DNA from: Clostridiales bacterium
GTDB taxonomy: Bacteria > Bacillota > Clostridia > Christensenellales > Borkfalkiaceae
DNA: 64,000 nt
Assembly (NCBI GenBank): GCA_015055805.1
Contig: SVHN01000002.1
Location: 62,001 to 126,000, forward strand
Reading direction: 5' to 3'
Part shown: piece after piece, positions 1-64,000 of the stretch
Numbering within the stretch: position 1 is the first letter of the stretch
Layout: the number at the start of each line of letters is the position of its first letter
Notes under the pieces: model-generated
Databases searched by the model: none
What the model saw: the letters and a program-made list of their open reading frames with translations, nothing else
Told to the model about the DNA's origin: nothing
Translations under genes and position numbers: made by a program

Positions 1-1526
1 AGCCCACATATACATTCGCAAATATGATAATTTTTATCCACCACCATTGGTCCGTTATCTTCCTCATAATGATACTTAGCCCTTACTGTTTTAGCCGTGT
101 GGAAATCGTTTGCTTTATATCTACCACAAATATCACATTGCATTATGTGATAATTATTATTCCCCTCTAAAAACACATAAGACTCACTTGTATGTGTATG
201 CGAAGTTTGAAAAGTCAAACAATCATCAGCCCAACTCGCATTAAACCAAACATTGTTACAATCCGTATTATACACATCCCCACTTTTTACTCCCCATCCA
301 AAGTGGGCAATATATCCAGCAATATTAACATTATTAACTCTAAACGTTTGATATCCATAAACCACAACAGAATGTGGTTTTACCTCTATTTCTTTTGGTT
401 TACTTGTATCGTTTCCGCTCGTTTCTGTTTCATTTGCATCTTCAGTGTCTGCCTTCACCCTGTAAACATTCATACCTACAATTATGGGATAACCTTGATT
501 TACATTACTTTTTATTATACTGTCAATGTTTTTGTCGTAAAAATTTAGTTCCACATTTTGTTCAACATCTGACACTGTATTATTATCCAAATATCTTTCA
601 ATTGCCCTTTTTGCCGTAGTTAAAGATACGCCGTCAGAAGTATCCCCCATGTACGATTTTAACAATTTAAAAAATTCATCATTCGCCCCTAAGCCTTTAG
701 GATTATAAATTTGTTTTCTTTGTTCTTCCGTTCCATTCAAATAGCTTTTATCTATCAATCTTCCATCATTTGACCAATTATTGTATCCTAAAAGCAACTG
801 CGTTGCTACAACAGAACACTCTGTTCCACCGTTTATTGTATGGCTAGGTTTTAGCAAAAAATATTCTTTGTTAGGAATATATCTTTGACTAACTATTTGG
901 TATTCGTCAATATCAACATATCCTTGATCTGTTGAACCTGTTCCCGTTGGTCCTGGATCTACAGATAATAAAGACACGTTCAAATTCGGTTTGGCAACGC
1001 TTTTTGCCGTTACTTCGTTTGATTTTACAACGTCTACTTCCTTTTCTTCTTCTACTTTATCTATCCTTTTTGCAGAAGTTTTTTCCCTTAAATTATCGGA
1101 TATTGTTTTTAGATGTTCCTTATTTATTCTCTCTTTTGTGTTTATATTCTCAATTTCTCCATCTTTTTTAGTAAAATAGTTGGCAGGTCCACCATAATAA
1201 CTATCCGACTTGTTTAAATTTCCAAAAGGCGAACTTCCCTCTGCACTATATTCTACTATTTGCATATCTTTCCTTGTAAAAATAACGTATCCTTTATCTT
1301 GCCCTGTCGCAATTATATAATCATTTTCGCCGTCTAAACTTTTCAAATCATACGACAGCACGGATTGATCAACAGGATTTATATCTTGTTCAAAAAGTTT
1401 AAGGGCAATAGCCTCGGCATTTAGTTTCTGCTCATCATAAACACCTGTTCCGCTTAAGCCTAAGATTACCGTAACAAAAATAACCATACTTAATAATTGC
1501 GAAATAACTTTCAAATACTTTTTCAT
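1..1526 (-). CDS. Secreted papain-fold (C39/C10-like) cysteine peptidase-like protein, partial
   Basis: The reading frame is open from an ATG at 1524-1526 to the window edge, about 508 codons, so the C-terminus is missing. GGAG lies 8 nt before the ATG. Residues 1-25 form a signal peptide or membrane anchor. After a charged region (about 120-175) comes a peptidase-like core: a Cys near residue 237 in NGGTECSVVATQLLLGYNNW, and a His near 385 in KPHSVVVYGY, followed by HFGWG. Spacing and context fit a papain-fold Cys/His pair. The visible C-terminal part carries His/Cys motifs (HTHTSESY, CDICGRYK, CECICG) of the kind seen at the ends of Firmicute surface proteins. The family is inferred from motif layout only, so C39-like versus C10-like is uncertain. 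It probably acts outside the cell. Confidence 0.6.
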   Translation of the reverse strand, partial: MKKYLKVISQLLSMVIFVTVILGLSGTGVYDEQKLNAEAIALKLFEQDINPVDQSVLSYDLKSLDGENDYIIATGQDKGYVIFTRKDMQIVEYSAEGSSPFGNLNKSDSYYGGPANYFTKKDGEIENINTKERINKEHLKTISDNLREKTSAKRIDKVEEEKEVDVVKSNEVTAKSVAKPNLNVSLLSVDPGPTGTGSTDQGYVDIDEYQIVSQRYIPNKEYFLLKPSHTINGGTECSVVATQLLLGYNNWSNDGRLIDKSYLNGTEEQRKQIYNPKGLGANDEFFKLLKSYMGDTSDGVSLTTAKRAIERYLDNNTVSDVEQNVELNFYDKNIDSIIKSNVNQGYPIIVGMNVYRVKADTEDANETETSGNDTSKPKEIEVKPHSVVVYGYQTFRVNNVNIAGYIAHFGWGVKSGDVYNTDCNNVWFNASWADDCLTFQTSHTHTSESYVFLEGNNNYHIMQCDICGRYKANDFHTAKTVRAKYHYEEDNGPMVVDKNYHICECICG

Positions 1527-1643
1527 AATTGTTTCTCCTTTTTTCTAAAATTTGGCAAAACCGCACCTTATACTGCGATAGTAGCATAAAAAGGCAAGTG
1601 TTTCAAGACAAAAAGTTCTAAAACTAGCCAAAAAATTAGAAAT

Positions 1644-1682
1644 AAAAAAGAGAGCTGACTTTTTTATTTGTCAAACTCTCTC
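1644..1682 (-). terminator. Rho-independent terminator after mscL
   Basis: On the minus strand a GAGAG...CTCTC stem with an inner GAC/GTC pairing (one bulge) is followed by six T. It lies about 25 nt past the mscL stop codon. Confidence 0.7.
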
Positions 1683-1704
1683 AGTTTTAAGGTTTTAAAT
1701 AGGC

Positions 1705-2316
1705 TTATTTTGCCATGTTCTTTTCAAGCAATTCTTTTATTGACTTTAATAAATCTTCGGTAGTGGGATTTGCAAGTCTTTCTGCTAGAGCCTTTTCGTC
1801 GGCAATTCTCTTTTCTTCAGCCGCTTTTTCGTCCGCTGCTTTTTTCTTGTCGTCAAAGTATTTCTTTACAGCGTCTTTATCGGTCAATTTTACGCCTGCC
1901 GCTTTAAGTTCTTTTCTTTCGTGTCTATCGAGATACTTATCGTCGAACTCTTTGTGGAACTGTTCGTTGCGTTCTTTAATCTTGTTGATAGTTTTAACGA
2001 TAGTGAATAAAACGATTGCGATTAAGAAGAAGTTTATAATCGCGCTGATGAACGAACCCCAGTCGATATAGATAGAACTTGCCAAATCGTAAGTGCCGTC
2101 TTCCTTAGTCACCATAGATAGTGGGGTTATTGCGCCGCTCAAACCGTCCTTGCCGATTAAAACTGCTAAAAGCCAGTTGATAATAGGCTTTAAGATAAAG
2201 TTTGACAGACCGTTTACGATACCTGTGAACGCACCGCCAACGATAACGCCGACAGCCATGTCCAGCACGTTTCCGCGCGTGATAAATTTCTTGAATTCTC
2301 CAAAAAACTTTTTCAT
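1705..2316 (-). CDS. mscL: Large-conductance mechanosensitive channel MscL with long cytoplasmic insert
   Basis: Tension-gated homopentameric membrane channel that releases solutes on hypo-osmotic shock. The N-terminus MKKFFGEFKKFITRGNVLDM and the first membrane helix (VGVIVGGAFTGIVNGL) are typical, and a second helix lies near residues 85-110 (ISAIINFFLIAIVLFTIV). The protein has 203 residues against the family's usual 130-150. The usual C-terminal bundle (TTEDLLKSIKELLEKN) is present, so the extra 50-60 residues are a Lys/Ala/Glu-rich, probably coiled-coil segment between the second helix and that bundle (about 120-183). A good ribosome site (AAAGGAG) precedes the ATG. It is the last gene of a minus-strand run from 6387. 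Confidence 0.95.
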   Translation of the reverse strand: MKKFFGEFKKFITRGNVLDMAVGVIVGGAFTGIVNGLSNFILKPIINWLLAVLIGKDGLSGAITPLSMVTKEDGTYDLASSIYIDWGSFISAIINFFLIAIVLFTIVKTINKIKERNEQFHKEFDDKYLDRHERKELKAAGVKLTDKDAVKKYFDDKKKAADEKAAEEKRIADEKALAERLANPTTEDLLKSIKELLEKNMAK

Positions 2317-2332
2317 TTGTTTTTTCTCCTTT

Positions 2333-2437
2333 TTATTTCAATTTATTTTTTATTATTTTTCTCACTAATCTTGCGCACTCTTCAGGTGACGCATATTTAA
2401 GTTTTCTTTCTAAGTCTTCTAATCTTTCCTTTTTCAA
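2333..2437 (-). CDS. Possible 34-residue small protein between uppP and mscL
   Basis: A TTG-started frame begins 1 nt after the uppP stop, with GGAG (inside the last uppP codons) about 8 nt upstream. It runs 34 codons to a TAA 16 nt before mscL. The product is highly charged and probably helical (KKERLEDLERKLKYASPEEC), with one Cys and no membrane segment. It fills almost the whole uppP-mscL gap, which favours translation, but no family is recognised and the TTG start makes it uncertain. Confidence 0.35.
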   Translation of the reverse strand: MKKERLEDLERKLKYASPEECARLVRKIIKNKLK

Positions 2438-2438
2438 T

Positions 2439-3227
2439 TTACACTCCAAACGCAACGAAACTTATAACTGACGCTGCAGCCATTATAACTAAGTAAAGGC
2501 TAAACCATTTATAGTTGGCTTTCTTAATTATTTTGAGCATTACTTTAATGGCTATGTATCCTGTAATAGCAGCGGTCACCACGCCGAAGATAAGCGGCAG
2601 AACTTCTATGGTTGCGCCGTCCTTTATAACCTTTACGCCCGAAACCAACGCCGCGCCCAAGATTACGGGTATACTCATTAAAAAGGCAAAGTTTGCGTTT
2701 TTGCTCCTTTCAACGCCGGCAAAGCAGCCAGCGGAAATAACCGTTCCGCTACGAGATAGTCCCGGAACAATTGCAACGCTCTGAGCAAGCCCCATTGCAA
2801 GACTGCTCTTATACGATAGTGGTAACGCCCTGTCGTATTTTTTGCTTACCCACTCGGATATAAACAGTTCTGTTGCCGTGAGAAGAAAGGTTGCCGCTAA
2901 AAGACAAGCCGCCAAAAGGTCGCCGCCGTAGAACGCGCCTTCGACAAAGTCGCCGAGGAACATTCCCGTTATTGCGGCAGGAATAGTCGCTATTATAAGC
3001 ATCAACATTTTATCGAACGGCTTTTTGAACAGTTCGAGTATTTCCTTATAGAAAACGATAATAACGGGTATTAGCGTACCTATATGTAACATTATATCAA
3101 AGAATAATCCGCCCTCGGTTATCCCAAGCCATCTCTGCATAATTAGCAGATGCCCGCTTGAAGATACGGGTAAAAATTCTGCAAAGCCTTGAACTGCGCC
3201 AAGTATTATTGCCTGCCAGATTTCCAT
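2439..3227 (-). CDS. uppP: Undecaprenyl-diphosphatase UppP/BacA
   Basis: Integral membrane phosphatase that converts undecaprenyl diphosphate to the monophosphate, recycling the lipid carrier for cell-wall polymers; overproduction gives bacitracin resistance. The two signatures are present: QGFAEFLPVSSSGHL near residue 14 and VPGLSRSGTVISAG near residue 155, which carry the catalytic Glu/Ser and Arg residues. At 262 residues with multiple hydrophobic segments it is normal for the family. It lies 9 nt after the LysR gene on the same strand, suggesting co-transcription. Confidence 0.96.
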   Translation of the reverse strand: MEIWQAIILGAVQGFAEFLPVSSSGHLLIMQRWLGITEGGLFFDIMLHIGTLIPVIIVFYKEILELFKKPFDKMLMLIIATIPAAITGMFLGDFVEGAFYGGDLLAACLLAATFLLTATELFISEWVSKKYDRALPLSYKSSLAMGLAQSVAIVPGLSRSGTVISAGCFAGVERSKNANFAFLMSIPVILGAALVSGVKVIKDGATIEVLPLIFGVVTAAITGYIAIKVMLKIIKKANYKWFSLYLVIMAAASVISFVAFGV

Positions 3228-3236
3228 AAACTCTCC

Positions 3237-4124
3237 TTAAACTTTATTGACTAATTTTATAAACTCTTTAACCGCAAAGGTAAGATTTTCGTGTTTGGGA
3301 AGAGCAAGCCCTACTGCACGAGTGGGAAGAGCAGGGTTGGTTTTTATTTCTTTAAGCGTGCCGTCTTCTAGTTCGTGCGCAACAAATTCTTTGGGTATAC
3401 AAGCGATACCTATACCGTTTTTAGCAAGTTCGGTCATAAGTTCTAAGCTTGCAAGCTCGATTTCAGGGTGAAGATGAACGCCCTGAGAGTGCGCAAAACT
3501 AACTATTGCTTGCCTTGTTGCAGTAGAGAGTTCAAGCATTAATAGCGGATAGTCCTGTAGCCTTTTTAAATCCACTACTTCGCCGAACAGTTCGCTAAAC
3601 TTTTCACTTGCAACGAAAGTGTCGTGCAATTGCATAACCGTATTCGACAGGTGAATATCGCTGTCGTCGATAGGTAGGTTTACAAACCCTACGTCGCCCT
3701 TGTTGTTTTTCAAAAGTTCTATGGTTTCACTCGAAGTTCCGTTCTGTAAAATAAGGTTTACGTCGGGATACTTTTCGTGGTATTCTTTAATAAACGGAAG
3801 TAGAAAGTGGGTAGCAACCGTGTCTGACGCGCAAATTCTAACGACGCCCGTCGCGGTATCCTTAAACTCTGCGTACTTACTCTCAGCGTCGTCAAAAAGT
3901 TTAAGTGCCTTTTCCACGGTGGAAAAAATCTGTTTCCCGCCCGTTTCTGAAAGTTCCATACCCTTGTGAGTGCGGTTAAAAAGTTTACCGCCCAGCTGGC
4001 TTTCAAGCTGCTTGATTGCCTGCGATACCGCCGGCTGAGATATATATAGTTCTTCAGCAGCCTTGGTTAAACTTCCACATTTTGCCACCGTATAAAATAC
4101 TCTGTACAACTCAAGATTTACCAT
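3237..4124 (-). CDS. LysR-family transcriptional regulator
   Basis: DNA-binding regulator of 295 residues. The N-terminal winged helix-turn-helix (residues 1-60) shows the LysR signature: AAEELYISQPAVSQAIKQLE followed by LFNRTHKGMELSETG. The rest is the periplasmic-binding-protein-like effector domain, with the typical end GIGIACIPKEFV. The effector is unknown. Unlike most LysR genes it is not divergent from a target; it sits inside a same-strand run (16 nt after mnmE, 9 nt before uppP), so it may regulate a distant gene or its own operon. Confidence 0.93.
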   Translation of the reverse strand: MVNLELYRVFYTVAKCGSLTKAAEELYISQPAVSQAIKQLESQLGGKLFNRTHKGMELSETGGKQIFSTVEKALKLFDDAESKYAEFKDTATGVVRICASDTVATHFLLPFIKEYHEKYPDVNLILQNGTSSETIELLKNNKGDVGFVNLPIDDSDIHLSNTVMQLHDTFVASEKFSELFGEVVDLKRLQDYPLLMLELSTATRQAIVSFAHSQGVHLHPEIELASLELMTELAKNGIGIACIPKEFVAHELEDGTLKEIKTNPALPTRAVGLALPKHENLTFAVKEFIKLVNKV

Positions 4125-4140
4125 AAATCTTCCCCCGTCG

Positions 4141-5478
4141 TTATTTGCCTACACAGAATTTTTTAAATATATCGTTTATAATGTCTTCGGTTGCCGTACG
4201 CCCTGATATTTCACCGAGCGCGTCCCAACCGTCTTTTATATCGATTGATAGGACGTCAAGAGTTACGCTATCTACCGCAGAAAACGCAGCCGCGAGTTTT
4301 TCTTTTGCGCGGTTTATCGCATCAAAATGACGTTCTTCACACAAAAAGTCACCGTTTAAGTCTACGTTTGCACCAACCGTTTTTTCAAACATAAGAGTTT
4401 TTAGTTCGGAAAGGTTTTCCTTTTTAAGCGCAGAAACGTAAACGTCCGCCCTGTCGTCTTTATAATCGGTCTTGTCAATCTTATTTACCGCTACTATATG
4501 GTTTTTATCCTTAACCCTTTGATAAAGGGCGTCGTCTTCGGCAGTAACGTTTGCGCCGTCAATCACCAAGAGCAAAAGGTCGCTTTGCTCTAATACGCGT
4601 TCGGAAAGTTGAACGCCTAATTCTTCGACCTTATCGTCGCTGTTCCTTATACCTGCCGTATCCGAAAAATTAAACCTTACTCCGTCTATATCAATAGAGC
4701 CTTCAACAACGTCGCGCGTTGTTCCTGCGATATCGGATACTATTGCTTTATCATAGTTTAGAAGCGCGTTAAGTAGTGAACTTTTACCCGTGTTGGGTTT
4801 TCCAACTATACCGACCTGAACGCCGCTTTTAAGGGTTCTGCCCATGCGGTAAGTGGAAAGTAGCGCGTCAAGTTTTTCAATAACGTATTTTAAGGTGGTC
4901 TTAACCGACTCGGTGGACGCCTTTTCTAAATCTTCTTCGGGAAAGTCCATATCCGCGTCAACTTCTGCTAAAACGTCGGTTATTCTTTCTTGTAAATCAT
5001 TGATTTCTTGGGTTAGTTTTTCTCTATAAAGATAATACCCCGCCTTTACCCCGCTTACCGATTCGCTGTTAATCATATCGATAAGTCCTTCCGCGCTTGA
5101 AAGGGATAATTTGCCGTTCATAAAAGCGCGCTTAGTAAACTCACCGTTGGTAGCAAGGCGCGCGCCGAGCGTAAGAATTTTTTTGAGTATTCCTTTGGTT
5201 ATAGCCGTTCCGCCGTGAGAGTGGAATTCAACTATATCTTCGCCCGTAAAACTTTTCGGTCCTTTAAAATATACGCAAAGACCGAAATCACTAAAACCGT
5301 CGGCGAGAATTTCGCCGACGTACATTTTATAAGGCTCAAAATCTTTCACCAACGTTTTCCCCGTCGGCAAAAACATCTTTTCTGCTATTGAAAGCGGATT
5401 GTCGCCGCTTATTCTTATGACCGCAACGCCACTCGCCGAAAGGGCTGTGGATATGGCGGCTATGTTTTCCGATGCCAT
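4141..5478 (-). CDS. mnmE: tRNA modification GTPase MnmE
   Basis: With MnmG it installs the 5-carboxymethylaminomethyl (or aminomethyl) group on wobble U34 of several tRNAs. The protein has 445 residues: an N-terminal folate-binding domain (1-120, with GEILADGFSDFGLCVYF), a helical domain, and an inserted Ras-like G domain with P-loop GKPNTGKSSLLNALL, switch DIAGTTRDVVEG, DTAG and NKID. It ends in CVGK, the conserved C-terminal Cys motif needed for modification. mnmG is not in the window. The gene is 6 nt from the upstream membrane-protein gene. MnmA, which thiolates the same uridine, is encoded at 12039-13124. Confidence 0.97.
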   Translation of the reverse strand: MASENIAAISTALSASGVAVIRISGDNPLSIAEKMFLPTGKTLVKDFEPYKMYVGEILADGFSDFGLCVYFKGPKSFTGEDIVEFHSHGGTAITKGILKKILTLGARLATNGEFTKRAFMNGKLSLSSAEGLIDMINSESVSGVKAGYYLYREKLTQEINDLQERITDVLAEVDADMDFPEEDLEKASTESVKTTLKYVIEKLDALLSTYRMGRTLKSGVQVGIVGKPNTGKSSLLNALLNYDKAIVSDIAGTTRDVVEGSIDIDGVRFNFSDTAGIRNSDDKVEELGVQLSERVLEQSDLLLLVIDGANVTAEDDALYQRVKDKNHIVAVNKIDKTDYKDDRADVYVSALKKENLSELKTLMFEKTVGANVDLNGDFLCEERHFDAINRAKEKLAAAFSAVDSVTLDVLSIDIKDGWDALGEISGRTATEDIINDIFKKFCVGK

Positions 5479-5484
5479 TAATTA

Positions 5485-6387
5485 TTATTCGTCCTTTTTG
5501 CCGTCTTTATCGTTAGAAAAATCCGCAAACGGATCACCGGGATCAATCTCGCCCCTTTCCGCAAACTCCGAAAACGGGGTTTCCGGTGGACGCTGTTGAT
5601 TTTGCGGCGGATTGCCGTAAGGATTGTTATACGGATTACCGCCGTAGGGGTTTCCGTAATATCTGTATCTTGAACGCACGTAGTCCATATAGTCTATAGG
5701 TTCTCTCTTCCTGACCGCAAAAACGAACGGTCCGAACAAACCGAATATAGAAAGTATACTAAATAACATATAGTGCTGCGGACGATACTTCTTGAAAAGG
5801 TTAATGTAAATCATTACGGTAATAACGATACTTGCAATTTCAAGTAAGGGAAGAATATAGTTGCAAACAGAAATGATTTTTCCCAAAGCATTAGCCGCGC
5901 TGCCGTAAGGATCAACGAAGTTGCTTGCGCCGTAAACACCCGAAATAAAAGTACCTTTCAAACCGTTTGCGTATGCATAAGCATCCATTTCTGCAATGGT
6001 GTTAAAACTTAATACAAACAACTTTCTGCCCATAAGAACGTTACCGACTATCGGGAAGTAAGCAATAGCATTGACGATAAAGTTAAGCCCTTGGAACACG
6101 CCGAATAAAATGCAGAATAAAAGAGCAAAACTCTGGAAAGGTTTACCGAAAACCTTGTCGTCACCTATAAGCTTACACGCAGTAAACACCCAAAGAATAG
6201 GTATCCACGAGAAAACCACGCAAGACTTACTTAGTCCTACTTTTTTGGACATTACCATCAAGCCGATAGAACGAAGAGCGTAAAACGCCACCATAACGGC
6301 AAGAACTATTGATAGTTCAACTATTAGTGATGCGAGCGGCATTGAAAGTTCAACGCCCGAACCGTCACTGTAAATAAAAGTAATCAT
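5485..6387 (-). CDS. Multi-pass membrane protein with Pro/Asn/Gly/Tyr-rich cytoplasmic tail
   Basis: 300 residues, function not recognised. About five hydrophobic segments can be seen (roughly 15-45, 55-75, 85-120, 175-200 and 205-225). A conserved-looking loop CKLIGDDKVFGKPF follows the second. The tail from about residue 240 is low complexity, with repeated NPYG/NPYN units (GNPYGGNPYNNPYGNPPQN), and ends in an acidic stretch. The start follows TAAGGAG at 8 nt. It is the first gene of the minus-strand run to mscL. Similar small membrane proteins with Tyr/Pro/Asn tails are common in Clostridia, but I assign no role. Confidence 0.75.
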   Translation of the reverse strand: MITFIYSDGSGVELSMPLASLIVELSIVLAVMVAFYALRSIGLMVMSKKVGLSKSCVVFSWIPILWVFTACKLIGDDKVFGKPFQSFALLFCILFGVFQGLNFIVNAIAYFPIVGNVLMGRKLFVLSFNTIAEMDAYAYANGLKGTFISGVYGASNFVDPYGSAANALGKIISVCNYILPLLEIASIVITVMIYINLFKKYRPQHYMLFSILSIFGLFGPFVFAVRKREPIDYMDYVRSRYRYYGNPYGGNPYNNPYGNPPQNQQRPPETPFSEFAERGEIDPGDPFADFSNDKDGKKDE

Positions 6388-6431
6388 TAAAAACTCCTTA
6401 GGTTTTAATTAGAAAAAGCAAACCGAATTTT

Positions 6432-6454
6432 AGTGAAGAGTGAATAGTTGCGGT
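6432..6454. repeat. AGTGAAGAGTGAATAGTTG repeat, locus 1
   Basis: Short repeat that recurs at 16341-16370 and, diverged, at 36325-36360. In each place it lies a short distance before a structured interspersed element or a tRNA gene. The internal unit GTGAAGA/GTGAATA is itself iterated. Confidence 0.6.
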
Positions 6455-6482
6455 TTGGTTTTATATAATTTTGGTTTTGTAT

Positions 6483-6606
6483 AATAAGGGGTTAGATACA
6501 AGCAAGACAAGGAAAGTGAAGTTTTACGAAGTGCGTGTACTTTTACGTACACAATCGAGTAAAACTGATACTTGACACAGTATTGCGCAGTATATAAGCA
6601 CTTATT
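6483..6606 (+). repeat. Structured interspersed element, copy 1
   Basis: Copy of the seven-member family. Outer arms start AATAAGG at 6483 and end CTTATT at 6606. The middle stem is AGTTTTAC (6520-6527) with GTAAAACT (6559-6566). The inner hairpin is GTGTAC (6535-6540) with GTACAC (6547-6552). The conserved strings ACAAGCAAGACAAGG and GCGCAGT lie between the outer and middle stems. It is in tandem with copy 2. Confidence 0.85.
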
Positions 6607-6609
6607 GTA

Positions 6610-6732
6610 AATAAGGGGTTAGATACAAGCAAGACAAGGCGTGTGAGTATTGCGACGGGGCGCGTACTTCTTGTACGCAACCCTAGCAACACGGAACACA
6701 ACGCAGTATTGCGCAGTAGGTAAACCCTTATT
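6610..6732 (+). repeat. Structured interspersed element, copy 2
   Basis: Tandem neighbour of copy 1 with the same outer arms (AATAAGGGG at the left, ACCCTTATT at the right). The inner hairpin is GCGTAC (6662-6667) with GTACGC (6673-6678), a compensated change from the GTGTAC/GTACAC of copy 1. The right edge touches the proS stop codon. Confidence 0.85.
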
Positions 6733-8160
6733 TTAGTAGGCGCGGGCAAATATTACCTTATGCTTAGCAGGTTTTCCACAGATTGCACACTTTTCAGGAA
6801 TACCTTCTTCGTCAACCATGACGCGAGCGGTGGCGGAAGCAAGTTCTTTTACTTTGTCTTCACACTCACGACAACCACACCAACCGGCTTTTACGAATTT
6901 TCCGTCTACGCCGTTTATTATTCCGTCGAGAGTATCCGTTTCTATTATACGCGCGTCGCGGTTTGCCCTTGACTTAACGAGCATTTCTTTTTGGATAATA
7001 TCGAGAAGTTCTGGAATAAGGGTTTCAAGCGCGTCGATTGACTCGAACTGCTTTTCGTTTTTATCCCTGCGAACGAGAACGGCTTGATTGTTTTCAATAT
7101 CTCTAGGTCCTATCTCGATACGTAAGGGAACGCCTTTCATTTCCCACTCGTTAAACTTCCAACCTGGGCTCATATCACGGGTATCGGTTTCTGCGCGAAT
7201 ACCCGCTTTTACTAGCATTGATTCTATTTCTTTTGCCTTTTCGATTACACCGCCCTTATGCGCTGCAACGGGAACGATAATAACTTGGATAGGCGCAATC
7301 TTTGGCGGCAGCACAAGACCACGTTGGTCGCCGTGCGCCATGATTACCGCGCCGATCATACGAGTAGAAGTTCCCCAAGAAGTAGTATATCCATACTTTT
7401 GAGTACTATCCTTATCTAAGAATTTTATATCGAACGCTTTTGAGAAGTTCTGTCCTAAGTAGTGGCTAGTACCCGACTGCAAACTCTTTCCGTCTAGCAT
7501 CATTGCCTCCAAGCCGAAAGTAGCAACCGCGCCTGCGAACTTTTCCTTTTCGGTCTTTCTGCCGCAGATTACGGGAAGAGCAAGGGTTTCTTCCATAAAC
7601 TCTCTATAAACGTTGAGCATCTTTATGGTTTCTTCCATAGCCTCTTCTTCGGTGGCGTGAACGGTATGACCTTCCTGCCACAAAAATTCGCTGGTACGAA
7701 GGAAGGGACGTGTGGTCTTTTCCCAACGCATAACGTTACACCATTGATTCATAATAACCGGAAGATCACGATAGGACTGAATCCACTTTGCGTACATCGT
7801 TCCGATAACCGTTTCACTAGTTGGACGGATTGCAAGCGGTTCTTCAAGTTTTGCGCCGCCCGCGTGGGTTACGACTGCAACTTCGGGCGCAAACCCTTCA
7901 ACGTGTTCTGCCTCTTTGGTGAAAAAACTCATAGGGATAAGCAATGGAAAGTACGCGTTCTTAGAACCGTTTTCCTTAAAACGCCTATCCATATCTTTTT
8001 GTATATTTTCCCAAATAGCGTAACCGTAAGGACGGATAACCATAGTACCTTTTACAGGACCGTAGTCAACCAACTGGGTTTTTAACACCACGTCGGTATA
8101 CCATTGGGTAAAGTTTTCGTTGATGTCTGCGATCTCTTTTACAAACTGTTTTTCTGCCAT
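6733..8160 (-). CDS. proS: Prolyl-tRNA synthetase, short (eukaryote/archaea-like) form
   Basis: Class II synthetase that charges tRNA-Pro. Motif 2 (VMRWEKTTRPFLRTSEFLWQ) and the TSE and HGD segments (AHGDQRGLVLPP) are visible. There is no INS editing domain, and the C-terminal extension carries Cys pairs (CGCREC, CAICGK) and ends in a terminal Tyr, as in the archaeal-type ProS of some Clostridia. I take the ATG at 8158-8160 (475 residues, beginning MAEKQFVKEI) because GGAG lies 8 nt before it; the upstream in-frame ATG at 8187 has no ribosome site. A TTGTAT-17-TATAAT promoter lies just upstream. I see no T-box leader. The stop codon is flush with repeat copy 2. Confidence 0.96.
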   Translation of the reverse strand: MAEKQFVKEIADINENFTQWYTDVVLKTQLVDYGPVKGTMVIRPYGYAIWENIQKDMDRRFKENGSKNAYFPLLIPMSFFTKEAEHVEGFAPEVAVVTHAGGAKLEEPLAIRPTSETVIGTMYAKWIQSYRDLPVIMNQWCNVMRWEKTTRPFLRTSEFLWQEGHTVHATEEEAMEETIKMLNVYREFMEETLALPVICGRKTEKEKFAGAVATFGLEAMMLDGKSLQSGTSHYLGQNFSKAFDIKFLDKDSTQKYGYTTSWGTSTRMIGAVIMAHGDQRGLVLPPKIAPIQVIIVPVAAHKGGVIEKAKEIESMLVKAGIRAETDTRDMSPGWKFNEWEMKGVPLRIEIGPRDIENNQAVLVRRDKNEKQFESIDALETLIPELLDIIQKEMLVKSRANRDARIIETDTLDGIINGVDGKFVKAGWCGCRECEDKVKELASATARVMVDEEGIPEKCAICGKPAKHKVIFARAY

Positions 8161-8201
8161 AATCTTTCTCCGTGCATAATTTTCCATTATTAGACAGTCT
8201 A

Positions 8202-8230
8202 ATTATAGCACGCAAACGATAAATATACAA
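8202..8230 (-). promoter_or_regulatory. Promoter for proS
   Basis: Minus-strand TTGTAT (8225-8230), 17-nt spacer, TATAAT (8202-8207). Confidence 0.6.
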
Positions 8231-8260
8231 GTTTTTTTCTTTAATTTTACACAAAAAGGC

Positions 8261-8289
8261 TTGAAAAAGAATTGATATTGCTATATAAT
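8261..8289 (+). promoter_or_regulatory. Promoter for tkt
   Basis: TTGAAA (8261-8266), 17-nt spacer, TATAAT (8284-8289), about 95 nt before the tkt start. It is divergent from the proS promoter. Confidence 0.7.
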
Positions 8290-8384
8290 ATATATCGAAT
8301 TTACGTTAACGGTTTGCCGTTTACTTAATTTTTTAAGTGAAAATCACACGGCGTTCCGTTTATCACTACATTTAGGAGGATATT

Positions 8385-10355
8385 ATGCAAGACGTAAAAC
8401 AACTTACTATTAACGCTATTAGGGTACTCTCTGCCGAGGCTATCCAAAAAGCAAACTCCGGTCACCCCGGTCTTCCCCTCGGTGCTGCTCCTATCGGTTA
8501 CGCAGCATTTACTAACATGGTTTTCAACCCGAAAGATACCGCGTTTGACAACCGCGACAGATTCGTTCTTTCCGCAGGTCACGGTTCTATGCTTGATTAC
8601 GCGCTTTACTATCTCTTCGGATTCGGTCTTACCAAAGAAGACATCATGAACTTCCGTCAGCTCGGCTCACGCACGGCTGGTCACCCCGAATACGGTGTTT
8701 GCCCCGGCGTTGAAACCAGCACCGGTCCGCTCGGACAAGGTATTGCTAACGCTGTTGGTATGGCTATCGCTGAAGCTTATCTTGCTGAAAAATTCAACAA
8801 AGAAGGTTTCCCCGTAGTTGACCACTACACCTACGCTCTCTGCGGCGACGGCTGTATGCAGGAAGGTATCGAAAACGAGGCTGCATCACTTGCAGGCGCG
8901 CTTAAACTTGGCAAGCTTATCGTTTTATACGACGATAACGATATCACTATCGAAGGCGATACGGATATTACCTTTACCGAAAACGTTGGCAAACGTCACG
9001 AGGCTCTCGGTTGGCAGGTAATCAACGTTAAGGACGCTAACGATATCGGCGCACTTAACCGCGCTATCAAGAAAGCTAAGGCTGAAACCGAAAAGCCTTC
9101 GCTCATCATCATCAAATCTCTTATCGGTTACGGTTCACATCTCGTTGGCAAGGCTGCTTGCCACGGCGCACCGCTCGGTGAAGAAGGCGTTGCAACCTTA
9201 AAGAAAAACCTTGACTGGACGGGCGAACCGTTTGAAGTTCCCGAAGAAGTATTCAAACACTGCAAGAAGTTTGCTAATAAAGGCAGACGCGCTGAAAGGG
9301 CTTGGAAAGCAATGTTTAAGGCTTATGCTGAAGCTTACCCCGAACTCGCAAAAGAGTATATTTCTTGGAAGAAGAAAGAACTTCCCGATCTTAAAGCTAT
9401 CGAAGAATTGTGGCAGTTTGAAAAGGACGACGCGTCCAGAGGTTACGGCGCAACCGTTCTCAACAAACTCGCTAAATATATTCCGCAGCTTATCGGCGGT
9501 AGTGCTGACTTAGCACCTGCTAACAAATCCAACATGAAATCTCGCGGCGAATTCTTACCTAACGACAGAACCGGTTCAAACATGCACTTCGGTATCCGTG
9601 AACACGCTATGGCGGCTATCGTCAACGGTATGTATTTGCACGGCGGTCTTATCCCCTACTGCGCAACGTTCGCTGTTTTCTCTGACTACATGAAGAACGC
9701 TATGCGTATGTCGGCAATTATGGAACTCCCCGTAATTTATATCCTTACTCACGACTCTATCGGTGTCGGCGAAGACGGACCTACACACCAGCCTATCGAA
9801 CACCTTGCAGGTCTCCGCGCTATGCCGCACATGAAAGTTTATCGTCCCGCAGACGGCAGAGAAACCACCGCTGCTTGGATCAACGCTCTCACCGGCAAAG
9901 ATCCGTCTTGCTTGGTTCTTTCTCGTCAGACTATTCCTATGCTTGACGGCACGGGCGAAAAGGCTATGAAAGGTGGATATATCCTCGCTGATTCAGCTAA
10001 GAAAACCCCCGACGTTATTCTTATCGCTACTGGTAGTGAAGTTAACCTTGCAGTATCTGCTAAGGCAAAACTCGCTGAACAGGGTGTTGATGCAAGAGTC
10101 GTTTCTATGCCTTGCGTAGAAGACTTTGAAGCACAGAGCGAGAAGTATAAAGAAAGCGTTCTTCCGAAAGCTGTACGCGCTAGGGTTGCTATTGAAGCAG
10201 GCTCACCCATGTGCTGGTACAAGTACGTTGGTATGGACGGAAAGATTATCGGTATGGAATCTTTCGGCGAATCTGCTCCTGCAGGTAAGCTTTTCGTTAA
10301 ATACGGTTTCACCGTTGATAACGTTGTAAACACCGCGTTAGAAGTAATTAAATAA
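8385..10355 (+). CDS. tkt: Transketolase
   Basis: Thiamine-diphosphate enzyme of the non-oxidative pentose phosphate pathway; it moves two-carbon ketol units between sugar phosphates. The single chain has 656 residues, normal for full-length transketolase. Visible features are KANSGHPGLPLGAAPIGYA near the N-terminus, the cofactor motif GDGCMQEGI...DDNDITIEG, the middle-domain FGIREHAMAAIVNGM, and THDSIGVGEDGPTHQPIEHL. AGGAGG lies 6 nt before the ATG. The gene has its own promoter and terminator and is a single transcription unit. Its codon use is visibly richer in C-ending codons than that of its neighbours, consistent with high expression. Confidence 0.98.
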   Translation: MQDVKQLTINAIRVLSAEAIQKANSGHPGLPLGAAPIGYAAFTNMVFNPKDTAFDNRDRFVLSAGHGSMLDYALYYLFGFGLTKEDIMNFRQLGSRTAGHPEYGVCPGVETSTGPLGQGIANAVGMAIAEAYLAEKFNKEGFPVVDHYTYALCGDGCMQEGIENEAASLAGALKLGKLIVLYDDNDITIEGDTDITFTENVGKRHEALGWQVINVKDANDIGALNRAIKKAKAETEKPSLIIIKSLIGYGSHLVGKAACHGAPLGEEGVATLKKNLDWTGEPFEVPEEVFKHCKKFANKGRRAERAWKAMFKAYAEAYPELAKEYISWKKKELPDLKAIEELWQFEKDDASRGYGATVLNKLAKYIPQLIGGSADLAPANKSNMKSRGEFLPNDRTGSNMHFGIREHAMAAIVNGMYLHGGLIPYCATFAVFSDYMKNAMRMSAIMELPVIYILTHDSIGVGEDGPTHQPIEHLAGLRAMPHMKVYRPADGRETTAAWINALTGKDPSCLVLSRQTIPMLDGTGEKAMKGGYILADSAKKTPDVILIATGSEVNLAVSAKAKLAEQGVDARVVSMPCVEDFEAQSEKYKESVLPKAVRARVAIEAGSPMCWYKYVGMDGKIIGMESFGESAPAGKLFVKYGFTVDNVVNTALEVIK

Positions 10356-10370
10356 TTACCGAAAAAGATT

Positions 10371-10406
10371 AAGGGCGTGTGCTGGTGCACACGCCCTTGT
10401 TTTTTA
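10371..10406 (+). terminator. Rho-independent terminator after tkt
   Basis: AAGGGCGTGTG pairs with CACACGCCCTT, followed by GTTTTTTAT. Confidence 0.9.
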
Positions 10407-10415
10407 TATAAGGTT

Positions 10416-11213
10416 TTAATCTATCGTGTATTTATATAGCGACGACTTGGACACACCGCGTTCTTTAGCGACGGCTTTTAATGCGTCTTTTTTGTCCATG
10501 CCCTGTTTAATATATAGTTCTATATGTTCCTTTTCGGTAAGGTTTAGGTTTTGGTTTTGCCTTGTTCCACCTTCAATTAGAATTACGTATTCGCCTTTGG
10601 GTTCGGTGGGCAGTCCTTCTGAAAGATTGAACCGTTCAGCGCGTTCGTGAAGTTTGGTTATCTCCTTAACGGCAACGGCTTTGCGGTCACCGAACACAGA
10701 ATAAATACTTTCCAAATCTTTTTTAACGTCGTGCGGCGCAGAATAAAAAATTAAGGTTAAGTCTAAATCCTTATACTTTTCTAAAAAGGCTTTTCTTTCC
10801 GAACTTTTATCGGGCATAAACCCTAAAAAGCAAAACTTAGAACTGTCCAGCCCCGCTAAAACTAGCGCGGAAATAAATGCACACGCCCCCGGAATTACCG
10901 TAAACTCTAAGTCGTTTTCAATGAGTTTATCGACCAAAACGCTACCGGGGTCGGATACGATAGGCATACCTGCGTCGGTAATTACCGCTATGCTTTTCCC
11001 CGATTTTAATTTGTCAATTATCTTTTCACTAATCTCTTTTTCGTTAAACTTGTGATAAGCAAACAGCGGTTTTTTTATCTCGTAAGCGTTCAAAAGACCT
11101 AACGAGTGTCTAGTGTCCTCACAAGCAATCTCGTCCACGCTTTTTAGAACTTCTAAGGCGCGCAGCGATATATCTTTTAAGTTCCCTATCGGGGTTGCAA
11201 CAAAATATAACAT
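10416..11213 (-). CDS. rsmI: 16S rRNA (cytidine(1402)-2'-O)-methyltransferase RsmI
   Basis: SAM-dependent enzyme that methylates the ribose of C1402 in the decoding centre. It belongs to the tetrapyrrole-methylase fold: FVATPIGNLKDISLRALEVL at the start, CEDTRHS, TDAGMPIVSDPG and a proline/glycine loop. The C-terminal part resembles a helix-turn-helix (GVSKSSLYKYTID), as is usual for this family. I prefer the ATG at 11211-11213 (265 residues, MLYFVATPIG), preceded by GAGAG; an alternative TTG at 11228 overlaps the trmN6 stop. Translational coupling to trmN6 is likely. Confidence 0.95.
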   Translation of the reverse strand: MLYFVATPIGNLKDISLRALEVLKSVDEIACEDTRHSLGLLNAYEIKKPLFAYHKFNEKEISEKIIDKLKSGKSIAVITDAGMPIVSDPGSVLVDKLIENDLEFTVIPGACAFISALVLAGLDSSKFCFLGFMPDKSSERKAFLEKYKDLDLTLIFYSAPHDVKKDLESIYSVFGDRKAVAVKEITKLHERAERFNLSEGLPTEPKGEYVILIEGGTRQNQNLNLTEKEHIELYIKQGMDKKDALKAVAKERGVSKSSLYKYTID

Positions 11214-11224
11214 AATTTCTCTCT

Positions 11225-11890
11225 TCAATTGATAATCGTCGGCAAAACTTTAAGTCCGCTCTTTCCGCCTTTAACACCTTCCATAAGGAAAAGGTACGGC
11301 TCTTTATTTCCACCGCTTACAAACTGCAAGGTTTTAGGCTCGATATTTTTTTGTTTAAGTTCGGTTATAACTTCAACAAGTCTGTCTGCACGGTGAACAA
11401 GGTTTACCCTACCCCCGAATTTTAACGACGTGGATATTGCCGAAACAAGGTCTGTTAGTGGTAGCGTAAGTTCGGTTCTACAAACGGCAATACAGTCTTT
11501 TTCGTCGATAAAGCCTTTGCCTATCGGCATATACGGCGGATTGCAGGTTATAAGCGAAAACTTTCCAGCATACTTTGAGCCAAGGTCTTGAAGTCTAACG
11601 TTTTCCGCATTAAAAATTTCACCAAGATTATTTAATTCTATACTCTTTTTAGATAGTTCGTAAAGCGGTTTTTGCATTTCAAAAAAGGATACGCTCTTTA
11701 TAAGGTTTTTATTTAACCCGTAAAGATGAAAGCCAACTATACCGCTTCCCGAACAAAAATCCGCAACGACGTCACCTTTTTTTACTTTGGTAAATTTAGA
11801 TAAAAGTACCGAGTCGGAAGTGAAACGGTACAGTTCGTCGTCTTGATAAATTTTTATACCTTCTAAAAAAAGGTCTTCTAATCTTTCCAT
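11225..11890 (-). CDS. trmN6: tRNA1(Val) (adenine(37)-N6)-methyltransferase-like protein
   Basis: Rossmann-fold SAM methyltransferase of 221 residues. It shows the SAM-binding loop VADFCSGSGIVGFHL near residue 40 and the N6-adenine signature NPPY (LITCNPPYMPIG) near residue 118. Pairing with rsmI is a common Firmicute arrangement. No clear Shine-Dalgarno sequence precedes the ATG. The substrate adenine is inferred from family membership; other small N6 or rRNA/tRNA targets are possible. Confidence 0.88.
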   Translation of the reverse strand: MERLEDLFLEGIKIYQDDELYRFTSDSVLLSKFTKVKKGDVVADFCSGSGIVGFHLYGLNKNLIKSVSFFEMQKPLYELSKKSIELNNLGEIFNAENVRLQDLGSKYAGKFSLITCNPPYMPIGKGFIDEKDCIAVCRTELTLPLTDLVSAISTSLKFGGRVNLVHRADRLVEVITELKQKNIEPKTLQFVSGGNKEPYLFLMEGVKGGKSGLKVLPTIIN

Positions 11891-11926
11891 AGTTTTATAA
11901 TTTTTTATTGGTTTATAGTTAAAATA

Positions 11927-13142
<1,216 letters not shown>

Positions 13143-13223
13143 CTAATGATAGCATAAATAACGAAAAATATCAATAATTTAGCAGCAATAGTTAAAATAC
13201 TTGGCACAATTTTGGTCATATGC

Positions 13224-13251
13224 TTGATTATTTTGGGTTTTATGCTATAAT
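13224..13251 (+). promoter_or_regulatory. Promoter for the CorC/HlyC-like gene
   Basis: TTGATT (13224-13229), 16-nt spacer, TATAAT (13246-13251), about 55 nt before the chosen start. Confidence 0.65.
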
Positions 13252-13307
13252 ATATCTGTACGCCTTTGCGTATAATAATTATATTTCTTTTATTTAAGGA
13301 GGATTTT

Positions 13308-14636
13308 ATGCCATCAGACGGCTCTGTTCCGTTGCAAACCTTGTTACTCTCAGGATTCACCCCTAACTTTAACGTCGGCTTGCTCATAGCAATCATAGCG
13401 TTAGTAATAATGTCTGGTTTTTTCTCATCAACGGAAACTGCTTACTCTTGCGCAAACAAAATCAAATTGCGCTCACTCGTTTCTAACGGGAACAAACGTG
13501 CTAAAAACGTTCTTCACCTTGCAGAAACAAACTACGATAGGTTTATCAGCACGGTTTTAATCGGTAACAATATCGTCAACCTTTCGGCTACAACGCTAGC
13601 GACCATATTCTTTGCTAATCTTATTGCCGACGGAAATACTTCAGCGGTTGTTTCTACCGCGGTAATGACGGTTGCCGTTCTAATATTCGGCGAAATCACA
13701 CCGAAGTTCCTTGCTAAAACCTTTCCGGAAAAATTCTCGATGGCGTTCTATCCCATTATTAAATTTTTCTATTACTTATTCTTCCCACTAAACCTAATAT
13801 TTGGCGGTTGGAAATGGATGCTCAGTAAAGTATTCCGCTTAAAGAACGCGGAAATCGTTACCGAAGACGAAATCATGACCATCGTTGAAGAGGCGGAAGA
13901 AGACGGCACGCTCGGCACGGAAGAAACCCAGCTTATCCGCTCGGTTATCGAGTTTGACGACTTGGAAGTCGGGGATATTCTAGTTCCCAGAGTAAATATA
14001 GTCGGCGTGGATATTGCCTCTTCTATGGAAGATATACGTAAAGTGTTTAACCGCGAAGGTTATTCACGCGTACCCGTTTATAAGGATAGCATTGATACTA
14101 TAATCGGTACTATTCATGAAAAAGACTTCTTTAACGCCTACCTTAACGGAAAGAAAGGTATCGACGGTATAATGCAGAACGCTTTCTATACCACCGAACA
14201 CGCTAAAATTTCCGATCTTCTTAGACAGTTGCAGAAAAAGAAAGTACATATCGCAGTCGTTTTGGACGAATACGGCGGTACGCTTGGACTTGTAACGTTA
14301 GAAGATATCTTAGAAGAACTAGTCGGGGAAATTTACGACGAGCACGACGAGATTATCAATTATTATAAACAATTATCTAGCGACACTTTCTTGATTGACG
14401 GTAACGCACCGCTTGACGATACGTTTGAATATCTTGGACTTCCCAAAAACGAGGACGAAGAGTTTGAGGCTATAACGGTCAGCGGTTGGATAATCGAACT
14501 GCTCGGTGAAATTCCAAAAGCAGGCGAAAAACTAACCCACAAAAACCTTGACGTGGAAGTGCTTAAATCTACGGTAAAGAAAATACTTCAAGTAAAAATC
14601 GTAGTCAATCCACTAGAAGAAACCGAAGAAGAATAA
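13308..14636 (+). CDS. CNNM/CBS-domain transporter of the HlyC/CorC family
   Basis: Membrane protein of 442 residues. It has an N-terminal CNNM (DUF21) domain with about four hydrophobic segments (residues 15-150, including SGFFSSTETAYSCAN and FGEITPKFLAKTFP), a linker, a CBS-domain pair (about 195-320; VPRVNIVGVDIASSM, VVLDEYGGTLGLVTLEDILE) and a C-terminal CorC_HlyC domain. Family members are linked to magnesium or cobalt export and magnesium homeostasis; the older hemolysin name is misleading. I chose the ATG at 13308 because AAGGAGGA precedes it; the upstream ATG at 13266 would overlap the promoter and has no ribosome site. Confidence 0.92.
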   Translation: MPSDGSVPLQTLLLSGFTPNFNVGLLIAIIALVIMSGFFSSTETAYSCANKIKLRSLVSNGNKRAKNVLHLAETNYDRFISTVLIGNNIVNLSATTLATIFFANLIADGNTSAVVSTAVMTVAVLIFGEITPKFLAKTFPEKFSMAFYPIIKFFYYLFFPLNLIFGGWKWMLSKVFRLKNAEIVTEDEIMTIVEEAEEDGTLGTEETQLIRSVIEFDDLEVGDILVPRVNIVGVDIASSMEDIRKVFNREGYSRVPVYKDSIDTIIGTIHEKDFFNAYLNGKKGIDGIMQNAFYTTEHAKISDLLRQLQKKKVHIAVVLDEYGGTLGLVTLEDILEELVGEIYDEHDEIINYYKQLSSDTFLIDGNAPLDDTFEYLGLPKNEDEEFEAITVSGWIIELLGEIPKAGEKLTHKNLDVEVLKSTVKKILQVKIVVNPLEETEEE

Positions 14637-14650
14637 ATAAAAAATTTTTA

Positions 14651-14677
14651 CTGCCACTTATAATTTTTAAGTGGCAG
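14651..14677 (+). terminator. Stem-loop between the CorC-like gene and tRNA-Arg
   Basis: CTGCCACTTA pairs with TAAGTGGCAG across a 7-nt loop. The downstream T-run is short, so termination may be partial and may allow read-through into tRNA-Arg 4 nt later. Confidence 0.55.
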
Positions 14678-14681
14678 TTAT

Positions 14682-14758
14682 GCACCCGTAGCGCAATTGG
14701 ATAGAGCGTCGCCCTCCGACGGCGAAGGCTATGGGTTCGACTCCCGTCGGGTGCACCA
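14682..14758 (+). tRNA. tRNA-Arg (anticodon CCG)
   Basis: Cloverleaf of 77 nt: acceptor GCACCCG pairs with CGGGTGC, discriminator A, encoded CCA. The anticodon stem CGTCGCC...GGCG holds the loop CTCCGAC, giving CCG for codon CGG. The T-arm reads GGGTTCGACTCCC. The last 17 nt plus four A are duplicated at 14833-14853. Confidence 0.95.
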
Positions 14759-14768
14759 AAAACTTTAG

Positions 14769-14817
14769 TTCGGACGCCTTTGATGGGCTTTTTTACATAG
14801 ACTTAGTCCTCCGTAGC
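14769..14817 (+). repeat. Post-tRNA 50-bp repeat, copy 1
   Basis: Begins TTCGGACGCCTTTGATGGGC, contains GACTTAGTCC and ends CGTAGC. Related copies follow the tRNA-Glu units at 44151-44200 and 44388-44437. Identity is highest with the last: the first 15 bases are the same, as are GACTTAGTCC and CGTAGC. Confidence 0.75.
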
Positions 14818-14832
14818 GTAAGCGTAGGAGCG

Positions 14833-14853
14833 TCCCGTCGGGTGCACCAAAAA
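14833..14853 (+). repeat. Duplicate of the tRNA-Arg 3' end
   Basis: A 21-bp direct repeat of 14742-14762: TCCCGTCGGGTGCACCA followed by A-run. It covers the 3' half of the T-arm, the acceptor 3' strand and CCA, separated from the original by 70 bp that hold the post-tRNA repeat. It resembles the attachment-site duplications left by tRNA-targeting integration, but no integrase is nearby. Confidence 0.8.
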
Positions 14854-14869
14854 AACAATCGTAAAAATT

Positions 14870-15436
14870 ATGAAACTAATATTAGCAAGTAAATCGCCGA
14901 GAAGAAAGGAAATTTTAAGTAAGTTCGGATTCCATTTTGAAGTTAAAGTAGCAGATTTTTCCGAACTAGATTTTTTGGGTGATCCCGAAAAGACGGCAAA
15001 AGAAAATGCGTTTGGAAAAGCAAAAGCCACTTTTAATGCTTGCCTAGACAAAGACGTTATCGTTATAGGCTCTGATACCGTGGTCGCTATCGACGGCAAA
15101 ATTTTAGGCAAGCCTAAAAATAAAGCCGACGCTTTTAATATGCTTAAAAATTTGTCGGGTAAAACTCACCAAGTTATATCTGGATACGCGCTTATAGGTA
15201 AAAACTTTGAAAAGGTCGGCTTTGATAAAAGCCTAGTTACCTTTAACAACCTTTCCGATAAACTTATTAACGAATACGTCGAGAGCGGTTCTCCCCTCGA
15301 TAAAGCCGGCGCGTACGGAATACAGGACGACTTCCCTATCGTTAAAAATTATCAAGGCAGTTTATATAACGTAATAGGTCTGCCGATTGAAAAAATTAGT
15401 CCTGTACTTAACAGCATATTAAAAACCGAAAATTAA
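14870..15436 (+). CDS. maf: Maf-family nucleoside triphosphate pyrophosphatase
   Basis: Cytoplasmic enzyme of 188 residues that hydrolyses dTTP/UTP or modified NTPs to monophosphates; in Bacillus it is linked to septum formation. Signatures: LASKSPRRKEIL at the N-terminus, the metal-binding SDTVVAIDGKILGKP near residue 63, and KAGAYGIQD near residue 142. No Shine-Dalgarno is visible before the ATG, and the gene starts 17 nt after the duplicated tRNA-Arg tail, so it is probably read from the tRNA-Arg transcript. Confidence 0.93.
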   Translation: MKLILASKSPRRKEILSKFGFHFEVKVADFSELDFLGDPEKTAKENAFGKAKATFNACLDKDVIVIGSDTVVAIDGKILGKPKNKADAFNMLKNLSGKTHQVISGYALIGKNFEKVGFDKSLVTFNNLSDKLINEYVESGSPLDKAGAYGIQDDFPIVKNYQGSLYNVIGLPIEKISPVLNSILKTEN

Positions 15437-15453
15437 TTCGGTTTTCGATATAC

Positions 15454-15487
15454 AAAAAAAGCAATCTAGTCGTTGTAGATTGCTTTT
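15454..15487. terminator. Bidirectional terminator between maf and purC
   Basis: AAAAAGCAATCTA pairs with TAGATTGCTTTTT around a 7-nt loop, with A-run on the left and T-run on the right, serving both convergent genes. Confidence 0.9.
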
Positions 15488-15504
15488 TCTTTTTTTTGTT
15501 ATGA

Positions 15505-16203
15505 TTATCTATTGTTGATAAGTTTGGTAAGTTCAACGGGTTCAACGATTTTGTCGCCCTTATAAACACGCATGTTGCCCGACGCGATTTCGTCAATTAA
15601 GATAACTTCGCCGTTATTGTAGCCGAACTCAAACTTAATATCCCAAAGGTCAAGACCGATTTCTTTAAGGTCGTCTGCAACGATTTTAGTGATTTTCAAG
15701 GTCTGCTCTTTCATGCTGTTGAACTGTTCTTGAGTCATAACGCCGAGAGCAGCCAAGCCTTCGCTAGTTACTAGCGGATCACCCTTTTCGTCGTTCTTAA
15801 AAGTACACTCAACGTAACCGCCTTCTAAACGAGTTCCGTTTTTGATGTATTCGCCGTATCTGCGAACAAAACTACCAGTTGCAACCAAACGGCAAATAAC
15901 TTCTAAGCCGTTACCGCCCTGCGCTTTACCAAAGCACTCGGCAGGAAGAACTTCCATAGTAGCATTTTCGATATCAGCAGAAACGTAGTGTGTTTTGATG
16001 CCTGCTTTTTTAAGCATTTCAAAGTAGTAAACCGAAGTGATAAGGTTTGCCTTGCCGATACCTTCAATGGTAAGACCTACGCTGTTTTCACCCGGATCGA
16101 ACACGCCGTCTTTACCCGTGCAATCGTCCTTGAATTTGAGCATAACGTTGCCGTTATCAAGCTTATAAACATCTTTTGTTTTACCTTCGTAAAGTTTTTT
16201 CAT
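15505..16203 (-). CDS. purC: SAICAR synthetase PurC
   Basis: Joins aspartate to CAIR in purine synthesis, using ATP. At 232 residues it has normal bacterial length. It begins [20 protein letters not shown] (the ATP-binding lobe) and contains the segment [11 protein letters not shown] and the C-terminal [20 protein letters not shown]. It stands alone: no other pur gene lies beside it. AAGGTG lies 8 nt before the start and a clear promoter lies 34 nt farther up. I see no purine riboswitch in the leader, which is under 40 nt. Confidence 0.97.
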
Positions 16204-16237
16204 AAAAACACCTTCTTTTTATAGAATTTACAGTCAT

Positions 16238-16266
16238 ATTATAACAAATTCAATCTAGTTTTGCAA
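16238..16266 (-). promoter_or_regulatory. Promoter for purC
   Basis: Minus-strand TTGCAA (16261-16266), 17-nt spacer, TATAAT (16238-16243). Confidence 0.75.
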
Positions 16267-16340
16267 TAATATAAAAGGCGGTTATATAAAATTTTTATTT
16301 ATACGAATTAAAAGCACAGATTATCACGCTGCGCGTTTTA

Positions 16341-16370
16341 AGTGAAGAGTGAAGAGTGAATAGTTGCGGT
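16341..16370. repeat. AGTGAAGAGTGAATAGTTG repeat, locus 2
   Basis: AGTGAAGAGTGAAGAGTGAA followed by TAGTTGCGGT, with one extra GTGAAGA unit compared with 6432-6454. It lies 8 nt before interspersed element copy 4. Confidence 0.6.
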
Positions 16371-16377
16371 ATAAACA

Positions 16378-16504
16378 TTTTAAGGCTTAGAAACAAGCAA
16401 GACAAGGAAGGCAAAAATTGACGAAGTGCGTGTACTTTTTGTACACAATCAAGTCAATTTTTTTAGCCTGACACAGCAGTGCGAAGTTTAGAACGGATTA
16501 AAAA
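16378..16504 (+). repeat. Structured interspersed element, copy 4
   Basis: Outer arms TTTTAAGGCTTAGAAAC and GTTTAGAACGGATTAAAA. The middle stem is AAAAATTGAC (16413-16422) with GTCAATTTTT (16453-16462), a perfect 10 bp. The inner hairpin is GTGTAC (16430-16435) with GTACAC (16441-16446). Tandem with copy 5. Confidence 0.87.
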
Positions 16505-16505
16505 A

Positions 16506-16633
16506 TTTAAGACGTTAGATGCAAGTGTGGCTAGGCTCGAAAAGTGGGACGGACACGATTGACCTTGTCGGTCATTCGGGGTCGTATCCGCTTTTCAGTA
16601 AACGACGCCACACGCCGCAGATAAAGGCTTAAA
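16506..16633 (+). repeat. Structured interspersed element, copy 5
   Basis: Outer arms TTTAAGACGTTAGATGC and GCAGATAAAGGCTTAAA. A stem GTGTGGC/GCCACAC follows, then GAAAAGTGGGAC paired imperfectly with GTCGTATCCGCTTTTC. The inner hairpin is TGACC (16560-16564) with GGTCA (16570-16574). The right edge is 1 nt from the stop codon of the downstream oxidoreductase gene. Confidence 0.85.
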
Positions 16634-16634
16634 A

Positions 16635-17951
16635 TTAGACTTCAATTTTCTTTGTCGCCGTCTTCTTAGATTGATTAAATGCCATATTTGAATAGCCTGT
16701 GGTGCTCTTCAAGTCTTCTTCAAAAAGTTTTTTCTGAACTTCGTAGACTGCGTCGGGATAAGAAGTTACACCTTGATTGTTGGACGGAATATGGTCGGGT
16801 GAACCTACTTCTGCAAACACGCTCTTTCTATCGTTCCTATATTTTTCACGAACGGCTTTATCACGGAAGTTTGGTACTTCAACAGGAATACCGCCTGCTA
16901 AAATAGAACGGTAAGCGAACATACCGCACATGCACATATCGAGCGCCATATAAATATCAATAGTATCGGCAGCAGGATTGCCGTTAATTTTTTCAACAAA
17001 GTTCCAAGCCGAGTAGAAGTCTGAACCACCGTGTCCAAACACTTTACTTGCCTCGTTATCAATAACGGGTACGACGTCTTCACGCTTGGGGTTTTTATAA
17101 TCGCCTTCAAACGGATCGTATTCTGCGTAAAGTCTGGTATAAGAACCCGTATTTGCAGATGCTCTTGCCGTTTCAAGTCTACCCTTAGAACCATACAACG
17201 AATACCAAGTATTGTGCTTATAAAGTCCACCGTGCAAACTCTTAACGTGCGCGCCGTTTTCAAGTTCGACGATTTCCATGCCGTATGCAGGGGCAAGCTT
17301 ACCCATTCTTGCACTTCTTTCGCCCATTTTGCCCTCAAAGCCTGTAACTTTTACAGGACGAAGTCCGGTCGTAAATATTATCGGGCCTAAAGAGTGAGTG
17401 CAGTAGAATGTGCAATACATTCTATTTCTCCAGTGGGTTTTATCGCCGTAAGCAATGCTAGGCCAAATAGATTCGCAGTTATGAACGTATTCGCACTCTG
17501 CGTATTCCATTTCGCCGATTTGACCTTCCCTAAAACGCTTTTTCATTTCGTATGCGCCGGGCATATAAACGTAGTTTTCCGCGTAAGCGTAAGTTAAACC
17601 CGTTGCTTCGATAGTCTCAACTAGTTCAACAGCCTCTGCCGGTGTCTGAACGGGCAAAACTTCACTTGCGACGTGCTTGCCTGCTTTCAACGCCTTGATT
17701 GCAAAGGGTGCGTGTTCGTGCGCATAGTTAGCAAGCCAAACTGCGTCCATATCGTGTTTAATAAAATCGTCAAAGTTATCGTAAAAGGCAATGTTTCTGT
17801 CGCTGTAATTTGCTTTCTGTCTTTCTAGCGCCTCGGGCCACTTGTCACAAATCGCAACAACTTCGGCGTTATCGGACGCATCACAGTAACTTATCATACT
17901 CGTTCCACGGTACGCGCCGAGAACACCTATCCTTAATTTCTTTTTTTCCAT
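16635..17951 (-). CDS. Gfo/Idh/MocA-family NAD(P)-dependent oxidoreductase
   Basis: 438 residues. The N-terminal Rossmann fold (LRIGVLGAYRGTSMISYCD, about 1-125) binds NAD(P). It is followed by EVLPVQTPAEAVELVE, which holds the position of the family's substrate-proximal Lys motif (here V-L-P instead of the usual E-K-P). The C-terminal alpha/beta domain spans about 130-400. Members act on sugars, inositols or glycosides; the substrate here is unknown. AAGGAG precedes the start. It is divergent from an AraC regulator and near an acetylesterase, which suggests a carbohydrate-utilisation locus. The absence of the usual Lys may mean a non-oxidising role or a different catalytic scheme. Confidence 0.88.
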   Translation of the reverse strand: MEKKKLRIGVLGAYRGTSMISYCDASDNAEVVAICDKWPEALERQKANYSDRNIAFYDNFDDFIKHDMDAVWLANYAHEHAPFAIKALKAGKHVASEVLPVQTPAEAVELVETIEATGLTYAYAENYVYMPGAYEMKKRFREGQIGEMEYAECEYVHNCESIWPSIAYGDKTHWRNRMYCTFYCTHSLGPIIFTTGLRPVKVTGFEGKMGERSARMGKLAPAYGMEIVELENGAHVKSLHGGLYKHNTWYSLYGSKGRLETARASANTGSYTRLYAEYDPFEGDYKNPKREDVVPVIDNEASKVFGHGGSDFYSAWNFVEKINGNPAADTIDIYMALDMCMCGMFAYRSILAGGIPVEVPNFRDKAVREKYRNDRKSVFAEVGSPDHIPSNNQGVTSYPDAVYEVQKKLFEEDLKSTTGYSNMAFNQSKKTATKKIEV

Positions 17952-17988
17952 AAGTCTTTTTCTCCTTTTAATCGAAGTTTGTGACTAT

Positions 17989-18017
17989 ATTTTACCACCC
18001 TACACCCTTACTGTAAA
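17989..18017 (-). promoter_or_regulatory. Promoter for the Gfo/Idh gene
   Basis: Minus-strand TTTACA (18012-18017), 17-nt spacer, TAAAAT (17989-17994). Confidence 0.6.
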
Positions 18018-18060
18018 TGATTTTTTACCCTATAAATATGAAAAAAGGTATTTATTTGCA

Positions 18061-18089
18061 TTGACATACTAATTTTTATCTTATATAAT
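18061..18089 (+). promoter_or_regulatory. Promoter for the AraC-family regulator
   Basis: Consensus TTGACA (18061-18066), 17-nt spacer, TATAAT (18084-18089), 19 nt before the ATG. It is divergent from the Gfo/Idh promoter 43 nt away. Confidence 0.85.
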
Positions 18090-18107
18090 TATCATTAAAG
18101 GTTAGTT

Positions 18108-18929
18108 ATGTTTTTTGATAGGAATATTTGTCAGTTCGTTCCTAAGGCTGACGCAGCACAACTTCTTCACCCCCTACACTTCGTGGTTGAATTAAAATCG
18201 CCGCTGGTTGAAAACGGTTCGCTTTCGGTGTACCGCGTGCATTTCGTTTTAGAAGGCACGGCTAAGTTTAAAACTCGTTGCGGCGAGTTTCTCGTTCAGC
18301 CAAATGACGTGTTTTTTTGTTTGCCTGGAAAAAATTACAGTTTAGAGCCGAACAAAGATTTTAAGTATGCGTACGTTAGTTATTTCGGGATACGCGCGGC
18401 GGCTCTTGCAGACAAGTATAAGGTGAGTGAAAAAAACTGCGTTTTTAAGAATTTGAACGATCTTAAATGGTTATATTCTAACGCTCTACCTATCCCCGAA
18501 GAAGAGTTGTCGGTAAGGGCGGAAAGCGTTATTTTATACACCTTTTCGGCAATAGGCGCAAAGGTGAGTTCTGCACGGGTTATAGATCTTCAACAAAACG
18601 CGGCAAGTGACGCGCGCAATTTTATCGACGCGCATTTTTCCGACCCTAATCTATCACTCAATTTGACTTGCAAGCAGTTATCTTACAGCCCAAAATATCT
18701 TTCGACGTCTTTTACCAAAAGATACGGCTTGACCTTTACCAAATATTTATCAAACGTAAGGTTAGACCACGCCAAGGGGCTTTTTGACCGTGGGATAACA
18801 AGTATTAAGACGGTGGCGTTCTCGTGCGGATACACAGACCCCTTGTACTTTTCAAAGGTGTTTAAGGGGGCGTTTAGCCTTTCGCCACGAGATTATTTAA
18901 AGAAAATTCAACAAACGAAAAACAAATAA
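18108..18929 (+). CDS. AraC-family transcriptional regulator
   Basis: 273 residues. An N-terminal cupin-like sensor (about 20-110, with FLVQPNDVFFCLPGKNY) precedes a C-terminal double helix-turn-helix (about 170-270). The second DNA-binding unit shows the AraC signature SIKTVAFSCGYTDPLYFSKV followed by FKGAFSLSPRDYLKK. The first unit is LNLTCKQLSYSPKYLSTSF. It is divergent from the Gfo/Idh oxidoreductase and upstream of the esterase and pnuC, so these are the likely targets; the inducer is unknown, presumably a sugar. Confidence 0.92.
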   Translation: MFFDRNICQFVPKADAAQLLHPLHFVVELKSPLVENGSLSVYRVHFVLEGTAKFKTRCGEFLVQPNDVFFCLPGKNYSLEPNKDFKYAYVSYFGIRAAALADKYKVSEKNCVFKNLNDLKWLYSNALPIPEEELSVRAESVILYTFSAIGAKVSSARVIDLQQNAASDARNFIDAHFSDPNLSLNLTCKQLSYSPKYLSTSFTKRYGLTFTKYLSNVRLDHAKGLFDRGITSIKTVAFSCGYTDPLYFSKVFKGAFSLSPRDYLKKIQQTKNK

Positions 18930-18944
18930 TTATAGGAGTTTATT

Positions 18945-19727
18945 ATGGAAAAAGTTACGGTATTATTGTTTATAGGACAGAGTAATATGCAAGGCTCGAC
19001 CGGTGAAAAGTGCACCGCGCCTGCCGCCAACAACTGTTTAGAATATAAATTCTTAACCGACGAATTAGTCGCGCTTAAAAACCCTGTCGGCGAAGATATC
19101 GGCGAGGACGCAATTCTTAGAGAAAGCGCGCTAAAAAACGGGTCGCTCGTTCCCTTCTTTTCTGAAAGGTACGCCACCCTTTCGGGTAAAAAAGTTATCG
19201 CTATCCACACGGCAAAGGGCAACACTAAGATTTCCGAGTGGCTACCTGATACCGAAAGATTTCCCCTTATGCTAAATAAAATTACCGCAGGATTAAAAAA
19301 GATAAGCGAAAGTTACGAGATTGAAAAGACTTTCGTCGTTTTCTTACAGGGCGAGTCTAACGCGCTTATCCAAACAAGCGAAAAAGATTATCGCGATATG
19401 CTTATTATGTTTAAGAACGCCCTTAAAAGTTCGGTGGACTTTGATAAGTTTGCTATAATCCGCGTTGGGTATTTTGCTGAGTTTGCGCCTTGGATTAAAC
19501 TTCCTAAAAAGGTCAAGAAAAAAGCCGACAAGGTTATTATGAAAGCCCAAGAAAACGCCGTTAAGGTTGACCCCGACTTTATCATTTTAACGAGAATACT
19601 TAAAAAACTGTCCAGAAGAAAAAAATACTTAAATCCCAAAGAATACGGTCCGCACTACAACAACGAGGCTATGAAAATTATAGGTAATATCGCCGGTAGT
19701 AAACTTTACAAAATTACTAGAAAATAA
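18945..19727 (+). CDS. SGNH-hydrolase-like esterase (sialate O-acetylesterase domain)
   Basis: 260 residues with no signal peptide. The block VLLFIGQSNMQGS at residues 5-17 is the GQSN nucleophile motif of the sialate O-acetylesterase/acetylxylan-esterase branch. GESNALIQ lies near residue 135, and the catalytic His is probably in GPHYNNEAM near the C-terminus. These enzymes remove O-acetyl groups from sugars. AGGAG lies 7 nt before the start, and its last base overlaps the pnuC ATG. It follows the AraC gene by 15 nt. Confidence 0.82.
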   Translation: MEKVTVLLFIGQSNMQGSTGEKCTAPAANNCLEYKFLTDELVALKNPVGEDIGEDAILRESALKNGSLVPFFSERYATLSGKKVIAIHTAKGNTKISEWLPDTERFPLMLNKITAGLKKISESYEIEKTFVVFLQGESNALIQTSEKDYRDMLIMFKNALKSSVDFDKFAIIRVGYFAEFAPWIKLPKKVKKKADKVIMKAQENAVKVDPDFIILTRILKKLSRRKKYLNPKEYGPHYNNEAMKIIGNIAGSKLYKITRK

Positions 19728-20458
19728 TGAAAGTATCTTCTTTTAAAAACTACTTTACTAAACTTGAAATCTGCATTTGGTCGTGCTCGGTTTTAATGAT
19801 AATCTCGTCGTTTCTTATCTTTGATAGACAAAATTATCTCAACCTTATAACTTCGCTTATCGGCGTTACTGCGCTTATATTTATCGCCAAGGGCAATCCG
19901 ATAGGTCAAATGCTTTGCATTATATTCGGGCTTATTTATGGAATAATTTCGTTTAAGTTTAAATACTACGGCGAAGTTATAACATACGTCGGTATGACTA
20001 TGCCTATGGCGGTTATTGCGCTTATATCTTGGCTTAAAAATCCGTTCAAAGGCAATCACGCCGAAGTTACCATCAATAGGATTAAAGGCAAAGAATTTAT
20101 TCTTATCTTTTTCCTGACGGCTTTAGTCACCTTTATATTCTTCTTCGTGCTAAGATATTTTAATACGGCAAACCTTGTCCCTAGCACCATATCTATAGCC
20201 ACTAGTTTTTTTGCCGTGTATCTAACTTTTAGAAGAAGTCCTTTCCACGCGCTTGGCTACGCAATTAACGATATCGTTCTTATAGTGCTTTGGGTGCTTG
20301 CCGCGATCGAAGATATTTCTTGCATCTGCGTCGTGGTTTGCTTTTCGGCGTTCCTAATAAACGACGTTTACGGGTTTATCAACTGGACGAGAATACTAAA
20401 ACGCCAAGCCGACCAAGATTCTCAACTTGTTTTAGATAAAAAAATACCCACGGTCTAA
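19727..20458 (+). CDS. pnuC: PnuC-type nicotinamide riboside (NMN) transporter
   Basis: 243 residues with seven or so membrane segments. Typical PnuC segments are present: FIAKGNPIGQMLCIIFGLIY near residue 50, KYYGEVITYVGMTMPMAV near residue 80, and the conserved end INDVYGFINWTRIL. PnuC proteins carry nicotinamide riboside by facilitated diffusion for NAD salvage. It overlaps the esterase stop by 1 nt, so the two are translationally coupled; a functional link with the esterase is not obvious. A terminator overlaps its stop. Confidence 0.9.
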   Translation: MKVSSFKNYFTKLEICIWSCSVLMIISSFLIFDRQNYLNLITSLIGVTALIFIAKGNPIGQMLCIIFGLIYGIISFKFKYYGEVITYVGMTMPMAVIALISWLKNPFKGNHAEVTINRIKGKEFILIFFLTALVTFIFFFVLRYFNTANLVPSTISIATSFFAVYLTFRRSPFHALGYAINDIVLIVLWVLAAIEDISCICVVVCFSAFLINDVYGFINWTRILKRQADQDSQLVLDKKIPTV

Positions 20459-20483
20459 TAACCAACCGTGGGCTAATTTTTTT
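20447..20483 (+). terminator. Rho-independent terminator after pnuC
   Basis: CCCACGGT (20447-20454) pairs with ACCGTGGG (20465-20472), followed by CTAATTTTTTT. The 5' arm lies within the last codons of pnuC. Confidence 0.85.
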
Positions 20484-20488
20484 GATAA

Positions 20489-21775
20489 TCAACGTTCTTT
20501 ATTAGAGCGTTTTTCTTTTTTTATCCGCTTTTTTTCTTGCTTTAATTTTTGGCGGTGCTCTTTTCCTAAACGTTTAAGTTCATTAAACATTTCTTTCTTT
20601 CGCTTGTAGTCTTTGACGATTTTTTTATACTTTTCAAGAACTTCTTCAGCAACCATTTCCCAACTGCGGTACAAGGTTTTACCTGCGTTTATACCTGCTT
20701 GTTTAACAAGTTCGGGTGTATTTACAAGTTCACATATTTTATCTGCAAAACTTTCCGCGCTCTCTTCGGCTAAAAACCCGTTCTCACCGTCAACGACTAG
20801 TTCCGCGCTACAAGAATCTTTGGTCATTATTGCCGCCAAGTTATGCGCCGCAGCCTCTACGCCCGTGACGGGTGCCATATCGAAGGTGGACGGAAACAAA
20901 AGCAAGTCACCCCTTAAATAGTAGCCTTGTATAAGTTCTTTATCAGCGACTGCGCCCGTAAAGATACAGTCGTTTTCCAAGCCCTGTTCTTTTGCGTAAG
21001 CCTTAACTTCTTCATAGTCAAAGCCGCCGCCGACGAACAGCATCTTAAAGTCTACCTTTCTTTGCTTAATTATCTTTAATGCGTCAAGTATAATTTTAAG
21101 GTTTTTATACCACGCCATTCTACCGACGAACAAGAAAACGTTCTTTTGTCCGTCAAGGTTATGCAGAGCGTTTACCTTGGCTATAAGTTCGTCGGGGTTG
21201 TCGGGATATTTATAGTCTGTACCGTTTCTTACTACTTCGATTTTGCCGTTATAGCCGTAATCGCGAAGTATTTGGCAAGACCGATTGCTAACCGTCCACA
21301 CGCTATCCGCGTCTTGAAAGACTTTTACGATATACCATATCATAAAGTCGGTCAACGCTTTGTTTTTAAGCACCCTTTCAAAATCTTGATGATATTGCGT
21401 ATGAAGGGTTGCAACGATAGGTATGCCGCGTTTCCTAGCCGTTTTTAGGGCGTATCTACCCAAAACAAAGGGTGAGTGCGTGTGCATAATATCGAATTTT
21501 TCTTCCCTGATACGACGCTTAAACCTTAAATCCTGTTCGGGAAACGCCGAACGGTATTTTTCGGGCGCGCCCGTAGACGCGCAGCGAATAACGTCAAAGG
21601 TTTCTTTGTCTTCGTACTTATCTTTTTTTGCAGCTTTAGGGACTGCAAGTTTGCACTCGGCAATTTTATTAAGTTCTTCGCAGTAGTGCTTGGTAACGTT
21701 TATCGCGCCGTCAACTACCGGATAGTAAGTGTCGATAAGTTCAAGGATTTTAAGGGTTTCCGGGGTCTTTTCCAT
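20489..21775 (-). CDS. GT4-family glycosyltransferase
   Basis: 428 residues from the chosen ATG at 21773-21775 (an upstream TTG at 21784 overlaps the glf stop). It is a GT-B retaining enzyme: acceptor-side MHTHSPFVLGRYALK, TLHTQYH, hinge VFLFVGRMAWYKNLKIILDA near residue 215, and donor-site LLFPSTFDMAPVTGVEAAAH near residue 300. The tail is very basic (Lys/Arg/Glu), suiting peripheral membrane binding. The motif set resembles diacylglycerol glucosyl- or glycosyltransferases. The partner glf suggests a galactofuranose- or glucose-containing glycolipid or surface glycan. Confidence 0.88.
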   Translation of the reverse strand: MEKTPETLKILELIDTYYPVVDGAINVTKHYCEELNKIAECKLAVPKAAKKDKYEDKETFDVIRCASTGAPEKYRSAFPEQDLRFKRRIREEKFDIMHTHSPFVLGRYALKTARKRGIPIVATLHTQYHQDFERVLKNKALTDFMIWYIVKVFQDADSVWTVSNRSCQILRDYGYNGKIEVVRNGTDYKYPDNPDELIAKVNALHNLDGQKNVFLFVGRMAWYKNLKIILDALKIIKQRKVDFKMLFVGGGFDYEEVKAYAKEQGLENDCIFTGAVADKELIQGYYLRGDLLLFPSTFDMAPVTGVEAAAHNLAAIMTKDSCSAELVVDGENGFLAEESAESFADKICELVNTPELVKQAGINAGKTLYRSWEMVAEEVLEKYKKIVKDYKRKKEMFNELKRLGKEHRQKLKQEKKRIKKEKRSNKER

Positions 21776-21780
21776 TAATT

Positions 21781-22971
21781 TCAATTGCTTCCTTTTTTAG
21801 TCTCTTTAATGAATTCAAGGTCTAATTCTTCACCCGTTACGCTTTCGTATAATTTTATCGCGTTCATAACCGCTACGTCCATGTTTATATATTTATAGGT
21901 CGCAAGCCTACCCAAAAGGTATAGGTTTTTGTAGTTTTTGGCTTCCTTTTCATAAAGGGCGTGGGTTAAATGGTTTTTCCCAGTCGGTATAGGATAGTAG
22001 GGTATATTTTTGTTACGCTTGTATGGCTTAGCGTATTCCTTTACCACTACCGTATTATCTTTCGGTTCGCAAGTAAACTTTGAAAACTCGGTTATTCTCG
22101 TGTACTTATTCGACACGGTGTAGTTTACCACCGCCGCGCGTTGATAAGACGAACATTTCTTGGTTTCAAACTTAAACTTCAAACTTCTGTACGGCAGAAC
22201 GCCGTGTTTATAGCCAAATAATTCGTCGACACAACCCGTATAAATAAGCGTTCCGTCGAACTCTTTGCCTTTTACGTAAATCTTTCCGTCGGCTAGCGCG
22301 ATAACGTTGTTTGCGTCGGTTTTTAGTTTTAACTTAATGCGTGGGTGGCGTAAAATATTCGACACCATTTCGTGAAAACCGTCTTTGGGCATGAACTGAT
22401 ATTCGTCGGTAAAATACCTATCCTCTTCAGTAAGGTATACGGGAACTCTATTCATAACCGAACAGTCCAGATTTTCTGGTTTTATACCCCATTGTTTCAT
22501 TGAGTATATAAAGAATATGTTTTTGTATACGTAAGTTGCAAACTCTTTTAGTTCGGGGTTAGTCGTCTTTATAAGGTCAAGTATAGATATGCCTTTGCCG
22601 TCGCCAAACTCTTCCCTTAAAAGATTTTCGATTTTCTCTGCTTTTTCGGCGGAGAAGAGTTGTCTTAACGCCGTAAGGTTAAAGGGCACGGGAACGAGTT
22701 TATCTTTCCTTACCTTTGCTAAAACCTTATGCTCGTACTTCCGCCAATCGGTAAACTTAGACAAAAACTCGAACACTTCCTTTTTGTCGGTATGAAAGAT
22801 ATGCGGACCGTAAGGCTGAATAACAAACCCGTTTTTATCCACGTAGTCGTAAGCGTTTCCGCCGATATTTTCCCTTTTGTCAATTACCGTGACGTCATAT
22901 CCGTTTTCAGCAAACAGTCTAGCGGCGGTTGCGCCCGACAAGCCTGCCCCCACGATTATAATTTTTTCCAT
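21781..22971 (-). CDS. glf: UDP-galactopyranose mutase
   Basis: Flavoenzyme of 396 residues that interconverts UDP-galactopyranose and UDP-galactofuranose, the donor for galactofuranose polymers. FAD-binding IIIVGAGLSGATAARLFAENG lies at the N-terminus, shortened here by one residue at each end of the motif: the GAGLSGA loop is at 8-14. QPYGPHIFHT and KNYKNLYLLGRLATYKYINM are further family signatures. The gene runs into the glycosyltransferase (stop at 21781), forming a two-gene surface-glycan unit. Confidence 0.95.
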   Translation of the reverse strand: MEKIIIVGAGLSGATAARLFAENGYDVTVIDKRENIGGNAYDYVDKNGFVIQPYGPHIFHTDKKEVFEFLSKFTDWRKYEHKVLAKVRKDKLVPVPFNLTALRQLFSAEKAEKIENLLREEFGDGKGISILDLIKTTNPELKEFATYVYKNIFFIYSMKQWGIKPENLDCSVMNRVPVYLTEEDRYFTDEYQFMPKDGFHEMVSNILRHPRIKLKLKTDANNVIALADGKIYVKGKEFDGTLIYTGCVDELFGYKHGVLPYRSLKFKFETKKCSSYQRAAVVNYTVSNKYTRITEFSKFTCEPKDNTVVVKEYAKPYKRNKNIPYYPIPTGKNHLTHALYEKEAKNYKNLYLLGRLATYKYINMDVAVMNAIKLYESVTGEELDLEFIKETKKGSN

Positions 22972-22990
22972 AAGTATTTTCGCCCCTATC

Positions 22991-24172
22991 CTATTTAGTA
23001 TTCAGTTTTAGTTCCTTTACAAAGTCTGCTATTCTTTGCGTTGCATCTGCAAGGTTTTTCATTGAATATGCGTACGAACATCTGACGTAATATTTTCCGA
23101 ACTCACCGAACGCGTCGCCCGGAACGACTGCAACCTTTTTGCTTTCAAGTAAGGCAGTCGCGAACTCTTCGCCAGTCATACCCGTACTCTTAACGCAAGG
23201 GAAGATATAGAACGACCCCTTGGGTTCAAAGCACTCTAACCCCATTTCGGTAAAGGTGCGGAACATAAACTGACGACGTTTGTCGTACTCTTCACACATT
23301 TCCCTAACCGATTTATAACCGTCTTTTTTCCCGCGTTTAAGTCCTTCAAGCGCAGCGTACTGCGAAAATATAGGCGCGCAGATTATGCTGTACTGGTGGA
23401 TTTTAAGCATAACGTCAAGTATGGCTTTGGGCGCGGCAACGTAGCCGATACGCCAACCGGTCATAGCGAACGCCTTGGAAAAACCGCTGATTAAAACCGT
23501 GCGGTCTTTCATGCCTTTAAATCCAGCTATCGACGCGTGCGGTTCGCCGTAGGTAAGCTCGGCGTAAATTTCGTCGGCAATAATCAAAATATCGTGCTTT
23601 TCGATAATAGGAATAATCTTTTCGATAAACTCTTTTTCCATAATGCCACCCGTTGGGTTGTTCGGGTACGGAAAAACGAGTGCTTTGGTCTTATCGGTAA
23701 TAACCTTTTCTAACGCCTCAGGGGTAAGCTTAAACCCGTTAGAGCCGTCACAAGGCACGCTGACAGCAACGCCACCCAAGAGTTCCACGCACGGTTTATA
23801 CGAAACGTAGCTGGGATCGGGTATAAGAACTTCGTCCCCTTCGTTTATGGTCGCGCGGAAAGTTAGGTCAATCGCCTCGCTTGCGCCAACCGTGATAATC
23901 ATATCGTCGGGAGAATAGTGTAGCCCGAACACGTCTTTTAGATAATCTGATATTTCCGAGCGGAGCGCGGGTAAACCTTTGTTGGAAGTGTATTGAGTAT
24001 AACCCCTTTTAATCGCGCCTATCCCTGCGTCGCGGATTTCCCAAGGGGTAATAAAGTCGGGTTCACCAACGCCTAAAGATATTACGTCTTTGCGCTCTGC
24101 TACTATGTCGAAAAACCTTCTTATCCCAGAAGGTTTAATATTCTTTGCTCTGTCGCTTAAAAAATTTCTCAT
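22991..24172 (-). CDS. Class I pyridoxal-phosphate aminotransferase
   Basis: 393 residues, fold type I. The cofactor Lys is in VLISGFSKAFAMTGWRIGY near residue 235. YPNNPTGG (near 165) and the carboxylate-binding Arg near the end (YYVRCSYAYS) are present. This subgroup (N-terminus SDRAKNIKPSGIRRFFDI) uses aspartate, aromatic or branched amino acids; exact specificity cannot be read. The start overlaps the stop of the AsnC regulator by 4 nt (ATGA), so the two are translationally coupled, a recurrent Clostridia pair. Confidence 0.9.
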   Translation of the reverse strand: MRNFLSDRAKNIKPSGIRRFFDIVAERKDVISLGVGEPDFITPWEIRDAGIGAIKRGYTQYTSNKGLPALRSEISDYLKDVFGLHYSPDDMIITVGASEAIDLTFRATINEGDEVLIPDPSYVSYKPCVELLGGVAVSVPCDGSNGFKLTPEALEKVITDKTKALVFPYPNNPTGGIMEKEFIEKIIPIIEKHDILIIADEIYAELTYGEPHASIAGFKGMKDRTVLISGFSKAFAMTGWRIGYVAAPKAILDVMLKIHQYSIICAPIFSQYAALEGLKRGKKDGYKSVREMCEEYDKRRQFMFRTFTEMGLECFEPKGSFYIFPCVKSTGMTGEEFATALLESKKVAVVPGDAFGEFGKYYVRCSYAYSMKNLADATQRIADFVKELKLNTK

Positions 24173-24660
24173 GCCTGTATAATCTGTCTTTTCCCCTCTT
24201 CGGAAGGTCTTGTAATCTGACCTTCAATCTTATACTTTTTAAGTATAAAGTGTGTCTGTACGCTAGTAATGCCGTCGATAACGCTTAGTTTTTCCGAAAC
24301 GAACATGGCTATATCGGTTATAGCGTCGCCTTCAACGAAAACTGCAAGGTCAAAACCGCCGCTCATAAGATATAAACTCTTAACTTCGGGGAAATTATAT
24401 ATTTCTTCTGCGTAAGAATCAAAACCTTTTAACTTTTGAGGAGCGACTTTAACTTCGATAAGTGCTTGAACTTTTTTATTGGTCGCCGCTTCGGTGTTGA
24501 TAATGGCGGCGTACTTAACTATAACGCCTGCGTCTTCAAGTTCTTTTAACGCGTTATTAACGGCGGCTTCTTCTACGCCAAGTATGGCGGCTAATTGCGC
24601 GTTGGTATAGCGCGCGTTTTCTGAAAGCAATTCTATCAGTTGGTTTTTAATCTTTTCCAT
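24169..24660 (-). CDS. Lrp/AsnC-family transcriptional regulator
   Basis: 163 residues. The N-terminal winged helix (residues 1-55; ARYTNAQLAAILGVEEAAVN) is followed by the RAM/ligand-binding domain (about 65-145; KSLYLMSGGFDLAVFVEG). AGGAGG lies 7 nt before the start. It is the first gene of a pair with the aminotransferase, so autoregulation together with that enzyme by an amino acid effector is the simplest reading. Confidence 0.92.
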   Translation of the reverse strand: MEKIKNQLIELLSENARYTNAQLAAILGVEEAAVNNALKELEDAGVIVKYAAIINTEAATNKKVQALIEVKVAPQKLKGFDSYAEEIYNFPEVKSLYLMSGGFDLAVFVEGDAITDIAMFVSEKLSVIDGITSVQTHFILKKYKIEGQITRPSEEGKRQIIQA

Positions 24661-24797
24661 TATTGTCCTCCTAAAAACAAGTAATTCTCTGCCTATTATA
24701 ATATATTATATTGTATAATTTTTAACGCCGTTTGTCAATATAAAACGTTGATTTTTAACAGCTCTTATGATACAATAATTAAACGAGAGGATAAATT

Positions 24798-25058
24798 ATG
24801 ATACGTATATGGGCAAAAGTGCTAAAAAAAGACAAAATAATTAAACAGTATATGTTAGAACGGAATACCGCAATGGATTATTCAGAGTTCTTCGACTACC
24901 TACGCGAGATTTGCGAAAACCTTGATATCGCCACCCCCGTTCTAATTAAAACGCATCTGTTTAACTACGCAAAATACAATAACGTTCGGTTTACGTCCGG
25001 CGACTTTGTCGAGCCCATAAACTTTGATAAACTAGTCCTCGAAAACGCCTTTTTATAA
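24798..25058 (+). CDS. Small conserved-looking hypothetical protein
   Basis: 86 residues, soluble, not assigned to a named family. GAGAGGA lies 7 nt before the ATG. It starts with a beta-strand-like MIRIWAKVLKKDKII and has a helical middle with AMDYSEFFDYLREICENLDI. The later part, VLIKTHLFNYAKYNNVRF, resembles short Clostridia proteins seen beside regulators. It is not coupled to its neighbours. The base composition matches the surrounding genes. Confidence 0.7.
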   Translation: MIRIWAKVLKKDKIIKQYMLERNTAMDYSEFFDYLREICENLDIATPVLIKTHLFNYAKYNNVRFTSGDFVEPINFDKLVLENAFL

Positions 25059-25120
25059 TAAAACCAAATTCACGCATAACTTTTTCCCTATTGCAAATAC
25101 TTAAATCACGGGGGAAAGTT

Positions 25121-25336
25121 ATGAAAATCACTTCTATTATTGCATTTTCGCTGGTGATTATAGGCGCACTCGTATGGTTGCTCGTCGGAATATTCGACTT
25201 TAACCTAGTCGCGTTTATATTCGGAAGCGGCGCGAGCGCAGTAGTCTCGCGAATCATCTATTCCTTGGTAGGGATTTCAGCCCTGTGGTTACTTTTCATT
25301 TGGGCTATGTATCACCCGTTCAAGGTTGTAGATTAA
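25121..25336 (+). CDS. DUF378 small membrane protein
   Basis: 71 residues with two membrane helices. IIAFSLVIIGALVWLLVGIF followed by FNLVAFIFGSG is the DUF378 pattern, and the second helix is IIYSLVGISALWLLFIW. The function of the family is unknown. I chose the ATG at 25121 because GGGGGAAAG lies 4-12 nt upstream; an earlier ATG at 25091 adds 10 residues and lacks a site. A bidirectional terminator follows. Confidence 0.88.
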   Translation: MKITSIIAFSLVIIGALVWLLVGIFDFNLVAFIFGSGASAVVSRIIYSLVGISALWLLFIWAMYHPFKVVD

Positions 25337-25344
25337 AAGAAAAA

Positions 25345-25390
25345 AAGAAAAAAGTTCTCATCTTCTTAGAGAGAACTTTTTCTTTTTTTA
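25345..25390. terminator. Bidirectional terminator between DUF378 and XRE genes
   Basis: AAAAAGTTCTC pairs with GAGAACTTTTT around a 9-11-nt loop, with A-rich sequence on the left and T-run on the right. Confidence 0.85.
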
Positions 25391-25597
25391 TCAATAATCT
25401 TTTCTTCCTACCAAATAATCTATACTAACGTCAAACGTATCCGCCAGTTCACAAAGATTGCTAAGCGTCGGCTCAATATTTTCCTTTTCCCACTCGGATA
25501 CGCATTGTTGCGTCACCCCTACCGCTTGCGCCAGCTTTTGTTGGCTCATGCCGTTTTCTTTTCTCATTCGCTTTAAATTTTCACTAAAACTACTCAT
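25391..25597 (-). CDS. XRE-family helix-turn-helix repressor
   Basis: 68 residues, consisting almost entirely of one HTH_3 domain: ENLKRMRKENGMSQQKLAQ, then VTQQCVSEWEKENIEPTLSN and the typical end DTFDVSIDYLVGRKDY. I take the ATG at 25595-25597; an upstream TTG at 25612 would lie inside an operator. No Shine-Dalgarno precedes the ATG, and the leader would be very short. Three copies of a 14-bp palindrome separate it from the divergent zinc-ribbon gene, so it most likely represses itself and that gene. Confidence 0.92.
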   Translation of the reverse strand: MSSFSENLKRMRKENGMSQQKLAQAVGVTQQCVSEWEKENIEPTLSNLCELADTFDVSIDYLVGRKDY

Positions 25598-25608
25598 GTT
25601 TATATTGT

Positions 25609-25683
25609 ACAATTATAATTGTTATTTAATTGACTTTACAATTATACTTGTGATACAATTTTATTATAAACAATAATAATTGT
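25609..25683. promoter_or_regulatory. Three 14-bp operator palindromes
   Basis: ACAATTATAATTGT (25609-25622, perfect palindrome), ACAATTATACTTGT (25638-25651, one mismatch) and ACAATAATAATTGT (25670-25683, one mismatch). Centre spacings are 29 and 32 bp, about three helical turns. Site 1 covers a likely -10 of the XRE gene, site 2 sits in the spacer of the divergent promoter, and site 3 is just past its -10. The arrangement fits repression by the adjacent XRE protein. Confidence 0.75.
25630..25659 (+). promoter_or_regulatory. Promoter for the zinc-ribbon gene
   Basis: TTGACT (25630-25635), 18-nt spacer, TACAAT (25654-25659). The spacer contains operator 2. Confidence 0.6.
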
Positions 25684-25704
25684 AATTATGCCAAGGAGAA
25701 AGAT

Positions 25705-27390
25705 ATGAACTGTAAAAAATGTTCTGCGGTTATCCCCGACGGCGGATTGTTTTGTCCGTCTTGTGGGGCAAGAGCCGACGGCAACAAAGAGTGCAAAAGT
25801 TGCGGAAAGTTGATACCCGACGATTCGGTTTTCTGCATTTTCTGCGGCAATAGAGTTGACGGAAACAAACTGTGCCCTAAATGCTCAAAACCTATTCCCG
25901 AAAACGCCGTATACTGCACACATTGTCAAGCAAGAGTAGACCAAAAACAACAATGTCTTAATTGCGGAGAATACTTTGAAGGTGATTTCTGCCCAAGTTG
26001 CGGTGTTGCCGCAGGTCAGAAAAAAGCTGCCGAAAACACAGCCACCGAACCTACCCCCGCAATACCAGTTATTATTCCAGTAGTAGCAAGTGAAACAGCA
26101 GCAAGCGCAGTCCCCACTACTCAAACGGTAATTGCAAGCGCGCCACAGCTAAGCACGGCCGAAGAAAACGATTCGACTTTGGATGCTATTATTTGTACTC
26201 AATGCGGCTCTGCTGACGTAGACGTTATTGCAAAAGATATGGCAAGATGCAAAAATTGCGGCGCGCAAATTTTGATAAATAAGCCTAAAGACGTGAAAAA
26301 CGTAAGTAATACCGTACATATTCACATGGACTCTAACCTTGGTGATTCCCCCATCTCTTTTTATGCGCTGCCCGAACTAACCAACAGCCAAGACTTTTTG
26401 TCAGAGGCGTTAGCAGAATTAGCACTTGACAAAGAAACCCCCGAAGATATTATAGACAACAGCGAATTTTCCCCCGTTGATACTCAGTATAGACAATATT
26501 TAATTGCTAGCGGAACGGCGAACTTGTCTTATTCCGCGACCGTCGGTTACGACTATCAAGTAACCTATACCGAATACGTAAACGGTAAACCGCAAAAAAG
26601 AACGAGAACGGAAACCAAGTGGGAACCGTTTTCGGGAACACATACAGGCGACTACACTAGAGCAGTTGCAAACGGTGACGACGCAGAAACTAGCGACCCG
26701 TCAGGCTACCTAACCTGTTACGAACTTAATAACGAGGCGGTTGAAATAAGCAAAGTAGACTTTGCAACCGAAACTCCGTCTGCGCCCGATAAAGAAACGA
26801 TATCAAACGCCAACCAAGCAATAAAGACTGCCGCAGAAGTTCAATGCGAAAACAGTTTGCCCGGACATAGACACAGACAGTTTTCGTGTAGCGGTAGCGT
26901 TAAACTTAACAGTATGGAATGCCACGTTGCGCCCCAACACATACTTGACTACAAATATCGTGACGAAAGTAAAAAATTATATGCGCACTCTTTCTCGTCC
27001 TGCTTGGTTCGCGGAAGTATGGTAAATACCAAAAAGGAAACGGCAAACGAGATAGAACAAAGCATTAAGTTACACAATATCATTGCGCTTGCTCTAATGA
27101 TAGCGTCAATTATCGTATCGTTGACCGTTCCACTCACCTTTATTGTTGTGATATTCGGCGTTGCGGCAATCGGTTGGTTTATCTTTTTGGAAGTAATGCG
27201 CGCTAAAACAAGAAAAGCAATATACAAGAAGAAACGCCTAACCAAGCTTAAAGCGGTAATAAAATACTTAAAAGGTAAAGGCATGAACGTTCCGCAAAGG
27301 GTTTACGACATGCTTGACAAACTGTCGGAAAAAACTCCCGATCAGCCTACCGAGCAAGCCCCTGAAGAAACCATCGAGGAGGCAAAATAA
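25705..27390 (+). CDS. Membrane protein with five N-terminal zinc ribbons
   Basis: 561 residues, not a named family. Four Cys-pair ribbons follow one another within residues 1-105 (CKKCSA, CPSCGA, CKSCGK, CIFCGN, CPKCSK, CTHCQA, CLNCGE, CPSCGV). A Thr/Pro/Ala linker (about 110-155) and a fifth ribbon near 165-195 (CTQCGS, CKNCGA) follow. The middle is beta-rich with Tyr/Thr strands (YDYQVTYTEYVNGKPQKRT). Two membrane segments lie near 445-490 (ALMIASIIVSLTVPLTFIVV, then FGVAAIGWFIFLEV), and the end is basic and acidic. AAGGAG lies 8 nt before the ATG. It is coupled to the next gene and under likely XRE control. Confidence 0.78.
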   Translation: MNCKKCSAVIPDGGLFCPSCGARADGNKECKSCGKLIPDDSVFCIFCGNRVDGNKLCPKCSKPIPENAVYCTHCQARVDQKQQCLNCGEYFEGDFCPSCGVAAGQKKAAENTATEPTPAIPVIIPVVASETAASAVPTTQTVIASAPQLSTAEENDSTLDAIICTQCGSADVDVIAKDMARCKNCGAQILINKPKDVKNVSNTVHIHMDSNLGDSPISFYALPELTNSQDFLSEALAELALDKETPEDIIDNSEFSPVDTQYRQYLIASGTANLSYSATVGYDYQVTYTEYVNGKPQKRTRTETKWEPFSGTHTGDYTRAVANGDDAETSDPSGYLTCYELNNEAVEISKVDFATETPSAPDKETISNANQAIKTAAEVQCENSLPGHRHRQFSCSGSVKLNSMECHVAPQHILDYKYRDESKKLYAHSFSSCLVRGSMVNTKKETANEIEQSIKLHNIIALALMIASIIVSLTVPLTFIVVIFGVAAIGWFIFLEVMRAKTRKAIYKKKRLTKLKAVIKYLKGKGMNVPQRVYDMLDKLSEKTPDQPTEQAPEETIEEAK

Positions 27391-27887
27391 TGAGTACAGA
27401 GAAAAAGAAATTCAATTATTTAAGGTTTATAAAAATTTTGAACCGCGTATTAATTTGCTTGTGTGTCGGTATTTTGTTTGCAGGAATAAGCATGTCGGGA
27501 ATAAAACAGGAAAAATTAAAATACAACTATAAACAGTCGGACATATCAATAACCGTTCTACAAAAAACCACAAGTGCGCCCGTTTCGTTAAGCTTGCAAG
27601 TGAAAAATAAAGGCAAACAAACCATTACAAGCATAAGGGTAAAAATGACTATGAAGTCAACGGTATCTGAAAAAGATTCAGTAACCGCTAATATGGACCT
27701 AAGTTTTAAGGCGTTAGAAAAAGGAGAAACCGAAAAGACTAACGTAAAACTTGACACGACCAACTCAAAGATCATAAGTGCTGCAAGTACAAAAATAGAG
27801 TATGAATTTCAAATTATACGGATAGAATTTGAAGATGGACCCGTGCTGTATTTTGACGAAGACGGTAAGTCGTCGCTATCAAGTTAA
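27390..27887 (+). CDS. Membrane-anchored protein with extracellular beta domain
   Basis: 165 residues. One membrane helix near residues 18-36 (LNRVLICLCVGILFAGISM) is followed by a beta-rich domain with alternating hydrophobic residues (SITVLQKTTSAPVSLSLQV, SIRVKMTMKSTV). That resembles FxLYD or Ig-like accessory folds, but no family is certain. Its start overlaps the stop of the zinc-ribbon gene by 1 nt, preceded by GAGGAGG, so the two are translated together and probably act together at the membrane. Confidence 0.7.
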   Translation: MSTEKKKFNYLRFIKILNRVLICLCVGILFAGISMSGIKQEKLKYNYKQSDISITVLQKTTSAPVSLSLQVKNKGKQTITSIRVKMTMKSTVSEKDSVTANMDLSFKALEKGETEKTNVKLDTTNSKIISAASTKIEYEFQIIRIEFEDGPVLYFDEDGKSSLSS

Positions 27888-27900
27888 TCGCAAATAAACA

Positions 27901-27932
27901 AAAAATAGAGAATCGACCGATTCTCTATTTTT
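27901..27932. terminator. Bidirectional terminator between the zinc-ribbon pair and queT
   Basis: AAAAATAGAGAATCG pairs with CGATTCTCTATTTTT, 15 bp with a 2-nt gap, flanked by A-run and T-run. Confidence 0.88.
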
Positions 27933-28444
27933 TATTCTAAAAATTTTGCACCACTTTTCTTTAATCGGTTAAGGCTTACAACGAGCGGCGTACCTACGGC
28001 GTATACGGCAAGCGATTGCCCTAAAATAAGTATTAACGCTTGTATGATATAAATATATTCTAGCGCGCCGTAACAATAAACCCAAATTAGCGGCAATAAA
28101 AATGCGTTCAGTAGCACGGGGAAAAGTCCACCGACTATTATTTTAAGGGTAAGGTTTTTAATAAGTCTGCCCGCGCCGTAAGTTAATACTGCCGCGATAA
28201 GCGTAACTAGACTTCCAAAAATGATATCGGGCGGAGCGCAACCAACGATTAAGTTGGAAAGAATACAGCCGATAAATAGCGCAGGTACTGATTCTATAAA
28301 GAATAACGGCAAGAGCGTAAACGCTTCCGACACTCTCAGTTGAATAGATCCGCCTGCAAGCGGAAACACAAGCAACGATACAGCCGTGTATAAAGCCGCG
28401 ATAATTCCTGCGCGCGATAATTTTTTGACCATTGACGATTGCAT
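27932..28444 (-). CDS. queT: QueT queuosine-precursor ECF transporter S component
   Basis: 170 residues from the ATG at 28442-28444, with about five or six membrane helices. GGSIQLRVSEAFTLLPLFFI near residue 30 is the QueT signature, and GCAPPDIIFGSLVTLIAA follows. It is the substrate-binding subunit of an energy-coupling-factor importer, probably for preQ1/preQ0 or a queuosine base; the shared ECF ATPases are not in the window. I chose this ATG over a TTG at 28465 because that TTG lies inside the terminator hairpin of the preQ1 attenuator. AGAGAG precedes it. Control by the leader at 28445-28536 supports the role. Confidence 0.92.
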   Translation of the reverse strand: MQSSMVKKLSRAGIIAALYTAVSLLVFPLAGGSIQLRVSEAFTLLPLFFIESVPALFIGCILSNLIVGCAPPDIIFGSLVTLIAAVLTYGAGRLIKNLTLKIIVGGLFPVLLNAFLLPLIWVYCYGALEYIYIIQALILILGQSLAVYAVGTPLVVSLNRLKKSGAKFLE

Positions 28445-28482
28445 AAAAAAATCTCTCTTTTTCAACGCACCGAAAAAGAGAG
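28445..28482 (-). terminator. Attenuator terminator of the preQ1 leader
   Basis: On the minus strand CTCTCTTTTTC pairs with GAAAAAGAGAG around GGTGCGTT, followed by ATTTTTTT immediately before the queT ATG. Its 5' arm can instead pair with CCGAGAAAAAG at the 3' end of the aptamer, giving an antiterminator. Confidence 0.85.
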
Positions 28483-28496
28483 AATTATATTCCTTT

Positions 28497-28536
28497 TTCT
28501 CGGTTGTTTTATAGAAGTGTTATCCGAAAACCTTCT
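28497..28536 (-). ncRNA. preQ1-I riboswitch aptamer
   Basis: Minus-strand RNA: P1 is AGAAG paired with CUUCU. The loop GUUUUCGGAUAACA contains UCGG, which pairs with CCGA after an A-rich tail (AUAAAACAA), giving an H-type pseudoknot. The UAAC segment before the 3' strand of P1 contains the C expected to pair with preQ1, and the A-rich tail matches the class I pattern. It lies between a strong promoter and an intrinsic terminator in front of queT, an expected target. I infer that preQ1 binding sequesters CCGA, allows the terminator and turns queT off. Confidence 0.8.
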
Positions 28537-28543
28537 TAAACTT

Positions 28544-28572
28544 ATTATATATTAAAAACGGTTAAAAAGCAA
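28544..28572 (-). promoter_or_regulatory. Promoter for the preQ1 leader and queT
   Basis: Minus-strand TTGCTT (28567-28572), 17-nt spacer, TATAAT (28544-28549); the transcript would start at or just before the aptamer. Confidence 0.75.
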
Positions 28573-28601
28573 GAGAATTATTATAAAAAAACAAATCTTC
28601 G

Positions 28602-28630
28602 TTGACACGAAAGCGCGCGTATGGTAAAAT
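28602..28630 (+). promoter_or_regulatory. Promoter giving a likely leaderless mRNA
   Basis: TTGACA (28602-28607), 17-nt spacer, TAAAAT (28625-28630). Only 7 nt (ACTAACT) separate the -10 from the ATG at 28638, so the transcript should begin at or within 1-2 nt of the start codon. Confidence 0.75.
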
Positions 28631-28637
28631 ACTAACT

Positions 28638-29354
28638 ATGAAAAACAAAGTTTTAACGGCTGTCTTTGGCGTTTTGACCTTCGTGTTCATAATAACCGTG
28701 TCTATTTCTCTGCCGATATATTTAAGGTTCTTCTATTATATGCAGATAGAATCGCTCGGTTTAGAACGGTATTACGATTACCAAACCATAAAGACTTGCT
28801 ACGACCAAATGCTAGACTATCTGACTCTGCCCGGCGGTGAATTTTTAAGCGGCGCGCTTCCGCACACCGCTAGTTTTGCCGACCACATGAAAGACGTTAA
28901 AGGGCTTTTTATGCTCAACTTTTTCGGACTGATAATTTCTGCGCTTGGGATTATTTGCTTACTTATCTTAAACGCAAAAAAAGTCATAAAACTTTGCCGC
29001 CCGTTCGGCATGCACGTAAGTTTTATTTCCGCCGTGTCAATATTCGGATTTTTCCTAATCGTTGGCGGACTAGTCGCAATCGACTTTGAAAAGGCGTTCG
29101 TGATTTTTCATAAACTGTTCTTCCCGGGGAAAGACAACTGGCTTGTAAGTCCAACAAAAGACCCCGTAATAAAAATTTTGCCCGAAGAATTCTTCCTTGG
29201 TTGCGCTATCGTGATATTCGTTTCCATAACGGCAATATCGCTAGGCATAATTGTTTTCCAAATAATTGCTAAAAAACGCCGCCTTGGTCAAAAAAAGATA
29301 CAAAAATCTTTAGAAAACGACACAGATTTGAATTTACCTATTGACAACGATTAA
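28638..29354 (+). CDS. DUF1461 (TIGR01906-type) integral membrane protein
   Basis: 238 residues from the ATG at 28638. Four membrane segments can be seen (about 5-28, 95-118, 128-150 and 185-208). Between the first two lies an extracytoplasmic region of roughly 65 residues with YYDYQTIKTCYDQMLDYLTL and the family-type HTASFADHMKDVKGLF. The role of the family is unknown. The ATG has no Shine-Dalgarno, and the promoter -10 ends 7 nt before it, so it is probably translated from a leaderless mRNA. An in-frame upstream start at 28602 would lie within the -35 element and is rejected. Confidence 0.85.
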   Translation: MKNKVLTAVFGVLTFVFIITVSISLPIYLRFFYYMQIESLGLERYYDYQTIKTCYDQMLDYLTLPGGEFLSGALPHTASFADHMKDVKGLFMLNFFGLIISALGIICLLILNAKKVIKLCRPFGMHVSFISAVSIFGFFLIVGGLVAIDFEKAFVIFHKLFFPGKDNWLVSPTKDPVIKILPEEFFLGCAIVIFVSITAISLGIIVFQIIAKKRRLGQKKIQKSLENDTDLNLPIDND

Positions 29355-29408
29355 AAAATAATATATATTAGATGTAATATTTTTAAATTAACAAAGGAGA
29401 AAGCAACA

Positions 29409-31130
29409 ATGCTAGAAACAACCAAAAAAATGAGCAAGAAAACGATAACGCTACTTATATCGTGCGTTGTAATTCTCGCTCTCTTAATCGTTGCAGTAGC
29501 AACAGGTGGTGTAAACAACGAAATTGTTTGCCCCGATTGCCACAACGACGCGCAACCGCTATGCGAAACCTGCGGCGGACACGGTATGGTAATCGGCTCG
29601 TTCTGGGCACTTCTACCCCCGATTATCGCTATAGGTCTTGCGCTCATAACCAAGGAAGTTTATTCTTCACTATTTATCGGAATTTTATCTGGTGGAATTT
29701 TGGCGGCAGACTTCGCGCCTATGGCAACCGTTGACAACGTTATCAATATCGGTCTTATCAGTGCAGTTTCCGCAACGGCAGGTATATTCGTGTTCTTGGT
29801 TGAACTTGGCATTTTAGTATCGCTCATTAATAAGGCAGGCGGCAGCGCAGCGTTCGGCGAATGGGCAAAAACTCATATTAAAACCAAAGTCGGCGCAGCA
29901 ATCGCGACATTTGTTCTAGGCGTATTAATTTTTATCGACGACTACTTTAACTGCTTAACAGTTGGCTCGGTTATGCGCCCCGTCACCGATAAGCACAAAA
30001 TCAGCCGTTCAAAACTTGCGTTTTTAATCGACGCAACGGCTGCACCTATCTGTATGATTGCGCCTATCTCGTCTTGGGCGGCAGCAGTTTCTCAATACGC
30101 GGCGGACGGTCAAGGGCTTAACCTTTTCATTATGGCTATACCCTTTAACTTCTATTCAATCCTAACACTCGTTTTCGTGCTTTCTATCGCTTTAATGAAA
30201 TTCGACTTCGGTCCTATGAAACAGCACGAAATCAATGCGGAAAACGGCGAACTATTCTCTGGCAAACGCATTGAAGAAGCACCCTATACCCCGTCAACGC
30301 GCGGCAGAGTTTTGGATCTCGTTCTACCCATTATATTCTTGCTAGTAACCTGTGTATTTGCTCTCGTTTACGTAGGCGGAATATTTGACGGCGCAGACTT
30401 TATTACCGCATTCGGCGATACCGACGCAACGGTTGCTCTTCCTTGGGGTGGTCTTATCGCGCTTATCCTTACTATAATATATTTAGCAATAAGACGTGTA
30501 GTTGACTTCAAAGACGCAATGAAGAGTATTCCCGAAGGCTTTATCGCAATGGTTCCTGCAATACTTATATTGACCTTTGCAACCGCTCTTAAAAATATGA
30601 CCGGTGAACTTGGCGCAGCTTATTACGTTGGCGACCTTATGAACGGCGCAGCATCAACCTTGCAGAAATTCTTGCCCGCTATCGTATTCGTCGTTGCTTG
30701 TATACTTGCTTTTGCAACTGGTACAAGCTGGGGTACGTTCGGTATTCTTATTCCTATCGTAAACGCTATGTTCCCCGTTGGCAGCGGTCTTGGTACGGTA
30801 TGTATGTCCGCTTGTCTTGCAGGCGCGGTTTGCGGCGACCATTGCTCGCCCATATCCGATACGACCATTATGAGTAGCGCAGGCGCAGAATGCGAACACT
30901 TAAATCACGTAACCACGCAGATTCCTTACGCAGTATACGTTGCGGCAGTTTCGTTCGTATGCTTTATAATTGCAGGGTTCGTTCCTAACGCACTCATTAT
31001 GTTACCGCTCAGTATTGCAATAATGATAGGCTCACTCTTTGCTACTAAGTTTATAGTACAAAAACTTGAAACAAAAAAAGCAGCCGTTGCAGTAGACGAA
31101 AGCGACTCTGACGGTGCTATAGAAGAATAA
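29409..31130 (+). CDS. NhaC-family Na+/H+ antiporter with Cys4 insert
   Basis: 573 residues, a multi-helix transporter of the ion-transporter superfamily (NhaC/MleN-like). Family segments include SLFIGILSGGILAADF, the FIDDYFNCLTVGSVMRPVTD region near residue 177, APISSWAAAVSQYA, and FATGTSWGTFGILIPIVNAM near residue 437, with GDHCSPISDTTIMSSAGAEC. Between helix 1 and helix 2 is an unusual Cys pattern, C41-x2-C44-x7-C52-x2-C55, with GGHG after it, resembling half a DnaJ-type zinc finger. GGAG lies 9 nt before the ATG. The substrate may be Na+/H+ or an organic acid/amino acid exchange. Confidence 0.88.
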   Translation: MLETTKKMSKKTITLLISCVVILALLIVAVATGGVNNEIVCPDCHNDAQPLCETCGGHGMVIGSFWALLPPIIAIGLALITKEVYSSLFIGILSGGILAADFAPMATVDNVINIGLISAVSATAGIFVFLVELGILVSLINKAGGSAAFGEWAKTHIKTKVGAAIATFVLGVLIFIDDYFNCLTVGSVMRPVTDKHKISRSKLAFLIDATAAPICMIAPISSWAAAVSQYAADGQGLNLFIMAIPFNFYSILTLVFVLSIALMKFDFGPMKQHEINAENGELFSGKRIEEAPYTPSTRGRVLDLVLPIIFLLVTCVFALVYVGGIFDGADFITAFGDTDATVALPWGGLIALILTIIYLAIRRVVDFKDAMKSIPEGFIAMVPAILILTFATALKNMTGELGAAYYVGDLMNGAASTLQKFLPAIVFVVACILAFATGTSWGTFGILIPIVNAMFPVGSGLGTVCMSACLAGAVCGDHCSPISDTTIMSSAGAECEHLNHVTTQIPYAVYVAAVSFVCFIIAGFVPNALIMLPLSIAIMIGSLFATKFIVQKLETKKAAVAVDESDSDGAIEE

Positions 31131-31148
31131 AGTTTAATCGATTAAATC

Positions 31149-31190
31149 AAATCACGGCAAAGCAAACGCTTTGCCGTGATTTTTGTTTTG
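31149..31190 (+). terminator. Terminator after the NhaC gene
   Basis: AAATCACGGCAAAGC pairs with GCTTTGCCGTGATTT around AAAC, followed by TTGTTTTG. It borders the convergent doc gene, which starts its stop codon at 31191. Confidence 0.85.
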
Positions 31191-31571
31191 CTAATTTTGT
31201 TTATGATCAATTATCCAAGAACACAGTTCTTCGTATGACATTTTTCCGTCTGCCAACGAAAGCCCTATAAACACTAACTCTTCGTCGGTGTATTTTATAT
31301 TTATACCATTAATAGCCAAAAAAGAAAGCATTACGAGTAACCCTATTCTTTTATTGCCGTCAACAAACGCATGATTAGATACAAGATTGAACCCTAGCCT
31401 TGCGCCCTTTTCTTCTTTGGTTGGGTATAACTCTTTTCCACCGAAAGTTTGATAAGCCGACTCAATCGCAGAATCCAAAAGCCCAAAATCTCTCACCCCT
31501 GCACTTCCGCCACTTGATTCAATAACTAACTGTTGCAATAATAAAACCTTTTCCTTGTCAAACTTAATCAT
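31191..31571 (-). CDS. doc: Doc-type Fic-domain toxin
   Basis: 126 residues. The Fic core motif HAFVDGNKRIGLL near residue 66 matches HxFx(D)GNKRxx of Doc, which phosphorylates EF-Tu and stops translation. The N-terminal ESSGGSAGVRDFGLLDSAIE is typical of the family (death-on-curing). The catalytic His, Asp, Asn, Lys and Arg are all present, so it should be active. Its start overlaps the antitoxin stop (ATGA), the standard arrangement of the module. Confidence 0.93.
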   Translation of the reverse strand: MIKFDKEKVLLLQQLVIESSGGSAGVRDFGLLDSAIESAYQTFGGKELYPTKEEKGARLGFNLVSNHAFVDGNKRIGLLVMLSFLAINGINIKYTDEELVFIGLSLADGKMSYEELCSWIIDHKQN

Positions 31572-31804
31572 TGCGCAAGCTCCTTAAACGCCTTAATATG
31601 CTCGGTCAATATAAGCTTTGCAACAACAGTCAGCATTTCCATTTCTGATAGACCTTTGTTTTGGTCAAATTTGGAAAGCACGTATTTTGGTTTGTTGTTT
31701 TTCAAAATAACTACTTCTCCGTTTAACTCAACATTTTTCGCCACTTGAGAAAAATTCTGATTTGCTTCGGTTATAGAAATTAAATTTTTAGTATCAACTT
31801 TCAT
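31568..31804 (-). CDS. phd: Phd/YefM-family antitoxin
   Basis: 78 residues from the ATG at 31802-31804, which follows TAGGAG at 8 nt. The N-terminal DNA-binding half reads LISITEANQNFSQVAKNVE with the usual VVILKNNKPKYVLSKF. The C-terminal helix (MEMLTVVAKLILTEHIKAF) would bind and block the Fic toxin. It probably represses its own operon through the inverted repeat just upstream. A longer frame from 31837 would run through that operator and is not favoured. Confidence 0.9.
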   Translation of the reverse strand: MKVDTKNLISITEANQNFSQVAKNVELNGEVVILKNNKPKYVLSKFDQNKGLSEMEMLTVVAKLILTEHIKAFKELAQ

Positions 31805-31814
31805 TTTTTGATCT

Positions 31815-31845
31815 CCTATTAATTTTATTATACACAATTAATAGG
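31815..31845. promoter_or_regulatory. Operator of the phd-doc module
   Basis: Perfect inverted repeat CCTATTAATT (31815-31824) and AATTAATAGG (31836-31845), 11 bp apart, with a further CCTATT half site at 31856. The left arm overlaps the ribosome-binding region of phd, and the spacer holds a TATTATA -10-like stretch. It fits Phd autorepression. Confidence 0.7.
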
Positions 31846-31890
31846 ATAAATTCAACCTATTTTAGCAAAAAATATAATTTATATACAACA

Positions 31891-31926
31891 TTATTTAGGG
31901 GACGAACTGTGTTCGTACCCTAAATA
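31891..31926 (-). terminator. Hairpin after the CotF-like genes
   Basis: TTATTTAGGG and CCCTAAATAA flank an inner ACGAAC/GTTCGT hairpin. The T-run is weak, so it may stabilise the 3' end rather than terminate efficiently. Confidence 0.55.
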
Positions 31927-31930
31927 AAGA

Positions 31931-32218
31931 TTAACTCAGCTGATGCTTGGTTTTTTCAAACTGCTCTCTTAGTGCCGACAATTGCTCTTCGTCTGCCGAG
32001 TGCGCGCGGTAATAATCGTTCTCGGTCAGTTGTAAAAACACTTTTAGTTGATCGTCTGCCGTTTCTATCCAATGCCCTTTTATAGCGTTCCTAAACCCCT
32101 TGCTCACCCCTTCGGTAAGCGCGGTTGAATAAAGTTTAACAAGCGTTTTTTCCACGCTTAACATATCGATTAAAGAATCCCTTTCGTTAAGGGTAATATC
32201 TGCCTTATAGTCTGCCAT
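31931..32218 (-). CDS. CotF-like spore coat protein
   Basis: 95 residues, helical. NERDSLIDMLSVEKTLVKLY followed by STALTEGVSKGFRNAI resembles the CotF (coat F) fold, a ferritin-like helical pair found in spore coats. It follows a second short CotF-like gene by 12 nt. AGGAGAGAGA lies before the ATG. Spore-coat function is inferred from the family and from spoIIID elsewhere in the window. Confidence 0.75.
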   Translation of the reverse strand: MADYKADITLNERDSLIDMLSVEKTLVKLYSTALTEGVSKGFRNAIKGHWIETADDQLKVFLQLTENDYYRAHSADEEQLSALREQFEKTKHQLS

Positions 32219-32230
32219 TTCTCTCTCTCC

Positions 32231-32419
32231 TTATATAAGTTCATAAAGCGCGTTAAAACGCCGCTCGTGATTGTCTGCAATTTCCTTAAACGCCTCGGCC
32301 ACTTTTGGGTTAGTCATAATTCTTGAATACAGTCTTGCTTTTTTGCACGCACTCTCTTCAGCCGTTAAAAGGTCTGCTATAAACGCAATTTCTTTAGTGG
32401 TTAGCATATTATCACTCAT
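32231..32419 (-). CDS. Short CotF-like protein
   Basis: 62 residues, two predicted helices. TTKEIAFIADLLTAEESACK followed by KARLYSRIMTNPKV and ADNHERRFNALYEL resemble the N-terminal two-helix part of CotF-like proteins, with Glu/His residues spaced as in ferritin-like folds. AAGGAGAG lies before the start. It is the upstream partner of the 95-residue gene, and the two may form a single coat unit. Confidence 0.7.
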   Translation of the reverse strand: MSDNMLTTKEIAFIADLLTAEESACKKARLYSRIMTNPKVAEAFKEIADNHERRFNALYELI

Positions 32420-32495
32420 AACTATTCTCTCCTTTTATATCCTTTATTTTTCCCATTAGATAAAACTTTATACCCGATAAAACTTATTTGAACGC

Positions 32496-32532
32496 AAAAA
32501 AACTACCCGACAGGGATTAACCTATCGGGTAG
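32496..32532 (-). terminator. Terminator after the lipoprotein gene
   Basis: CTACCCGATAGG pairs with CCTGTCGGGTAG on the minus strand, followed by TTTTTTT. Confidence 0.88.
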
Positions 32533-32577
32533 ATAAAATTTAGATTTTATTTTACTGCTATTTATCCTTAATGGATA

Positions 32578-34308
32578 TTATTTGCAGTAGTAGTATTCGG
32601 TAAATGTTTCGTAACCGATTACAACGTCGTCTTCTTTTGCAGAATTGAACTTAACTACTTCAACAGAGAATACCAACAAGCCTTCAGCCTCAGTTACAAC
32701 AGTTCTGTCATAAATCATAGTGCCTTCGTCTTCGGTAGCATTATAATCAACGTAAGGAACGTAAGCAACGGTTTCAGTAAGTTTGTCACCGTTCATGTTG
32801 TAAACATAGTCGGTTAAAGTAACTTCTTCGGTTGTTGCATTCTTAGTCCACTTGGTGATAACGTAGTAGTTGTCACCAAACAACGCAAACATCTCACCGC
32901 TATTCTTATTTTCAATAACTTCTTCTTCCCACTCGGTAGTTACTTTAGCGAAAGTACCTTTAGCAAGCAACCAATATTCAATAGAACTGTTATTTTCGTC
33001 GTACTTTTTGTAGATAGCGTTGCCGTTGTCAAACAATCGTACAAAAATGTACTCAGCCGTATCAGCTACAAGATTGCCGTCTGTGTTGTAGAACTTCTTT
33101 CCATCAACAATGTACTGTCCCTGGGGATGTGCTTGTGCAGAGAAAGTGGTAATCTTTTCCATTTCTTCATTGTAAAGAACCATTTCGCCTGAAATGCTAC
33201 GAGCCATATAACGGTTAGTTGCTACTGCATATAAGCCAGCATTTACAAGATAATCTTCCGCCTTACCATAAACAGTTCCAACTTTACCGTTGTTGTTGAT
33301 TTCGCAGTAAATAAGTGCATCTTCGTTCATGTTTATTCTATTGTCTTCAATAGCGTAAACCATCGCAATGTTGTCAACCTTTTCTGCAAGACCTTCTGAT
33401 GAAATCGTTCTTACAGCGTAATCCAATTTAATTTCTTTTGCGGTATTCTTTTCCAAGTTGTAAAGAATAGTTACAAGATTTGCTTTTTCTGCACCATCTT
33501 CAATAATTTCATAATCGTCACCAGTCCAATCGGTAGCGTATACATACTGAATAAGAACGTTACCGTTTGCAAGAGTATACGCCATTGCCTCTTCAGCATA
33601 AGAAGGAACTTTTACAAATCCGTAAAGATTCATATTTGCATCATAAGCGGTTACACCTGTACCATTGATATCATAATAGTAAACGTTTCCGTCTTCATCA
33701 ATCACATACTCATCAATGCTAGCAATGCTTGCAGTCTTGTTTTCAACGTGAGTAATCTTGTCGTCGACAACCTTGAAAATATAGTCACCAATCTTAGCAA
33801 GATCAGCCATGTCGTTGGTTACGATTTCATATTGCTTTACAGAACCTACGGAAACAGACTGTTCGTCATAGTATACAGTCTTTATTACAGTTTCGCTGTC
33901 AACCCTAGAAATCTCCACACCGACAGATACACCGAGATACTCACCTGTGGAATAAGGCAACTGGAATCCAGTATTTCCTCTCTTTACACTCTTAGATGCT
34001 GCAACTTTTTCAGTAGCGGCATTGTAAAGCTTGTAAGTTCTCGTGTCGTTTTGGGGATCTCTTACTTGATTCGTACCTTCGGTCTTATAAGCCAAGGTAT
34101 CTTCATAGAAAACTACCCATTCGCCACTGTGAGAAGAAACGTTCCAATCCGTAAAGTCGTTCAACTGACCAGTTTGTGTTGCAACTGCAACGGGATCTTC
34201 TTCATAAACAATTGCCGTGTTCATGGTCTTGCCGCCACAAGCTGCGAAGCAGACTGCCATCGTTAATACAAGAGCGGTAGCAATCAAGAGTTTCATTAAC
34301 TTCTTCAT
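32578..34308 (-). CDS. Large secreted lipoprotein of unknown function
   Basis: 576 residues. A lipoprotein signal (basic MKKLMKLL, hydrophobic core, lipobox AVCFAAC with Cys near residue 24) points to anchoring on the outer face of the membrane. The mature part is acidic, Tyr/Thr/Asn-rich and beta-strand-like, with repeated strands of the form DEDGNVYYYDINGTGV and NGNVLIQYVYATDW, suggesting a beta-propeller-like fold. No catalytic motif is seen. It is monocistronic with a consensus TTGACA-17-TATAAT promoter, AAAGGAG before the start and its own terminator, so it is probably abundant. Confidence 0.7.
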   Translation of the reverse strand: MKKLMKLLIATALVLTMAVCFAACGGKTMNTAIVYEEDPVAVATQTGQLNDFTDWNVSSHSGEWVVFYEDTLAYKTEGTNQVRDPQNDTRTYKLYNAATEKVAASKSVKRGNTGFQLPYSTGEYLGVSVGVEISRVDSETVIKTVYYDEQSVSVGSVKQYEIVTNDMADLAKIGDYIFKVVDDKITHVENKTASIASIDEYVIDEDGNVYYYDINGTGVTAYDANMNLYGFVKVPSYAEEAMAYTLANGNVLIQYVYATDWTGDDYEIIEDGAEKANLVTILYNLEKNTAKEIKLDYAVRTISSEGLAEKVDNIAMVYAIEDNRINMNEDALIYCEINNNGKVGTVYGKAEDYLVNAGLYAVATNRYMARSISGEMVLYNEEMEKITTFSAQAHPQGQYIVDGKKFYNTDGNLVADTAEYIFVRLFDNGNAIYKKYDENNSSIEYWLLAKGTFAKVTTEWEEEVIENKNSGEMFALFGDNYYVITKWTKNATTEEVTLTDYVYNMNGDKLTETVAYVPYVDYNATEDEGTMIYDRTVVTEAEGLLVFSVEVVKFNSAKEDDVVIGYETFTEYYYCK

Positions 34309-34380
34309 AACTTTTTTTCTCCTTTTTTTACTTATCTTTCGTGTTATGATATGCCGAAAGATATTTATTTGTTACTCTAA

Positions 34381-34409
34381 TTATATTATCATTAAAATTT
34401 TTTGTCAAT
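34381..34409 (-). promoter_or_regulatory. Consensus promoter for the lipoprotein gene
   Basis: Minus-strand TTGACA (34404-34409), 17-nt spacer, TATAAT (34381-34386): a perfect match to both boxes and spacing. Confidence 0.9.
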
Positions 34410-34742
34410 AGTTTTTCCCGATATTTAAAGTTTTTTTAGAATTTTTCTCCCATTTTCCCTTTTACAACCCCGTAATTTTGTTGACTTTTCAACAATTTTC
34501 ACCGTTTTATTTGGATTATATACATTATATAATAAGGGCGTTGCGAATAGTTCTAATGGTATTATATAGAAAAGAATTGCATAAAATAACGATATTTTTA
34601 AAAGTGTCTTATTGTGCAAATTGTCGTACTTTTTTTATAAACTCTCGTACAAAATTTGTTGTATAATTAATAGTGGAAATTGTGAGCGATACACGTCACC
34701 ACAGAGAAAGAAAAATATTAATTTTTTTGACAGAATATCGGC
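34410..34742. other. AT-rich gene-free stretch between two divergent promoters
   Basis: About 330 bp with no credible coding frame: only short frames, without ribosome sites. A TTGTTGAC...TTTTCAACAA inverted repeat lies near 34480-34495. I see no RNA gene or repeat from the two main repeat families. Confidence 0.5.
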
Positions 34743-34771
34743 TTGCAAAAACAAACGATAAAGAATATAAT
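34743..34771 (+). promoter_or_regulatory. Promoter for malic enzyme
   Basis: TTGCAA (34743-34748), 17-nt spacer, TATAAT (34766-34771), about 35 nt before the ATG. Confidence 0.75.
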
Positions 34772-34805
34772 ATAATAAACAAAGAACAACAGGGGGAGAC
34801 CAAAA

Positions 34806-35987
34806 ATGGATTATGCAAAAGAATCACTTAAACTTCACGGCGAATTAAGGGGAAAATTAGAAGTCGTATCTAAAGTCAAGGTAGAGAACAAAGAAGACTT
34901 ATCGCTCGCCTACACACCAGGCGTTGCGGAGCCGTGTATTGCAATCAATAAAGATTATAACAGGTCGTTTGAACTGACCGCTAGGGGCAATATGGTTGCC
35001 GTTATTACCGACGGAACGGCTGTTTTAGGGCTTGGCGATATCGGACCTGAGGCAGGAATGCCCGTTATGGAAGGAAAGTGCGTACTATTCAAGAACTTTG
35101 GCGGTGTTGATGCTATCCCCCTATGCATAAGAAGTAAAGAAGTAGACGATATCGTTAGAACGATAAAGCTTTTGTCGGGCAGTTTCGGCGGTGTAAACCT
35201 AGAAGATATTTCTGCGCCGAGATGCTTTGAAATAGAAAAGAGATTAAAGGAAGATCCCGAAGTGGATATCCCCGTTTTCCACGACGATCAACACGGAACG
35301 GCTGTCGTTTGCGTAGCGGCTTGCATTAACGCGTTAAAGCTCGTCGGCAAAAAGTGGGAAGACGTTAGTATAGTTTTCAGCGGCGCAGGCGCGGCTGGCG
35401 AAGCTATTGCTAAACTTATGATAACTATGGGCGCAAAAGACGTCGTTATGTGCGACAGAAGGGGCATTATTTATAAAGGCAGAGTTGAAGGCATGAATTC
35501 TGAAAAGGAAAAGATTGCCGAATTTACAAACAAACTGTGCAAAAAGGGCACTCTTGCTGACGCACTTAAAGGTGCGGACATCTTCGTTGGCGTTAGCTCA
35601 CCCGGTCTTTTAACCGAAGAAATGGTTGCATCAATGAATAAGGGTGCGATAGTTATGCCTATGGCTAACCCGACACCAGAAATTATGCCCGAACTAGCGT
35701 TAAAAGCAGGCGCAGCAGTAGTTGGTACAGGCAGAAGTGATTATCCCAACCAGATAAACAACGTTCTTGCTTTCCCCGGAATTTTCCGTGGCGCGCTCGA
35801 TTGCAGAGCTACCGACATAAACGAAGAGATGAAAGTCGCTGCCGCTAAAGCAATCGCATCTTTGGTTTCAGACGAAGAATTAAAATCTGATTATATTATC
35901 CCCTCACCTTTTGATAAGCGTGTAGGCCCGACCGTAGCAAAAGCGGTTAGAGCCGCAGCAGAGGCGACCGGGGTAAACAGAATTTAA
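34806..35987 (+). CDS. NAD(P)-dependent malic enzyme
   Basis: Oxidative decarboxylation of malate to pyruvate and CO2. The 393-residue short form has the malate-binding LSLAYTPGVAEPC near residue 38, the catalytic Tyr/Lys region, metal-binding FHDDQHGTAVVCVAA and the nucleotide loop VFSGAGAAGEAIAKLM near residue 192. AGGGGGAG lies 8 nt before the ATG. Cofactor preference cannot be decided. The next gene starts inside its stop codon, so the two are co-translated. Confidence 0.96.
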   Translation: MDYAKESLKLHGELRGKLEVVSKVKVENKEDLSLAYTPGVAEPCIAINKDYNRSFELTARGNMVAVITDGTAVLGLGDIGPEAGMPVMEGKCVLFKNFGGVDAIPLCIRSKEVDDIVRTIKLLSGSFGGVNLEDISAPRCFEIEKRLKEDPEVDIPVFHDDQHGTAVVCVAACINALKLVGKKWEDVSIVFSGAGAAGEAIAKLMITMGAKDVVMCDRRGIIYKGRVEGMNSEKEKIAEFTNKLCKKGTLADALKGADIFVGVSSPGLLTEEMVASMNKGAIVMPMANPTPEIMPELALKAGAAVVGTGRSDYPNQINNVLAFPGIFRGALDCRATDINEEMKVAAAKAIASLVSDEELKSDYIIPSPFDKRVGPTVAKAVRAAAEATGVNRI

Positions 35988-36295
35988 TGGGCTTTTTTGA
36001 AAAGGTTTACGAAATAGTAAAAACTATCCCCTATGGTATGGTAATGAGTTACGGTGACGTAGCAAGGCTTGCAGGAAATCCGCGCGCCGCAAGGCAAGTT
36101 GGCTGGGCTTTGCACGTCAACCCATCTCCCGACACCATACCTTGTTATAGGGTAGTGAATAGATTTGGAGAAGTGAGCAAGGCGTTTGCATTTGGCGGAG
36201 AAAACCGTCAAAAACAACTTTTAGCGCAAGAAGGAATAACTTTTGACGAAAAAGGTTGTGTAAAACCTTGCTTTTTTGTTTTAAAACAGATATAA
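35987..36295 (+). CDS. MGMT-family DNA-binding protein with PCYRV motif
   Basis: 102 residues, only the O6-alkylguanine-DNA-alkyltransferase DNA-binding/catalytic domain. YEIVKTIPYGMVMSYGDVAR (helix-turn-helix) and NPRAARQVGWALHVNPSP are typical. The active-site block is TIPCYRVVNR: Cys is kept, but the usual His after it is Tyr. Alkyltransferase-like proteins instead lose the Cys (PWHR). It may be a weak methyltransferase or a damage-recognition protein. It overlaps malic enzyme by 1 nt, a coupling without clear functional reason. Confidence 0.85.
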   Translation: MGFFEKVYEIVKTIPYGMVMSYGDVARLAGNPRAARQVGWALHVNPSPDTIPCYRVVNRFGEVSKAFAFGGENRQKQLLAQEGITFDEKGCVKPCFFVLKQI

Positions 36296-36324
36296 TAACT
36301 AATGCTTGATAAAAAGAAACAGCA

Positions 36325-36360
36325 AGTGAAAAGTAAATAGTGAACAACGAATAGTTGTTA
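36325..36360. repeat. AGTGAAGAGTGAATAGTTG repeat, diverged locus 3
   Basis: AGTGAAAAGTAAATAGTGAA followed by CAACGAATAGTTG ends just before the tRNA-Pro gene. It resembles 6432-6454 and 16341-16370. Confidence 0.45.
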
Positions 36361-36436
36361 CGGGGTGTAGCGCAGTTGGTAGCGCGCTTGGTTCGGGACC
36401 AAGAGGTCGTGGGTTCAAATCCCGTCACTCCGACCA
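36361..36436 (+). tRNA. tRNA-Pro (anticodon CGG)
   Basis: Cloverleaf of 76 nt: acceptor CGGGGTG with CACTCCG, discriminator A and encoded CCA. The anticodon stem CTTGG/CCAAG holds the loop TTCGGGA, anticodon CGG for codon CCG. The T-arm is GTGGGTTCAAATCCCG. Confidence 0.96.
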
Positions 36437-36438
36437 TA

Positions 36439-36470
36439 AAAAAAGGATAGCATACAGCTATCCTTTTTTT
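36439..36470 (+). terminator. Terminator after tRNA-Pro
   Basis: AAAAAAGGATAGC pairs with GCTATCCTTTTTT around a 4-nt loop. Confidence 0.9.
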
Positions 36471-36505
36471 ATGTTGTAATGCACGCAGTAGATAAGCACT
36501 TATGT

Positions 36506-36632
36506 AATAAGGGATTAGATACAAGTGTGGCTAGGCTCGAAAAAGGGTTTGGACTGAGTTGACCTTGTTGGTCACGAAGGTCAAATCCCTTTTTCAGTAA
36601 ACGACGCCACACGCCGTATATAAACCCTTATT
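36506..36632 (+). repeat. Structured interspersed element, copy 6, with remnant upstream
   Basis: Outer arms AATAAGGGATTAGATAC and GTATATAAACCCTTATT. The stem GTGTGGC/GCCACAC is followed by GAAAAAGGGTTTGGAC with GTCAAATCCCTTTTTC. The inner hairpin is TGACC (36560-36564) with GGTCA (36570-36574). The right edge overlaps the lysC stop codon. At 36484-36502 the string CGCAGTAGATAAGCACTTA matches the end of copy 1, a remnant of another copy. Confidence 0.86.
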
Positions 36633-37947
36633 TGTTGAAGGCTGAGTATATTGCCTTAATACACTTCTCGTAATCACTATTTGCAACACCGATAATAATA
36701 TTCAATTCGCTTGAGCCTTGGTCAATCATACGAATATTTATATTTGCGTTTGCTAGCGCGGTAAACAAGGTTGCGGCTGTACCGGGCCGGCGCGCCATAC
36801 CGTGTCCAACGGTTGCTATCAATGAAATATTTTCTATAACGTGGACGTAATCAGGATTAACGTTTTCTCTAATCTCGCCAACCAAGTCGTTGAGTACGCC
36901 GTTTGCAAGTTGGTCGGTTTCTAAAACGATAGACAAGGTATCAATGCCAGACGGCAAATGTTCTACGCATAGTCCGTAATGCTCAACAACTGAAAGCACG
37001 CGACGGATAAATCCGACTTCTGCGTTCATCATTGATTTTTCTATCAATAAAACGGTAAAGTTTTTCTTGCCAGCGATACCTGTAATGATGCTGTTATCGT
37101 CGTTTACGTACTGTTCGTTGGGAACGATCATTGTACCCTTATCTTCGGGCTTAAAGGTGTTTTTAATATTAATGGGAATTCTTCCTTTCATAACAGGGGT
37201 TATAGCCTCTGCGTGAAGGACTGATGCGCCCATATAGGATAGTTCGCGAACTTCCTTATAAGTAATCTGTTTTATAACCTTAGGATTATCAACTATTCTG
37301 GGATCGCAAACCAAAAATCCGCTGACGTCCGTCCAGTTCTCGTACAAGCCCGCCTTTGTTCCACGAGCAATGATTGAACCTGTTATGTCGCTACCACCAC
37401 GACTGAAAGTCTTGATTTGGCCTTGAAAATTCTTGCCGTAAAATCCCGGAATAACCGCCTTTTCAACGCCGTTTAAGCGGCTCATTACTTTATCGTCGGT
37501 ATAGTCTTGATTGAGTTTTCCGTGACTGTCAAATCTTATCATATCGGCAGCATCAACAAACTCGTACCCGAAAAAGTCCGCAGCGATAATCGCGCTTAAA
37601 TATTCGCCACGCGATGCGGCAAAGTCTGCGCACTTGCTCTCGTTAATTTCCTTTTCGGTTTTATCGAGAACACTTTCGATATCAAGGCTTAATTCTAAGT
37701 CCTTTACTATCTCGGTAAATCTTTGACGGATAACCTTAAAAGTTTCCTTACACGTTCCGCTCTCTACGACTTCGTTATAGCAACGATACAACATATCGGT
37801 GATTTTGATATCGTCCTTAAAGCGTTTGCCCGGTGCGGAAACGATTATAAATCTTCTCTCAGGGTCTGATTGTACTATGTTTTTTACCTGTCTTATTGCT
37901 TTGGCGTCAGCCATTGACGTGCCGCCGAATTTACAAACCTTAATCAT
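36628..37947 (-). CDS. lysC: Aspartate kinase
   Basis: First step of the aspartate pathway to lysine, threonine and methionine. 439 residues: kinase domain with CKFGGTSMADAKAI at residues 6-19, FSRGGSDITGSI near 180, and two ACT regulatory domains at the C-terminus (about 300-439, with SGIDTLSIVLETD and ANINIRMIDQGSSELNIIIG). It resembles the class with tandem ACT domains, feedback-inhibited by lysine or threonine. No lysine riboswitch is seen upstream, where the DUF1015 gene overlaps by 4 nt. Its stop lies in repeat copy 6. Confidence 0.95.
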   Translation of the reverse strand: MIKVCKFGGTSMADAKAIRQVKNIVQSDPERRFIIVSAPGKRFKDDIKITDMLYRCYNEVVESGTCKETFKVIRQRFTEIVKDLELSLDIESVLDKTEKEINESKCADFAASRGEYLSAIIAADFFGYEFVDAADMIRFDSHGKLNQDYTDDKVMSRLNGVEKAVIPGFYGKNFQGQIKTFSRGGSDITGSIIARGTKAGLYENWTDVSGFLVCDPRIVDNPKVIKQITYKEVRELSYMGASVLHAEAITPVMKGRIPINIKNTFKPEDKGTMIVPNEQYVNDDNSIITGIAGKKNFTVLLIEKSMMNAEVGFIRRVLSVVEHYGLCVEHLPSGIDTLSIVLETDQLANGVLNDLVGEIRENVNPDYVHVIENISLIATVGHGMARRPGTAATLFTALANANINIRMIDQGSSELNIIIGVANSDYEKCIKAIYSAFNK

Positions 37948-39173
37948 TTCGTTATTCTTCTCCCTTCTAAATAATAGCGTTTCTCTACCCCTTCCCCCAT
38001 TGAAAAGGTCTTGCGTGGGAACGCGCCGTTTTTGGATACGTATTTGAAAAGGTCGGATTTATCAAGCTTTTCAAACAATATACCTACTGCTTTTCCGTTT
38101 TCGTCCACGAGTTTTTTAAGATTGCTTTCTCCGTGAACGTAATCTACGCCGCCGCCGTTTTCTGTTATATATTCTTTAATATATTTATCCACCGCGCGGA
38201 TACCGTCGGGAAGTCCGTTCTTACCAACGCTTGCCTTGGTTTTTCCGTCCGCGTAAATTTTCATGTTCCCACCGTCAACACTTTCAAGTCCACTAAGGAA
38301 CTTTTCTGTATCCACGCCGAAAACGTATCTAAATATCGGTTCAAAGTATATACCTTCGTCGTAAACGTTTACAAGTTCGACCAACGCGTATCTTGCAGGG
38401 TGGTCCTTTGTTTCCGTTTCGGTCAAGGTCTTTTTAACGTTATTCCAATGCGTTTTTGCCGTTGCCAAAGAGTGGTTTCCGTCACCAACAGCAAACAAGA
38501 ATTTATCTTCTCTACCGTATTTATTAATAAGTCTTTCGGGCGATAAAAGGTCTTGGAACTTTTCTATAACACCCGATTTGTCGTCAACAAAGTAGCCTTC
38601 GATATGTCCGCCGCCCATATTTAGGTCAAAGTCGTAAAGTTTTTTAAGGCTTTGCCTATTCTCGTACAAGCGTTCGGTAATCTCTCTTTTTTCGTCGTCG
38701 AACAGCACCATAACGTGCGGAAATTCAACGTCTGCGTCCTTTCTTATTTTTAAGCGGGGCGGTATACGCTCTTCTATCGTGCCTTCGGTCGCCCTTATAA
38801 GCGCGTCGCTTTTTTGACTATACTCGTATTTTTCTAGGTCGATTGCCGCCATAAGTCCTATACGGCGTTCGACGTACGGTGTCTTTCTAACCGTTAAAAC
38901 AAACCCTTTATCTAACGCGGAAAAAACGCCGTTTGATAAATATTCTTTTATATTTGAATTTATCTTTGCTATCCTTTCTTCTGCGTTATCTTCAAGATAT
39001 ATCTCTGGAAGTGTTAGCTTTAAGGTGCTCTTTTTGTCGCCGACCTTATTTTCTAGTTCGGTCCAGTAATCCTTTTCGCTAGTAAACTGGTCGCAAGCAA
39101 TGCACGCCCATGCGCCCAAGTCGTCGGTTGATGGTAGTAATATGTTATCTGCTTTAAGCCCTGTTTCTCTCAT
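37944..39173 (-). CDS. DUF1015-family protein
   Basis: 409 residues, soluble. The family signature FAVGDGNHSLATAKTHW lies near residue 205, and the N-terminus (LLPSTDDLGAWACIACDQFT) and MGGGHIEGYFVDD are also typical. The function is not established; the family is common in anaerobic Firmicutes. Its stop overlaps the lysC start (ATGA), so it is the upstream partner of lysC. No ribosome site stronger than GAGA is visible before the ATG. Confidence 0.88.
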   Translation of the reverse strand: MRETGLKADNILLPSTDDLGAWACIACDQFTSEKDYWTELENKVGDKKSTLKLTLPEIYLEDNAEERIAKINSNIKEYLSNGVFSALDKGFVLTVRKTPYVERRIGLMAAIDLEKYEYSQKSDALIRATEGTIEERIPPRLKIRKDADVEFPHVMVLFDDEKREITERLYENRQSLKKLYDFDLNMGGGHIEGYFVDDKSGVIEKFQDLLSPERLINKYGREDKFLFAVGDGNHSLATAKTHWNNVKKTLTETETKDHPARYALVELVNVYDEGIYFEPIFRYVFGVDTEKFLSGLESVDGGNMKIYADGKTKASVGKNGLPDGIRAVDKYIKEYITENGGGVDYVHGESNLKKLVDENGKAVGILFEKLDKSDLFKYVSKNGAFPRKTFSMGEGVEKRYYLEGRRITK

Positions 39174-39189
39174 TTTTTATCCGTCCTAT

Positions 39190-39324
39190 TTATGCGTTAA
39201 GGTAAAGTACGAAAACGGTTATTACGGCAAGTGCCAAGGCTATACCGATTAAACCTACGTGTTTCCAAAACACTTTCGCTCTGCTTTTGTCTTCGTTGTT
39301 CGGTTGAATATTTCTGTTATCCAT
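39190..39324 (-). CDS. 44-residue single-pass membrane protein
   Basis: An ATG at 39322-39324 follows AGGAGGGG at 5 nt, a strong ribosome site. The frame runs 44 codons to a TAA 16 nt before the DUF1015 gene. Polar N-terminus (MDNRNIQPNNEDKSRAK) and one membrane helix (VGLIGIALALAVITVFVLYL). It lies 9 nt after cdaA in the same operon. No family is recognised; an accessory role to the diadenylate cyclase membrane complex is only a guess. Confidence 0.7.
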   Translation of the reverse strand: MDNRNIQPNNEDKSRAKVFWKHVGLIGIALALAVITVFVLYLNA

Positions 39325-39333
39325 ATTCCCCTC

Positions 39334-40161
39334 CTATTTCCTTGCGCTTTCAAGCTCTTGCCAGTAATACTTGGTGAGCGTCTTTTTAAGCATTTCTATA
39401 TCCGCGTATCTGGTTATCTTTCCTGCCCTTGCTACGGATATAATACCCGTCTCTTCGGAAACGATAAGCGACACTACGTCTATTGTTTCGGTAACGCCTA
39501 TTCCCGCCCTGTGTCTTGTTCCCAAATCCTTAGGGATATTATCGTTCTGCGAAAGAGGTAAAAAGCAGCCTGCCGAAACTATCTTTGTTCCGCTTATTAC
39601 CATTGCGCCGTCGTGTAGTGGCGTTTTGGGAAAGAATACGCTCTCAATAAGCGCGCTTGAAATATCGCTGTCTAAACGCACGCCACTATCTAATATCTGA
39701 CCGGGAACGTTGCCCGTAGACAAAACGATTATTGCGCCGACGTCGTTTTTAGACATGTTTTGCAATGCTTTTATTATCTCGACGATACAGGTCTGTATCC
39801 TTTCTTCGTCGTAAGACAATCCGTCGTGCTTAACGTCAACCATCTTGTTGTGCTTTCTTGCCCAAATAATTCTTTTTATCTCGGTAGAGTAAAGCACTAA
39901 AATCGCCACTATAAACACAGCAGGCACTATCAAGAATATCGCGCTGTTAATGTTGTTTATAAAGGTAAGAATTACCGCCGATATCACCATGACCATAACA
40001 AACAGCACGGTCATTGTTTCCGACTCGTTGTCGGACAAGAATTTTATCATATAGTAGTAAAGCACGGTAAACACGCCTATACTGACCAGCATTCCCACCG
40101 TCATTTCCGGACTGGACGTAAAACTATTCCAAACCGCTGATAATCTTTCGCCAAGATTCAT
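39334..40161 (-). CDS. cdaA: Diadenylate cyclase CdaA
   Basis: Makes c-di-AMP from two ATP; the main housekeeping cyclase of Firmicutes, controlling potassium and osmolyte balance and cell-wall stress. 275 residues: three membrane helices (about 20-105), then the DisA_N catalytic domain with PLHDGAMVISGTKIVSAGC and GTRHRAGIGVTETIDVVS, the DGA and RHR motifs. The usual Firmicute partners cdaR and glmM do not follow; here holA and comEC precede it and a tiny membrane protein, DUF1015 and lysC follow. Confidence 0.96.
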   Translation of the reverse strand: MNLGERLSAVWNSFTSSPEMTVGMLVSIGVFTVLYYYMIKFLSDNESETMTVLFVMVMVISAVILTFINNINSAIFLIVPAVFIVAILVLYSTEIKRIIWARKHNKMVDVKHDGLSYDEERIQTCIVEIIKALQNMSKNDVGAIIVLSTGNVPGQILDSGVRLDSDISSALIESVFFPKTPLHDGAMVISGTKIVSAGCFLPLSQNDNIPKDLGTRHRAGIGVTETIDVVSLIVSEETGIISVARAGKITRYADIEMLKKTLTKYYWQELESARK

Positions 40162-40173
40162 TGTTTCACCACC

Positions 40174-41142
40174 TTATTTGTCTGTCATTATCTTAAACAC
40201 GGTCAAGAACACGCCTTCAATGGCGTCAATCTGACCGCTTTTTATTTTATAATCGGTATCTGTAAGGATATCCACCGCGCTTTTTAACGCGCGCTTTTTA
40301 AACATATCCGACTGTTCCTTAGTCTTTCTTGCTGCAAACTCTTTAACCCCGAACGCCGCAGCTAGTTCAGGTACAGTCTTTCCGCTAATTGCTGCGTGAA
40401 GTAGTCGTCTAAAATAATTATACACCGAAGTTATTATTCTCTGCGGAGTTTCGCCCTTGCTCATCATATCGGTTATAACGGCAAGTGCTTTGTCGAATTT
40501 TTTGCGCCCGATAAAATCGGTCATTTCGTAAATTTTATACTCGACGTCGCGAACGACCATTTGGTCGATATCGTCTTGCTTAATCGTTCCGCCCGTCCCG
40601 ACGTAGGATATAAGTTTTAACGTTTCAGTTTCTATTCTAGTCATATCCGACGAACAGTATTCGGCAAGGGTTTTTGCCGTTTCGCCGTCAATAGCAACGT
40701 TTGCCCTACCGCACTCGGCTTTTATCCATTTTACCAGCAGCGAAACGTCGGCTTTTGAACAGTTAACCGCGCATACGCTGTTAAATTTTTTAAGCGCGTC
40801 GCAGGGGCTTTGATTAAGTATTGCAAGGATACTGCAATCAGACGGGTTTTCGAGATACTCTTTAAGTCCGCTCTTTAAGTAGTCCTGCTTGGGATAAAAT
40901 TCCCTTAACACGGTCATGCGTTTAGGACTCATAAACGGATAGCCGTTAAGAGATGCCGTTAAGTCTGCTGCCGACGTATCACCGTCAAGCACGACTAGGT
41001 TTAGTTCGGGGTTTTCTACGAACTTATTGATTAGCAGTTTAAGTCCACGTTCCCGAAAAAAAACGTCTTCACCCTCAAATAGATATACGGAGAACGTCGC
41101 TCCGCCCTCCATTTGATTTTTAAATTCCGTGTAACTTTGCAT
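40174..41142 (-). CDS. holA: DNA polymerase III delta subunit
   Basis: Clamp-loader wrench subunit. 322 residues from the ATG at 41140-41142, preceded by AGAGGAAG; an ATG at 41166 has no good site. Family features: an N-terminal AAA-like domain (VYLFEGEDVFFRERGLKLL; degenerate P-loop), LNGYPFMSPKRMTVLREFYP and the helical C-terminal domain. It follows comEC, an order found in many Firmicutes. The 12-nt gap to cdaA suggests co-transcription. Confidence 0.94.
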   Translation of the reverse strand: MQSYTEFKNQMEGGATFSVYLFEGEDVFFRERGLKLLINKFVENPELNLVVLDGDTSAADLTASLNGYPFMSPKRMTVLREFYPKQDYLKSGLKEYLENPSDCSILAILNQSPCDALKKFNSVCAVNCSKADVSLLVKWIKAECGRANVAIDGETAKTLAEYCSSDMTRIETETLKLISYVGTGGTIKQDDIDQMVVRDVEYKIYEMTDFIGRKKFDKALAVITDMMSKGETPQRIITSVYNYFRRLLHAAISGKTVPELAAAFGVKEFAARKTKEQSDMFKKRALKSAVDILTDTDYKIKSGQIDAIEGVFLTVFKIMTDK

Positions 41143-41198
41143 ACTTCCTCTTATACATTTTATCATCTTTTAAGGGTTTTTGCAACGGTTTAAGCTTA

Positions 41199-43343
41199 TT
41201 ATGCAAGCAAAACTATGGCATTTCCGCCGCTTTCAGCATCACTTAATAAGGAATTACGCCTATAACTTAAACTGCGTTCGGCTTTAACCGTCGCAGAAAG
41301 ATTTTCAACAAGGTCTAAATATACGGCAAAATCGTAACTTTTATCAACGTCAGAGTAATAAGCATTGTCTTTATCAAACGCCGAAAATACTATCACACTT
41401 TTTCCTGAAACGTCTATCTCGACGGCGTTGCCGTTTATTATAAAATTAAAGGATATATCGCCACACGAAAAATTCTTTCCGTCCAAATAGTTGTCCACGG
41501 TTATCGTCGGGAAAGATTTCATAACGGCAAGTTCAACGTCGGCGTTTCTGTCGCCGTAATAACAAATGCTTTCTAAATCAAACACCGTTCTAAGTTGGCT
41601 AGCTAGCACTTGAATATCACAGTTAAACCCACCGAGAACGACTACCGTGTCAAGGTCTTTCCCCACCGTCTTTGCAATGCGGTTTAATCTGTTGGTATAA
41701 AAGGTTTTGTCGACGTCACTTATTATCATAACGTTTTGACTTGGCGTGGAAATAACCGTTGCGCATATCGTTTCACTTCCACACACGTACGCCCTTGTTC
41801 TGTTTGCCTGATAATCGGTATAGACAATCGTTCCCACAACAAAGGTAAGTGCGGTTATACTTGCCACTATACTTTTAGAAAGAGTTTTTAGGTTTATAAG
41901 GTCGCTCACTATAACGACCGTTACGTAGTAAAACACCACGAATCCACCCATACATATTCCGCCGATTATAAAGGCTTGATAATCAACGGCGGTTATTATG
42001 GCATTTAAAAGTTTAAGCGCAAGGTCTGGAAGAAAGAACAAGGCGTGGTGAAGTCCGATTATCGCGGTAAGTACTACCGCCACTATAAGGGCAATGAATA
42101 ACGCGCCAACGACTGGGACAAGCAATAAATTTGCAATTACCGCAATGGTTGAAAACTGACCAAATATTGCAAGAGACGCAGGGATTGCAACTAGTTGCGC
42201 CGCTATCACCGACGATAGAGAGTGCGCAATTTTGGTAGGTAAGAATTTGAGAAGTTTATAGATAGGCTTAGTTAGTAAAAACATGCCTATTACTATTATA
42301 AACGATAACTGAAACCCTGCGCATAATAGTTGCACGGGCGATATACAAAGCACTATTAGGGCGGCGATAGAAACGGACGTGTATTTGTCGTATTTATAAC
42401 CGCCTATTGCCGAGAACAAAAGGACCGCCGACATAACCGTGGCTCTTAGCGACGATGCAGAAAAACCACAAACGCCCGAAAAGAGTATTAGAATTGCCGT
42501 TATTATAAAGGCTTTTATTATGCGGTTAAGTTTTAATTTATCGAACAGAAAGTTAAGTGCCATTGCAAGAAAGCCTATATGTAGTCCCGATACGGCAAAG
42601 ATATGCGCAACGCCTGCCGAGCGGTAAGCATAAATGACGTCGGGGTCAATCTGTTCGGAATTTCCCGTAAGCAAGGCGTAGGCTATCGGGAATTGCTTTT
42701 CGCCTAAACCAAGTTTTAGGTTTTCACGAATACCAACGTTAATGGTTTCAAATACCGTGCGACTGCGCCCTACAAACAATACTTCTTCGGCGGAAACATT
42801 AGCGGTATATTTTACCCTATCCGCAATATCGTTAGCAGAAAATCTACCTTCGTAAAACAAGGGTTTATCTTCAAGATAATCGCTAAAACTTATGAAGTCA
42901 CCAATATCGTAATCCGAGTCACCGTTTACGTAAAGAGCAATCTTGTTGGTGAGAGTTCCCGAAAGGTTGCCTTTAACGTGCGCGTTCTTTATAACGTACT
43001 TTTTGCCGTAAGCGGTTTCGTATACTTCTACCACTTTTCCCGTTATCTCGTAGTAGTGATTGCCAAGGTCGGCATCTTCAAAGTTTTTAACTCTAAGCGA
43101 AAAGAAAAGTCCACCTAAACAAAAGGCTATTAGAAATAAAACTGAAAATAATAAACTTAGTTTTCTCGTCTTTGACCTGGAAAATAAAATTATGAATATG
43201 AGATTAACAAAAAGAAAAAGCGCGGCAACAAATACCGCCCAAAAGAATACGCCACGTACCGAAAAATACACCGAAATAATTCCGGCGCAAAAACTTAGCG
43301 CGATAAAAAGCATAAGCCTAAAATTCACAAGCTTTTTCATCAT
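41199..43343 (-). CDS. comEC: ComEC/Rec2-family DNA-uptake channel with degenerate hydrolase domain
   Basis: 714 residues from the ATG at 43341-43343 (the next codon is also ATG; AAAGG precedes). Domains in order: two N-terminal helices, an OB-fold (DUF4131) near 75-190, the Competence transmembrane domain (about 210-480; SAGVAHIFAVSGLHIGFLAM) and a C-terminal beta-lactamase-like part (about 510-700). That last domain usually carries HxHxDH; the matching place reads VVVLGGFNCDIQVLASQL, without these metal ligands. The channel may still import single-stranded DNA, but the nuclease-like function is probably lost. Confidence 0.9.
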   Translation of the reverse strand: MMKKLVNFRLMLFIALSFCAGIISVYFSVRGVFFWAVFVAALFLFVNLIFIILFSRSKTRKLSLLFSVLFLIAFCLGGLFFSLRVKNFEDADLGNHYYEITGKVVEVYETAYGKKYVIKNAHVKGNLSGTLTNKIALYVNGDSDYDIGDFISFSDYLEDKPLFYEGRFSANDIADRVKYTANVSAEEVLFVGRSRTVFETINVGIRENLKLGLGEKQFPIAYALLTGNSEQIDPDVIYAYRSAGVAHIFAVSGLHIGFLAMALNFLFDKLKLNRIIKAFIITAILILFSGVCGFSASSLRATVMSAVLLFSAIGGYKYDKYTSVSIAALIVLCISPVQLLCAGFQLSFIIVIGMFLLTKPIYKLLKFLPTKIAHSLSSVIAAQLVAIPASLAIFGQFSTIAVIANLLLVPVVGALFIALIVAVVLTAIIGLHHALFFLPDLALKLLNAIITAVDYQAFIIGGICMGGFVVFYYVTVVIVSDLINLKTLSKSIVASITALTFVVGTIVYTDYQANRTRAYVCGSETICATVISTPSQNVMIISDVDKTFYTNRLNRIAKTVGKDLDTVVVLGGFNCDIQVLASQLRTVFDLESICYYGDRNADVELAVMKSFPTITVDNYLDGKNFSCGDISFNFIINGNAVEIDVSGKSVIVFSAFDKDNAYYSDVDKSYDFAVYLDLVENLSATVKAERSLSYRRNSLLSDAESGGNAIVLLA

Positions 43344-43666
43344 CGGTACCTTTTTCCAAGATTTACCAGTAAATTTTATGATAAACGCCAAAAAAAGTCA
43401 ATCTAATCGTTGCATATAATAAAAGTTTCTGCTACAATAAAGTTAGCCTTCATGGTGCGATAGGAAAAGCAAAAAAAATCCACAGATAATAATAAAGAAA
43501 GCCGTTGTCTATATTGAAGAGCGGAGCTCTTGACCGACGCAAATTCCGGTCACTAATAAGAGATGCAGATGCAATAAGCGCGGCATTCGCCTGTTGACAT
43601 AACGGGTTATTATTTTCTTTTCCGTCGGCCAATGCAGGTCTTTTTTTAAAAATCAGCAATAATCAG
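43344..43666. other. Gene-poor stretch upstream of comEC
   Basis: The only sizeable frame (43450-43659, minus, 69 codons) has no ribosome site and no family I recognise, though its middle has ordinary amino acid composition. It may be a gene remnant. No RNA gene is visible. Confidence 0.4.
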
Positions 43667-43695
43667 TTGCAAAATATAAAATATTATGCTACAAT
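43667..43695 (+). promoter_or_regulatory. Promoter for the tRNA-Glu region
   Basis: TTGCAA (43667-43672), 17-nt spacer, TACAAT (43690-43695). Confidence 0.65.
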
Positions 43696-43790
43696 AACTC
43701 TCGCTTGAATTAATTCTAAATTCAGCCTATTCTCTCGAAAAAATTGTCGAAGAAATTTTTTCGAAAAAGGAGAAACAACGAAGAAGTCTT

Positions 43791-43814
43791 GCATTTTGAA
43801 CGAGTTCAAAATGC
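43791..43814. repeat. 24-bp near-perfect palindrome
   Basis: GCATTTTGAAC, GA, GTTCAAAATGC: an 11-bp stem with a 2-nt centre. It lies between the promoter and the broken tRNA-Glu. An A/T-rich TCGAAAAAA/TTTTTTCGA hairpin sits just before it (43737-43765). Confidence 0.7.
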
Positions 43815-43838
43815 TGACAACGCAGTTTGTTCCGACGC

Positions 43839-43899
43839 GCCCTCATGGTCAAGCGGTTAAGACGCAGCCCTCTCACGGCTTAAATCCTTGGGTTCGCTC
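43839..43899 (+). pseudogene. Broken tRNA-Glu copy
   Basis: The first 42 nt (43839-43880, GCCCTCATGGTCAAGCGG through the CTCTCAC anticodon loop and GGCT) are identical to the intact tRNA-Glu at 44005-44046. The sequence then diverges (TAAATCCTT), keeps a T-loop-like GGGTTCGCTC and runs into the hairpin repeat instead of the acceptor 3' strand, so no functional tRNA can form. Confidence 0.8.
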
Positions 43900-43966
43900 G
43901 CCTAGCGGCGGACTGCAACCCTTTTGTCCTTAAGGACATTTCCCCTAACAGGGGAATCACCCCGTG
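43893..43966 (+). repeat. T-loop-associated 75-bp hairpin repeat, copy 1
   Basis: Starts TTCGCTCGCCTAGCGGCGGA and holds three hairpins: CGCC/GGCG, TGTCC/GGACA (43925-43938) and CCCCTAACAGGGG. Copy 2 is at 44235-44309. It starts where the T-loop of the broken tRNA-Glu should continue. Confidence 0.8.
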
Positions 43967-44004
43967 TCCCCACGGGGAACGAACACAACTAAATATTTGA
44001 GCAC

Positions 44005-44079
44005 GCCCTCATGGTCAAGCGGTTAAGACGCAGCCCTCTCACGGCTGAATCCGGGGTTCGATTCCCCGTGGGGGTGCCA
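44005..44079 (+). tRNA. tRNA-Glu (anticodon CTC)
   Basis: Cloverleaf of 75 nt: acceptor GCCCTCA with TGGGGGT (1:72 is a G-T pair and one more wobble), discriminator G, encoded CCA. The anticodon stem CAGCC/GGCTG holds CTCTCAC, anticodon CTC for codon GAG. The T-arm is CGGGGTTCGATTCCCCG. Flanked by broken partial copies on both sides. Confidence 0.93.
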
Positions 44080-44118
44080 AACAAAGAAAGACGGTTTTCA
44101 TACCGTCTTTCTTTGTTT
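44080..44118 (+). terminator. Terminator after tRNA-Glu
   Basis: AACAAAGAAAGACGG pairs with CCGTCTTTCTTTGTT around TTTTCATA. Confidence 0.9.
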
Positions 44119-44150
44119 ATTATCCGTAGGATAAACGAACCCCGCAGGGG

Positions 44151-44200
44151 TTCGGTCGTCATTTGATGGACTTGCCGTGACAGGCTAGACCAACGTAGCA
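44151..44200 (+). repeat. Post-tRNA 50-bp repeat, copy 2
   Basis: TTCGGTCGTCATTTGATGGA through CGTAGCA. Directly before it is the hairpin CGAACCCC-GCA-GGGGTTCG (44137-44155), which also precedes copy 3. Confidence 0.75.
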
Positions 44201-44234
44201 ATTTATTGCGTAGTTGCTTCCCCGTCGAACGGGG

Positions 44235-44309
44235 TTCGATCGCCTAGCGGCGGACAGCAACCCTTTTGTCGCAAAGCGACATTTACCCTAACAGGGGAAT
44301 CCCCCCGTG
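44235..44309 (+). repeat. T-loop-associated 75-bp hairpin repeat, copy 2
   Basis: TTCGATCGCCTAGCGGCGGA through CCCCCCGTG. The middle hairpin TGTCG/CGACA replaces TGTCC/GGACA of copy 1, a compensated change. It is bracketed by tRNA-Glu T-arm sequence: GGGGTTCGAT on the left and TCCCC on the right. Confidence 0.8.
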
Positions 44310-44318
44310 GGGGTGCCA
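44301..44318 (+). pseudogene. tRNA-Glu 3'-end fragment
   Basis: CCCCCCGTGGGGGTGCCA matches the T-arm 3' strand, acceptor 3' strand, discriminator and CCA of tRNA-Glu except for one added C. It is followed by a terminator like that of the intact gene. Confidence 0.75.
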
Positions 44319-44355
44319 AACAAAAAAGACAGTCAATAGACTGTCTTTTTTGTTT
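44318..44355 (+). terminator. Terminator after the tRNA-Glu fragment
   Basis: AAACAAAAAAGACAGTC pairs with GACTGTCTTTTTTGTTT around AATA. It is a diverged duplicate of 44080-44118, with changes on both arms that keep pairing. Confidence 0.85.
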
Positions 44356-44387
44356 GTTATCCATAGGATAGGCGAACCCCGCAGGGG

Positions 44388-44437
44388 TTCGGACGCCTTT
44401 GACCGACTTGCCTTGACGGACTTAGTCCAGCGTAGCA
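44388..44437 (+). repeat. Post-tRNA 50-bp repeat, copy 3
   Basis: TTCGGACGCCTTTGACCGAC through GACTTAGTCC to CGTAGCA, preceded by CGAACCCC-GCA-GGGGTTCG. It is followed by TTTCTCCGTGGGG, a piece resembling the tRNA-Glu T-arm/acceptor. Confidence 0.75.
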
Positions 44438-44472
44438 GTTTCTCCGTGGGGCAAAATATTTCTTATTATCCA

Positions 44473-44500
44473 TTTACATTTTTTTAATTTATGTTATAAT
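44473..44500 (+). promoter_or_regulatory. Promoter giving a likely leaderless Nudix mRNA
   Basis: TTTACA (44473-44478), 16-nt spacer, TATAAT (44495-44500). Exactly 7 nt (TGTTACT) lie between the -10 and the ATG at 44508. Confidence 0.7.
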
Positions 44501-44507
44501 TGTTACT

Positions 44508-44984
44508 ATGAAAAGTAATATTGATATGAAAAACACAACGCTGTGTTATATTGAAGACAATAACTCTTATCTTATGATGCACCGCACCAAAAAGATAAAC
44601 GACCTTAACCACGATAAGTGGGTGGGGTTAGGCGGAAAGTTTGAAGAGAACGAAACGCCGTTTGAGTGCGCGCGCCGCGAAATTATGGAAGAGGCAGGTG
44701 TTTACCCACGCAAACTTAAATACCGTGGGATAGTCACCTTTGTTTCCGATAAATACGGCACGGAATATATGCACCTTTTCACGTCCAAAGGTTATCGTGG
44801 AAAAATTAACGATTATTGCAGGGAAGGTGAACTGTGCTGGGTAAAAAAAGATAAAATCAAAGACCTAGCACTATGGGAAGGCGATAAAATTTTCTTCGAC
44901 CTGCTCGATAAAGAAAAGAAATTCTTTTCCCTTAAACTCGTCTATGAAGGCGATAATCTAGTCTATCACCAAGTCGAATTTTAA
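44508..44984 (+). CDS. Nudix hydrolase (MutT/8-oxo-dGTP-type)
   Basis: 158 residues. The Nudix box GKFEENETPFECARREIMEE with AGV after it matches GX5EX7REUXEEXGU exactly, so the metal site is intact. The N-terminus (TTLCYIEDNNSYLMMHR) is typical of the MutT/YtkD group acting on oxidised nucleotides, but the substrate is not certain. No Shine-Dalgarno precedes the ATG at 44508, and the promoter position suggests a leaderless message. A second in-frame ATG lies at 44526, also without a site. Confidence 0.93.
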   Translation: MKSNIDMKNTTLCYIEDNNSYLMMHRTKKINDLNHDKWVGLGGKFEENETPFECARREIMEEAGVYPRKLKYRGIVTFVSDKYGTEYMHLFTSKGYRGKINDYCREGELCWVKKDKIKDLALWEGDKIFFDLLDKEKKFFSLKLVYEGDNLVYHQVEF

Positions 44985-44992
44985 CGGTTTTA

Positions 44993-45133
44993 TTACACAA
45001 GCCCGAAAATTAACACACCCACGCTTAACACGGTGAAAACCGACAGCCAAACCATAAGCCAGTTTATTTGTTTTTTCGTGCGCTTTCTCTTTACCGTTTT
45101 TTTAACGTTCATTTCATAACAAAATTTATTCAT
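44993..45133 (-). CDS. 46-residue basic single-pass membrane protein
   Basis: ATG at 45131-45133 after AAAGGAGAAAAGGA, a strong ribosome site; the frame runs 46 codons to TAA. The N-terminal half is strongly basic (VKKTVKRKRTKKQINW) and is followed by one helix (LMVWLSVFTVLSVGVLIFGL). It is convergent with the Nudix gene, 8 nt away. It is an orphan small membrane protein with no family I recognise. Confidence 0.65.
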   Translation of the reverse strand: MNKFCYEMNVKKTVKRKRTKKQINWLMVWLSVFTVLSVGVLIFGLV

Positions 45134-45213
45134 AATCCTTTTCTCCTTTGTTTTCGCCTAGATTATAGCTCAAACAAAAGACACACGCTTGTCATATAAG
45201 AAAAGTTTATAAC

Positions 45214-45246
45214 AAAAAATCCTACTTGATGAAGTAGGATTTTTTA
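45214..45246 (-). terminator. Terminator after groEL
   Basis: AAAAATCCTACTT pairs with AAGTAGGATTTTT around a 4-nt loop, with T-run on the minus side; the stem can also work in the other direction. Confidence 0.88.
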
Positions 45247-45291
45247 ATTTTTATTACGTCTTTTTGTTGTGAAAACGACAACGCCTATATA

Positions 45292-46929
<1,638 letters not shown>

Positions 46930-47214
46930 TTATTCTACAATCGCCAGAATATCGCTCTGACGGATTATGGTCAATTCTTTGCCGTCTACTTTAAATTCGC
47001 TGCCTGCGTACTTAGAGTAAAGTACGGTGTCGCCAACTTTAACCTGCATAACGATTTCTTTGCCGTCTATGATTCCGCCGGGACCTACTGCAACGATTTT
47101 TGCCATCTGCTGTTTTTCTTGTGATGCGCTCGGAAGAATAAATCCGCTCTGGGTCTTTTCTTCGGTTTCTACGCTCTCCACTACTACTTTGTCAAATAAA
47201 GGTTTTACCTTCAT
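46930..47214 (-). CDS. groES: 10-kDa co-chaperonin GroES
   Basis: Heptameric lid of GroEL, 94 residues. KPLFDKVVVESVETEEKTQS, the mobile loop SGFILPSASQEK and VKVGDTVLYSKYAGSEFKVD are family features. GGAGGTAA lies 6-12 nt before the ATG. First gene of the groES-groEL operon, with promoter and CIRCE operator just upstream. Confidence 0.98.
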   Translation of the reverse strand: MKVKPLFDKVVVESVETEEKTQSGFILPSASQEKQQMAKIVAVGPGGIIDGKEIVMQVKVGDTVLYSKYAGSEFKVDGKELTIIRQSDILAIVE

Positions 47215-47236
47215 ATTATATTACCTCCGTATGATT

Positions 47237-47263
47237 TTAGCACTCTCGCGCTTTAAGTGCTAA
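47237..47263. promoter_or_regulatory. CIRCE operator (HrcA site)
   Basis: TTAGCACTC (47237-47245), 9-nt spacer, AAGTGCTAA (47255-47263); one mismatch to the consensus GAGTGCTAA in the right arm. It lies between the groES promoter and its start codon, the usual place for HrcA repression. Confidence 0.95.
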
Positions 47264-47268
47264 GTCTT

Positions 47269-47296
47269 ATTATACACGCTTTCCAATATTTGTCAA
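47269..47296 (-). promoter_or_regulatory. Promoter for groESL
   Basis: Minus-strand TTGACA (47291-47296), 16-nt spacer, TATAAT (47269-47274); transcription would start within or beside CIRCE. Confidence 0.88.
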
Positions 47297-47439
47297 TAGA
47301 AAAGCGGCTTAGTTTACAAATTTTTTTAATAGTTTTAGTTAATTTAAATGTTACCAGCCAAAAAAGCCGTCGAATAATGGAATTTTCTGTTTTTATAGGT
47401 ATTGACTAAGTTTTTTAGAATAGTTACTTAAAAGCACAA

Positions 47440-47460
47440 GCTGCCCGAAAATCGGGCAGC
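47440..47460 (-). terminator. Hairpin after the membrane-anchored protein gene
   Basis: GCTGCCCGA pairs with TCGGGCAGC around AAA, 12 nt past the gene's stop. The T-run is poor, so termination strength is unclear. Confidence 0.6.
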
Positions 47461-47472
47461 CCTAAATTGATT

Positions 47473-48198
47473 TTAGAATTCTGCAAGTTCGCTAAGCGCG
47501 TCGACGGGGGTAAAGCGTTGTTTTTGTTCAATAGACTTTTTCTCCGCCACCGCTTCAATGAGTTTATACGCGTTCTTTAAGCCCCTATCGCTTTTGACCT
47601 TAACTGTAAACGGTACTTCTTCGTAAGCCTTTACGTCGGTCATATCTTTCTGAAAATAAATATTTTCGTCAAAATCCTTACAGTTTAACGCAAGGTGCAA
47701 CTTCATAGTCTTTCCGCGAACGGAAATCTTCGCGATAAGTTCTTTCCCGAATCTAACCGACAAGCATTTACTTGAAACCCTTGGGTTTACCTTTCTATAC
47801 GATATAAACTTATTATAAAGCGCGTTATAATATTCCTTAGTTTTTTCGTCAGCCGTGGTCAACATTTTTTCCGCAAACGACACCCTTTTAACTAATTCCC
47901 TATCGTCAGCGGGATCTTCTAAATCACCTATTATAAGTTCTGCGTCGTCTTGGTCGTCCGCAATCGCAATCTCTTGCGGCTTAATTATCTCTTGTTTAAT
48001 CGGCTCTTCCGCCTTTAACGGTTCAACGTTTTTAATCGTTTGGTCTTGCTTAATATCTAACGGCTCTTTAACTATCTCTTTTATAGGTTCAACCGTTTCG
48101 CCACCCTTTTCTTTTGTCAACCTTACGACGACGTAAATGACGAGCACCATTAAGAGCAGAGCGTCAACGCCGAGCAATATTTTTAGTACTAAACTCAT
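47473..48198 (-). CDS. Membrane-anchored protein with acidic linker and C-terminal conserved domain
   Basis: 241 residues. One N-terminal membrane helix (LKILLGVDALLLMVLVIYVV), then a Glu/Pro/Lys-rich linker (about 30-100). The C-terminal domain (about 105-235) has RVSFAEKMLTTADEKTKEYY, VRGKTMKLHLALNCKDF and FTVKVKSDRGLKNAYKLIEA, a pattern I have seen in Clostridia proteins of unknown role, often with zinc ribbons or membrane anchors. AGGAGG lies 7-12 nt before the ATG. It is monocistronic between groESL and the DUF1846 operon. Confidence 0.7.
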   Translation of the reverse strand: MSLVLKILLGVDALLLMVLVIYVVVRLTKEKGGETVEPIKEIVKEPLDIKQDQTIKNVEPLKAEEPIKQEIIKPQEIAIADDQDDAELIIGDLEDPADDRELVKRVSFAEKMLTTADEKTKEYYNALYNKFISYRKVNPRVSSKCLSVRFGKELIAKISVRGKTMKLHLALNCKDFDENIYFQKDMTDVKAYEEVPFTVKVKSDRGLKNAYKLIEAVAEKKSIEQKQRFTPVDALSELAEF

Positions 48199-48292
48199 TT
48201 TTTTCCTCCTTTTTTGGTTGTAAGTCCTTACGTCAAAAGTTTAACCGAATAAAGTTTAACCGTCAACGGTATATGTCAGAAAATAGTGGTTT

Positions 48293-49780
48293 TTAATTCT
48301 TTGCATACGCGCTGCTGCTCTGCCTTTTAGGCTCGCAAGTAACGTTTATGCCGAGTTTTTTCAAGGTCATTTCGTCTACTGCTGAAAGTATTACCGAAGA
48401 GTGAAGCTGCGCACCTTCAAGTTTTGAAAGCTGATCGAGCGCAATCTTTGCCGTCGGGTCGGTTGCCGCGCTAACGGCAAGCGATAAAAGTATTTCGTCG
48501 GTATGTAGTCTTGGGTTTACGCTGCCCATGTGATTAACCTTCAATTCTTGTATCGGCTTAATAACCGTTGAAGATATAAGGTCTATCGAATCGTCGACAC
48601 CACCCAAAACTTTTAGGGCGTTTAGTAACGCCGCTGCGCTTGCGCCGAGAAGTTTACCTGTCTTTCCCGTAACCATTTCACCCGTAGTGAGTTGAAGGGC
48701 GCAACCGGGCGCGCCTGTCGTCGCTTCCTTTTCAAGTGCGGCTGCAACAACTTCACGGTCGTTTATGGTTATGCGCATTTTTTGCATAAGTATCTCTATT
48801 TTAGATATGGTTTCTTTACTAGTAAGCCCTTTCCTAACGTCTATCTGCGCCGCGTAATAACGACGGATTATTTCCTGCCTTGATGCTTTTTGAACGACTT
48901 CGTCGTCTATTATACAATACCCTGCCATATTGACGCCCATATCGGTAGGCGATTTATACGGTGATTCGCCAAGCACCTTTTGTAGCATTGCCGATAGTAC
49001 CGGAAAAACTTCAACGTCTCTATTGTAGTTTACCGCCATTTGACCGTACGCCTCTAAGTGGAAGGGGTCGATCATATTCATATCGTTAAGGTCAGCCGTT
49101 GCCGCTTCGTACGCTGCGTTTACAGGGTGATTGAGCGGTAAGTTCCAGACTGGGAAAGTTTCGTATTTTGCATAGCCTGCTTTTACTCCACGCTTATTTT
49201 CGTGATAGAGTTGCGATAGGCACGTCGCCATCTTTCCGCTGCCCGGACCGGGTGCGGTAACCACTACCAACGGACGGGTAGTAACCACAAATTCGTTCTT
49301 TCCAAAGCCGTCGTCGCTGACTATCTTTTCAACTTCCGACGGATAACCTTCTATCGGATAGTGTTTATAAACCTTTATGCCACGCATTTCTAAGCGTTTG
49401 GAAAACGCTACGGCAGACGGCTGTTCGGCAAAGCGAGTAAGGACCACGCTGCCGACGTAAAAGCCTTGACTTTTGAATATGTCGATAAGCCTTAACACGT
49501 CAAGGTCGTAGGTGATACCTAAATCGCTCCTGTGTTTGTTTTTCTCTATATCACCCGAATTGATAACGATTAAAATTTCCGCTTGGTCCTTTAACTGGGA
49601 AAGCATTTTAATCTTGCTATCTGGCTCGAACCCCGGCAATACTCTTGCCGCGTGGTAATCGTCAAAAAGCTTTCCGCCAAACTCCAAATAGAGCTTATCG
49701 CCAAAAGTCGCGATACGCTCCAAAATCTTTGCGGACTGCATCTCCAAATATTTTGCGTTATCAAATCCACGTTTTTCCAT
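48293..49780 (-). CDS. DUF1846-family protein
   Basis: 495 residues, soluble. N-terminus GFDNAKYLEMQSAKILERIA, then VVTAPGPGSGKMATCLSQLY near residue 175 (P-loop-like) and ATTGAPGCALQLTTGEMVTG near residue 350. The family is conserved in Firmicutes; its biochemical function is not established, though the P-loop-like segment suggests nucleotide binding. The gene begins 15 nt after the pqqD stop and is probably co-transcribed with the kinase and PqqD genes. Confidence 0.9.
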   Translation of the reverse strand: MEKRGFDNAKYLEMQSAKILERIATFGDKLYLEFGGKLFDDYHAARVLPGFEPDSKIKMLSQLKDQAEILIVINSGDIEKNKHRSDLGITYDLDVLRLIDIFKSQGFYVGSVVLTRFAEQPSAVAFSKRLEMRGIKVYKHYPIEGYPSEVEKIVSDDGFGKNEFVVTTRPLVVVTAPGPGSGKMATCLSQLYHENKRGVKAGYAKYETFPVWNLPLNHPVNAAYEAATADLNDMNMIDPFHLEAYGQMAVNYNRDVEVFPVLSAMLQKVLGESPYKSPTDMGVNMAGYCIIDDEVVQKASRQEIIRRYYAAQIDVRKGLTSKETISKIEILMQKMRITINDREVVAAALEKEATTGAPGCALQLTTGEMVTGKTGKLLGASAAALLNALKVLGGVDDSIDLISSTVIKPIQELKVNHMGSVNPRLHTDEILLSLAVSAATDPTAKIALDQLSKLEGAQLHSSVILSAVDEMTLKKLGINVTCEPKRQSSSAYAKN

Positions 49781-49795
49781 AGTACGTCCTGTCCT

Positions 49796-50059
49796 TTACT
49801 TTATGAGTTTTGCCGATTCGAGTTTTTCAATGAATTTTTCAATATCTTTGGTCGCTAATTCTTCTTCTACTTCGTATTCTGCAAGCAATGCGGAAATCAA
49901 GTCTTCTTTCTCCGCGCCCTTTTCAAGAATCTTCCATAAAAACGCGCCCGTTTCGTTAAGATTAATAACGCCGTTAAATTCTTTTACGGCACTACCTACC
50001 GCTACGACGATATAACTTCCTGCTACTTCGCGAAGTATAAACCCTTCTTTAATTTTCAT
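49796..50059 (-). CDS. PqqD-family protein (RiPP-recognition-element fold)
   Basis: 87 residues from the ATG at 50057-50059 (GGAG lies 7-10 nt upstream), overlapping the kinase stop by 11 nt. KIKEGFILREVAGSYIVVAV and GVINLNETGAFLWKILEKGA are typical of the PqqD family, winged-helix proteins that present precursor peptides to modifying enzymes. No precursor peptide, radical SAM enzyme or protease is visible nearby. The coupling to an HprK-like kinase is known from lasso-peptide and other clusters. Confidence 0.88.
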   Translation of the reverse strand: MKIKEGFILREVAGSYIVVAVGSAVKEFNGVINLNETGAFLWKILEKGAEKEDLISALLAEYEVEEELATKDIEKFIEKLESAKLIK

Positions 50060-50771
50060 CACCGTTCTCCTTTGACATATAGTTATATGAAAGTTCTGCC
50101 GCCTCTCTGGATACGTTGCACCCAAGGCTATACAGTTCAACACTCTTAAACATTTTATCTATAAGCCCCAAAAGCTTGTCCATCTTATATTCTACCGTTG
50201 GACGCACCGTTTGGTTAAGCACCACCATAAGCATTTCTTGCGGCGTGGCTTTTCTTATAGTGTTTTCCTTTGCCTGCGAAATCTTGCAGATAGCCTTTAT
50301 TTCCGCGCGCATGTTGTTTCCAAGATTATGTTTACCCGTCCAAGGCGTTCCGTAAACGTAAAACTTTCCGTCTTGGTATCTTATTATAGGCTTATCGTCG
50401 TTGACCATAACCGCCCTATCGCCTAAAAGTTCACGCCACAATCTCGCGTGCGTAGATTTGCCCGTTCCACTCGGCGCGGTAAACAGATACGCTTTACCGT
50501 CAACGGCTATTGCGCTAGAATGAAAAATTATTCCGTCGGCTTTAGACAGCGTATAGTCGCAAAGCTTGCGAAACAAGGCTAGCCCCTCAAGATACGGTTC
50601 GGGAAAATCTTCGGCTAACGCCTTTTCGCTTGCGATATCCTGGTCGGTTATAACCGTGGAAAACTCTGGTTGCTCTTCACCGTCGTACTCGTAATCTTTA
50701 CAAATTCTTGCGGTATATTTATACCTAATTTTAGCGTCGAACACAACGCCTGCTATTTTATATCTTGGCAT
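50049..50771 (-). CDS. HPr-kinase-like serine kinase
   Basis: 240 residues from the ATG at 50769-50771, which follows AGGGGAAG; longer frames upstream have no such site. The Walker A is LFTAPSGTGKSTHARLWREL near residue 115, with DDKPIIRY and a P-rich TPWTGKHNLG downstream, as in HprK and related PEPCK-fold kinases. HprK itself is about 310 residues with an N-terminal domain that differs here. Such PqqD-linked kinases phosphorylate precursor peptides (for example in lasso peptides); the target here is unknown. Confidence 0.85.
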   Translation of the reverse strand: MPRYKIAGVVFDAKIRYKYTARICKDYEYDGEEQPEFSTVITDQDIASEKALAEDFPEPYLEGLALFRKLCDYTLSKADGIIFHSSAIAVDGKAYLFTAPSGTGKSTHARLWRELLGDRAVMVNDDKPIIRYQDGKFYVYGTPWTGKHNLGNNMRAEIKAICKISQAKENTIRKATPQEMLMVVLNQTVRPTVEYKMDKLLGLIDKMFKSVELYSLGCNVSREAAELSYNYMSKENGDEN

Positions 50772-50928
50772 TTTTCTTCCCCTTATCGGCTTTTTTATGA
50801 GAATTTTCCTATAAAAAACCAATTCGTATATTATTTTACCAAAGCCGTTGCTCTTTGTCAATATAAATTTGATTTTTAAATAATTTTTATATATAATATA
50901 AATAGAAATCCGAAAGGGGGGCAAGTCA

Positions 50929-52029
50929 ATGAACGTAAAAGCAAAATTTACGGCTATAATTTTAGCGGCTATTATTTGTCTATCGTGTTTTGGCTGTTCT
51001 AACTCCGCCCGTGCAATCGACGCTTTTTATTTTAATTCCGATATCCATATCGAAACTAGGAATAAACCCTTAGGTGCTTCTATGGAACACGAGATTACGG
51101 ACTATTTAGACTATCTTGACAAAGCCTTTTCTATAACGCAAGAAGATTCAATCGTATCAAAATATAATAACCTTAAAGGTGGCGAAAACGTTTTATTATC
51201 CGACCCGCTTGAAATAGACGTTTTTAAGCAAGTGATTGCCGCGCAAGAATTTTCCGACGGAAAGTTTAACTGCGCCGTATATCCATTATCCGAACTTTGG
51301 GGGTTTAAGGACGGATACCCCTTGCCCAACTTCGTTCCGCCAACCGACGACGAGATAAATAAAATCCTAACTAGCGGCGCGACAAGTATTGACACGATAT
51401 CTTACGACGCCTTACTAACCGAGCAAGGCGAACTGAAAAAATTAAACGACAGTTCAAAAATAGATCTTGGTGGAATACTTAAAGGTTACGCAGCGGACGG
51501 CGTGGGCAAGATACTCAATGAAAACGGTTATAATTCAGGATACGTTAGTATCGGTACTAGCAGTCTTTATATCTTGTCGGTTGAAAGCCTTAAAATTCGC
51601 CACCCAAGAAATCAAGCGGAAACGCCGTCGGTTATATCGGTAAACTTAAAAGGCAAAAAAAACCTTAACGTTTCTACTAGTGGCGACTATGAAAAGACCT
51701 ATACCTTTAACGGAAAAACTTATTGTCATATCATTGACCCCGTAACGGGAAAGCCTGCCGAAACGGGCGTTATGAGCGCAACGCTTATCGGTGCAGACGG
51801 CGGATTTTCCGACGCTATAACTACCGCGCTATGCCTATGCAAACACACTAATGGCGACGGGCAAAGCCAACTAGTTACGCTTATGCAAAAGATACTTTCT
51901 ACCATTGATATCACTTGCCAAATTTTCGTGCTGTGGTCGGACGGTGAAAACAATCTTTTACTAACAAATAAAAAACAGGGCGAAGACTTCACCCTGCTAG
52001 ACCCAAATTTTACGGTCGTTAATATTTAG
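50929..52029 (+). CDS. apbE: FAD:protein FMN transferase ApbE
   Basis: Flavinylates Thr residues in secreted or membrane redox proteins such as Rnf/Nqr subunits and extracellular reductases. 366 residues with a lipoprotein signal (lipobox LSCFGC, Cys near residue 23). ApbE features: KIDLGGILKGYAADGVGKIL near residue 175, and TYCHIIDPVTGKPAETGVMS near residue 265. A GGGGGG ribosome site precedes the ATG. The terminator after it overlaps the convergent ABC permease stop. No flavinylation target is seen nearby. Confidence 0.95.
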   Translation: MNVKAKFTAIILAAIICLSCFGCSNSARAIDAFYFNSDIHIETRNKPLGASMEHEITDYLDYLDKAFSITQEDSIVSKYNNLKGGENVLLSDPLEIDVFKQVIAAQEFSDGKFNCAVYPLSELWGFKDGYPLPNFVPPTDDEINKILTSGATSIDTISYDALLTEQGELKKLNDSSKIDLGGILKGYAADGVGKILNENGYNSGYVSIGTSSLYILSVESLKIRHPRNQAETPSVISVNLKGKKNLNVSTSGDYEKTYTFNGKTYCHIIDPVTGKPAETGVMSATLIGADGGFSDAITTALCLCKHTNGDGQSQLVTLMQKILSTIDITCQIFVLWSDGENNLLLTNKKQGEDFTLLDPNFTVVNI

Positions 52030-52054
52030 TACTTTAATCTTTACTCACAATGTT

Positions 52055-52082
52055 CCGCCGAATTTTTTCGGCGGTTTTTTTA
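52055..52082 (+). terminator. Terminator after apbE
   Basis: CCGCCGAA pairs with TTCGGCGG around a T-rich loop, followed by TTTTTTT. The end overlaps the stop codon of the convergent permease gene. Confidence 0.88.
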
Positions 52083-52838
52083 TTTCCAGCCGCTTGCCTT
52101 TTTGCTTAGCCTATTAAAGATAAACTCAACTATTACCCCGAAAATTACGGCAACGCAAACGGTTGCTAGCATTTGCGCTATTTCAAAGTAGACCTTAGAA
52201 GTATTGAGCAAATACCCTATCGAGTTTGCCGTTTGGGCTATAACTTCGGCTGCAACCATAAGCTTAAAGTTTAATGATATTCCACCGCCTATCCCACTAT
52301 ATATTGACGGCATAGCTTGCGGAAGTTGGATTTTGGTAAAAACTCTTATTTCGTCTGCGCCGTCCACCCTGCCTGCCTCTGCAATGGTTTTATCAAGCGC
52401 GAAAAACGCGCTTTCAATATGCGTATAAAGGGTTGGCAAAACGACTAAGGTCGTAACTATTACGGGCGCGACTTGCGAGTTTGTCCAAAACAATAGTAGC
52501 AGTACGACCGCTATGGTCGGCAAAGCGCGCATGACGCTTATTATCGGGGAAACGGCACTCTTAAAAAGGTCGAATTTTGTTGAAAAAATCGCCAAGACAA
52601 AGGCTACCGCAAAAGAAAAAATAAAGGCGATAAGACTTCTTAAAAGGGTTAGGAAAAAGGCGGAATAAAAAGTTTTATCAAAAAACAGCGCGAAAAACTT
52701 TTCCGCCGTAAGTTTTACCGACGGCAGAATATATTCGCTATTCACTATCGCCCCTGCAAGTGCCCAAACGAGTATTAATACTAACACGGTTACAAGGGGC
52801 AATATTCTATTTAAGATTTTCGCGCGCTTATCTTTCAA
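52080..52838 (-). CDS. ABC transporter permease (SsuC/TauC/ThiX type)
   Basis: 252 residues with about six membrane helices. The EAA loop is AEAGRVDGADEIRVFTKIQL with PQAMPSI after it, contacting the ATPase. It lies 14 nt after the binding-protein gene. The expected third gene, the ATPase, is absent: the next gene is convergent apbE. The substrate group (sulfonate/taurine, pyrimidine precursors of thiamine, or similar) cannot be fixed. Confidence 0.92.
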   Translation of the reverse strand: MKDKRAKILNRILPLVTVLVLILVWALAGAIVNSEYILPSVKLTAEKFFALFFDKTFYSAFFLTLLRSLIAFIFSFAVAFVLAIFSTKFDLFKSAVSPIISVMRALPTIAVVLLLLFWTNSQVAPVIVTTLVVLPTLYTHIESAFFALDKTIAEAGRVDGADEIRVFTKIQLPQAMPSIYSGIGGGISLNFKLMVAAEVIAQTANSIGYLLNTSKVYFEIAQMLATVCVAVIFGVIVEFIFNRLSKKASGWK

Positions 52839-52852
52839 TTTTTACTCCGTTT

Positions 52853-53860
52853 TTATTCGGCAAAGAAGTCGTCTTCTATTGCTTTTGCAGACTTTTCGTT
52901 TATCTCGATTATCTTACTTATATATGTCTTAACCTGTTCTTTTGCATCGGTGGCGGACTGATAATATATCTTGCAGTTTTCCACAACCGAAGTGTTAATG
53001 TTTGCCGCAACAAGGCTTGCAGTTACACCTTCTTTTAGAACACCGTTTACAGCGTCAACCGCGCTTGCAGGATTTTCTTTTATCCAAGTAACGTTAGCGG
53101 AAAACTTTTCTGCCATACCGTCAATCTGTTCTTTGAACGGCTCATAAACTGACTTTCTTACCATAAGCACGGCTTGGGGATAAGATTTTGCTTGTTCGTC
53201 GTATAGGGTTTGTAGGTCGAGCCTTGACCAAGTCTTATCGGCAGCAACCTTGGTAAGGTTAGTTGCCGCAGGTTCGGGCAATAAACCAACGCTGAGTTTA
53301 CCCGTCTTTAATAGGGGTATCATCTCGGTTGCCGCGCCAAAATAGCGAACGGCTATTTTCCCTTCAACCGCAGTTTCGCTCACCACTATATCACCGAGCA
53401 GTCCGTTATTTTTTAATACGGCTTGGAAAGTTAAATCAGGCACTAAGCCTTGACCTATAACGCCGATAACCTTGCCTTTTAATCCGTCCAAAGTAGTTTC
53501 GCCGTCGCTCATAATATAAAGGTTACCGTGGGTTATGACCGCAGCCATAACGTAAGGCGAATCGGCGTTTGCTTTATAGAGTTTACTTGCCGCGTTTACG
53601 GGCATAACGATAAAGTCGCCTTGACCTTGCGACATAACACCGCCTATATCGTTTGACGATACGACGTGATAACTTATCTCACCGTCTATACCAAAGTTTT
53701 CCTTGTCGCTGATAAACTTTGCAATAGCAAGGGCAGGCGCGCCGTCAGGCGCGTAAAAAGATAAGTTTTTAGGTCCGTCGTTCTTATCTTTACAACCGAC
53801 ACACGCCGCTGATGAAAGAAGAGTTAAAACGCTTAAAAGGATTGCTAAAAATTTTTTCAT
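52853..53860 (-). CDS. ABC transporter substrate-binding lipoprotein (NMT1/SsuA-like)
   Basis: 335 residues. The lipoprotein signal has Cys near residue 23 (SSAACVGCKDK). The fold is that of NMT1/SsuA proteins: SFYAPDGAPALAIAKFISDK near residue 34, GDFIVMPVNAASKLYK near residue 82, VIGVIGQGLVPDLTFQAVLK near residue 130 and KSYPQAVLMVRKSVY near residue 235. AAGGAG precedes the ATG. The gene is read through a promoter, an attenuator-like leader and an interspersed element (54179 down to 53861), so ligand-dependent control is likely; the ligand is not known. Confidence 0.9.
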   Translation of the reverse strand: MKKFLAILLSVLTLLSSAACVGCKDKNDGPKNLSFYAPDGAPALAIAKFISDKENFGIDGEISYHVVSSNDIGGVMSQGQGDFIVMPVNAASKLYKANADSPYVMAAVITHGNLYIMSDGETTLDGLKGKVIGVIGQGLVPDLTFQAVLKNNGLLGDIVVSETAVEGKIAVRYFGAATEMIPLLKTGKLSVGLLPEPAATNLTKVAADKTWSRLDLQTLYDEQAKSYPQAVLMVRKSVYEPFKEQIDGMAEKFSANVTWIKENPASAVDAVNGVLKEGVTASLVAANINTSVVENCKIYYQSATDAKEQVKTYISKIIEINEKSAKAIEDDFFAE

Positions 53861-53894
53861 AACACTTTTCTCCTTAAAAAGATATTGGTTTCGT

Positions 53895-54013
53895 ATTAAG
53901 TTAAACGTGTTAGGCTAGGCTCGACCAAGCAAAAGGACAAATTGAACGTCTGTTCATTGTGGTCTTTTGCGTAGGGCAGTAACGACGCATAACGAAGTTT
54001 AGAACGGATTAAA
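53895..54013 (+). repeat. Structured interspersed element, copy 7
   Basis: The most diverged copy. Outer arms ATTAAGTTAAACGTGTTA and ATAACGAAGTTTAGAACGG with partial pairing (CGTGTTA/ATAACG; AAAC/GTTT). The middle stem is GCAAAAGGAC (53929-53938) with GTCTTTTGC (53962-53970). The inner hairpin is TGAAC (53943-53947) with GTTCA (53952-53956). It lies between the leader terminator and the binding-protein gene. Confidence 0.8.
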
Positions 54014-54051
54014 AAAAGAAAACGCCCTGCGCAAAATATACACTCAGGGCG
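54011..54051 (-). terminator. Attenuator terminator of the ABC-operon leader
   Basis: On the minus strand CGCCCTG (54045-54051) pairs with CAGGGCG (54023-54029), followed by TTTTCTTTTTTT. The 5' arm can instead pair with CAGGGC at 54103-54108. Confidence 0.8.
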
Positions 54052-54144
54052 ATACGCGAATCATCAAGACAAGCTTGCTTGCCTTGTAAATTCCAAGATT
54101 TAGCCCTGCACTATCAGGCGCACCTTTTAGTTTAGGTATTTAGT
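54052..54144 (-). ncRNA. Unidentified attenuator-like leader RNA (putative riboswitch)
   Basis: From the start expected for the promoter at 54151-54179 the minus-strand RNA forms an ACCU/AGGU hairpin, then GCGCCUGAUAGUGCAGGGC, an inner AAGGCAAG/CUUGUCUU hairpin and GAUGAUUCGCGUAUC. CAGGGC (54103-54108) and GCCCUG (54045-54050) can close a stem that excludes the terminator. It does not match the TPP, SAM, THF, FMN, cobalamin or purine consensus as I know them. Confidence 0.55.
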
Positions 54145-54150
54145 AAGGTT

Positions 54151-54179
54151 ATTATATAAGATATAAGAAAAATTGTCAA
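54151..54179 (-). promoter_or_regulatory. Consensus promoter for the ABC leader
   Basis: Minus-strand TTGACA (54174-54179), 17-nt spacer, TATAAT (54151-54156). Confidence 0.9.
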
Positions 54180-54201
54180 CTTTTTATTAGCACATAATTT
54201 G

Positions 54202-54230
54202 TTGTAAAATTTTTTCTTTAATGGTATAAT
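54202..54230 (+). promoter_or_regulatory. Promoter for the GDPD gene
   Basis: TTGTAA (54202-54207), 17-nt spacer, TATAAT (54225-54230), 28 nt before the ATG. Confidence 0.65.
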
Positions 54231-54258
54231 AAAAGAAAGTAAAAGTTGGAGCGTAGAT

Positions 54259-54978
54259 ATGAAGATTATTGCCCACCGTTCAGGTCCTAACGTTTATCCC
54301 GAACAGACTATAACTTCGGCATCATTTGCCCTTTATTGTGGCGCGGATATGGTGGAAGTTGACGTTCGCTATACCCTTGATAAAAAAATCGCAGCGTCGC
54401 ACGACGCTAACACTTTAAGGGTTTTCGGGCAGGATAAACTTGTTAAAGATATGACCGAAAAGGAATTTTTGTCGCTAAGGCATAAAGCCGACGTTTCGTT
54501 CGGTTCGCATCTTTTTGAGCATTATCTTATGCGGAAAATCGCGCCCATACTTATTCACGTCAAAGAAGACGAACTTATTGACGATTTAATCGCGCTGCTT
54601 AAAAAGTACGACTATCTAGACAAGGTTACTTTCGGTGTTATGAGCGTTAATGCGGTAAACAAAATAAAAGCGGTGGATAAAACCTTGCCCGTGCTTGCGT
54701 TTATGCCAAAAGTTCAGGATATAGTTGAGTTCGTGAAGGCTGGCGCGGATTATATTAGGCTTTGGCAAGACTGGACGAACGACGATACGGTAAAGACGGT
54801 TAAAAATTCTGGCGCAAAACTTTGGATAATGACGGGAAAGATTACCGACAAGGACTCGGACGTCGGCGTTTCTACCCAAGACGGGCTTAAAAAACTTATC
54901 AGCTACGACGTGGACGGAATACTTATAAACGATATAACTATTCTTCAAGACGTTTTGCAAGAAATCGAACAAGATTAA
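54259..54978 (+). CDS. Glycerophosphodiester phosphodiesterase
   Basis: 239 residues, cytoplasmic, no signal peptide. KIIAHRSGPNVYPEQTITSA holds the catalytic HR and PE(N)T block, here PEQT, and MVEVDVRYTLDKKIAASHDA holds the metal-binding Glu/Asp and second His. The C-terminal DGLKKLISYDVDGILINDI is a typical end. It hydrolyses glycerophosphodiesters from phospholipid turnover to glycerol-3-phosphate. TTGGAG lies 9 nt before the start. It is monocistronic. Confidence 0.93.
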   Translation: MKIIAHRSGPNVYPEQTITSASFALYCGADMVEVDVRYTLDKKIAASHDANTLRVFGQDKLVKDMTEKEFLSLRHKADVSFGSHLFEHYLMRKIAPILIHVKEDELIDDLIALLKKYDYLDKVTFGVMSVNAVNKIKAVDKTLPVLAFMPKVQDIVEFVKAGADYIRLWQDWTNDDTVKTVKNSGAKLWIMTGKITDKDSDVGVSTQDGLKKLISYDVDGILINDITILQDVLQEIEQD

Positions 54979-54990
54979 CCATAATAGATA

Positions 54991-55030
54991 AAGGCGGTCG
55001 CTAAAAATTGCGACCGCCTATTTTATTTTT
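54991..55030. terminator. Bidirectional terminator between GDPD and spoIIID
   Basis: AGGCGGTCGC pairs with GCGACCGCCT around TAAAAATT, followed by ATTTTATTTTT. The 3' end overlaps the spoIIID stop region. Confidence 0.85.
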
Positions 55031-55274
55031 CGCCTTTATATTTTCTCTTTGTTGCCTCGCCGCCACGAATATGCCGTTCGGAAAGGTTTTTGTCAAGCAC
55101 CTTTTTTACCCTGCGGTAAAGTTCTTTGTCTATGCTTTTAAGCCGATCGGATACGTCTTTATGTATAGTTGACTTGCTTATCCCAAAAACTTCAGCCGCC
55201 GCTCTTACCGTTGCGCCCGTTTCGGCAACGTAGTTCCCTTCTTCGATTATTCTGTCTATTATATCTTCACGCAT
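55023..55274 (-). CDS. spoIIID: Sporulation transcription factor SpoIIID
   Basis: Mother-cell regulator that activates and represses sigma-E and sigma-K genes. 83 residues, normal for the family: IDRIIEEGNYVAETGATVRA, the helix-turn-helix AAEVFGISKSTIHKDVSDRL (about 26-45), DKNLSERHIRGGEATKRKYK and a basic tail. Its presence means a sporulation programme, in keeping with the CotF-like genes near 32 kb. AAAGGGGA precedes the ATG. Confidence 0.97.
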   Translation of the reverse strand: MREDIIDRIIEEGNYVAETGATVRAAAEVFGISKSTIHKDVSDRLKSIDKELYRRVKKVLDKNLSERHIRGGEATKRKYKGEK

Positions 55275-55332
55275 TTTACTATCCCCTTTTACTTGAATAG
55301 TAAAAACTTATGCGCTATTTCGACAAAATATG

Positions 55333-55908
55333 TTATTCTACCCTTTTAAAAATAAGTTTACACAAAAAGAAAGCGATAGTGCCTGCGACACCGCCGACTA
55401 TTATTCCGCCGATAACGTCGGTAAAATAATGCACGGTAAGGTATATTCTTGAAAACGCCATTAATAAAACCAACAAAAATCCCGTCCAACTCCATTTCTT
55501 GTTTAGGCTTAAAAACAGCGCGGTCATTGACGTCATTGTGACCGTGACGTGTCCTGACGGAAAGGAATATTCACTCTCTAAATGTCCGCCGACAAATTCC
55601 CAAAACTCTCTATATAAGTCGCTCGCCAAATACGGTCTTTCTCTTGCGACGGCATTTTTTATAATGACGTTTGTAAACAGCGCGCCTATCCCGATTGCTA
55701 AAAGCACGGCTAGCCCTGTTTTTCTAGTTTTAGAAAACAACAACAATATCGCGCCAAGTATTAAAAACGCTATTCCGCCCTTACCTAAAAAGGCAAGGAT
55801 TAAGGAAAGTGGCGTAAAAAAGCCGCTTGCTTTTACGGCAAGGTTATGCGTGAAATTAAAAACTGCGCCGTCAAGCCCAGCAAAGCTAGTGTTTAGCCAC
55901 TCTGCCAT
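55333..55908 (-). CDS. PAP2-superfamily membrane phosphatase
   Basis: 191 residues with about six helices. All three catalytic blocks are present: KNAVARERP (KX6RP), YSFPSGHVTVT (PSGH), SRIYLTVHYFTDVIGG (SRX5HX3D). Members dephosphorylate phosphatidic acid or undecaprenyl diphosphate at the membrane. With uppP at 2439-3227 this may be a second lipid-carrier phosphatase. AAGGGG lies before the ATG. Confidence 0.93.
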   Translation of the reverse strand: MAEWLNTSFAGLDGAVFNFTHNLAVKASGFFTPLSLILAFLGKGGIAFLILGAILLLFSKTRKTGLAVLLAIGIGALFTNVIIKNAVARERPYLASDLYREFWEFVGGHLESEYSFPSGHVTVTMTSMTALFLSLNKKWSWTGFLLVLLMAFSRIYLTVHYFTDVIGGIIVGGVAGTIAFFLCKLIFKRVE

Positions 55909-55921
55909 ATTTACCCCTTTT

Positions 55922-56668
55922 TTACAGTAATTTTTGCCACTCGGAAAATTTATAACCGAGATTATCTATACTGTGTGAATCGGAAGAAATTATAAGTTTT
56001 CCGCCTTTACTTTTTATATAGTCTATCAAGTCTTTGCTTGGGTAAGGTTCTTGCCTATACCCCCTTGATATTGCGCCGACGTTGAGTTCAAAGGGAACGG
56101 AAAGTCCGATAAGTTCGTCCACCGCCGCCCTACTTGCTTTTATATATCTTTGGTCGTTAGTGCTAAAATATTTATCACCCTGATTGAACTTGGTTATTAA
56201 GTCCAAGTGACCTATGATATTCGGCTTTTTAACTTTAAGTTCAGTTACCGCTTGATAATAATTTTCCACGGCAGCAAAAAAGTCGCCGTTAAACACGGTA
56301 TTCACGGTATTTAAAAAATATTCTTCCGACCTATCCACGTCGTAATAATTTTCTTTGACCTTAAAATAATGTACCGAGCCTATAACGTAGTCGTACCCGT
56401 CGGTCGGGTGCGTGGAAAAAACGTCTTGTTCTACACCGCACAAAACTTCGATTTTGTCTTTGTATTCGGTTTTTAGCCTTGCCATTTCTTTTTTGAACGC
56501 CTTTTCGCCGTCAACGGTTACGCAATAGGTTTTATCAAAGTCGGTATAGGAATGAACTACTAGTCCTATCTTTTTAAGCCCTTTTTCTATTGCCGACTTA
56601 ACCATTTCTTCGGGCGAATTTTTGCCGTCGCAAAAGTTGGTGTGCGCGTGCAGATCGGAAAAAATCAT
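55922..56668 (-). CDS. hisK: PHP-domain histidinol-phosphatase
   Basis: 248 residues. The PHP metal site is visible: [12 protein letters not shown] near residue 4, [10 protein letters not shown] near residue 36, VEQDVF and HYFK in the middle, GHLDLITKF near residue 157 and SSDSH near the C-terminus. It dephosphorylates histidinol phosphate to histidinol, the step absent from the rest of this operon. It overlaps hisIE by 4 nt, so it is the last gene of the his operon. Confidence 0.93.
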
Positions 56669-57315
56669 TTGGTCATTTTCTCCTGCTTAACCTTTTTGTC
56701 TATAACGTGACGTGACGCAAGTTCACGGTGTATATCTTCTAAAGATATTCCCATCTGTATCATAAGAACGAGCGTGTGATAGCAAAGGTCGGCTATTTCG
56801 TAAATGGTTTCTTTCTTGTCGTCGGCTTTTGCCGCGATAATTACTTCGGTGCACTCCTCACCGACTTTTTTCAAGATTTTATCTAAGCCTTTCTCGAACA
56901 GATAAGTGGTATACGAGCCTTCCTTTTTCTCGGTCTTTCTGCCTTCAATAAGTTTCATTAAACCGTCAAGCGAAAACTCATGCAAGTCTTCGTTTTCAAA
57001 CACTTGGTTATAAAAGCAAGAATATTCACCGGTATGACAAGCAGGTCCGTCTGGCTCTACCATAACGATAAGCGCGTCTTTATCGCAGTCTGCGGTTATA
57101 TCCACGACGTGCTGATAGTTTCCGCTGGTTTCACCTTTAAGCCACAACTCGTTTCTCGACCTGCTCCAAAAACAAGTAAGTTTTTTCTCCATAGTGACCT
57201 TTAAACTTTCTTCGTTCATATACGCCAAGGTTAAAACCTTTTTGGTTATCGCATCAACAACTATTGCAGGGATAAGCCCCTTTTCATCAAATTTAAGTTC
57301 TTTAACGTCTATCAT
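56665..57315 (-). CDS. hisIE: Bifunctional phosphoribosyl-AMP cyclohydrolase / phosphoribosyl-ATP pyrophosphatase
   Basis: 216 residues from the ATG at 57313-57315 (GAAGGTG lies upstream; a frame from 57354 would overlap hisF). The HisI half (1-105) has [37 protein letters not shown], and metal-binding DCDKDAL...[11 protein letters not shown]. The HisE half (about 115-216) has [15 protein letters not shown]. Both catalyse sequential steps of histidine synthesis. It lies 14 nt after hisF. Confidence 0.95.
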
Positions 57316-57329
57316 AATTTCACCTTCGT

Positions 57330-58088
57330 TTATCTTCTTACGGGTATTCCGCACTCAAATAATATTTCTTTTAATTGGTCTATTCTAACTTCCCCAAAAT
57401 GGAAGATTGACGCTGCAAGTCCTGCATCAACTTTGGGTAGGCTTGTAAAAAGTTCTATAAAATCTTCCGCCTTTCCTGCTCCGCCCGACGCTATGACGGG
57501 CACGTTTACCACGTCACACACAGCCGAAAGCATTTCTAAGTCAAACCCCTTTTTAACACCGTCGGTATCAATTGAGTTTAAGACTATCTCGCCTGCGCCG
57601 TTATCCACACCGCGCTTTATCCACTCGATTGCGTCCATATCGGTATTCTCTCTACCGCCCTTGGCAAACACCTTGAACGTTCCGTTCACGCGCTTGACGT
57701 CTGCCGACAGCACCACGCATTGATTGCCGTAACGCTTTGCCGCTTGGTAAATTAGGTCGGGGTTTTTTATTGCGCCAGAGTTTACGCTGACTTTATCCGC
57801 GCCACATTTAAGTACCCTATCAAAGTCGTCTAGCGTATTAATCCCACCGCCAACGGTCAGCGGTATAAATATGGTTCTTGCAACTTCTTTTAATATATCG
57901 GTAAACAGCGCGCGACCTTCCGCCGACGCGGTTATGTCGTAAAAAACAAGTTCGTCCGCGCCGTTGTCACTGTAATATTTTCCAAGTTCGATCGGGGACG
58001 AAACGTCCGACAAACCCTGAAAATTTACGCCCTTTACCACTCTTCCGTTCTTAACGTCTAAACACGGTATAATCCTTTTGGTTATCAT
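57330..58088 (-). CDS. hisF: Imidazole glycerol phosphate synthase cyclase subunit
   Basis: 252-residue TIM barrel: [20 protein letters not shown] at the start (catalytic Asp in LDV), [13 protein letters not shown] near residue 80 and [13 protein letters not shown] near residue 215. It makes IGP and AICAR with ammonia from HisH. It overlaps hisA by 4 nt. Confidence 0.98.
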
Positions 58089-58798
58089 CTCGTTACCTTA
58101 ATTGCCTCTTCGATAGTAATTGCTTTGGTGTAATACGCCTTACCGATTATCGCGCCGTAAACGCCGATTTCTTTTAGGCGAATAATATCGTCTATTGACG
58201 AAACGCCACCCGACGCTATGACGTTCATACTGAGCCGCCTTTTAAGCTCGCCGTACAACTCGTGGTTTGCGCCTTGCATTGCTCCGTCTTTACTTATATC
58301 CGTACTTATTATTGTGGAAACGCCCATTTCTTGAAGTTTTGAGCAAAACTCAAACCCGTCAAGTCCACTCTTTTCCGTCCAGCCTTTAATAGCGACTGCG
58401 CCGTCTTTTAGGTCCACGCCAACGGCAATCTTATCTCCGTATTTTTCTACCGCCGCCCTTAAAAAGTCTTGGTCGGTTACCGCCGCCGTACCGAGTATTA
58501 CGCGCTTAACGCCGATATCTATATATCTATCGACGACTTCCATACTTCTAATGCCGCCGCCCACTTCAATAAACAAATCGGTTTCTTTAACTAGTCTTTC
58601 AATGACGTCAAGGTTGGGCGTTCCGCCGTCCCTTGCGCCTTCTAGGTCTACTAAGTGCATAAACTCTGCGCCCTGAGATTTAAAGTCAAGAGCAATTTCC
58701 AAGGGATTATCACTATAAACGGTCATTTGGTTATAGTCGCCCTTATATAGTCTTACGGCTTTTTTGTCAAATAAATCTATGGCTGGAAAAATCTTCAT
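58085..58798 (-). CDS. hisA: ProFAR isomerase
   Basis: 237 residues from the ATG at 58796-58798 after GGGAG; a frame from 58819 would overlap hisH further. TIM barrel with KIFPAIDLFDKKAVRLYKGD at the start, IEVGGGIRSMEVVDRY and VIASGGVSSIDDI. It shares the ATGA overlap with hisH and with hisF, so three genes are coupled in a row. Confidence 0.97.
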   Translation of the reverse strand: MKIFPAIDLFDKKAVRLYKGDYNQMTVYSDNPLEIALDFKSQGAEFMHLVDLEGARDGGTPNLDVIERLVKETDLFIEVGGGIRSMEVVDRYIDIGVKRVILGTAAVTDQDFLRAAVEKYGDKIAVGVDLKDGAVAIKGWTEKSGLDGFEFCSKLQEMGVSTIISTDISKDGAMQGANHELYGELKRRLSMNVIASGGVSSIDDIIRLKEIGVYGAIIGKAYYTKAITIEEAIKVTR

Positions 58799-59418
58799 TT
58801 CTTTTCTCCCATCTCGCAAAACGCGCGTAGAATACTAAGCCCAGCCTTTCCGCTTTTTTCGGGGTGGAACTGACAACCCATTACGTTTTTGTTTGCCACC
58901 GCCGCGGTAAGGCTTGCGCCGTACTCTGCGCTTGCTATAACCGACTTAGAACAGTTTGCACCGTAAAAAGAGTGAACGAAGTACACGCACGTTCCTTCGC
59001 TTAGATACTTAAAGAGCGGGTGTTTTATCCTGCCGAACTCTAAGGCGTTCCAGCCTATGTGCGGAATTTTAAGGTCTTTCGGTATAACTTCTTGTATGGG
59101 ACGGACTTCGCCGCGGATAAGACCTAGTCCTTTATGTTCGCCGTATTCAAGGCTCTTATCGAAAAGAAGTTGCATACCAAGGCATATCCCTAAAAGCGGT
59201 TTGCCTTTTTTTGCCTGTTCAATAACCACTTCTGCTAGCCCCGACGAAAATAGTTTTTCTGCTGCGTCGCCAAATGCGCCGACACCCGGCAAAACTATTT
59301 TGTCCGCACTCTCTATTACTTCTTTGTCACCGCTGACGACGACTTCCGCGCCTACCGCGCGAAAGGAACTTGCAAGCGAGAAAAGATTACCCACGCCGTA
59401 ATCAACGATAGCAACCAT
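58795..59418 (-). CDS. hisH: Imidazole glycerol phosphate synthase glutaminase subunit
   Basis: 207-residue class I glutamine amidotransferase: VDYGVGNLFSLASSFRAVGA, Cys nucleophile in KPLLGICLGMQLLFDKS near residue 79, and the His/Glu in GCQFHPEKSGKAG near residue 183. It supplies ammonia to HisF. Its start overlaps the hisB stop by 1 nt. Confidence 0.97.
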   Translation of the reverse strand: MVAIVDYGVGNLFSLASSFRAVGAEVVVSGDKEVIESADKIVLPGVGAFGDAAEKLFSSGLAEVVIEQAKKGKPLLGICLGMQLLFDKSLEYGEHKGLGLIRGEVRPIQEVIPKDLKIPHIGWNALEFGRIKHPLFKYLSEGTCVYFVHSFYGANCSKSVIASAEYGASLTAAVANKNVMGCQFHPEKSGKAGLSILRAFCEMGEKK

Positions 59419-60005
59419 TAAAGCACCCCTTTGGTTGACGGTATTTCATCACAGAACGCTGCGTCGATAGCGACGGCTGCTTTAAGACTTCTTGCAACCG
59501 ACTTAAACGCGCCCTCTAAAATGTGGTGAGCGTTGCTGCCCGACAACTGTCTTAAATGCAAGGTACAACCACAGTTCATTGCGAACGCTTGGAAAAACTC
59601 TTCCAAAAGTTCGGTGTCGAAGTCCCCTACCTTTTCGGCTTTAATATTAAGTTCACGAACGAAAAAGCCTCTTCCCGATAGGTCAATAGCAGAAAGTATC
59701 AACGCTTCGTCCATAGGAAGTATGGTGCTGCCGTAACGAACGATACCTTTCTTGTCGCCAAGGGCGTCCTTAAACGCTTGACCTAACGTTATGCCGATAT
59801 CTTCGGTGGTGTGGTGAAAGTCTACGTCCACGTCGCCCCTGCAACTAACGTCAAGGTCAAACCTGCCGTGCTTAGCAAAAAGGGTTAGCATGTGGTTTAA
59901 AAATCCACAGCCCGTGTCAATATTTCCGTTCCCCTTTCCGTCAAGGTTGAGTTTTAACGAAATATCCGTTTCAGCAGTTTTTCTGTTGATTTCAGCCGTC
60001 CTCAT
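59418..60005 (-). CDS. hisB: Imidazoleglycerol-phosphate dehydratase
   Basis: 195 residues, the monofunctional form: [40 protein letters not shown] and [18 protein letters not shown], and the C-terminal [20 protein letters not shown]. The histidine/glutamate metal ligands are intact. No phosphatase domain is fused, which agrees with the separate PHP phosphatase at the end of the operon. Confidence 0.98.
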
Positions 60006-61066
60006 TTTTGTTCCTCCAAAATTTCTTTTATGGTAGTTATTAGCGTTTGCATTTCCACTCTACTTCCAACCGTAATGCGGTTATAATCGGATATTATAGG
60101 ATTTGTAAAGTGGCGCACTAGCACGCCTTTTTCTTTTAGTTTTTTATAAAGTTCTGCTCCGCCGATTAAGTCGGTTTTTGCAAATATGAAGTTCGTTTTC
60201 GACGGGGTTAGGGTAAAGCCTAGATTTTCAAGTTCAACGCTTGCCCACTCCCTAGTTTCTATTATGGCTTTGCAGTTTTTCTCAAAATACTTTTTGTCTT
60301 CTATCGCGCCCAAGCCTGCCGCCGCCGTCGTGCGGTTGACGTTATAGGGGTTGGTGGAATATTTTACTGCGTTTAGATCGCTTATGATTTCCTTGCCTGC
60401 AACGCCGAACCCTAGCCTTGCGCCTGCCATTGAACGGGATTTACTGAAAGTCTGCGTGACCAAAAGATTATCGTATTTTTCAATGAGTGATACCGCGCTT
60501 TCCCCACCGAAGTCAACGTACGCTTCGTCTATAACCACAACTCTTTCCCTATCGGAATTAAGCAGTTTTTCTATGTCCGATAGCGGTATAGGTATACCCG
60601 TCGGGGCGTTGGGGTTTGCAATAAATACCGTTCCTTTTTGACCTATATAGTCGTTAATATCTAGAGTTAAGTCTTCCTTTAACGGTATTTCTTTATAACT
60701 TACGTTATTAATCTCTGCAAACACTTTATAAAATCCGTAAGTTATATCGGGGAATATTGCGGGGGTATCCTTATCGCAATACGCCATAAACGCAAAGTTT
60801 AATATCTCGTCCGAACCGTTGGTCAATAGCACGTTCTCTATCTTAACGCCGAGATTTTTAGCGACCGCCGCGGTAAGTTCTCTCTGGTCGGGGTCGGGAT
60901 AAAGCATAAGCCGTTTTGCCGCCGCCGCGCTATACTTAACCGCCTTTTTAGAGGGCGGAAAGGGCGATTCGTTGGTGTTTAGTTTTATATACTTTCTCTC
61001 TTTGGGTTGTTCACCCGGAACGTAGGGGGAAAGGTTAGAATATTTGTCGCTTAAAAACTTGCTCAT
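60002..61066 (-). CDS. hisC: Histidinol-phosphate aminotransferase
   Basis: 354-residue fold-type I PLP enzyme. The cofactor Lys is in [19 protein letters not shown] near residue 210; [17 protein letters not shown] near the start and [12 protein letters not shown] in the middle are typical. It overlaps hisB by 4 nt. Confidence 0.97.
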
Positions 61067-61068
61067 TT

Positions 61069-62343
61069 TTATTCCTCAAATCTTACGGTCGCGCTCTTAG
61101 CGTGCGCGGTAAGCCCTTCTTTCTTGGCAAAGAGTTCAACGTCTTTATACACCTTTTCAAGCGCAGATTTGTCGTAATATATATATTGTGTCTTTTTTAT
61201 AAAATCGTCAACCGACAAAGGGCTGGAAAACCTTGCCGTCCCGCTCGTTGGAAGAGTATGGTTTGTTCCTGCAAGGTAATCGCCTAACGCTTCGGGGCAG
61301 TTCTTTCCAAGGAATACCGAACCTGCGTTTTTAATTTTGTCAAGATATTTCATAGGCTCGTCAACGCAAATTTCTAAATGCTCGGGCGCAATAGCGTTTG
61401 CTAGTTCTATCGCACTATCTATGCTATCGGTTATTATAATCTTGCCGTTATCGTCGATAGACGTTCTTGCTATCTCCGACCTTTCAAGTTTAGGTATCTG
61501 CTGTTCAAGTTGGTCTTGAACTTTTTTTGCAAACTCTTCGCTATCGGTAATAAGTACGGCACTTGCAAGTTTATCGTGTTCTGCTTGCGAAAGAAGATCT
61601 GCTGCGATATGCTTGGGATTGTTCGTGCCGTCCGCAACCACCATAATCTCGCTTGGTCCTGCTATCATATCAATGGACACTACCCCAAACACTTGACGTT
61701 TGGCTTCGGCAACGAAAGCATTGCCCGGCCCAACGATTTTATCCACCTTGGGGATTGTTTCCGTACCGTAAGCAAGCGCGGCTATTGCTTGCGCGCCGCC
61801 AACCTTATAAATCTTATCCACGCCGGCAACTGCCGCCGCCGCAAGAATTACGGGGTTTATATTGCCGTTTTTATCGGGTGGCGTAACCATTACCACTTGT
61901 TCGCAGCCTGCAATTTTAGCAGGGATAGCGTCCATCAAAACGGTGGACGGATAAGCCGCCGTGCCACCGGGGACGTATAGCCCTGCCCTTTCAATAGGGA
62001 TAATCTTTTGCCCGACGGTAACGCCGTTAGACGGCTGAAAGGAAAAGCCTTGACGTTTTTGGTTTTGGTGGAATTCGCGAATATTTTTTGCAGCCCTTTC
62101 TATAACGGCTAAAAATTCCGGTTCGACCTGTTCTTTTGCCGCCTTGATTTCTTCTTCGGTAACCGCTAGGCTTTTAAGAACGGCTTTGTCGAATTTCTCA
62201 GCGTAAAATTTAAGCGCGCTGTCGCCTTCCGCCTTTACCTTTTCTATAATTTCTTTGACGATTAAGGATACGTCTGCCTTTTTTTCGGATACCGAAAAAA
62301 TCTCTTCACGACTGCCCCTATCGTCCTTTATAATCTTTATCAT
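61069..62343 (-). CDS. hisD: Histidinol dehydrogenase
   Basis: 424 residues from the ATG at 62341-62343, whose ATGA overlaps the hisG stop; a longer frame from 62376 lies in hisG. Family blocks: VPGGTAAYPSTVLMDAIPAK, DKIVGPGNAFVAEAKRQV, DMIAGPSEIMVVADGTNNPK and LSQAEHDKLASAVLIT. The last two steps to histidine, NAD- and zinc-dependent. Two nt separate its stop from the hisC start. Confidence 0.97.
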   Translation of the reverse strand: MIKIIKDDRGSREEIFSVSEKKADVSLIVKEIIEKVKAEGDSALKFYAEKFDKAVLKSLAVTEEEIKAAKEQVEPEFLAVIERAAKNIREFHQNQKRQGFSFQPSNGVTVGQKIIPIERAGLYVPGGTAAYPSTVLMDAIPAKIAGCEQVVMVTPPDKNGNINPVILAAAAVAGVDKIYKVGGAQAIAALAYGTETIPKVDKIVGPGNAFVAEAKRQVFGVVSIDMIAGPSEIMVVADGTNNPKHIAADLLSQAEHDKLASAVLITDSEEFAKKVQDQLEQQIPKLERSEIARTSIDDNGKIIITDSIDSAIELANAIAPEHLEICVDEPMKYLDKIKNAGSVFLGKNCPEALGDYLAGTNHTLPTSGTARFSSPLSVDDFIKKTQYIYYDKSALEKVYKDVELFAKKEGLTAHAKSATVRFEE

Positions 62344-62975
62344 AAATTCTCCGTCTGTTTTTCCAGCGAACGGCAAATTTTTTCTATCTGTTCGCTCTTA
62401 AACTTAAAGTTCGCCTTGTTTGCAATAAGCCTTGCGCTAATGGGTTGGAACTTGTCGAACACCACTAAATTGTTTTCCTTTAAGGTCGTTCCCGTTTCCA
62501 CTATATCCACTATAACGTCGGATAAGCCCAGAATAGGCGCAAGTTCGATAGAGCCGTTTAGGTGTATGATATCTATATCGCGACCTAGTCCTGCGTAATA
62601 TTTTTTTGCTATGTTTTTGAATTTGGTCGCGACGTGTAGGGTGCGTTTTCTATCGTCAACAAAGTCTGCCTTTGCCGCAACCGCCATATTGCAAGCACCT
62701 ATTTTAAGGTCCAACAGTTCGTAAACGTCGGGGGCGTATTCTAACAAGATATCCTTTCCCGCAACGCCGACGTCTGCCGCGCCGCGTTCAACGTAGATTG
62801 CAACGTCCGACGGTTTAACCCAAAAATATCTTACGCCGACTTCTTGGTTTTCAAATATAAGTTTTCTGTTGTTTTCCTTAATCGACGGACAGGGAAATCC
62901 TGCCATCTCGAACATATAATAAACCTTTTCGCCAAGCCTTCCTTTCGGGAGCGCAACGTTAAGCATTGTTTTCAT
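62340..62975 (-). CDS. hisG: ATP phosphoribosyltransferase, short catalytic form
   Basis: 211 residues: the short HisG that lacks the C-terminal regulatory domain and needs HisZ. VALPKGRLGEKVYYMFEMAG at the start, ERGAADVGVAGKDILLE near residue 68 and the PRPP loop VDIVETGTTLKENNL near residue 155. First and feedback-controlled step of the pathway. It is translationally coupled to hisZ (1-nt overlap). Confidence 0.97.
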   Translation of the reverse strand: MKTMLNVALPKGRLGEKVYYMFEMAGFPCPSIKENNRKLIFENQEVGVRYFWVKPSDVAIYVERGAADVGVAGKDILLEYAPDVYELLDLKIGACNMAVAAKADFVDDRKRTLHVATKFKNIAKKYYAGLGRDIDIIHLNGSIELAPILGLSDVIVDIVETGTTLKENNLVVFDKFQPISARLIANKANFKFKSEQIEKICRSLEKQTENL

Positions 62976-64000
62976 TATTCACACTCTCCTTTAAGTTCGA
63001 CTAGTCTTTTATACTTTAATCTTTCGGGTATGGTTTTCTTGGCTAGCGCAGTTTCGCCGCCCATTACTATCTCGTTTACTTTTACGCTAATATCCTTTGG
63101 GGAAACGCCGTTGTCATACACAACCAAAACGTCTACGTCGTACTCTTCCGTATCCTTAACGAAATTTTCTATCTCGTCAAGATATACGGCAAAGCCGATA
63201 GCACGAGCGGTTTTTCCCATCTTGTTCATAAGGTTATCGTACTGACCGCCCGAAAGTATGCCCGTTGGTATTCCGCTGACAAATCCCTTAAACACCACGC
63301 CGTTATAATAATTAATATCGTTTATAACCGAAAAGTCTATTCTAATCTTATCGCCCATACCGATTGCGGCAAGACTGTCGGTCAACCCTTTAAGATTTTC
63401 CACGGCTTTTTCCGCCCTGTCGTTTACCTTAAAGCAATCAAGGTCTTTAAGCACTTTACTCGGCGCACCGTAAACGGTAACGAGTTTTTCTACAATCGTG
63501 GCTTTTTCCGCGTCAACCTTTTCTTCTCTGAGTACTGTGCGCACGCCTTCGACGTTCTTTTCACCAAGGAAAGAAATGATTTTTTCTTCGCCCGAAAAGG
63601 AAACGCCTGCGTATTCGATAACGCTTTTAACAAGACTTAAATCTGAAAGATCTAAAACGTTGTTTTCAGATATAAGGTCAAGGCTCTTTGCTGCAAGTGC
63701 TAAGACTTCGGTTACGACATATCCGTCAACGTCGCCGATACACTCTAAACCCACCTGCATAATCTCTTTAAAGCTTTGCGTACCCTTAGACACTCTGTAA
63801 ACGTGTTCGTTGTAATACACCTTGCTTATGCCGTTAGCACTTTCCTTATTGCTCTTTATAATAGACAAGGTTACGTCGGGTTTAAGCGCAAGTAGTTTTC
63901 CGTCGGTATCGGTAAAGGTTATAACGTTATCCGACACCAAGAAATCTTTGTTCCTTGCGTAAAGGTCGTACTCTTCAAACTTACTCATACGGTACTGCGT
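62975..64000 (-). CDS. hisZ: ATP phosphoribosyltransferase regulatory subunit HisZ, partial
   Basis: A histidyl-tRNA-synthetase-like protein without tRNA function that partners HisG. The frame is open past the window edge: residues before the ATG at 63986-63988 continue TQYR-MSKFEEYDLYARN. In relatives a further 30-40 N-terminal residues precede MSKFEEYDLY, so the true start is outside and that ATG is internal. LLALKPDVTLSI and GGQYDNLMNKMGKTARAIGF are typical. First visible gene of the his operon; its promoter is not in the window. Confidence 0.93.
   Translation of the reverse strand, partial: TQYRMSKFEEYDLYARNKDFLVSDNVITFTDTDGKLLALKPDVTLSIIKSNKESANGISKVYYNEHVYRVSKGTQSFKEIMQVGLECIGDVDGYVVTEVLALAAKSLDLISENNVLDLSDLSLVKSVIEYAGVSFSGEEKIISFLGEKNVEGVRTVLREEKVDAEKATIVEKLVTVYGAPSKVLKDLDCFKVNDRAEKAVENLKGLTDSLAAIGMGDKIRIDFSVINDINYYNGVVFKGFVSGIPTGILSGGQYDNLMNKMGKTARAIGFAVYLDEIENFVKDTEEYDVDVLVVYDNGVSPKDISVKVNEIVMGGETALAKKTIPERLKYKRLVELKGECE

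Follow-up and report, generated by a model that had tools for sequence, protein, structure and literature searches.

A family of repeats of ~125 nt in a Clostridiales genome is, on balance, probably one of non-autonomous mobile hairpins whose best-folding strand, in this order, lies on the lagging strand and whose 3′ end meets the stop of a gene co-directional with the replication fork. Seven copies lie in the window, which is the whole stretch of 64,000 nucleotides that was analysed, and their positions (Table 1), stem pairs and two core subtypes were all as a sequence-only reading had described them; all seven share one orientation. The seven are a sample: a model search of the whole genome (G000) gave 48 model matches, a few of them partial.

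Table 1. Copies of the element in the window.
Copy	Position	Strand	Core	Placement	Remarks
1	6483..6606	+	type I	distal in tandem pair	127.5 bits
2	6610..6732	+		gene-proximal in tandem pair with copy 1	
3	11927..12053	+		at mnmA/trmU ORF end	
4	16378..16504	+	type I	distal in tandem pair	
5	16506..16633	+	type II	gene-proximal in tandem pair with copy 4	
6	36506..36632	+	type II	at amino-acid kinase ORF end	
7	53895..54013	+			degenerate 5′ arm; weakest of seven, 59 bits

The genes flanking elements in the window were mostly core genes (ten window genes next to elements were annotated). The 3′ end of copy 2 abuts the proS stop codon (ORF 6733–8187, minus strand), and that of copy 5 is 1 nt from the stop of a GFO/IDH/MocA ORF (16635–17951, minus strand). 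Copy 3 overlaps the 3′ end of its ORF (12039–13124, minus strand) by 15 nt, so that the element now contains the gene’s stop codon. Copy 6 extends 5 nt into the end of its ORF, which has ACT domains (36628–37947, minus strand); just upstream of this copy is the apparent end of an older element. Copy 7 meets no facing gene’s stop, since the next ORF rightward (54259–54978) runs in the same direction; its outer 5′ arm was unpaired in the predicted fold, and its folding z-scores were −1.09 on the plus and −2.36 on the minus strand. By eye, the 3′ end of copy 7 comes after a terminator-like inverted repeat with a T-run on the minus strand.

A fourth helix, missed by the sequence-only reading (GCAAGAC/GTATTGC, GTGTGGC/GCCACAC and others), turns the element into a single long hairpin with bulges and four helices. 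Across 139 copies, in an alignment that had been fitted to the model, 89.1% of cells were paired against a shuffle mean of 63.9 (0/500 shuffles as high), and the covariation score was 0.592 versus 0.164 when shuffled and at most 0.154 when partners were slid. A model-free alignment of 30 copies from G000 gave 85.9% paired versus 68.1%. We concluded that the fold is conserved and the covariation true, and that it persisted in many more copies than the seven from which it had been proposed. The plus strand was supported as the folded strand by counts of GT/TG versus AC/CA (139 and 54) and by a lower predicted folding energy on plus in 124/134, but folding z-scores favoured plus in only 88/134 and predicted G-U pairs were equal between strands (359 and 362). 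The elements match no Rfam family, in keeping with the earlier impression that no named family fits: at gathering scores the whole window gave three tRNAs only and no element, and positions 6300–16800 at E up to 5 gave one tRNA and five sub-gathering matches, none on an element. Nor did we find a description of such an element in the open-licence literature.

The claim that the compensated stems reflect a fold kept by selection, and not mere copying, was supported for one part of the hairpin and not for another. It is the better reading for the internal loops and G.A mismatches (for example, columns 13/184 and 24/169) that remain unpaired in most copies. It was not supported for the outermost arms, which vary between near-identical cores (95–100% identity) and remain self-complementary. 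Template switching has been argued to make and maintain stems (PMC8794818, in the portion available), and together with the few one-sided and many double changes this lends something to the idea that post-insertion template-switch (quasipalindrome) correction, with no selection on the fold, produced all of the covariation. We consider that improbable, because such correction would tend to erase the very loops and mismatches that most copies keep unpaired.

Comparison of copies within genomes bears on the origin of the arms. Among 37 same-genome pairs with cores at least 95% identical, both arms had changed in 15, and 14 of these 15 were self-complementary in both copies (at least 6 of 7), which amounts to about seven independent sets. 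In two copies carried by a phage contig the arms include the gene’s own TAG or TGA stop, and the arm at locus L091 includes TGA. Because arms are site-specific in near-identical cores, and because the phage arms hold the gene’s own stop, the outer-arm ‘compensation’ is best read, from sequence comparison, as the target sequence copied in inverted form. The pattern fits an inverted target copy made at insertion, or template-switch correction; no strain pair showed one clean insertion event, so that the former is an inference. Individual sites were mixed. At the gene at 4141–5478, the empty end is AAATAA in G000 and G019 and AAATAG in G007, and AAATAA is the arm in G003. AAATAA, which is the near arm at the amino-acid kinase site, differs from the native end in three relatives, and in 2/5 genes with a stop other than TAA the arm is located past the stop. 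The GFO gene has a near arm common to three species with differing cores, a pattern also expected from gene conversion of cores. Unmatched arms occurred in some copies (L017 and the distal copies at L003, L005 and L091).

Two traits of MITE/ERIC-type elements were not seen. Flanks of 95 singletons shared direct k-mers (k of at least 5) in 20 cases versus 23.6 in shuffled flanks, giving no sign of a direct target-site duplication, and the complementary arms differ among same-core copies and so are not fixed terminal inverted repeats. Targeting by a fixed guide arm was not favoured, since copies within a single genome differ in their arms even where their cores are 95–100% identical.

The 3′ end of the element usually lies at the facing gene’s stop codon, and copies are antisense to the genes they touch. 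The right neighbour was convergent in 129/133 arrays, compared with 721/941 ORFs overall. In those 129 arrays the facing stop was within −18 to +5 nt in 81, at 6–31 nt in none, and at 32 nt or more in 48. Full copies lay within −14 to +6 of a stop in 73 of 102 cases, and 3′-truncated copies lay at stops in 0/17. Truncation affected 25/58 distal and 10/49 proximal copies (p = 0.014), with arrays and same-genome pairs not independent of one another.

Orientation followed replication within this order, a trait of IS200/IS605 and REPIN elements. The better-folding strand lay on the lagging strand, as judged by GC skew, in 71 of 77 loci, many of which share a genome with others; none was mixed, and the other six had weak skew of the wrong sign. 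On contig C10 of G000 the skew changes sign at ~166–186 kb, and the sole minus-strand copy, at 184.9 kb, lies on that side. Outside the order, only 3/7 non-rRNA copies followed the lagging-strand rule, and 4/7 were on the positive-skew strand.

The family was matched in 92/297 sampled genomes of the order and extends into other orders, with dozens of copies per genome in some gut Clostridia. In the genus, 17/25 genomes had 1–53 matches. Sites at mnmA, the 4141–5478 gene and the amino-acid kinase gene were filled in some relatives and without a match in others (mnmA was filled in 4/18 relatives; the kinase site had no match in three). When viral contigs were searched with six exact patterns, three gave no match and three gave one stretch each, in two contigs, and in the second of these (L421) the match was at the contig edge. 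Blastn against collections of plasmid and of phage records, with one query each, gave no match. Copy numbers of 0–53 in the genus, the existence of both empty and filled sites, and the two phage copies make the elements look like small mobile DNA hairpins. Hairpins serving the host at mRNA 3′ ends or in rRNA processing, kept by selection and duplicated as a side effect, would explain the strong conservation of fold and loops, the gene-end location and the relatives in rRNA spacers described below. We regard this as quite unlikely, because 8/25 genomes of the genus had no match, including one that is 98% complete, orthologous gene ends carry differing cores, many copies are truncated, and copies run antisense to the genes they touch.

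Among the candidates searched for, we found no moving enzyme or autonomous form that accompanies the elements. The Y1 transposase (PF01797) had no match in G000 (95.7% complete) and was present in 5/34 genomes. That all five had at least one model match, together with the hairpins, the replication-linked orientation and a short AT-rich target, would suit IS200/IS605- or REP-type elements mobilised by a Y1 (HUH) transposase. This reading, weak already, is very unlikely: no Y1 match was found in G000, G007, G010 or G023, which hold 32–52 model matches (in G000 some of these have identical cores), no element was found in the loci surrounding Y1 genes, and the arms do not form a constant recognition sequence. 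Reverse transcriptase (PF00078, RVT_1) was found in 3/34 genomes and had no match in G000, G003, G007 and G010. PF00589, a general tyrosine recombinase model and not specific to IntI, was found in 21/22 genomes with or without elements. That is, none of the three candidate partners tracks the elements. A search for a recurrent neighbour gene across 81 sources (80 loci and the window) gave clusters that resemble ordinary sets of orthologues or paralogues, the largest with 8 ORFs from 4 loci. As for an autonomous form with split halves, five matches in three places had 136–159 nt between halves, none had 200–6000 nt, and one had more than 6000 nt; the apparent 9-kb split at L308 looks like separate remnants.

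Relatives of the element occur in rRNA spacers of other Clostridia, outside the order. In G511, G449, G667 and G435, model matches oriented like the rRNA precede 23S by 2–8 nt or precede 5S, by 4–7 nt in G449 and G667 and by 75 nt in G435, and one G449 operon has a match ~300 nt upstream of 16S, as judged by spacing. These matches suggest a SINE-like structured RNA of rRNA-operon origin, in which the 3′ tail of a pre-rRNA hairpin would anneal to the lagging template and prime an Okazaki fragment, and a host polymerase would copy the hairpin into DNA. The better fold of the plus strand agrees with this; retained lagging-strand primers would yield the polarity seen in this order, and the process needs no reverse transcriptase or Y1 gene, neither of which was found in G000. 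Against it, no source transcript is known, and in six genomes of the order with assembled 23S (of 30 searched; 11 of 18 returned loci scanned), nothing in the scanned stretches of the 23S loci scored above 14.7 bits; three of the six (G216, G225 and G240) carry dispersed copies. The 23S was found neither in the assembly of G000 nor in 12 genus genomes searched. rRNA operons as the source within this order are thus unsupported by the six genomes, and the absence of 3′-truncated copies from stops favours decay over truncated primers. We therefore hold this origin to be unlikely, if the most plausible of the alternatives.

Under our preferred reading, that of mobile hairpins laid at gene ends, the folded element would first join or prime at a gene 3′ end exposed at the replication fork. 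The native gene end, often with its stop codon, would then serve as the outer stem’s near arm, as comparison supports at some sites and not at all of them. The far arm may be an inverted copy of the near arm, formed by snap-back copying or template switching, and the outer stem would thus be complementary from birth. Lastly, new copies would insert between old ones and the gene, and the old ones would lose their 3′ part and decay, a step that is supported. Movement could be by a separate enzyme or by host polymerases. More tentatively, we propose as a possible new mode of mobility, with the odds somewhat against it, that a structured hairpin enters the lagging strand where a leading-strand gene has its stop codon, with an inverted target copy as its far arm, perhaps free of any enzyme of its own through misprimed or template-switched Okazaki synthesis.

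Several known systems resemble the element in part. Integron attC sites are likewise hairpins, recognised as folded DNA according to the portions of the literature available. Their stem sequence is variable and they are located after the gene’s stop codon, with a core-site layout that differs from the element’s; the elements here appear to lack cassettes and are dispersed over the chromosome. Bacillus cereus bcr1 and similar repeats look mobile and have conserved secondary structure; we know of no replication polarity or target-derived arms for bcr1, which we set apart by description only. Group IIC introns insert next to terminators with a strand bias, whereas the element is a 125-nt hairpin with no Rfam match, in genomes of which the four named above had no RVT_1 match. 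ERIC/IRU (127 bp) and other bacterial MITEs, in the sections of PMC2229807 available, share its size and inverted repeats and are intergenic, short, multicopy and non-autonomous, and the ~125-nt element with its 48 matches is short and multicopy too. Terminal inverted repeats, a TA at each end and duplication of the target mark most bacterial MITEs (PMC2229807, same sections), in contrast to the site-variable arms, the lack of any direct duplication found and the replication-following orientation in this order. REP/REPIN elements with TnpA-REP (RAYT) are also hairpins linked to single-strand and replication processes (PMC3116915, PMC6006769, PMC8266576, excerpts), but REPs are 20–40 bp (PMC3733652, excerpt), unlike an element of 125 nt and four helices whose own genome has no Y1 match. 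5S-expansion hairpin motifs, which also occur in intergenic regions and in rRNA leaders and spacers (PMC7812874, excerpt), are similar by description to the model-found rRNA-spacer relatives, whereas dispersed copies here are mostly antisense to genes.

If our reading is true, copying of the target can create covariation within a repeat family as its copies are born, which would affect the use of compensatory changes as proof of RNA function. The elements would be mobile DNA whose polarity reports the replication fork, and a natural system for hairpin movement with no obvious transposase, one present in many metagenome-assembled Clostridia genomes from the gut. Their relatives in rRNA spacers suggest that mobile repeats may be linked to rRNA precursors, which can be tested.

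The element folds as a single long hairpin of four helices (outer, a GCAAGAC/GTATTGC-type stem, middle and inner hairpin) separated by conserved internal loops. All seven copies that the sequence-only reading had placed in the window were confirmed in place on the plus strand, copy 7 being degenerate. The outer, middle and inner helices it described were all present, but it had overlooked the GCAAGAC/GTATTGC-type stem. In 30 copies from the window's own genome, 85.9% of named cells were paired, compared with 68.1% in shuffles. Results for 139 copies from several genomes, in an alignment fitted to a covariance model and thus biased towards structure, were 89.1% of cells paired versus 63.9% in shuffles, with a covariation score of 0.592 (shuffles 0.164; slid controls ≤0.154). 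The compensated pairing proposed earlier therefore holds with more copies, and comparison with Rfam gave no match. Of the two strands, the plus strand more likely forms the fold: GT/TG cells numbered 139 versus 54 AC/CA, and folding energy was lower on this strand in 124 of 134 copies. By folding z-score it was favoured in fewer copies (88 of 134), and the two strands had equal numbers of predicted G-U pairs (359 and 362).

Elements were concentrated at gene ends. The 3' end lay within −18 to +5 nt of the facing stop codon in 81 of 129 arrays, none lay at 6–31 nt, and 48 were farther away. This stop was TAA in 96 of 101 facing genes, compared with 524 of 664 in the background. Full-length copies fell within −14 to +6 of the stop in 73 of 102 cases, 5'-truncated copies in seven of nine, and 3'-truncated copies in none of 17. 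In the window, four of five sites were at a facing stop; copy 7 had none and was preceded, by eye, by a terminator-like hairpin. Within arrays, truncation affected 25 of 58 distal versus 10 of 49 gene-proximal copies (p = 0.014); 19 of 93 singletons were truncated, and lone halves comprised 56 5' halves versus 22 3' halves. The gene side seems to be the landing place of new copies.

We compared filled and empty sites among relatives. At mnmA, where the usual ending is TTT and then a stop, an element was present at the gene end in four of the 18 genomes whose mnmA ends were compared (the own genome, G007, G019 and G003), with a different core in each; the other 14 had no match. The end of the gene at 4141–5478 carried no element in the own genome, G007 or G019, and in G010 the element was 148 nt distant. 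In G003, an element directly followed AAATAA, which also terminates the empty gene in the own genome and G019; one arm was AAATAA and the other its inverted copy. At the GFO/IDH/MocA gene, three species shared the near arm (the outer-stem arm at the facing gene) despite differing cores. Downstream of the 4141–5478 orthologue in G010 (contig C15, locus L236), element halves were apparently split, by eye, by a stretch with its own inverted repeat, TCCCAAAAAA...TTTTTTGGGA.

Outer arms also differed between otherwise similar copies. Among 37 same-genome pairs with cores at least 95% alike over alignment columns, both outer arms differed at two or more positions in 15 (about seven independent sets), and in 14 of these 15 each copy was still paired at 6 or 7 of 7. 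Two phage copies, read from the filled contig alone, had arms that included phage gene ends. The first followed a head-completion gene ending TTC TAG (arms GTTCTAG...CTAGAAC), and the second a gene ending ATT TGA (arms ATTTGACG...CGTCAAAT); the tail-protein match of this second gene was weak and fell short of the Pfam cut-off. Where the stop was not TAA (five of 95 genes), it was fully within the arm in two (L091, L420), partly in one and outside in two. Because the arms vary with the site yet stay paired, and gene ends lie within them, the outer arms appear site-specific and the far arm behaves like an inverted target copy; the insertion mechanism is one that we infer. Gene conversion of cores could produce a similar arm pattern, as could later correction of stems by template switching, for which PMC8794818 offers a published precedent. 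The amino-acid kinase site (copy 6) counts against the simple form of target copying: G007, G019 and G003 had no match there, and the near arm differs from the native end in these relatives.

Matches to Y1 and to reverse transcriptase were absent from the own genome (95.7% complete), and tyrosine recombinases were found both with and without elements. No direct target duplication was found at element sites.

In the own genome, matches on the same contig shared one strand, with one exception on C10, where GC skew flips sign at ~166–186 kb and the exceptional copy is on the flipped side. In other element-bearing 20-kb stretches (C8, C12, C16, C18 and three G003 contigs), the plus strand was on the negative-skew side. 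Across 77 named loci, many sharing the same genome, it was the negative-skew strand in 71 and orientation was mixed in none; the six discordant loci had skews of 0.009–0.046. Thus, by skew, the plus strand is on the lagging strand in this group. Right-hand neighbours faced the element in 129 of 133 cases, versus 721 of 941 ORFs (≥60 aa) overall, such that gene direction by itself predicts weaker polarity than observed. Outside the order, three of seven non-rRNA copies (six loci) were on the negative-skew strand; the fork polarity holds within the order. Locus L398 (G498) breaks the one-orientation rule with opposed copies at 2951–3076 (minus) and 3210–3334 (plus), 133 nt apart.

In G511, G449, G667 and G435, model matches stood immediately before 23S and before 5S genes, with rRNA annotated in five of these loci; 75 nt separate match and 5S in G435. 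One G449 match was ~300 nt upstream of 16S, judged by spacing, and the relative at L388:1279–1400 probably sits in a 16S leader. Six genomes of the order, including three that carry dispersed copies, gave nothing above 14.7 bits at their 23S loci. The G449 16S gene (L391:7815–9467, minus) has a ~140-nt insertion near model position 80 that the element model did not match. The G667 23S match (L392:3849–7501, minus) spans 3653 nt for ~1712 model positions and ends at the locus edge, which suggests a gene interrupted by a nearly 2 kb insertion. Separately, the window holds a 46-nt stretch, 166 nt upstream of the tRNA-Glu gene and 98% identical to its start, and further repeats downstream of tRNA-Glu and tRNA-Arg genes.

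Coordinates of element relatives, phage copies and window repeats
Feature	Position	Orientation	Context
Relative directly 5' of 23S or 5S	L382:4115-4235	rRNA sense	other orders
Relatives directly 5' of 23S or 5S	L388:3907-4029, 7069-7191	rRNA sense	other orders
Relatives directly 5' of 23S or 5S	L391:7147-7269, 3814-3936	rRNA sense	other orders
Relative directly 5' of 23S or 5S	L394:3530-3653	rRNA sense	other orders
Relative directly 5' of 23S or 5S	L397:226-347	rRNA sense	other orders
Phage copies	L420:5293-5417, 10113-10236		IMGVR_UViG_3300009826_001444; between head and tail genes, at stops TAG, TGA
Window repeat pair	43838-43883 and 44004-44049		
Window repeat pair	44109-44163 and 44346-44400		
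Window repeat pair	14768-14817 and 44387-44436		

The own genome (1.73 Mb) held 48 covariance-model matches, including a few partial ones. Of 25 genomes of the genus, 17 had matches (1 to 53 each) and eight had none, one of these 98% complete. Across the order, matches came from 92 of the 297 genomes, representing 33 of 125 genera; here at most 11 candidates were scored per genome and copy counts are thus lower bounds. With nine candidates scored per genome, 32 of 391 genomes of the class matched, 27 of them outside the order. An exact-pattern search of named genomes matched at least 115 stretches; among the 80 matches listed, all were titled Clostridia or Clostridiales, and many were named for ruminant gut samples. 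The open-licence literature searched yielded no description of such an element. We concluded that the element family is real and widespread and, as judged by sequence comparison, mobile.
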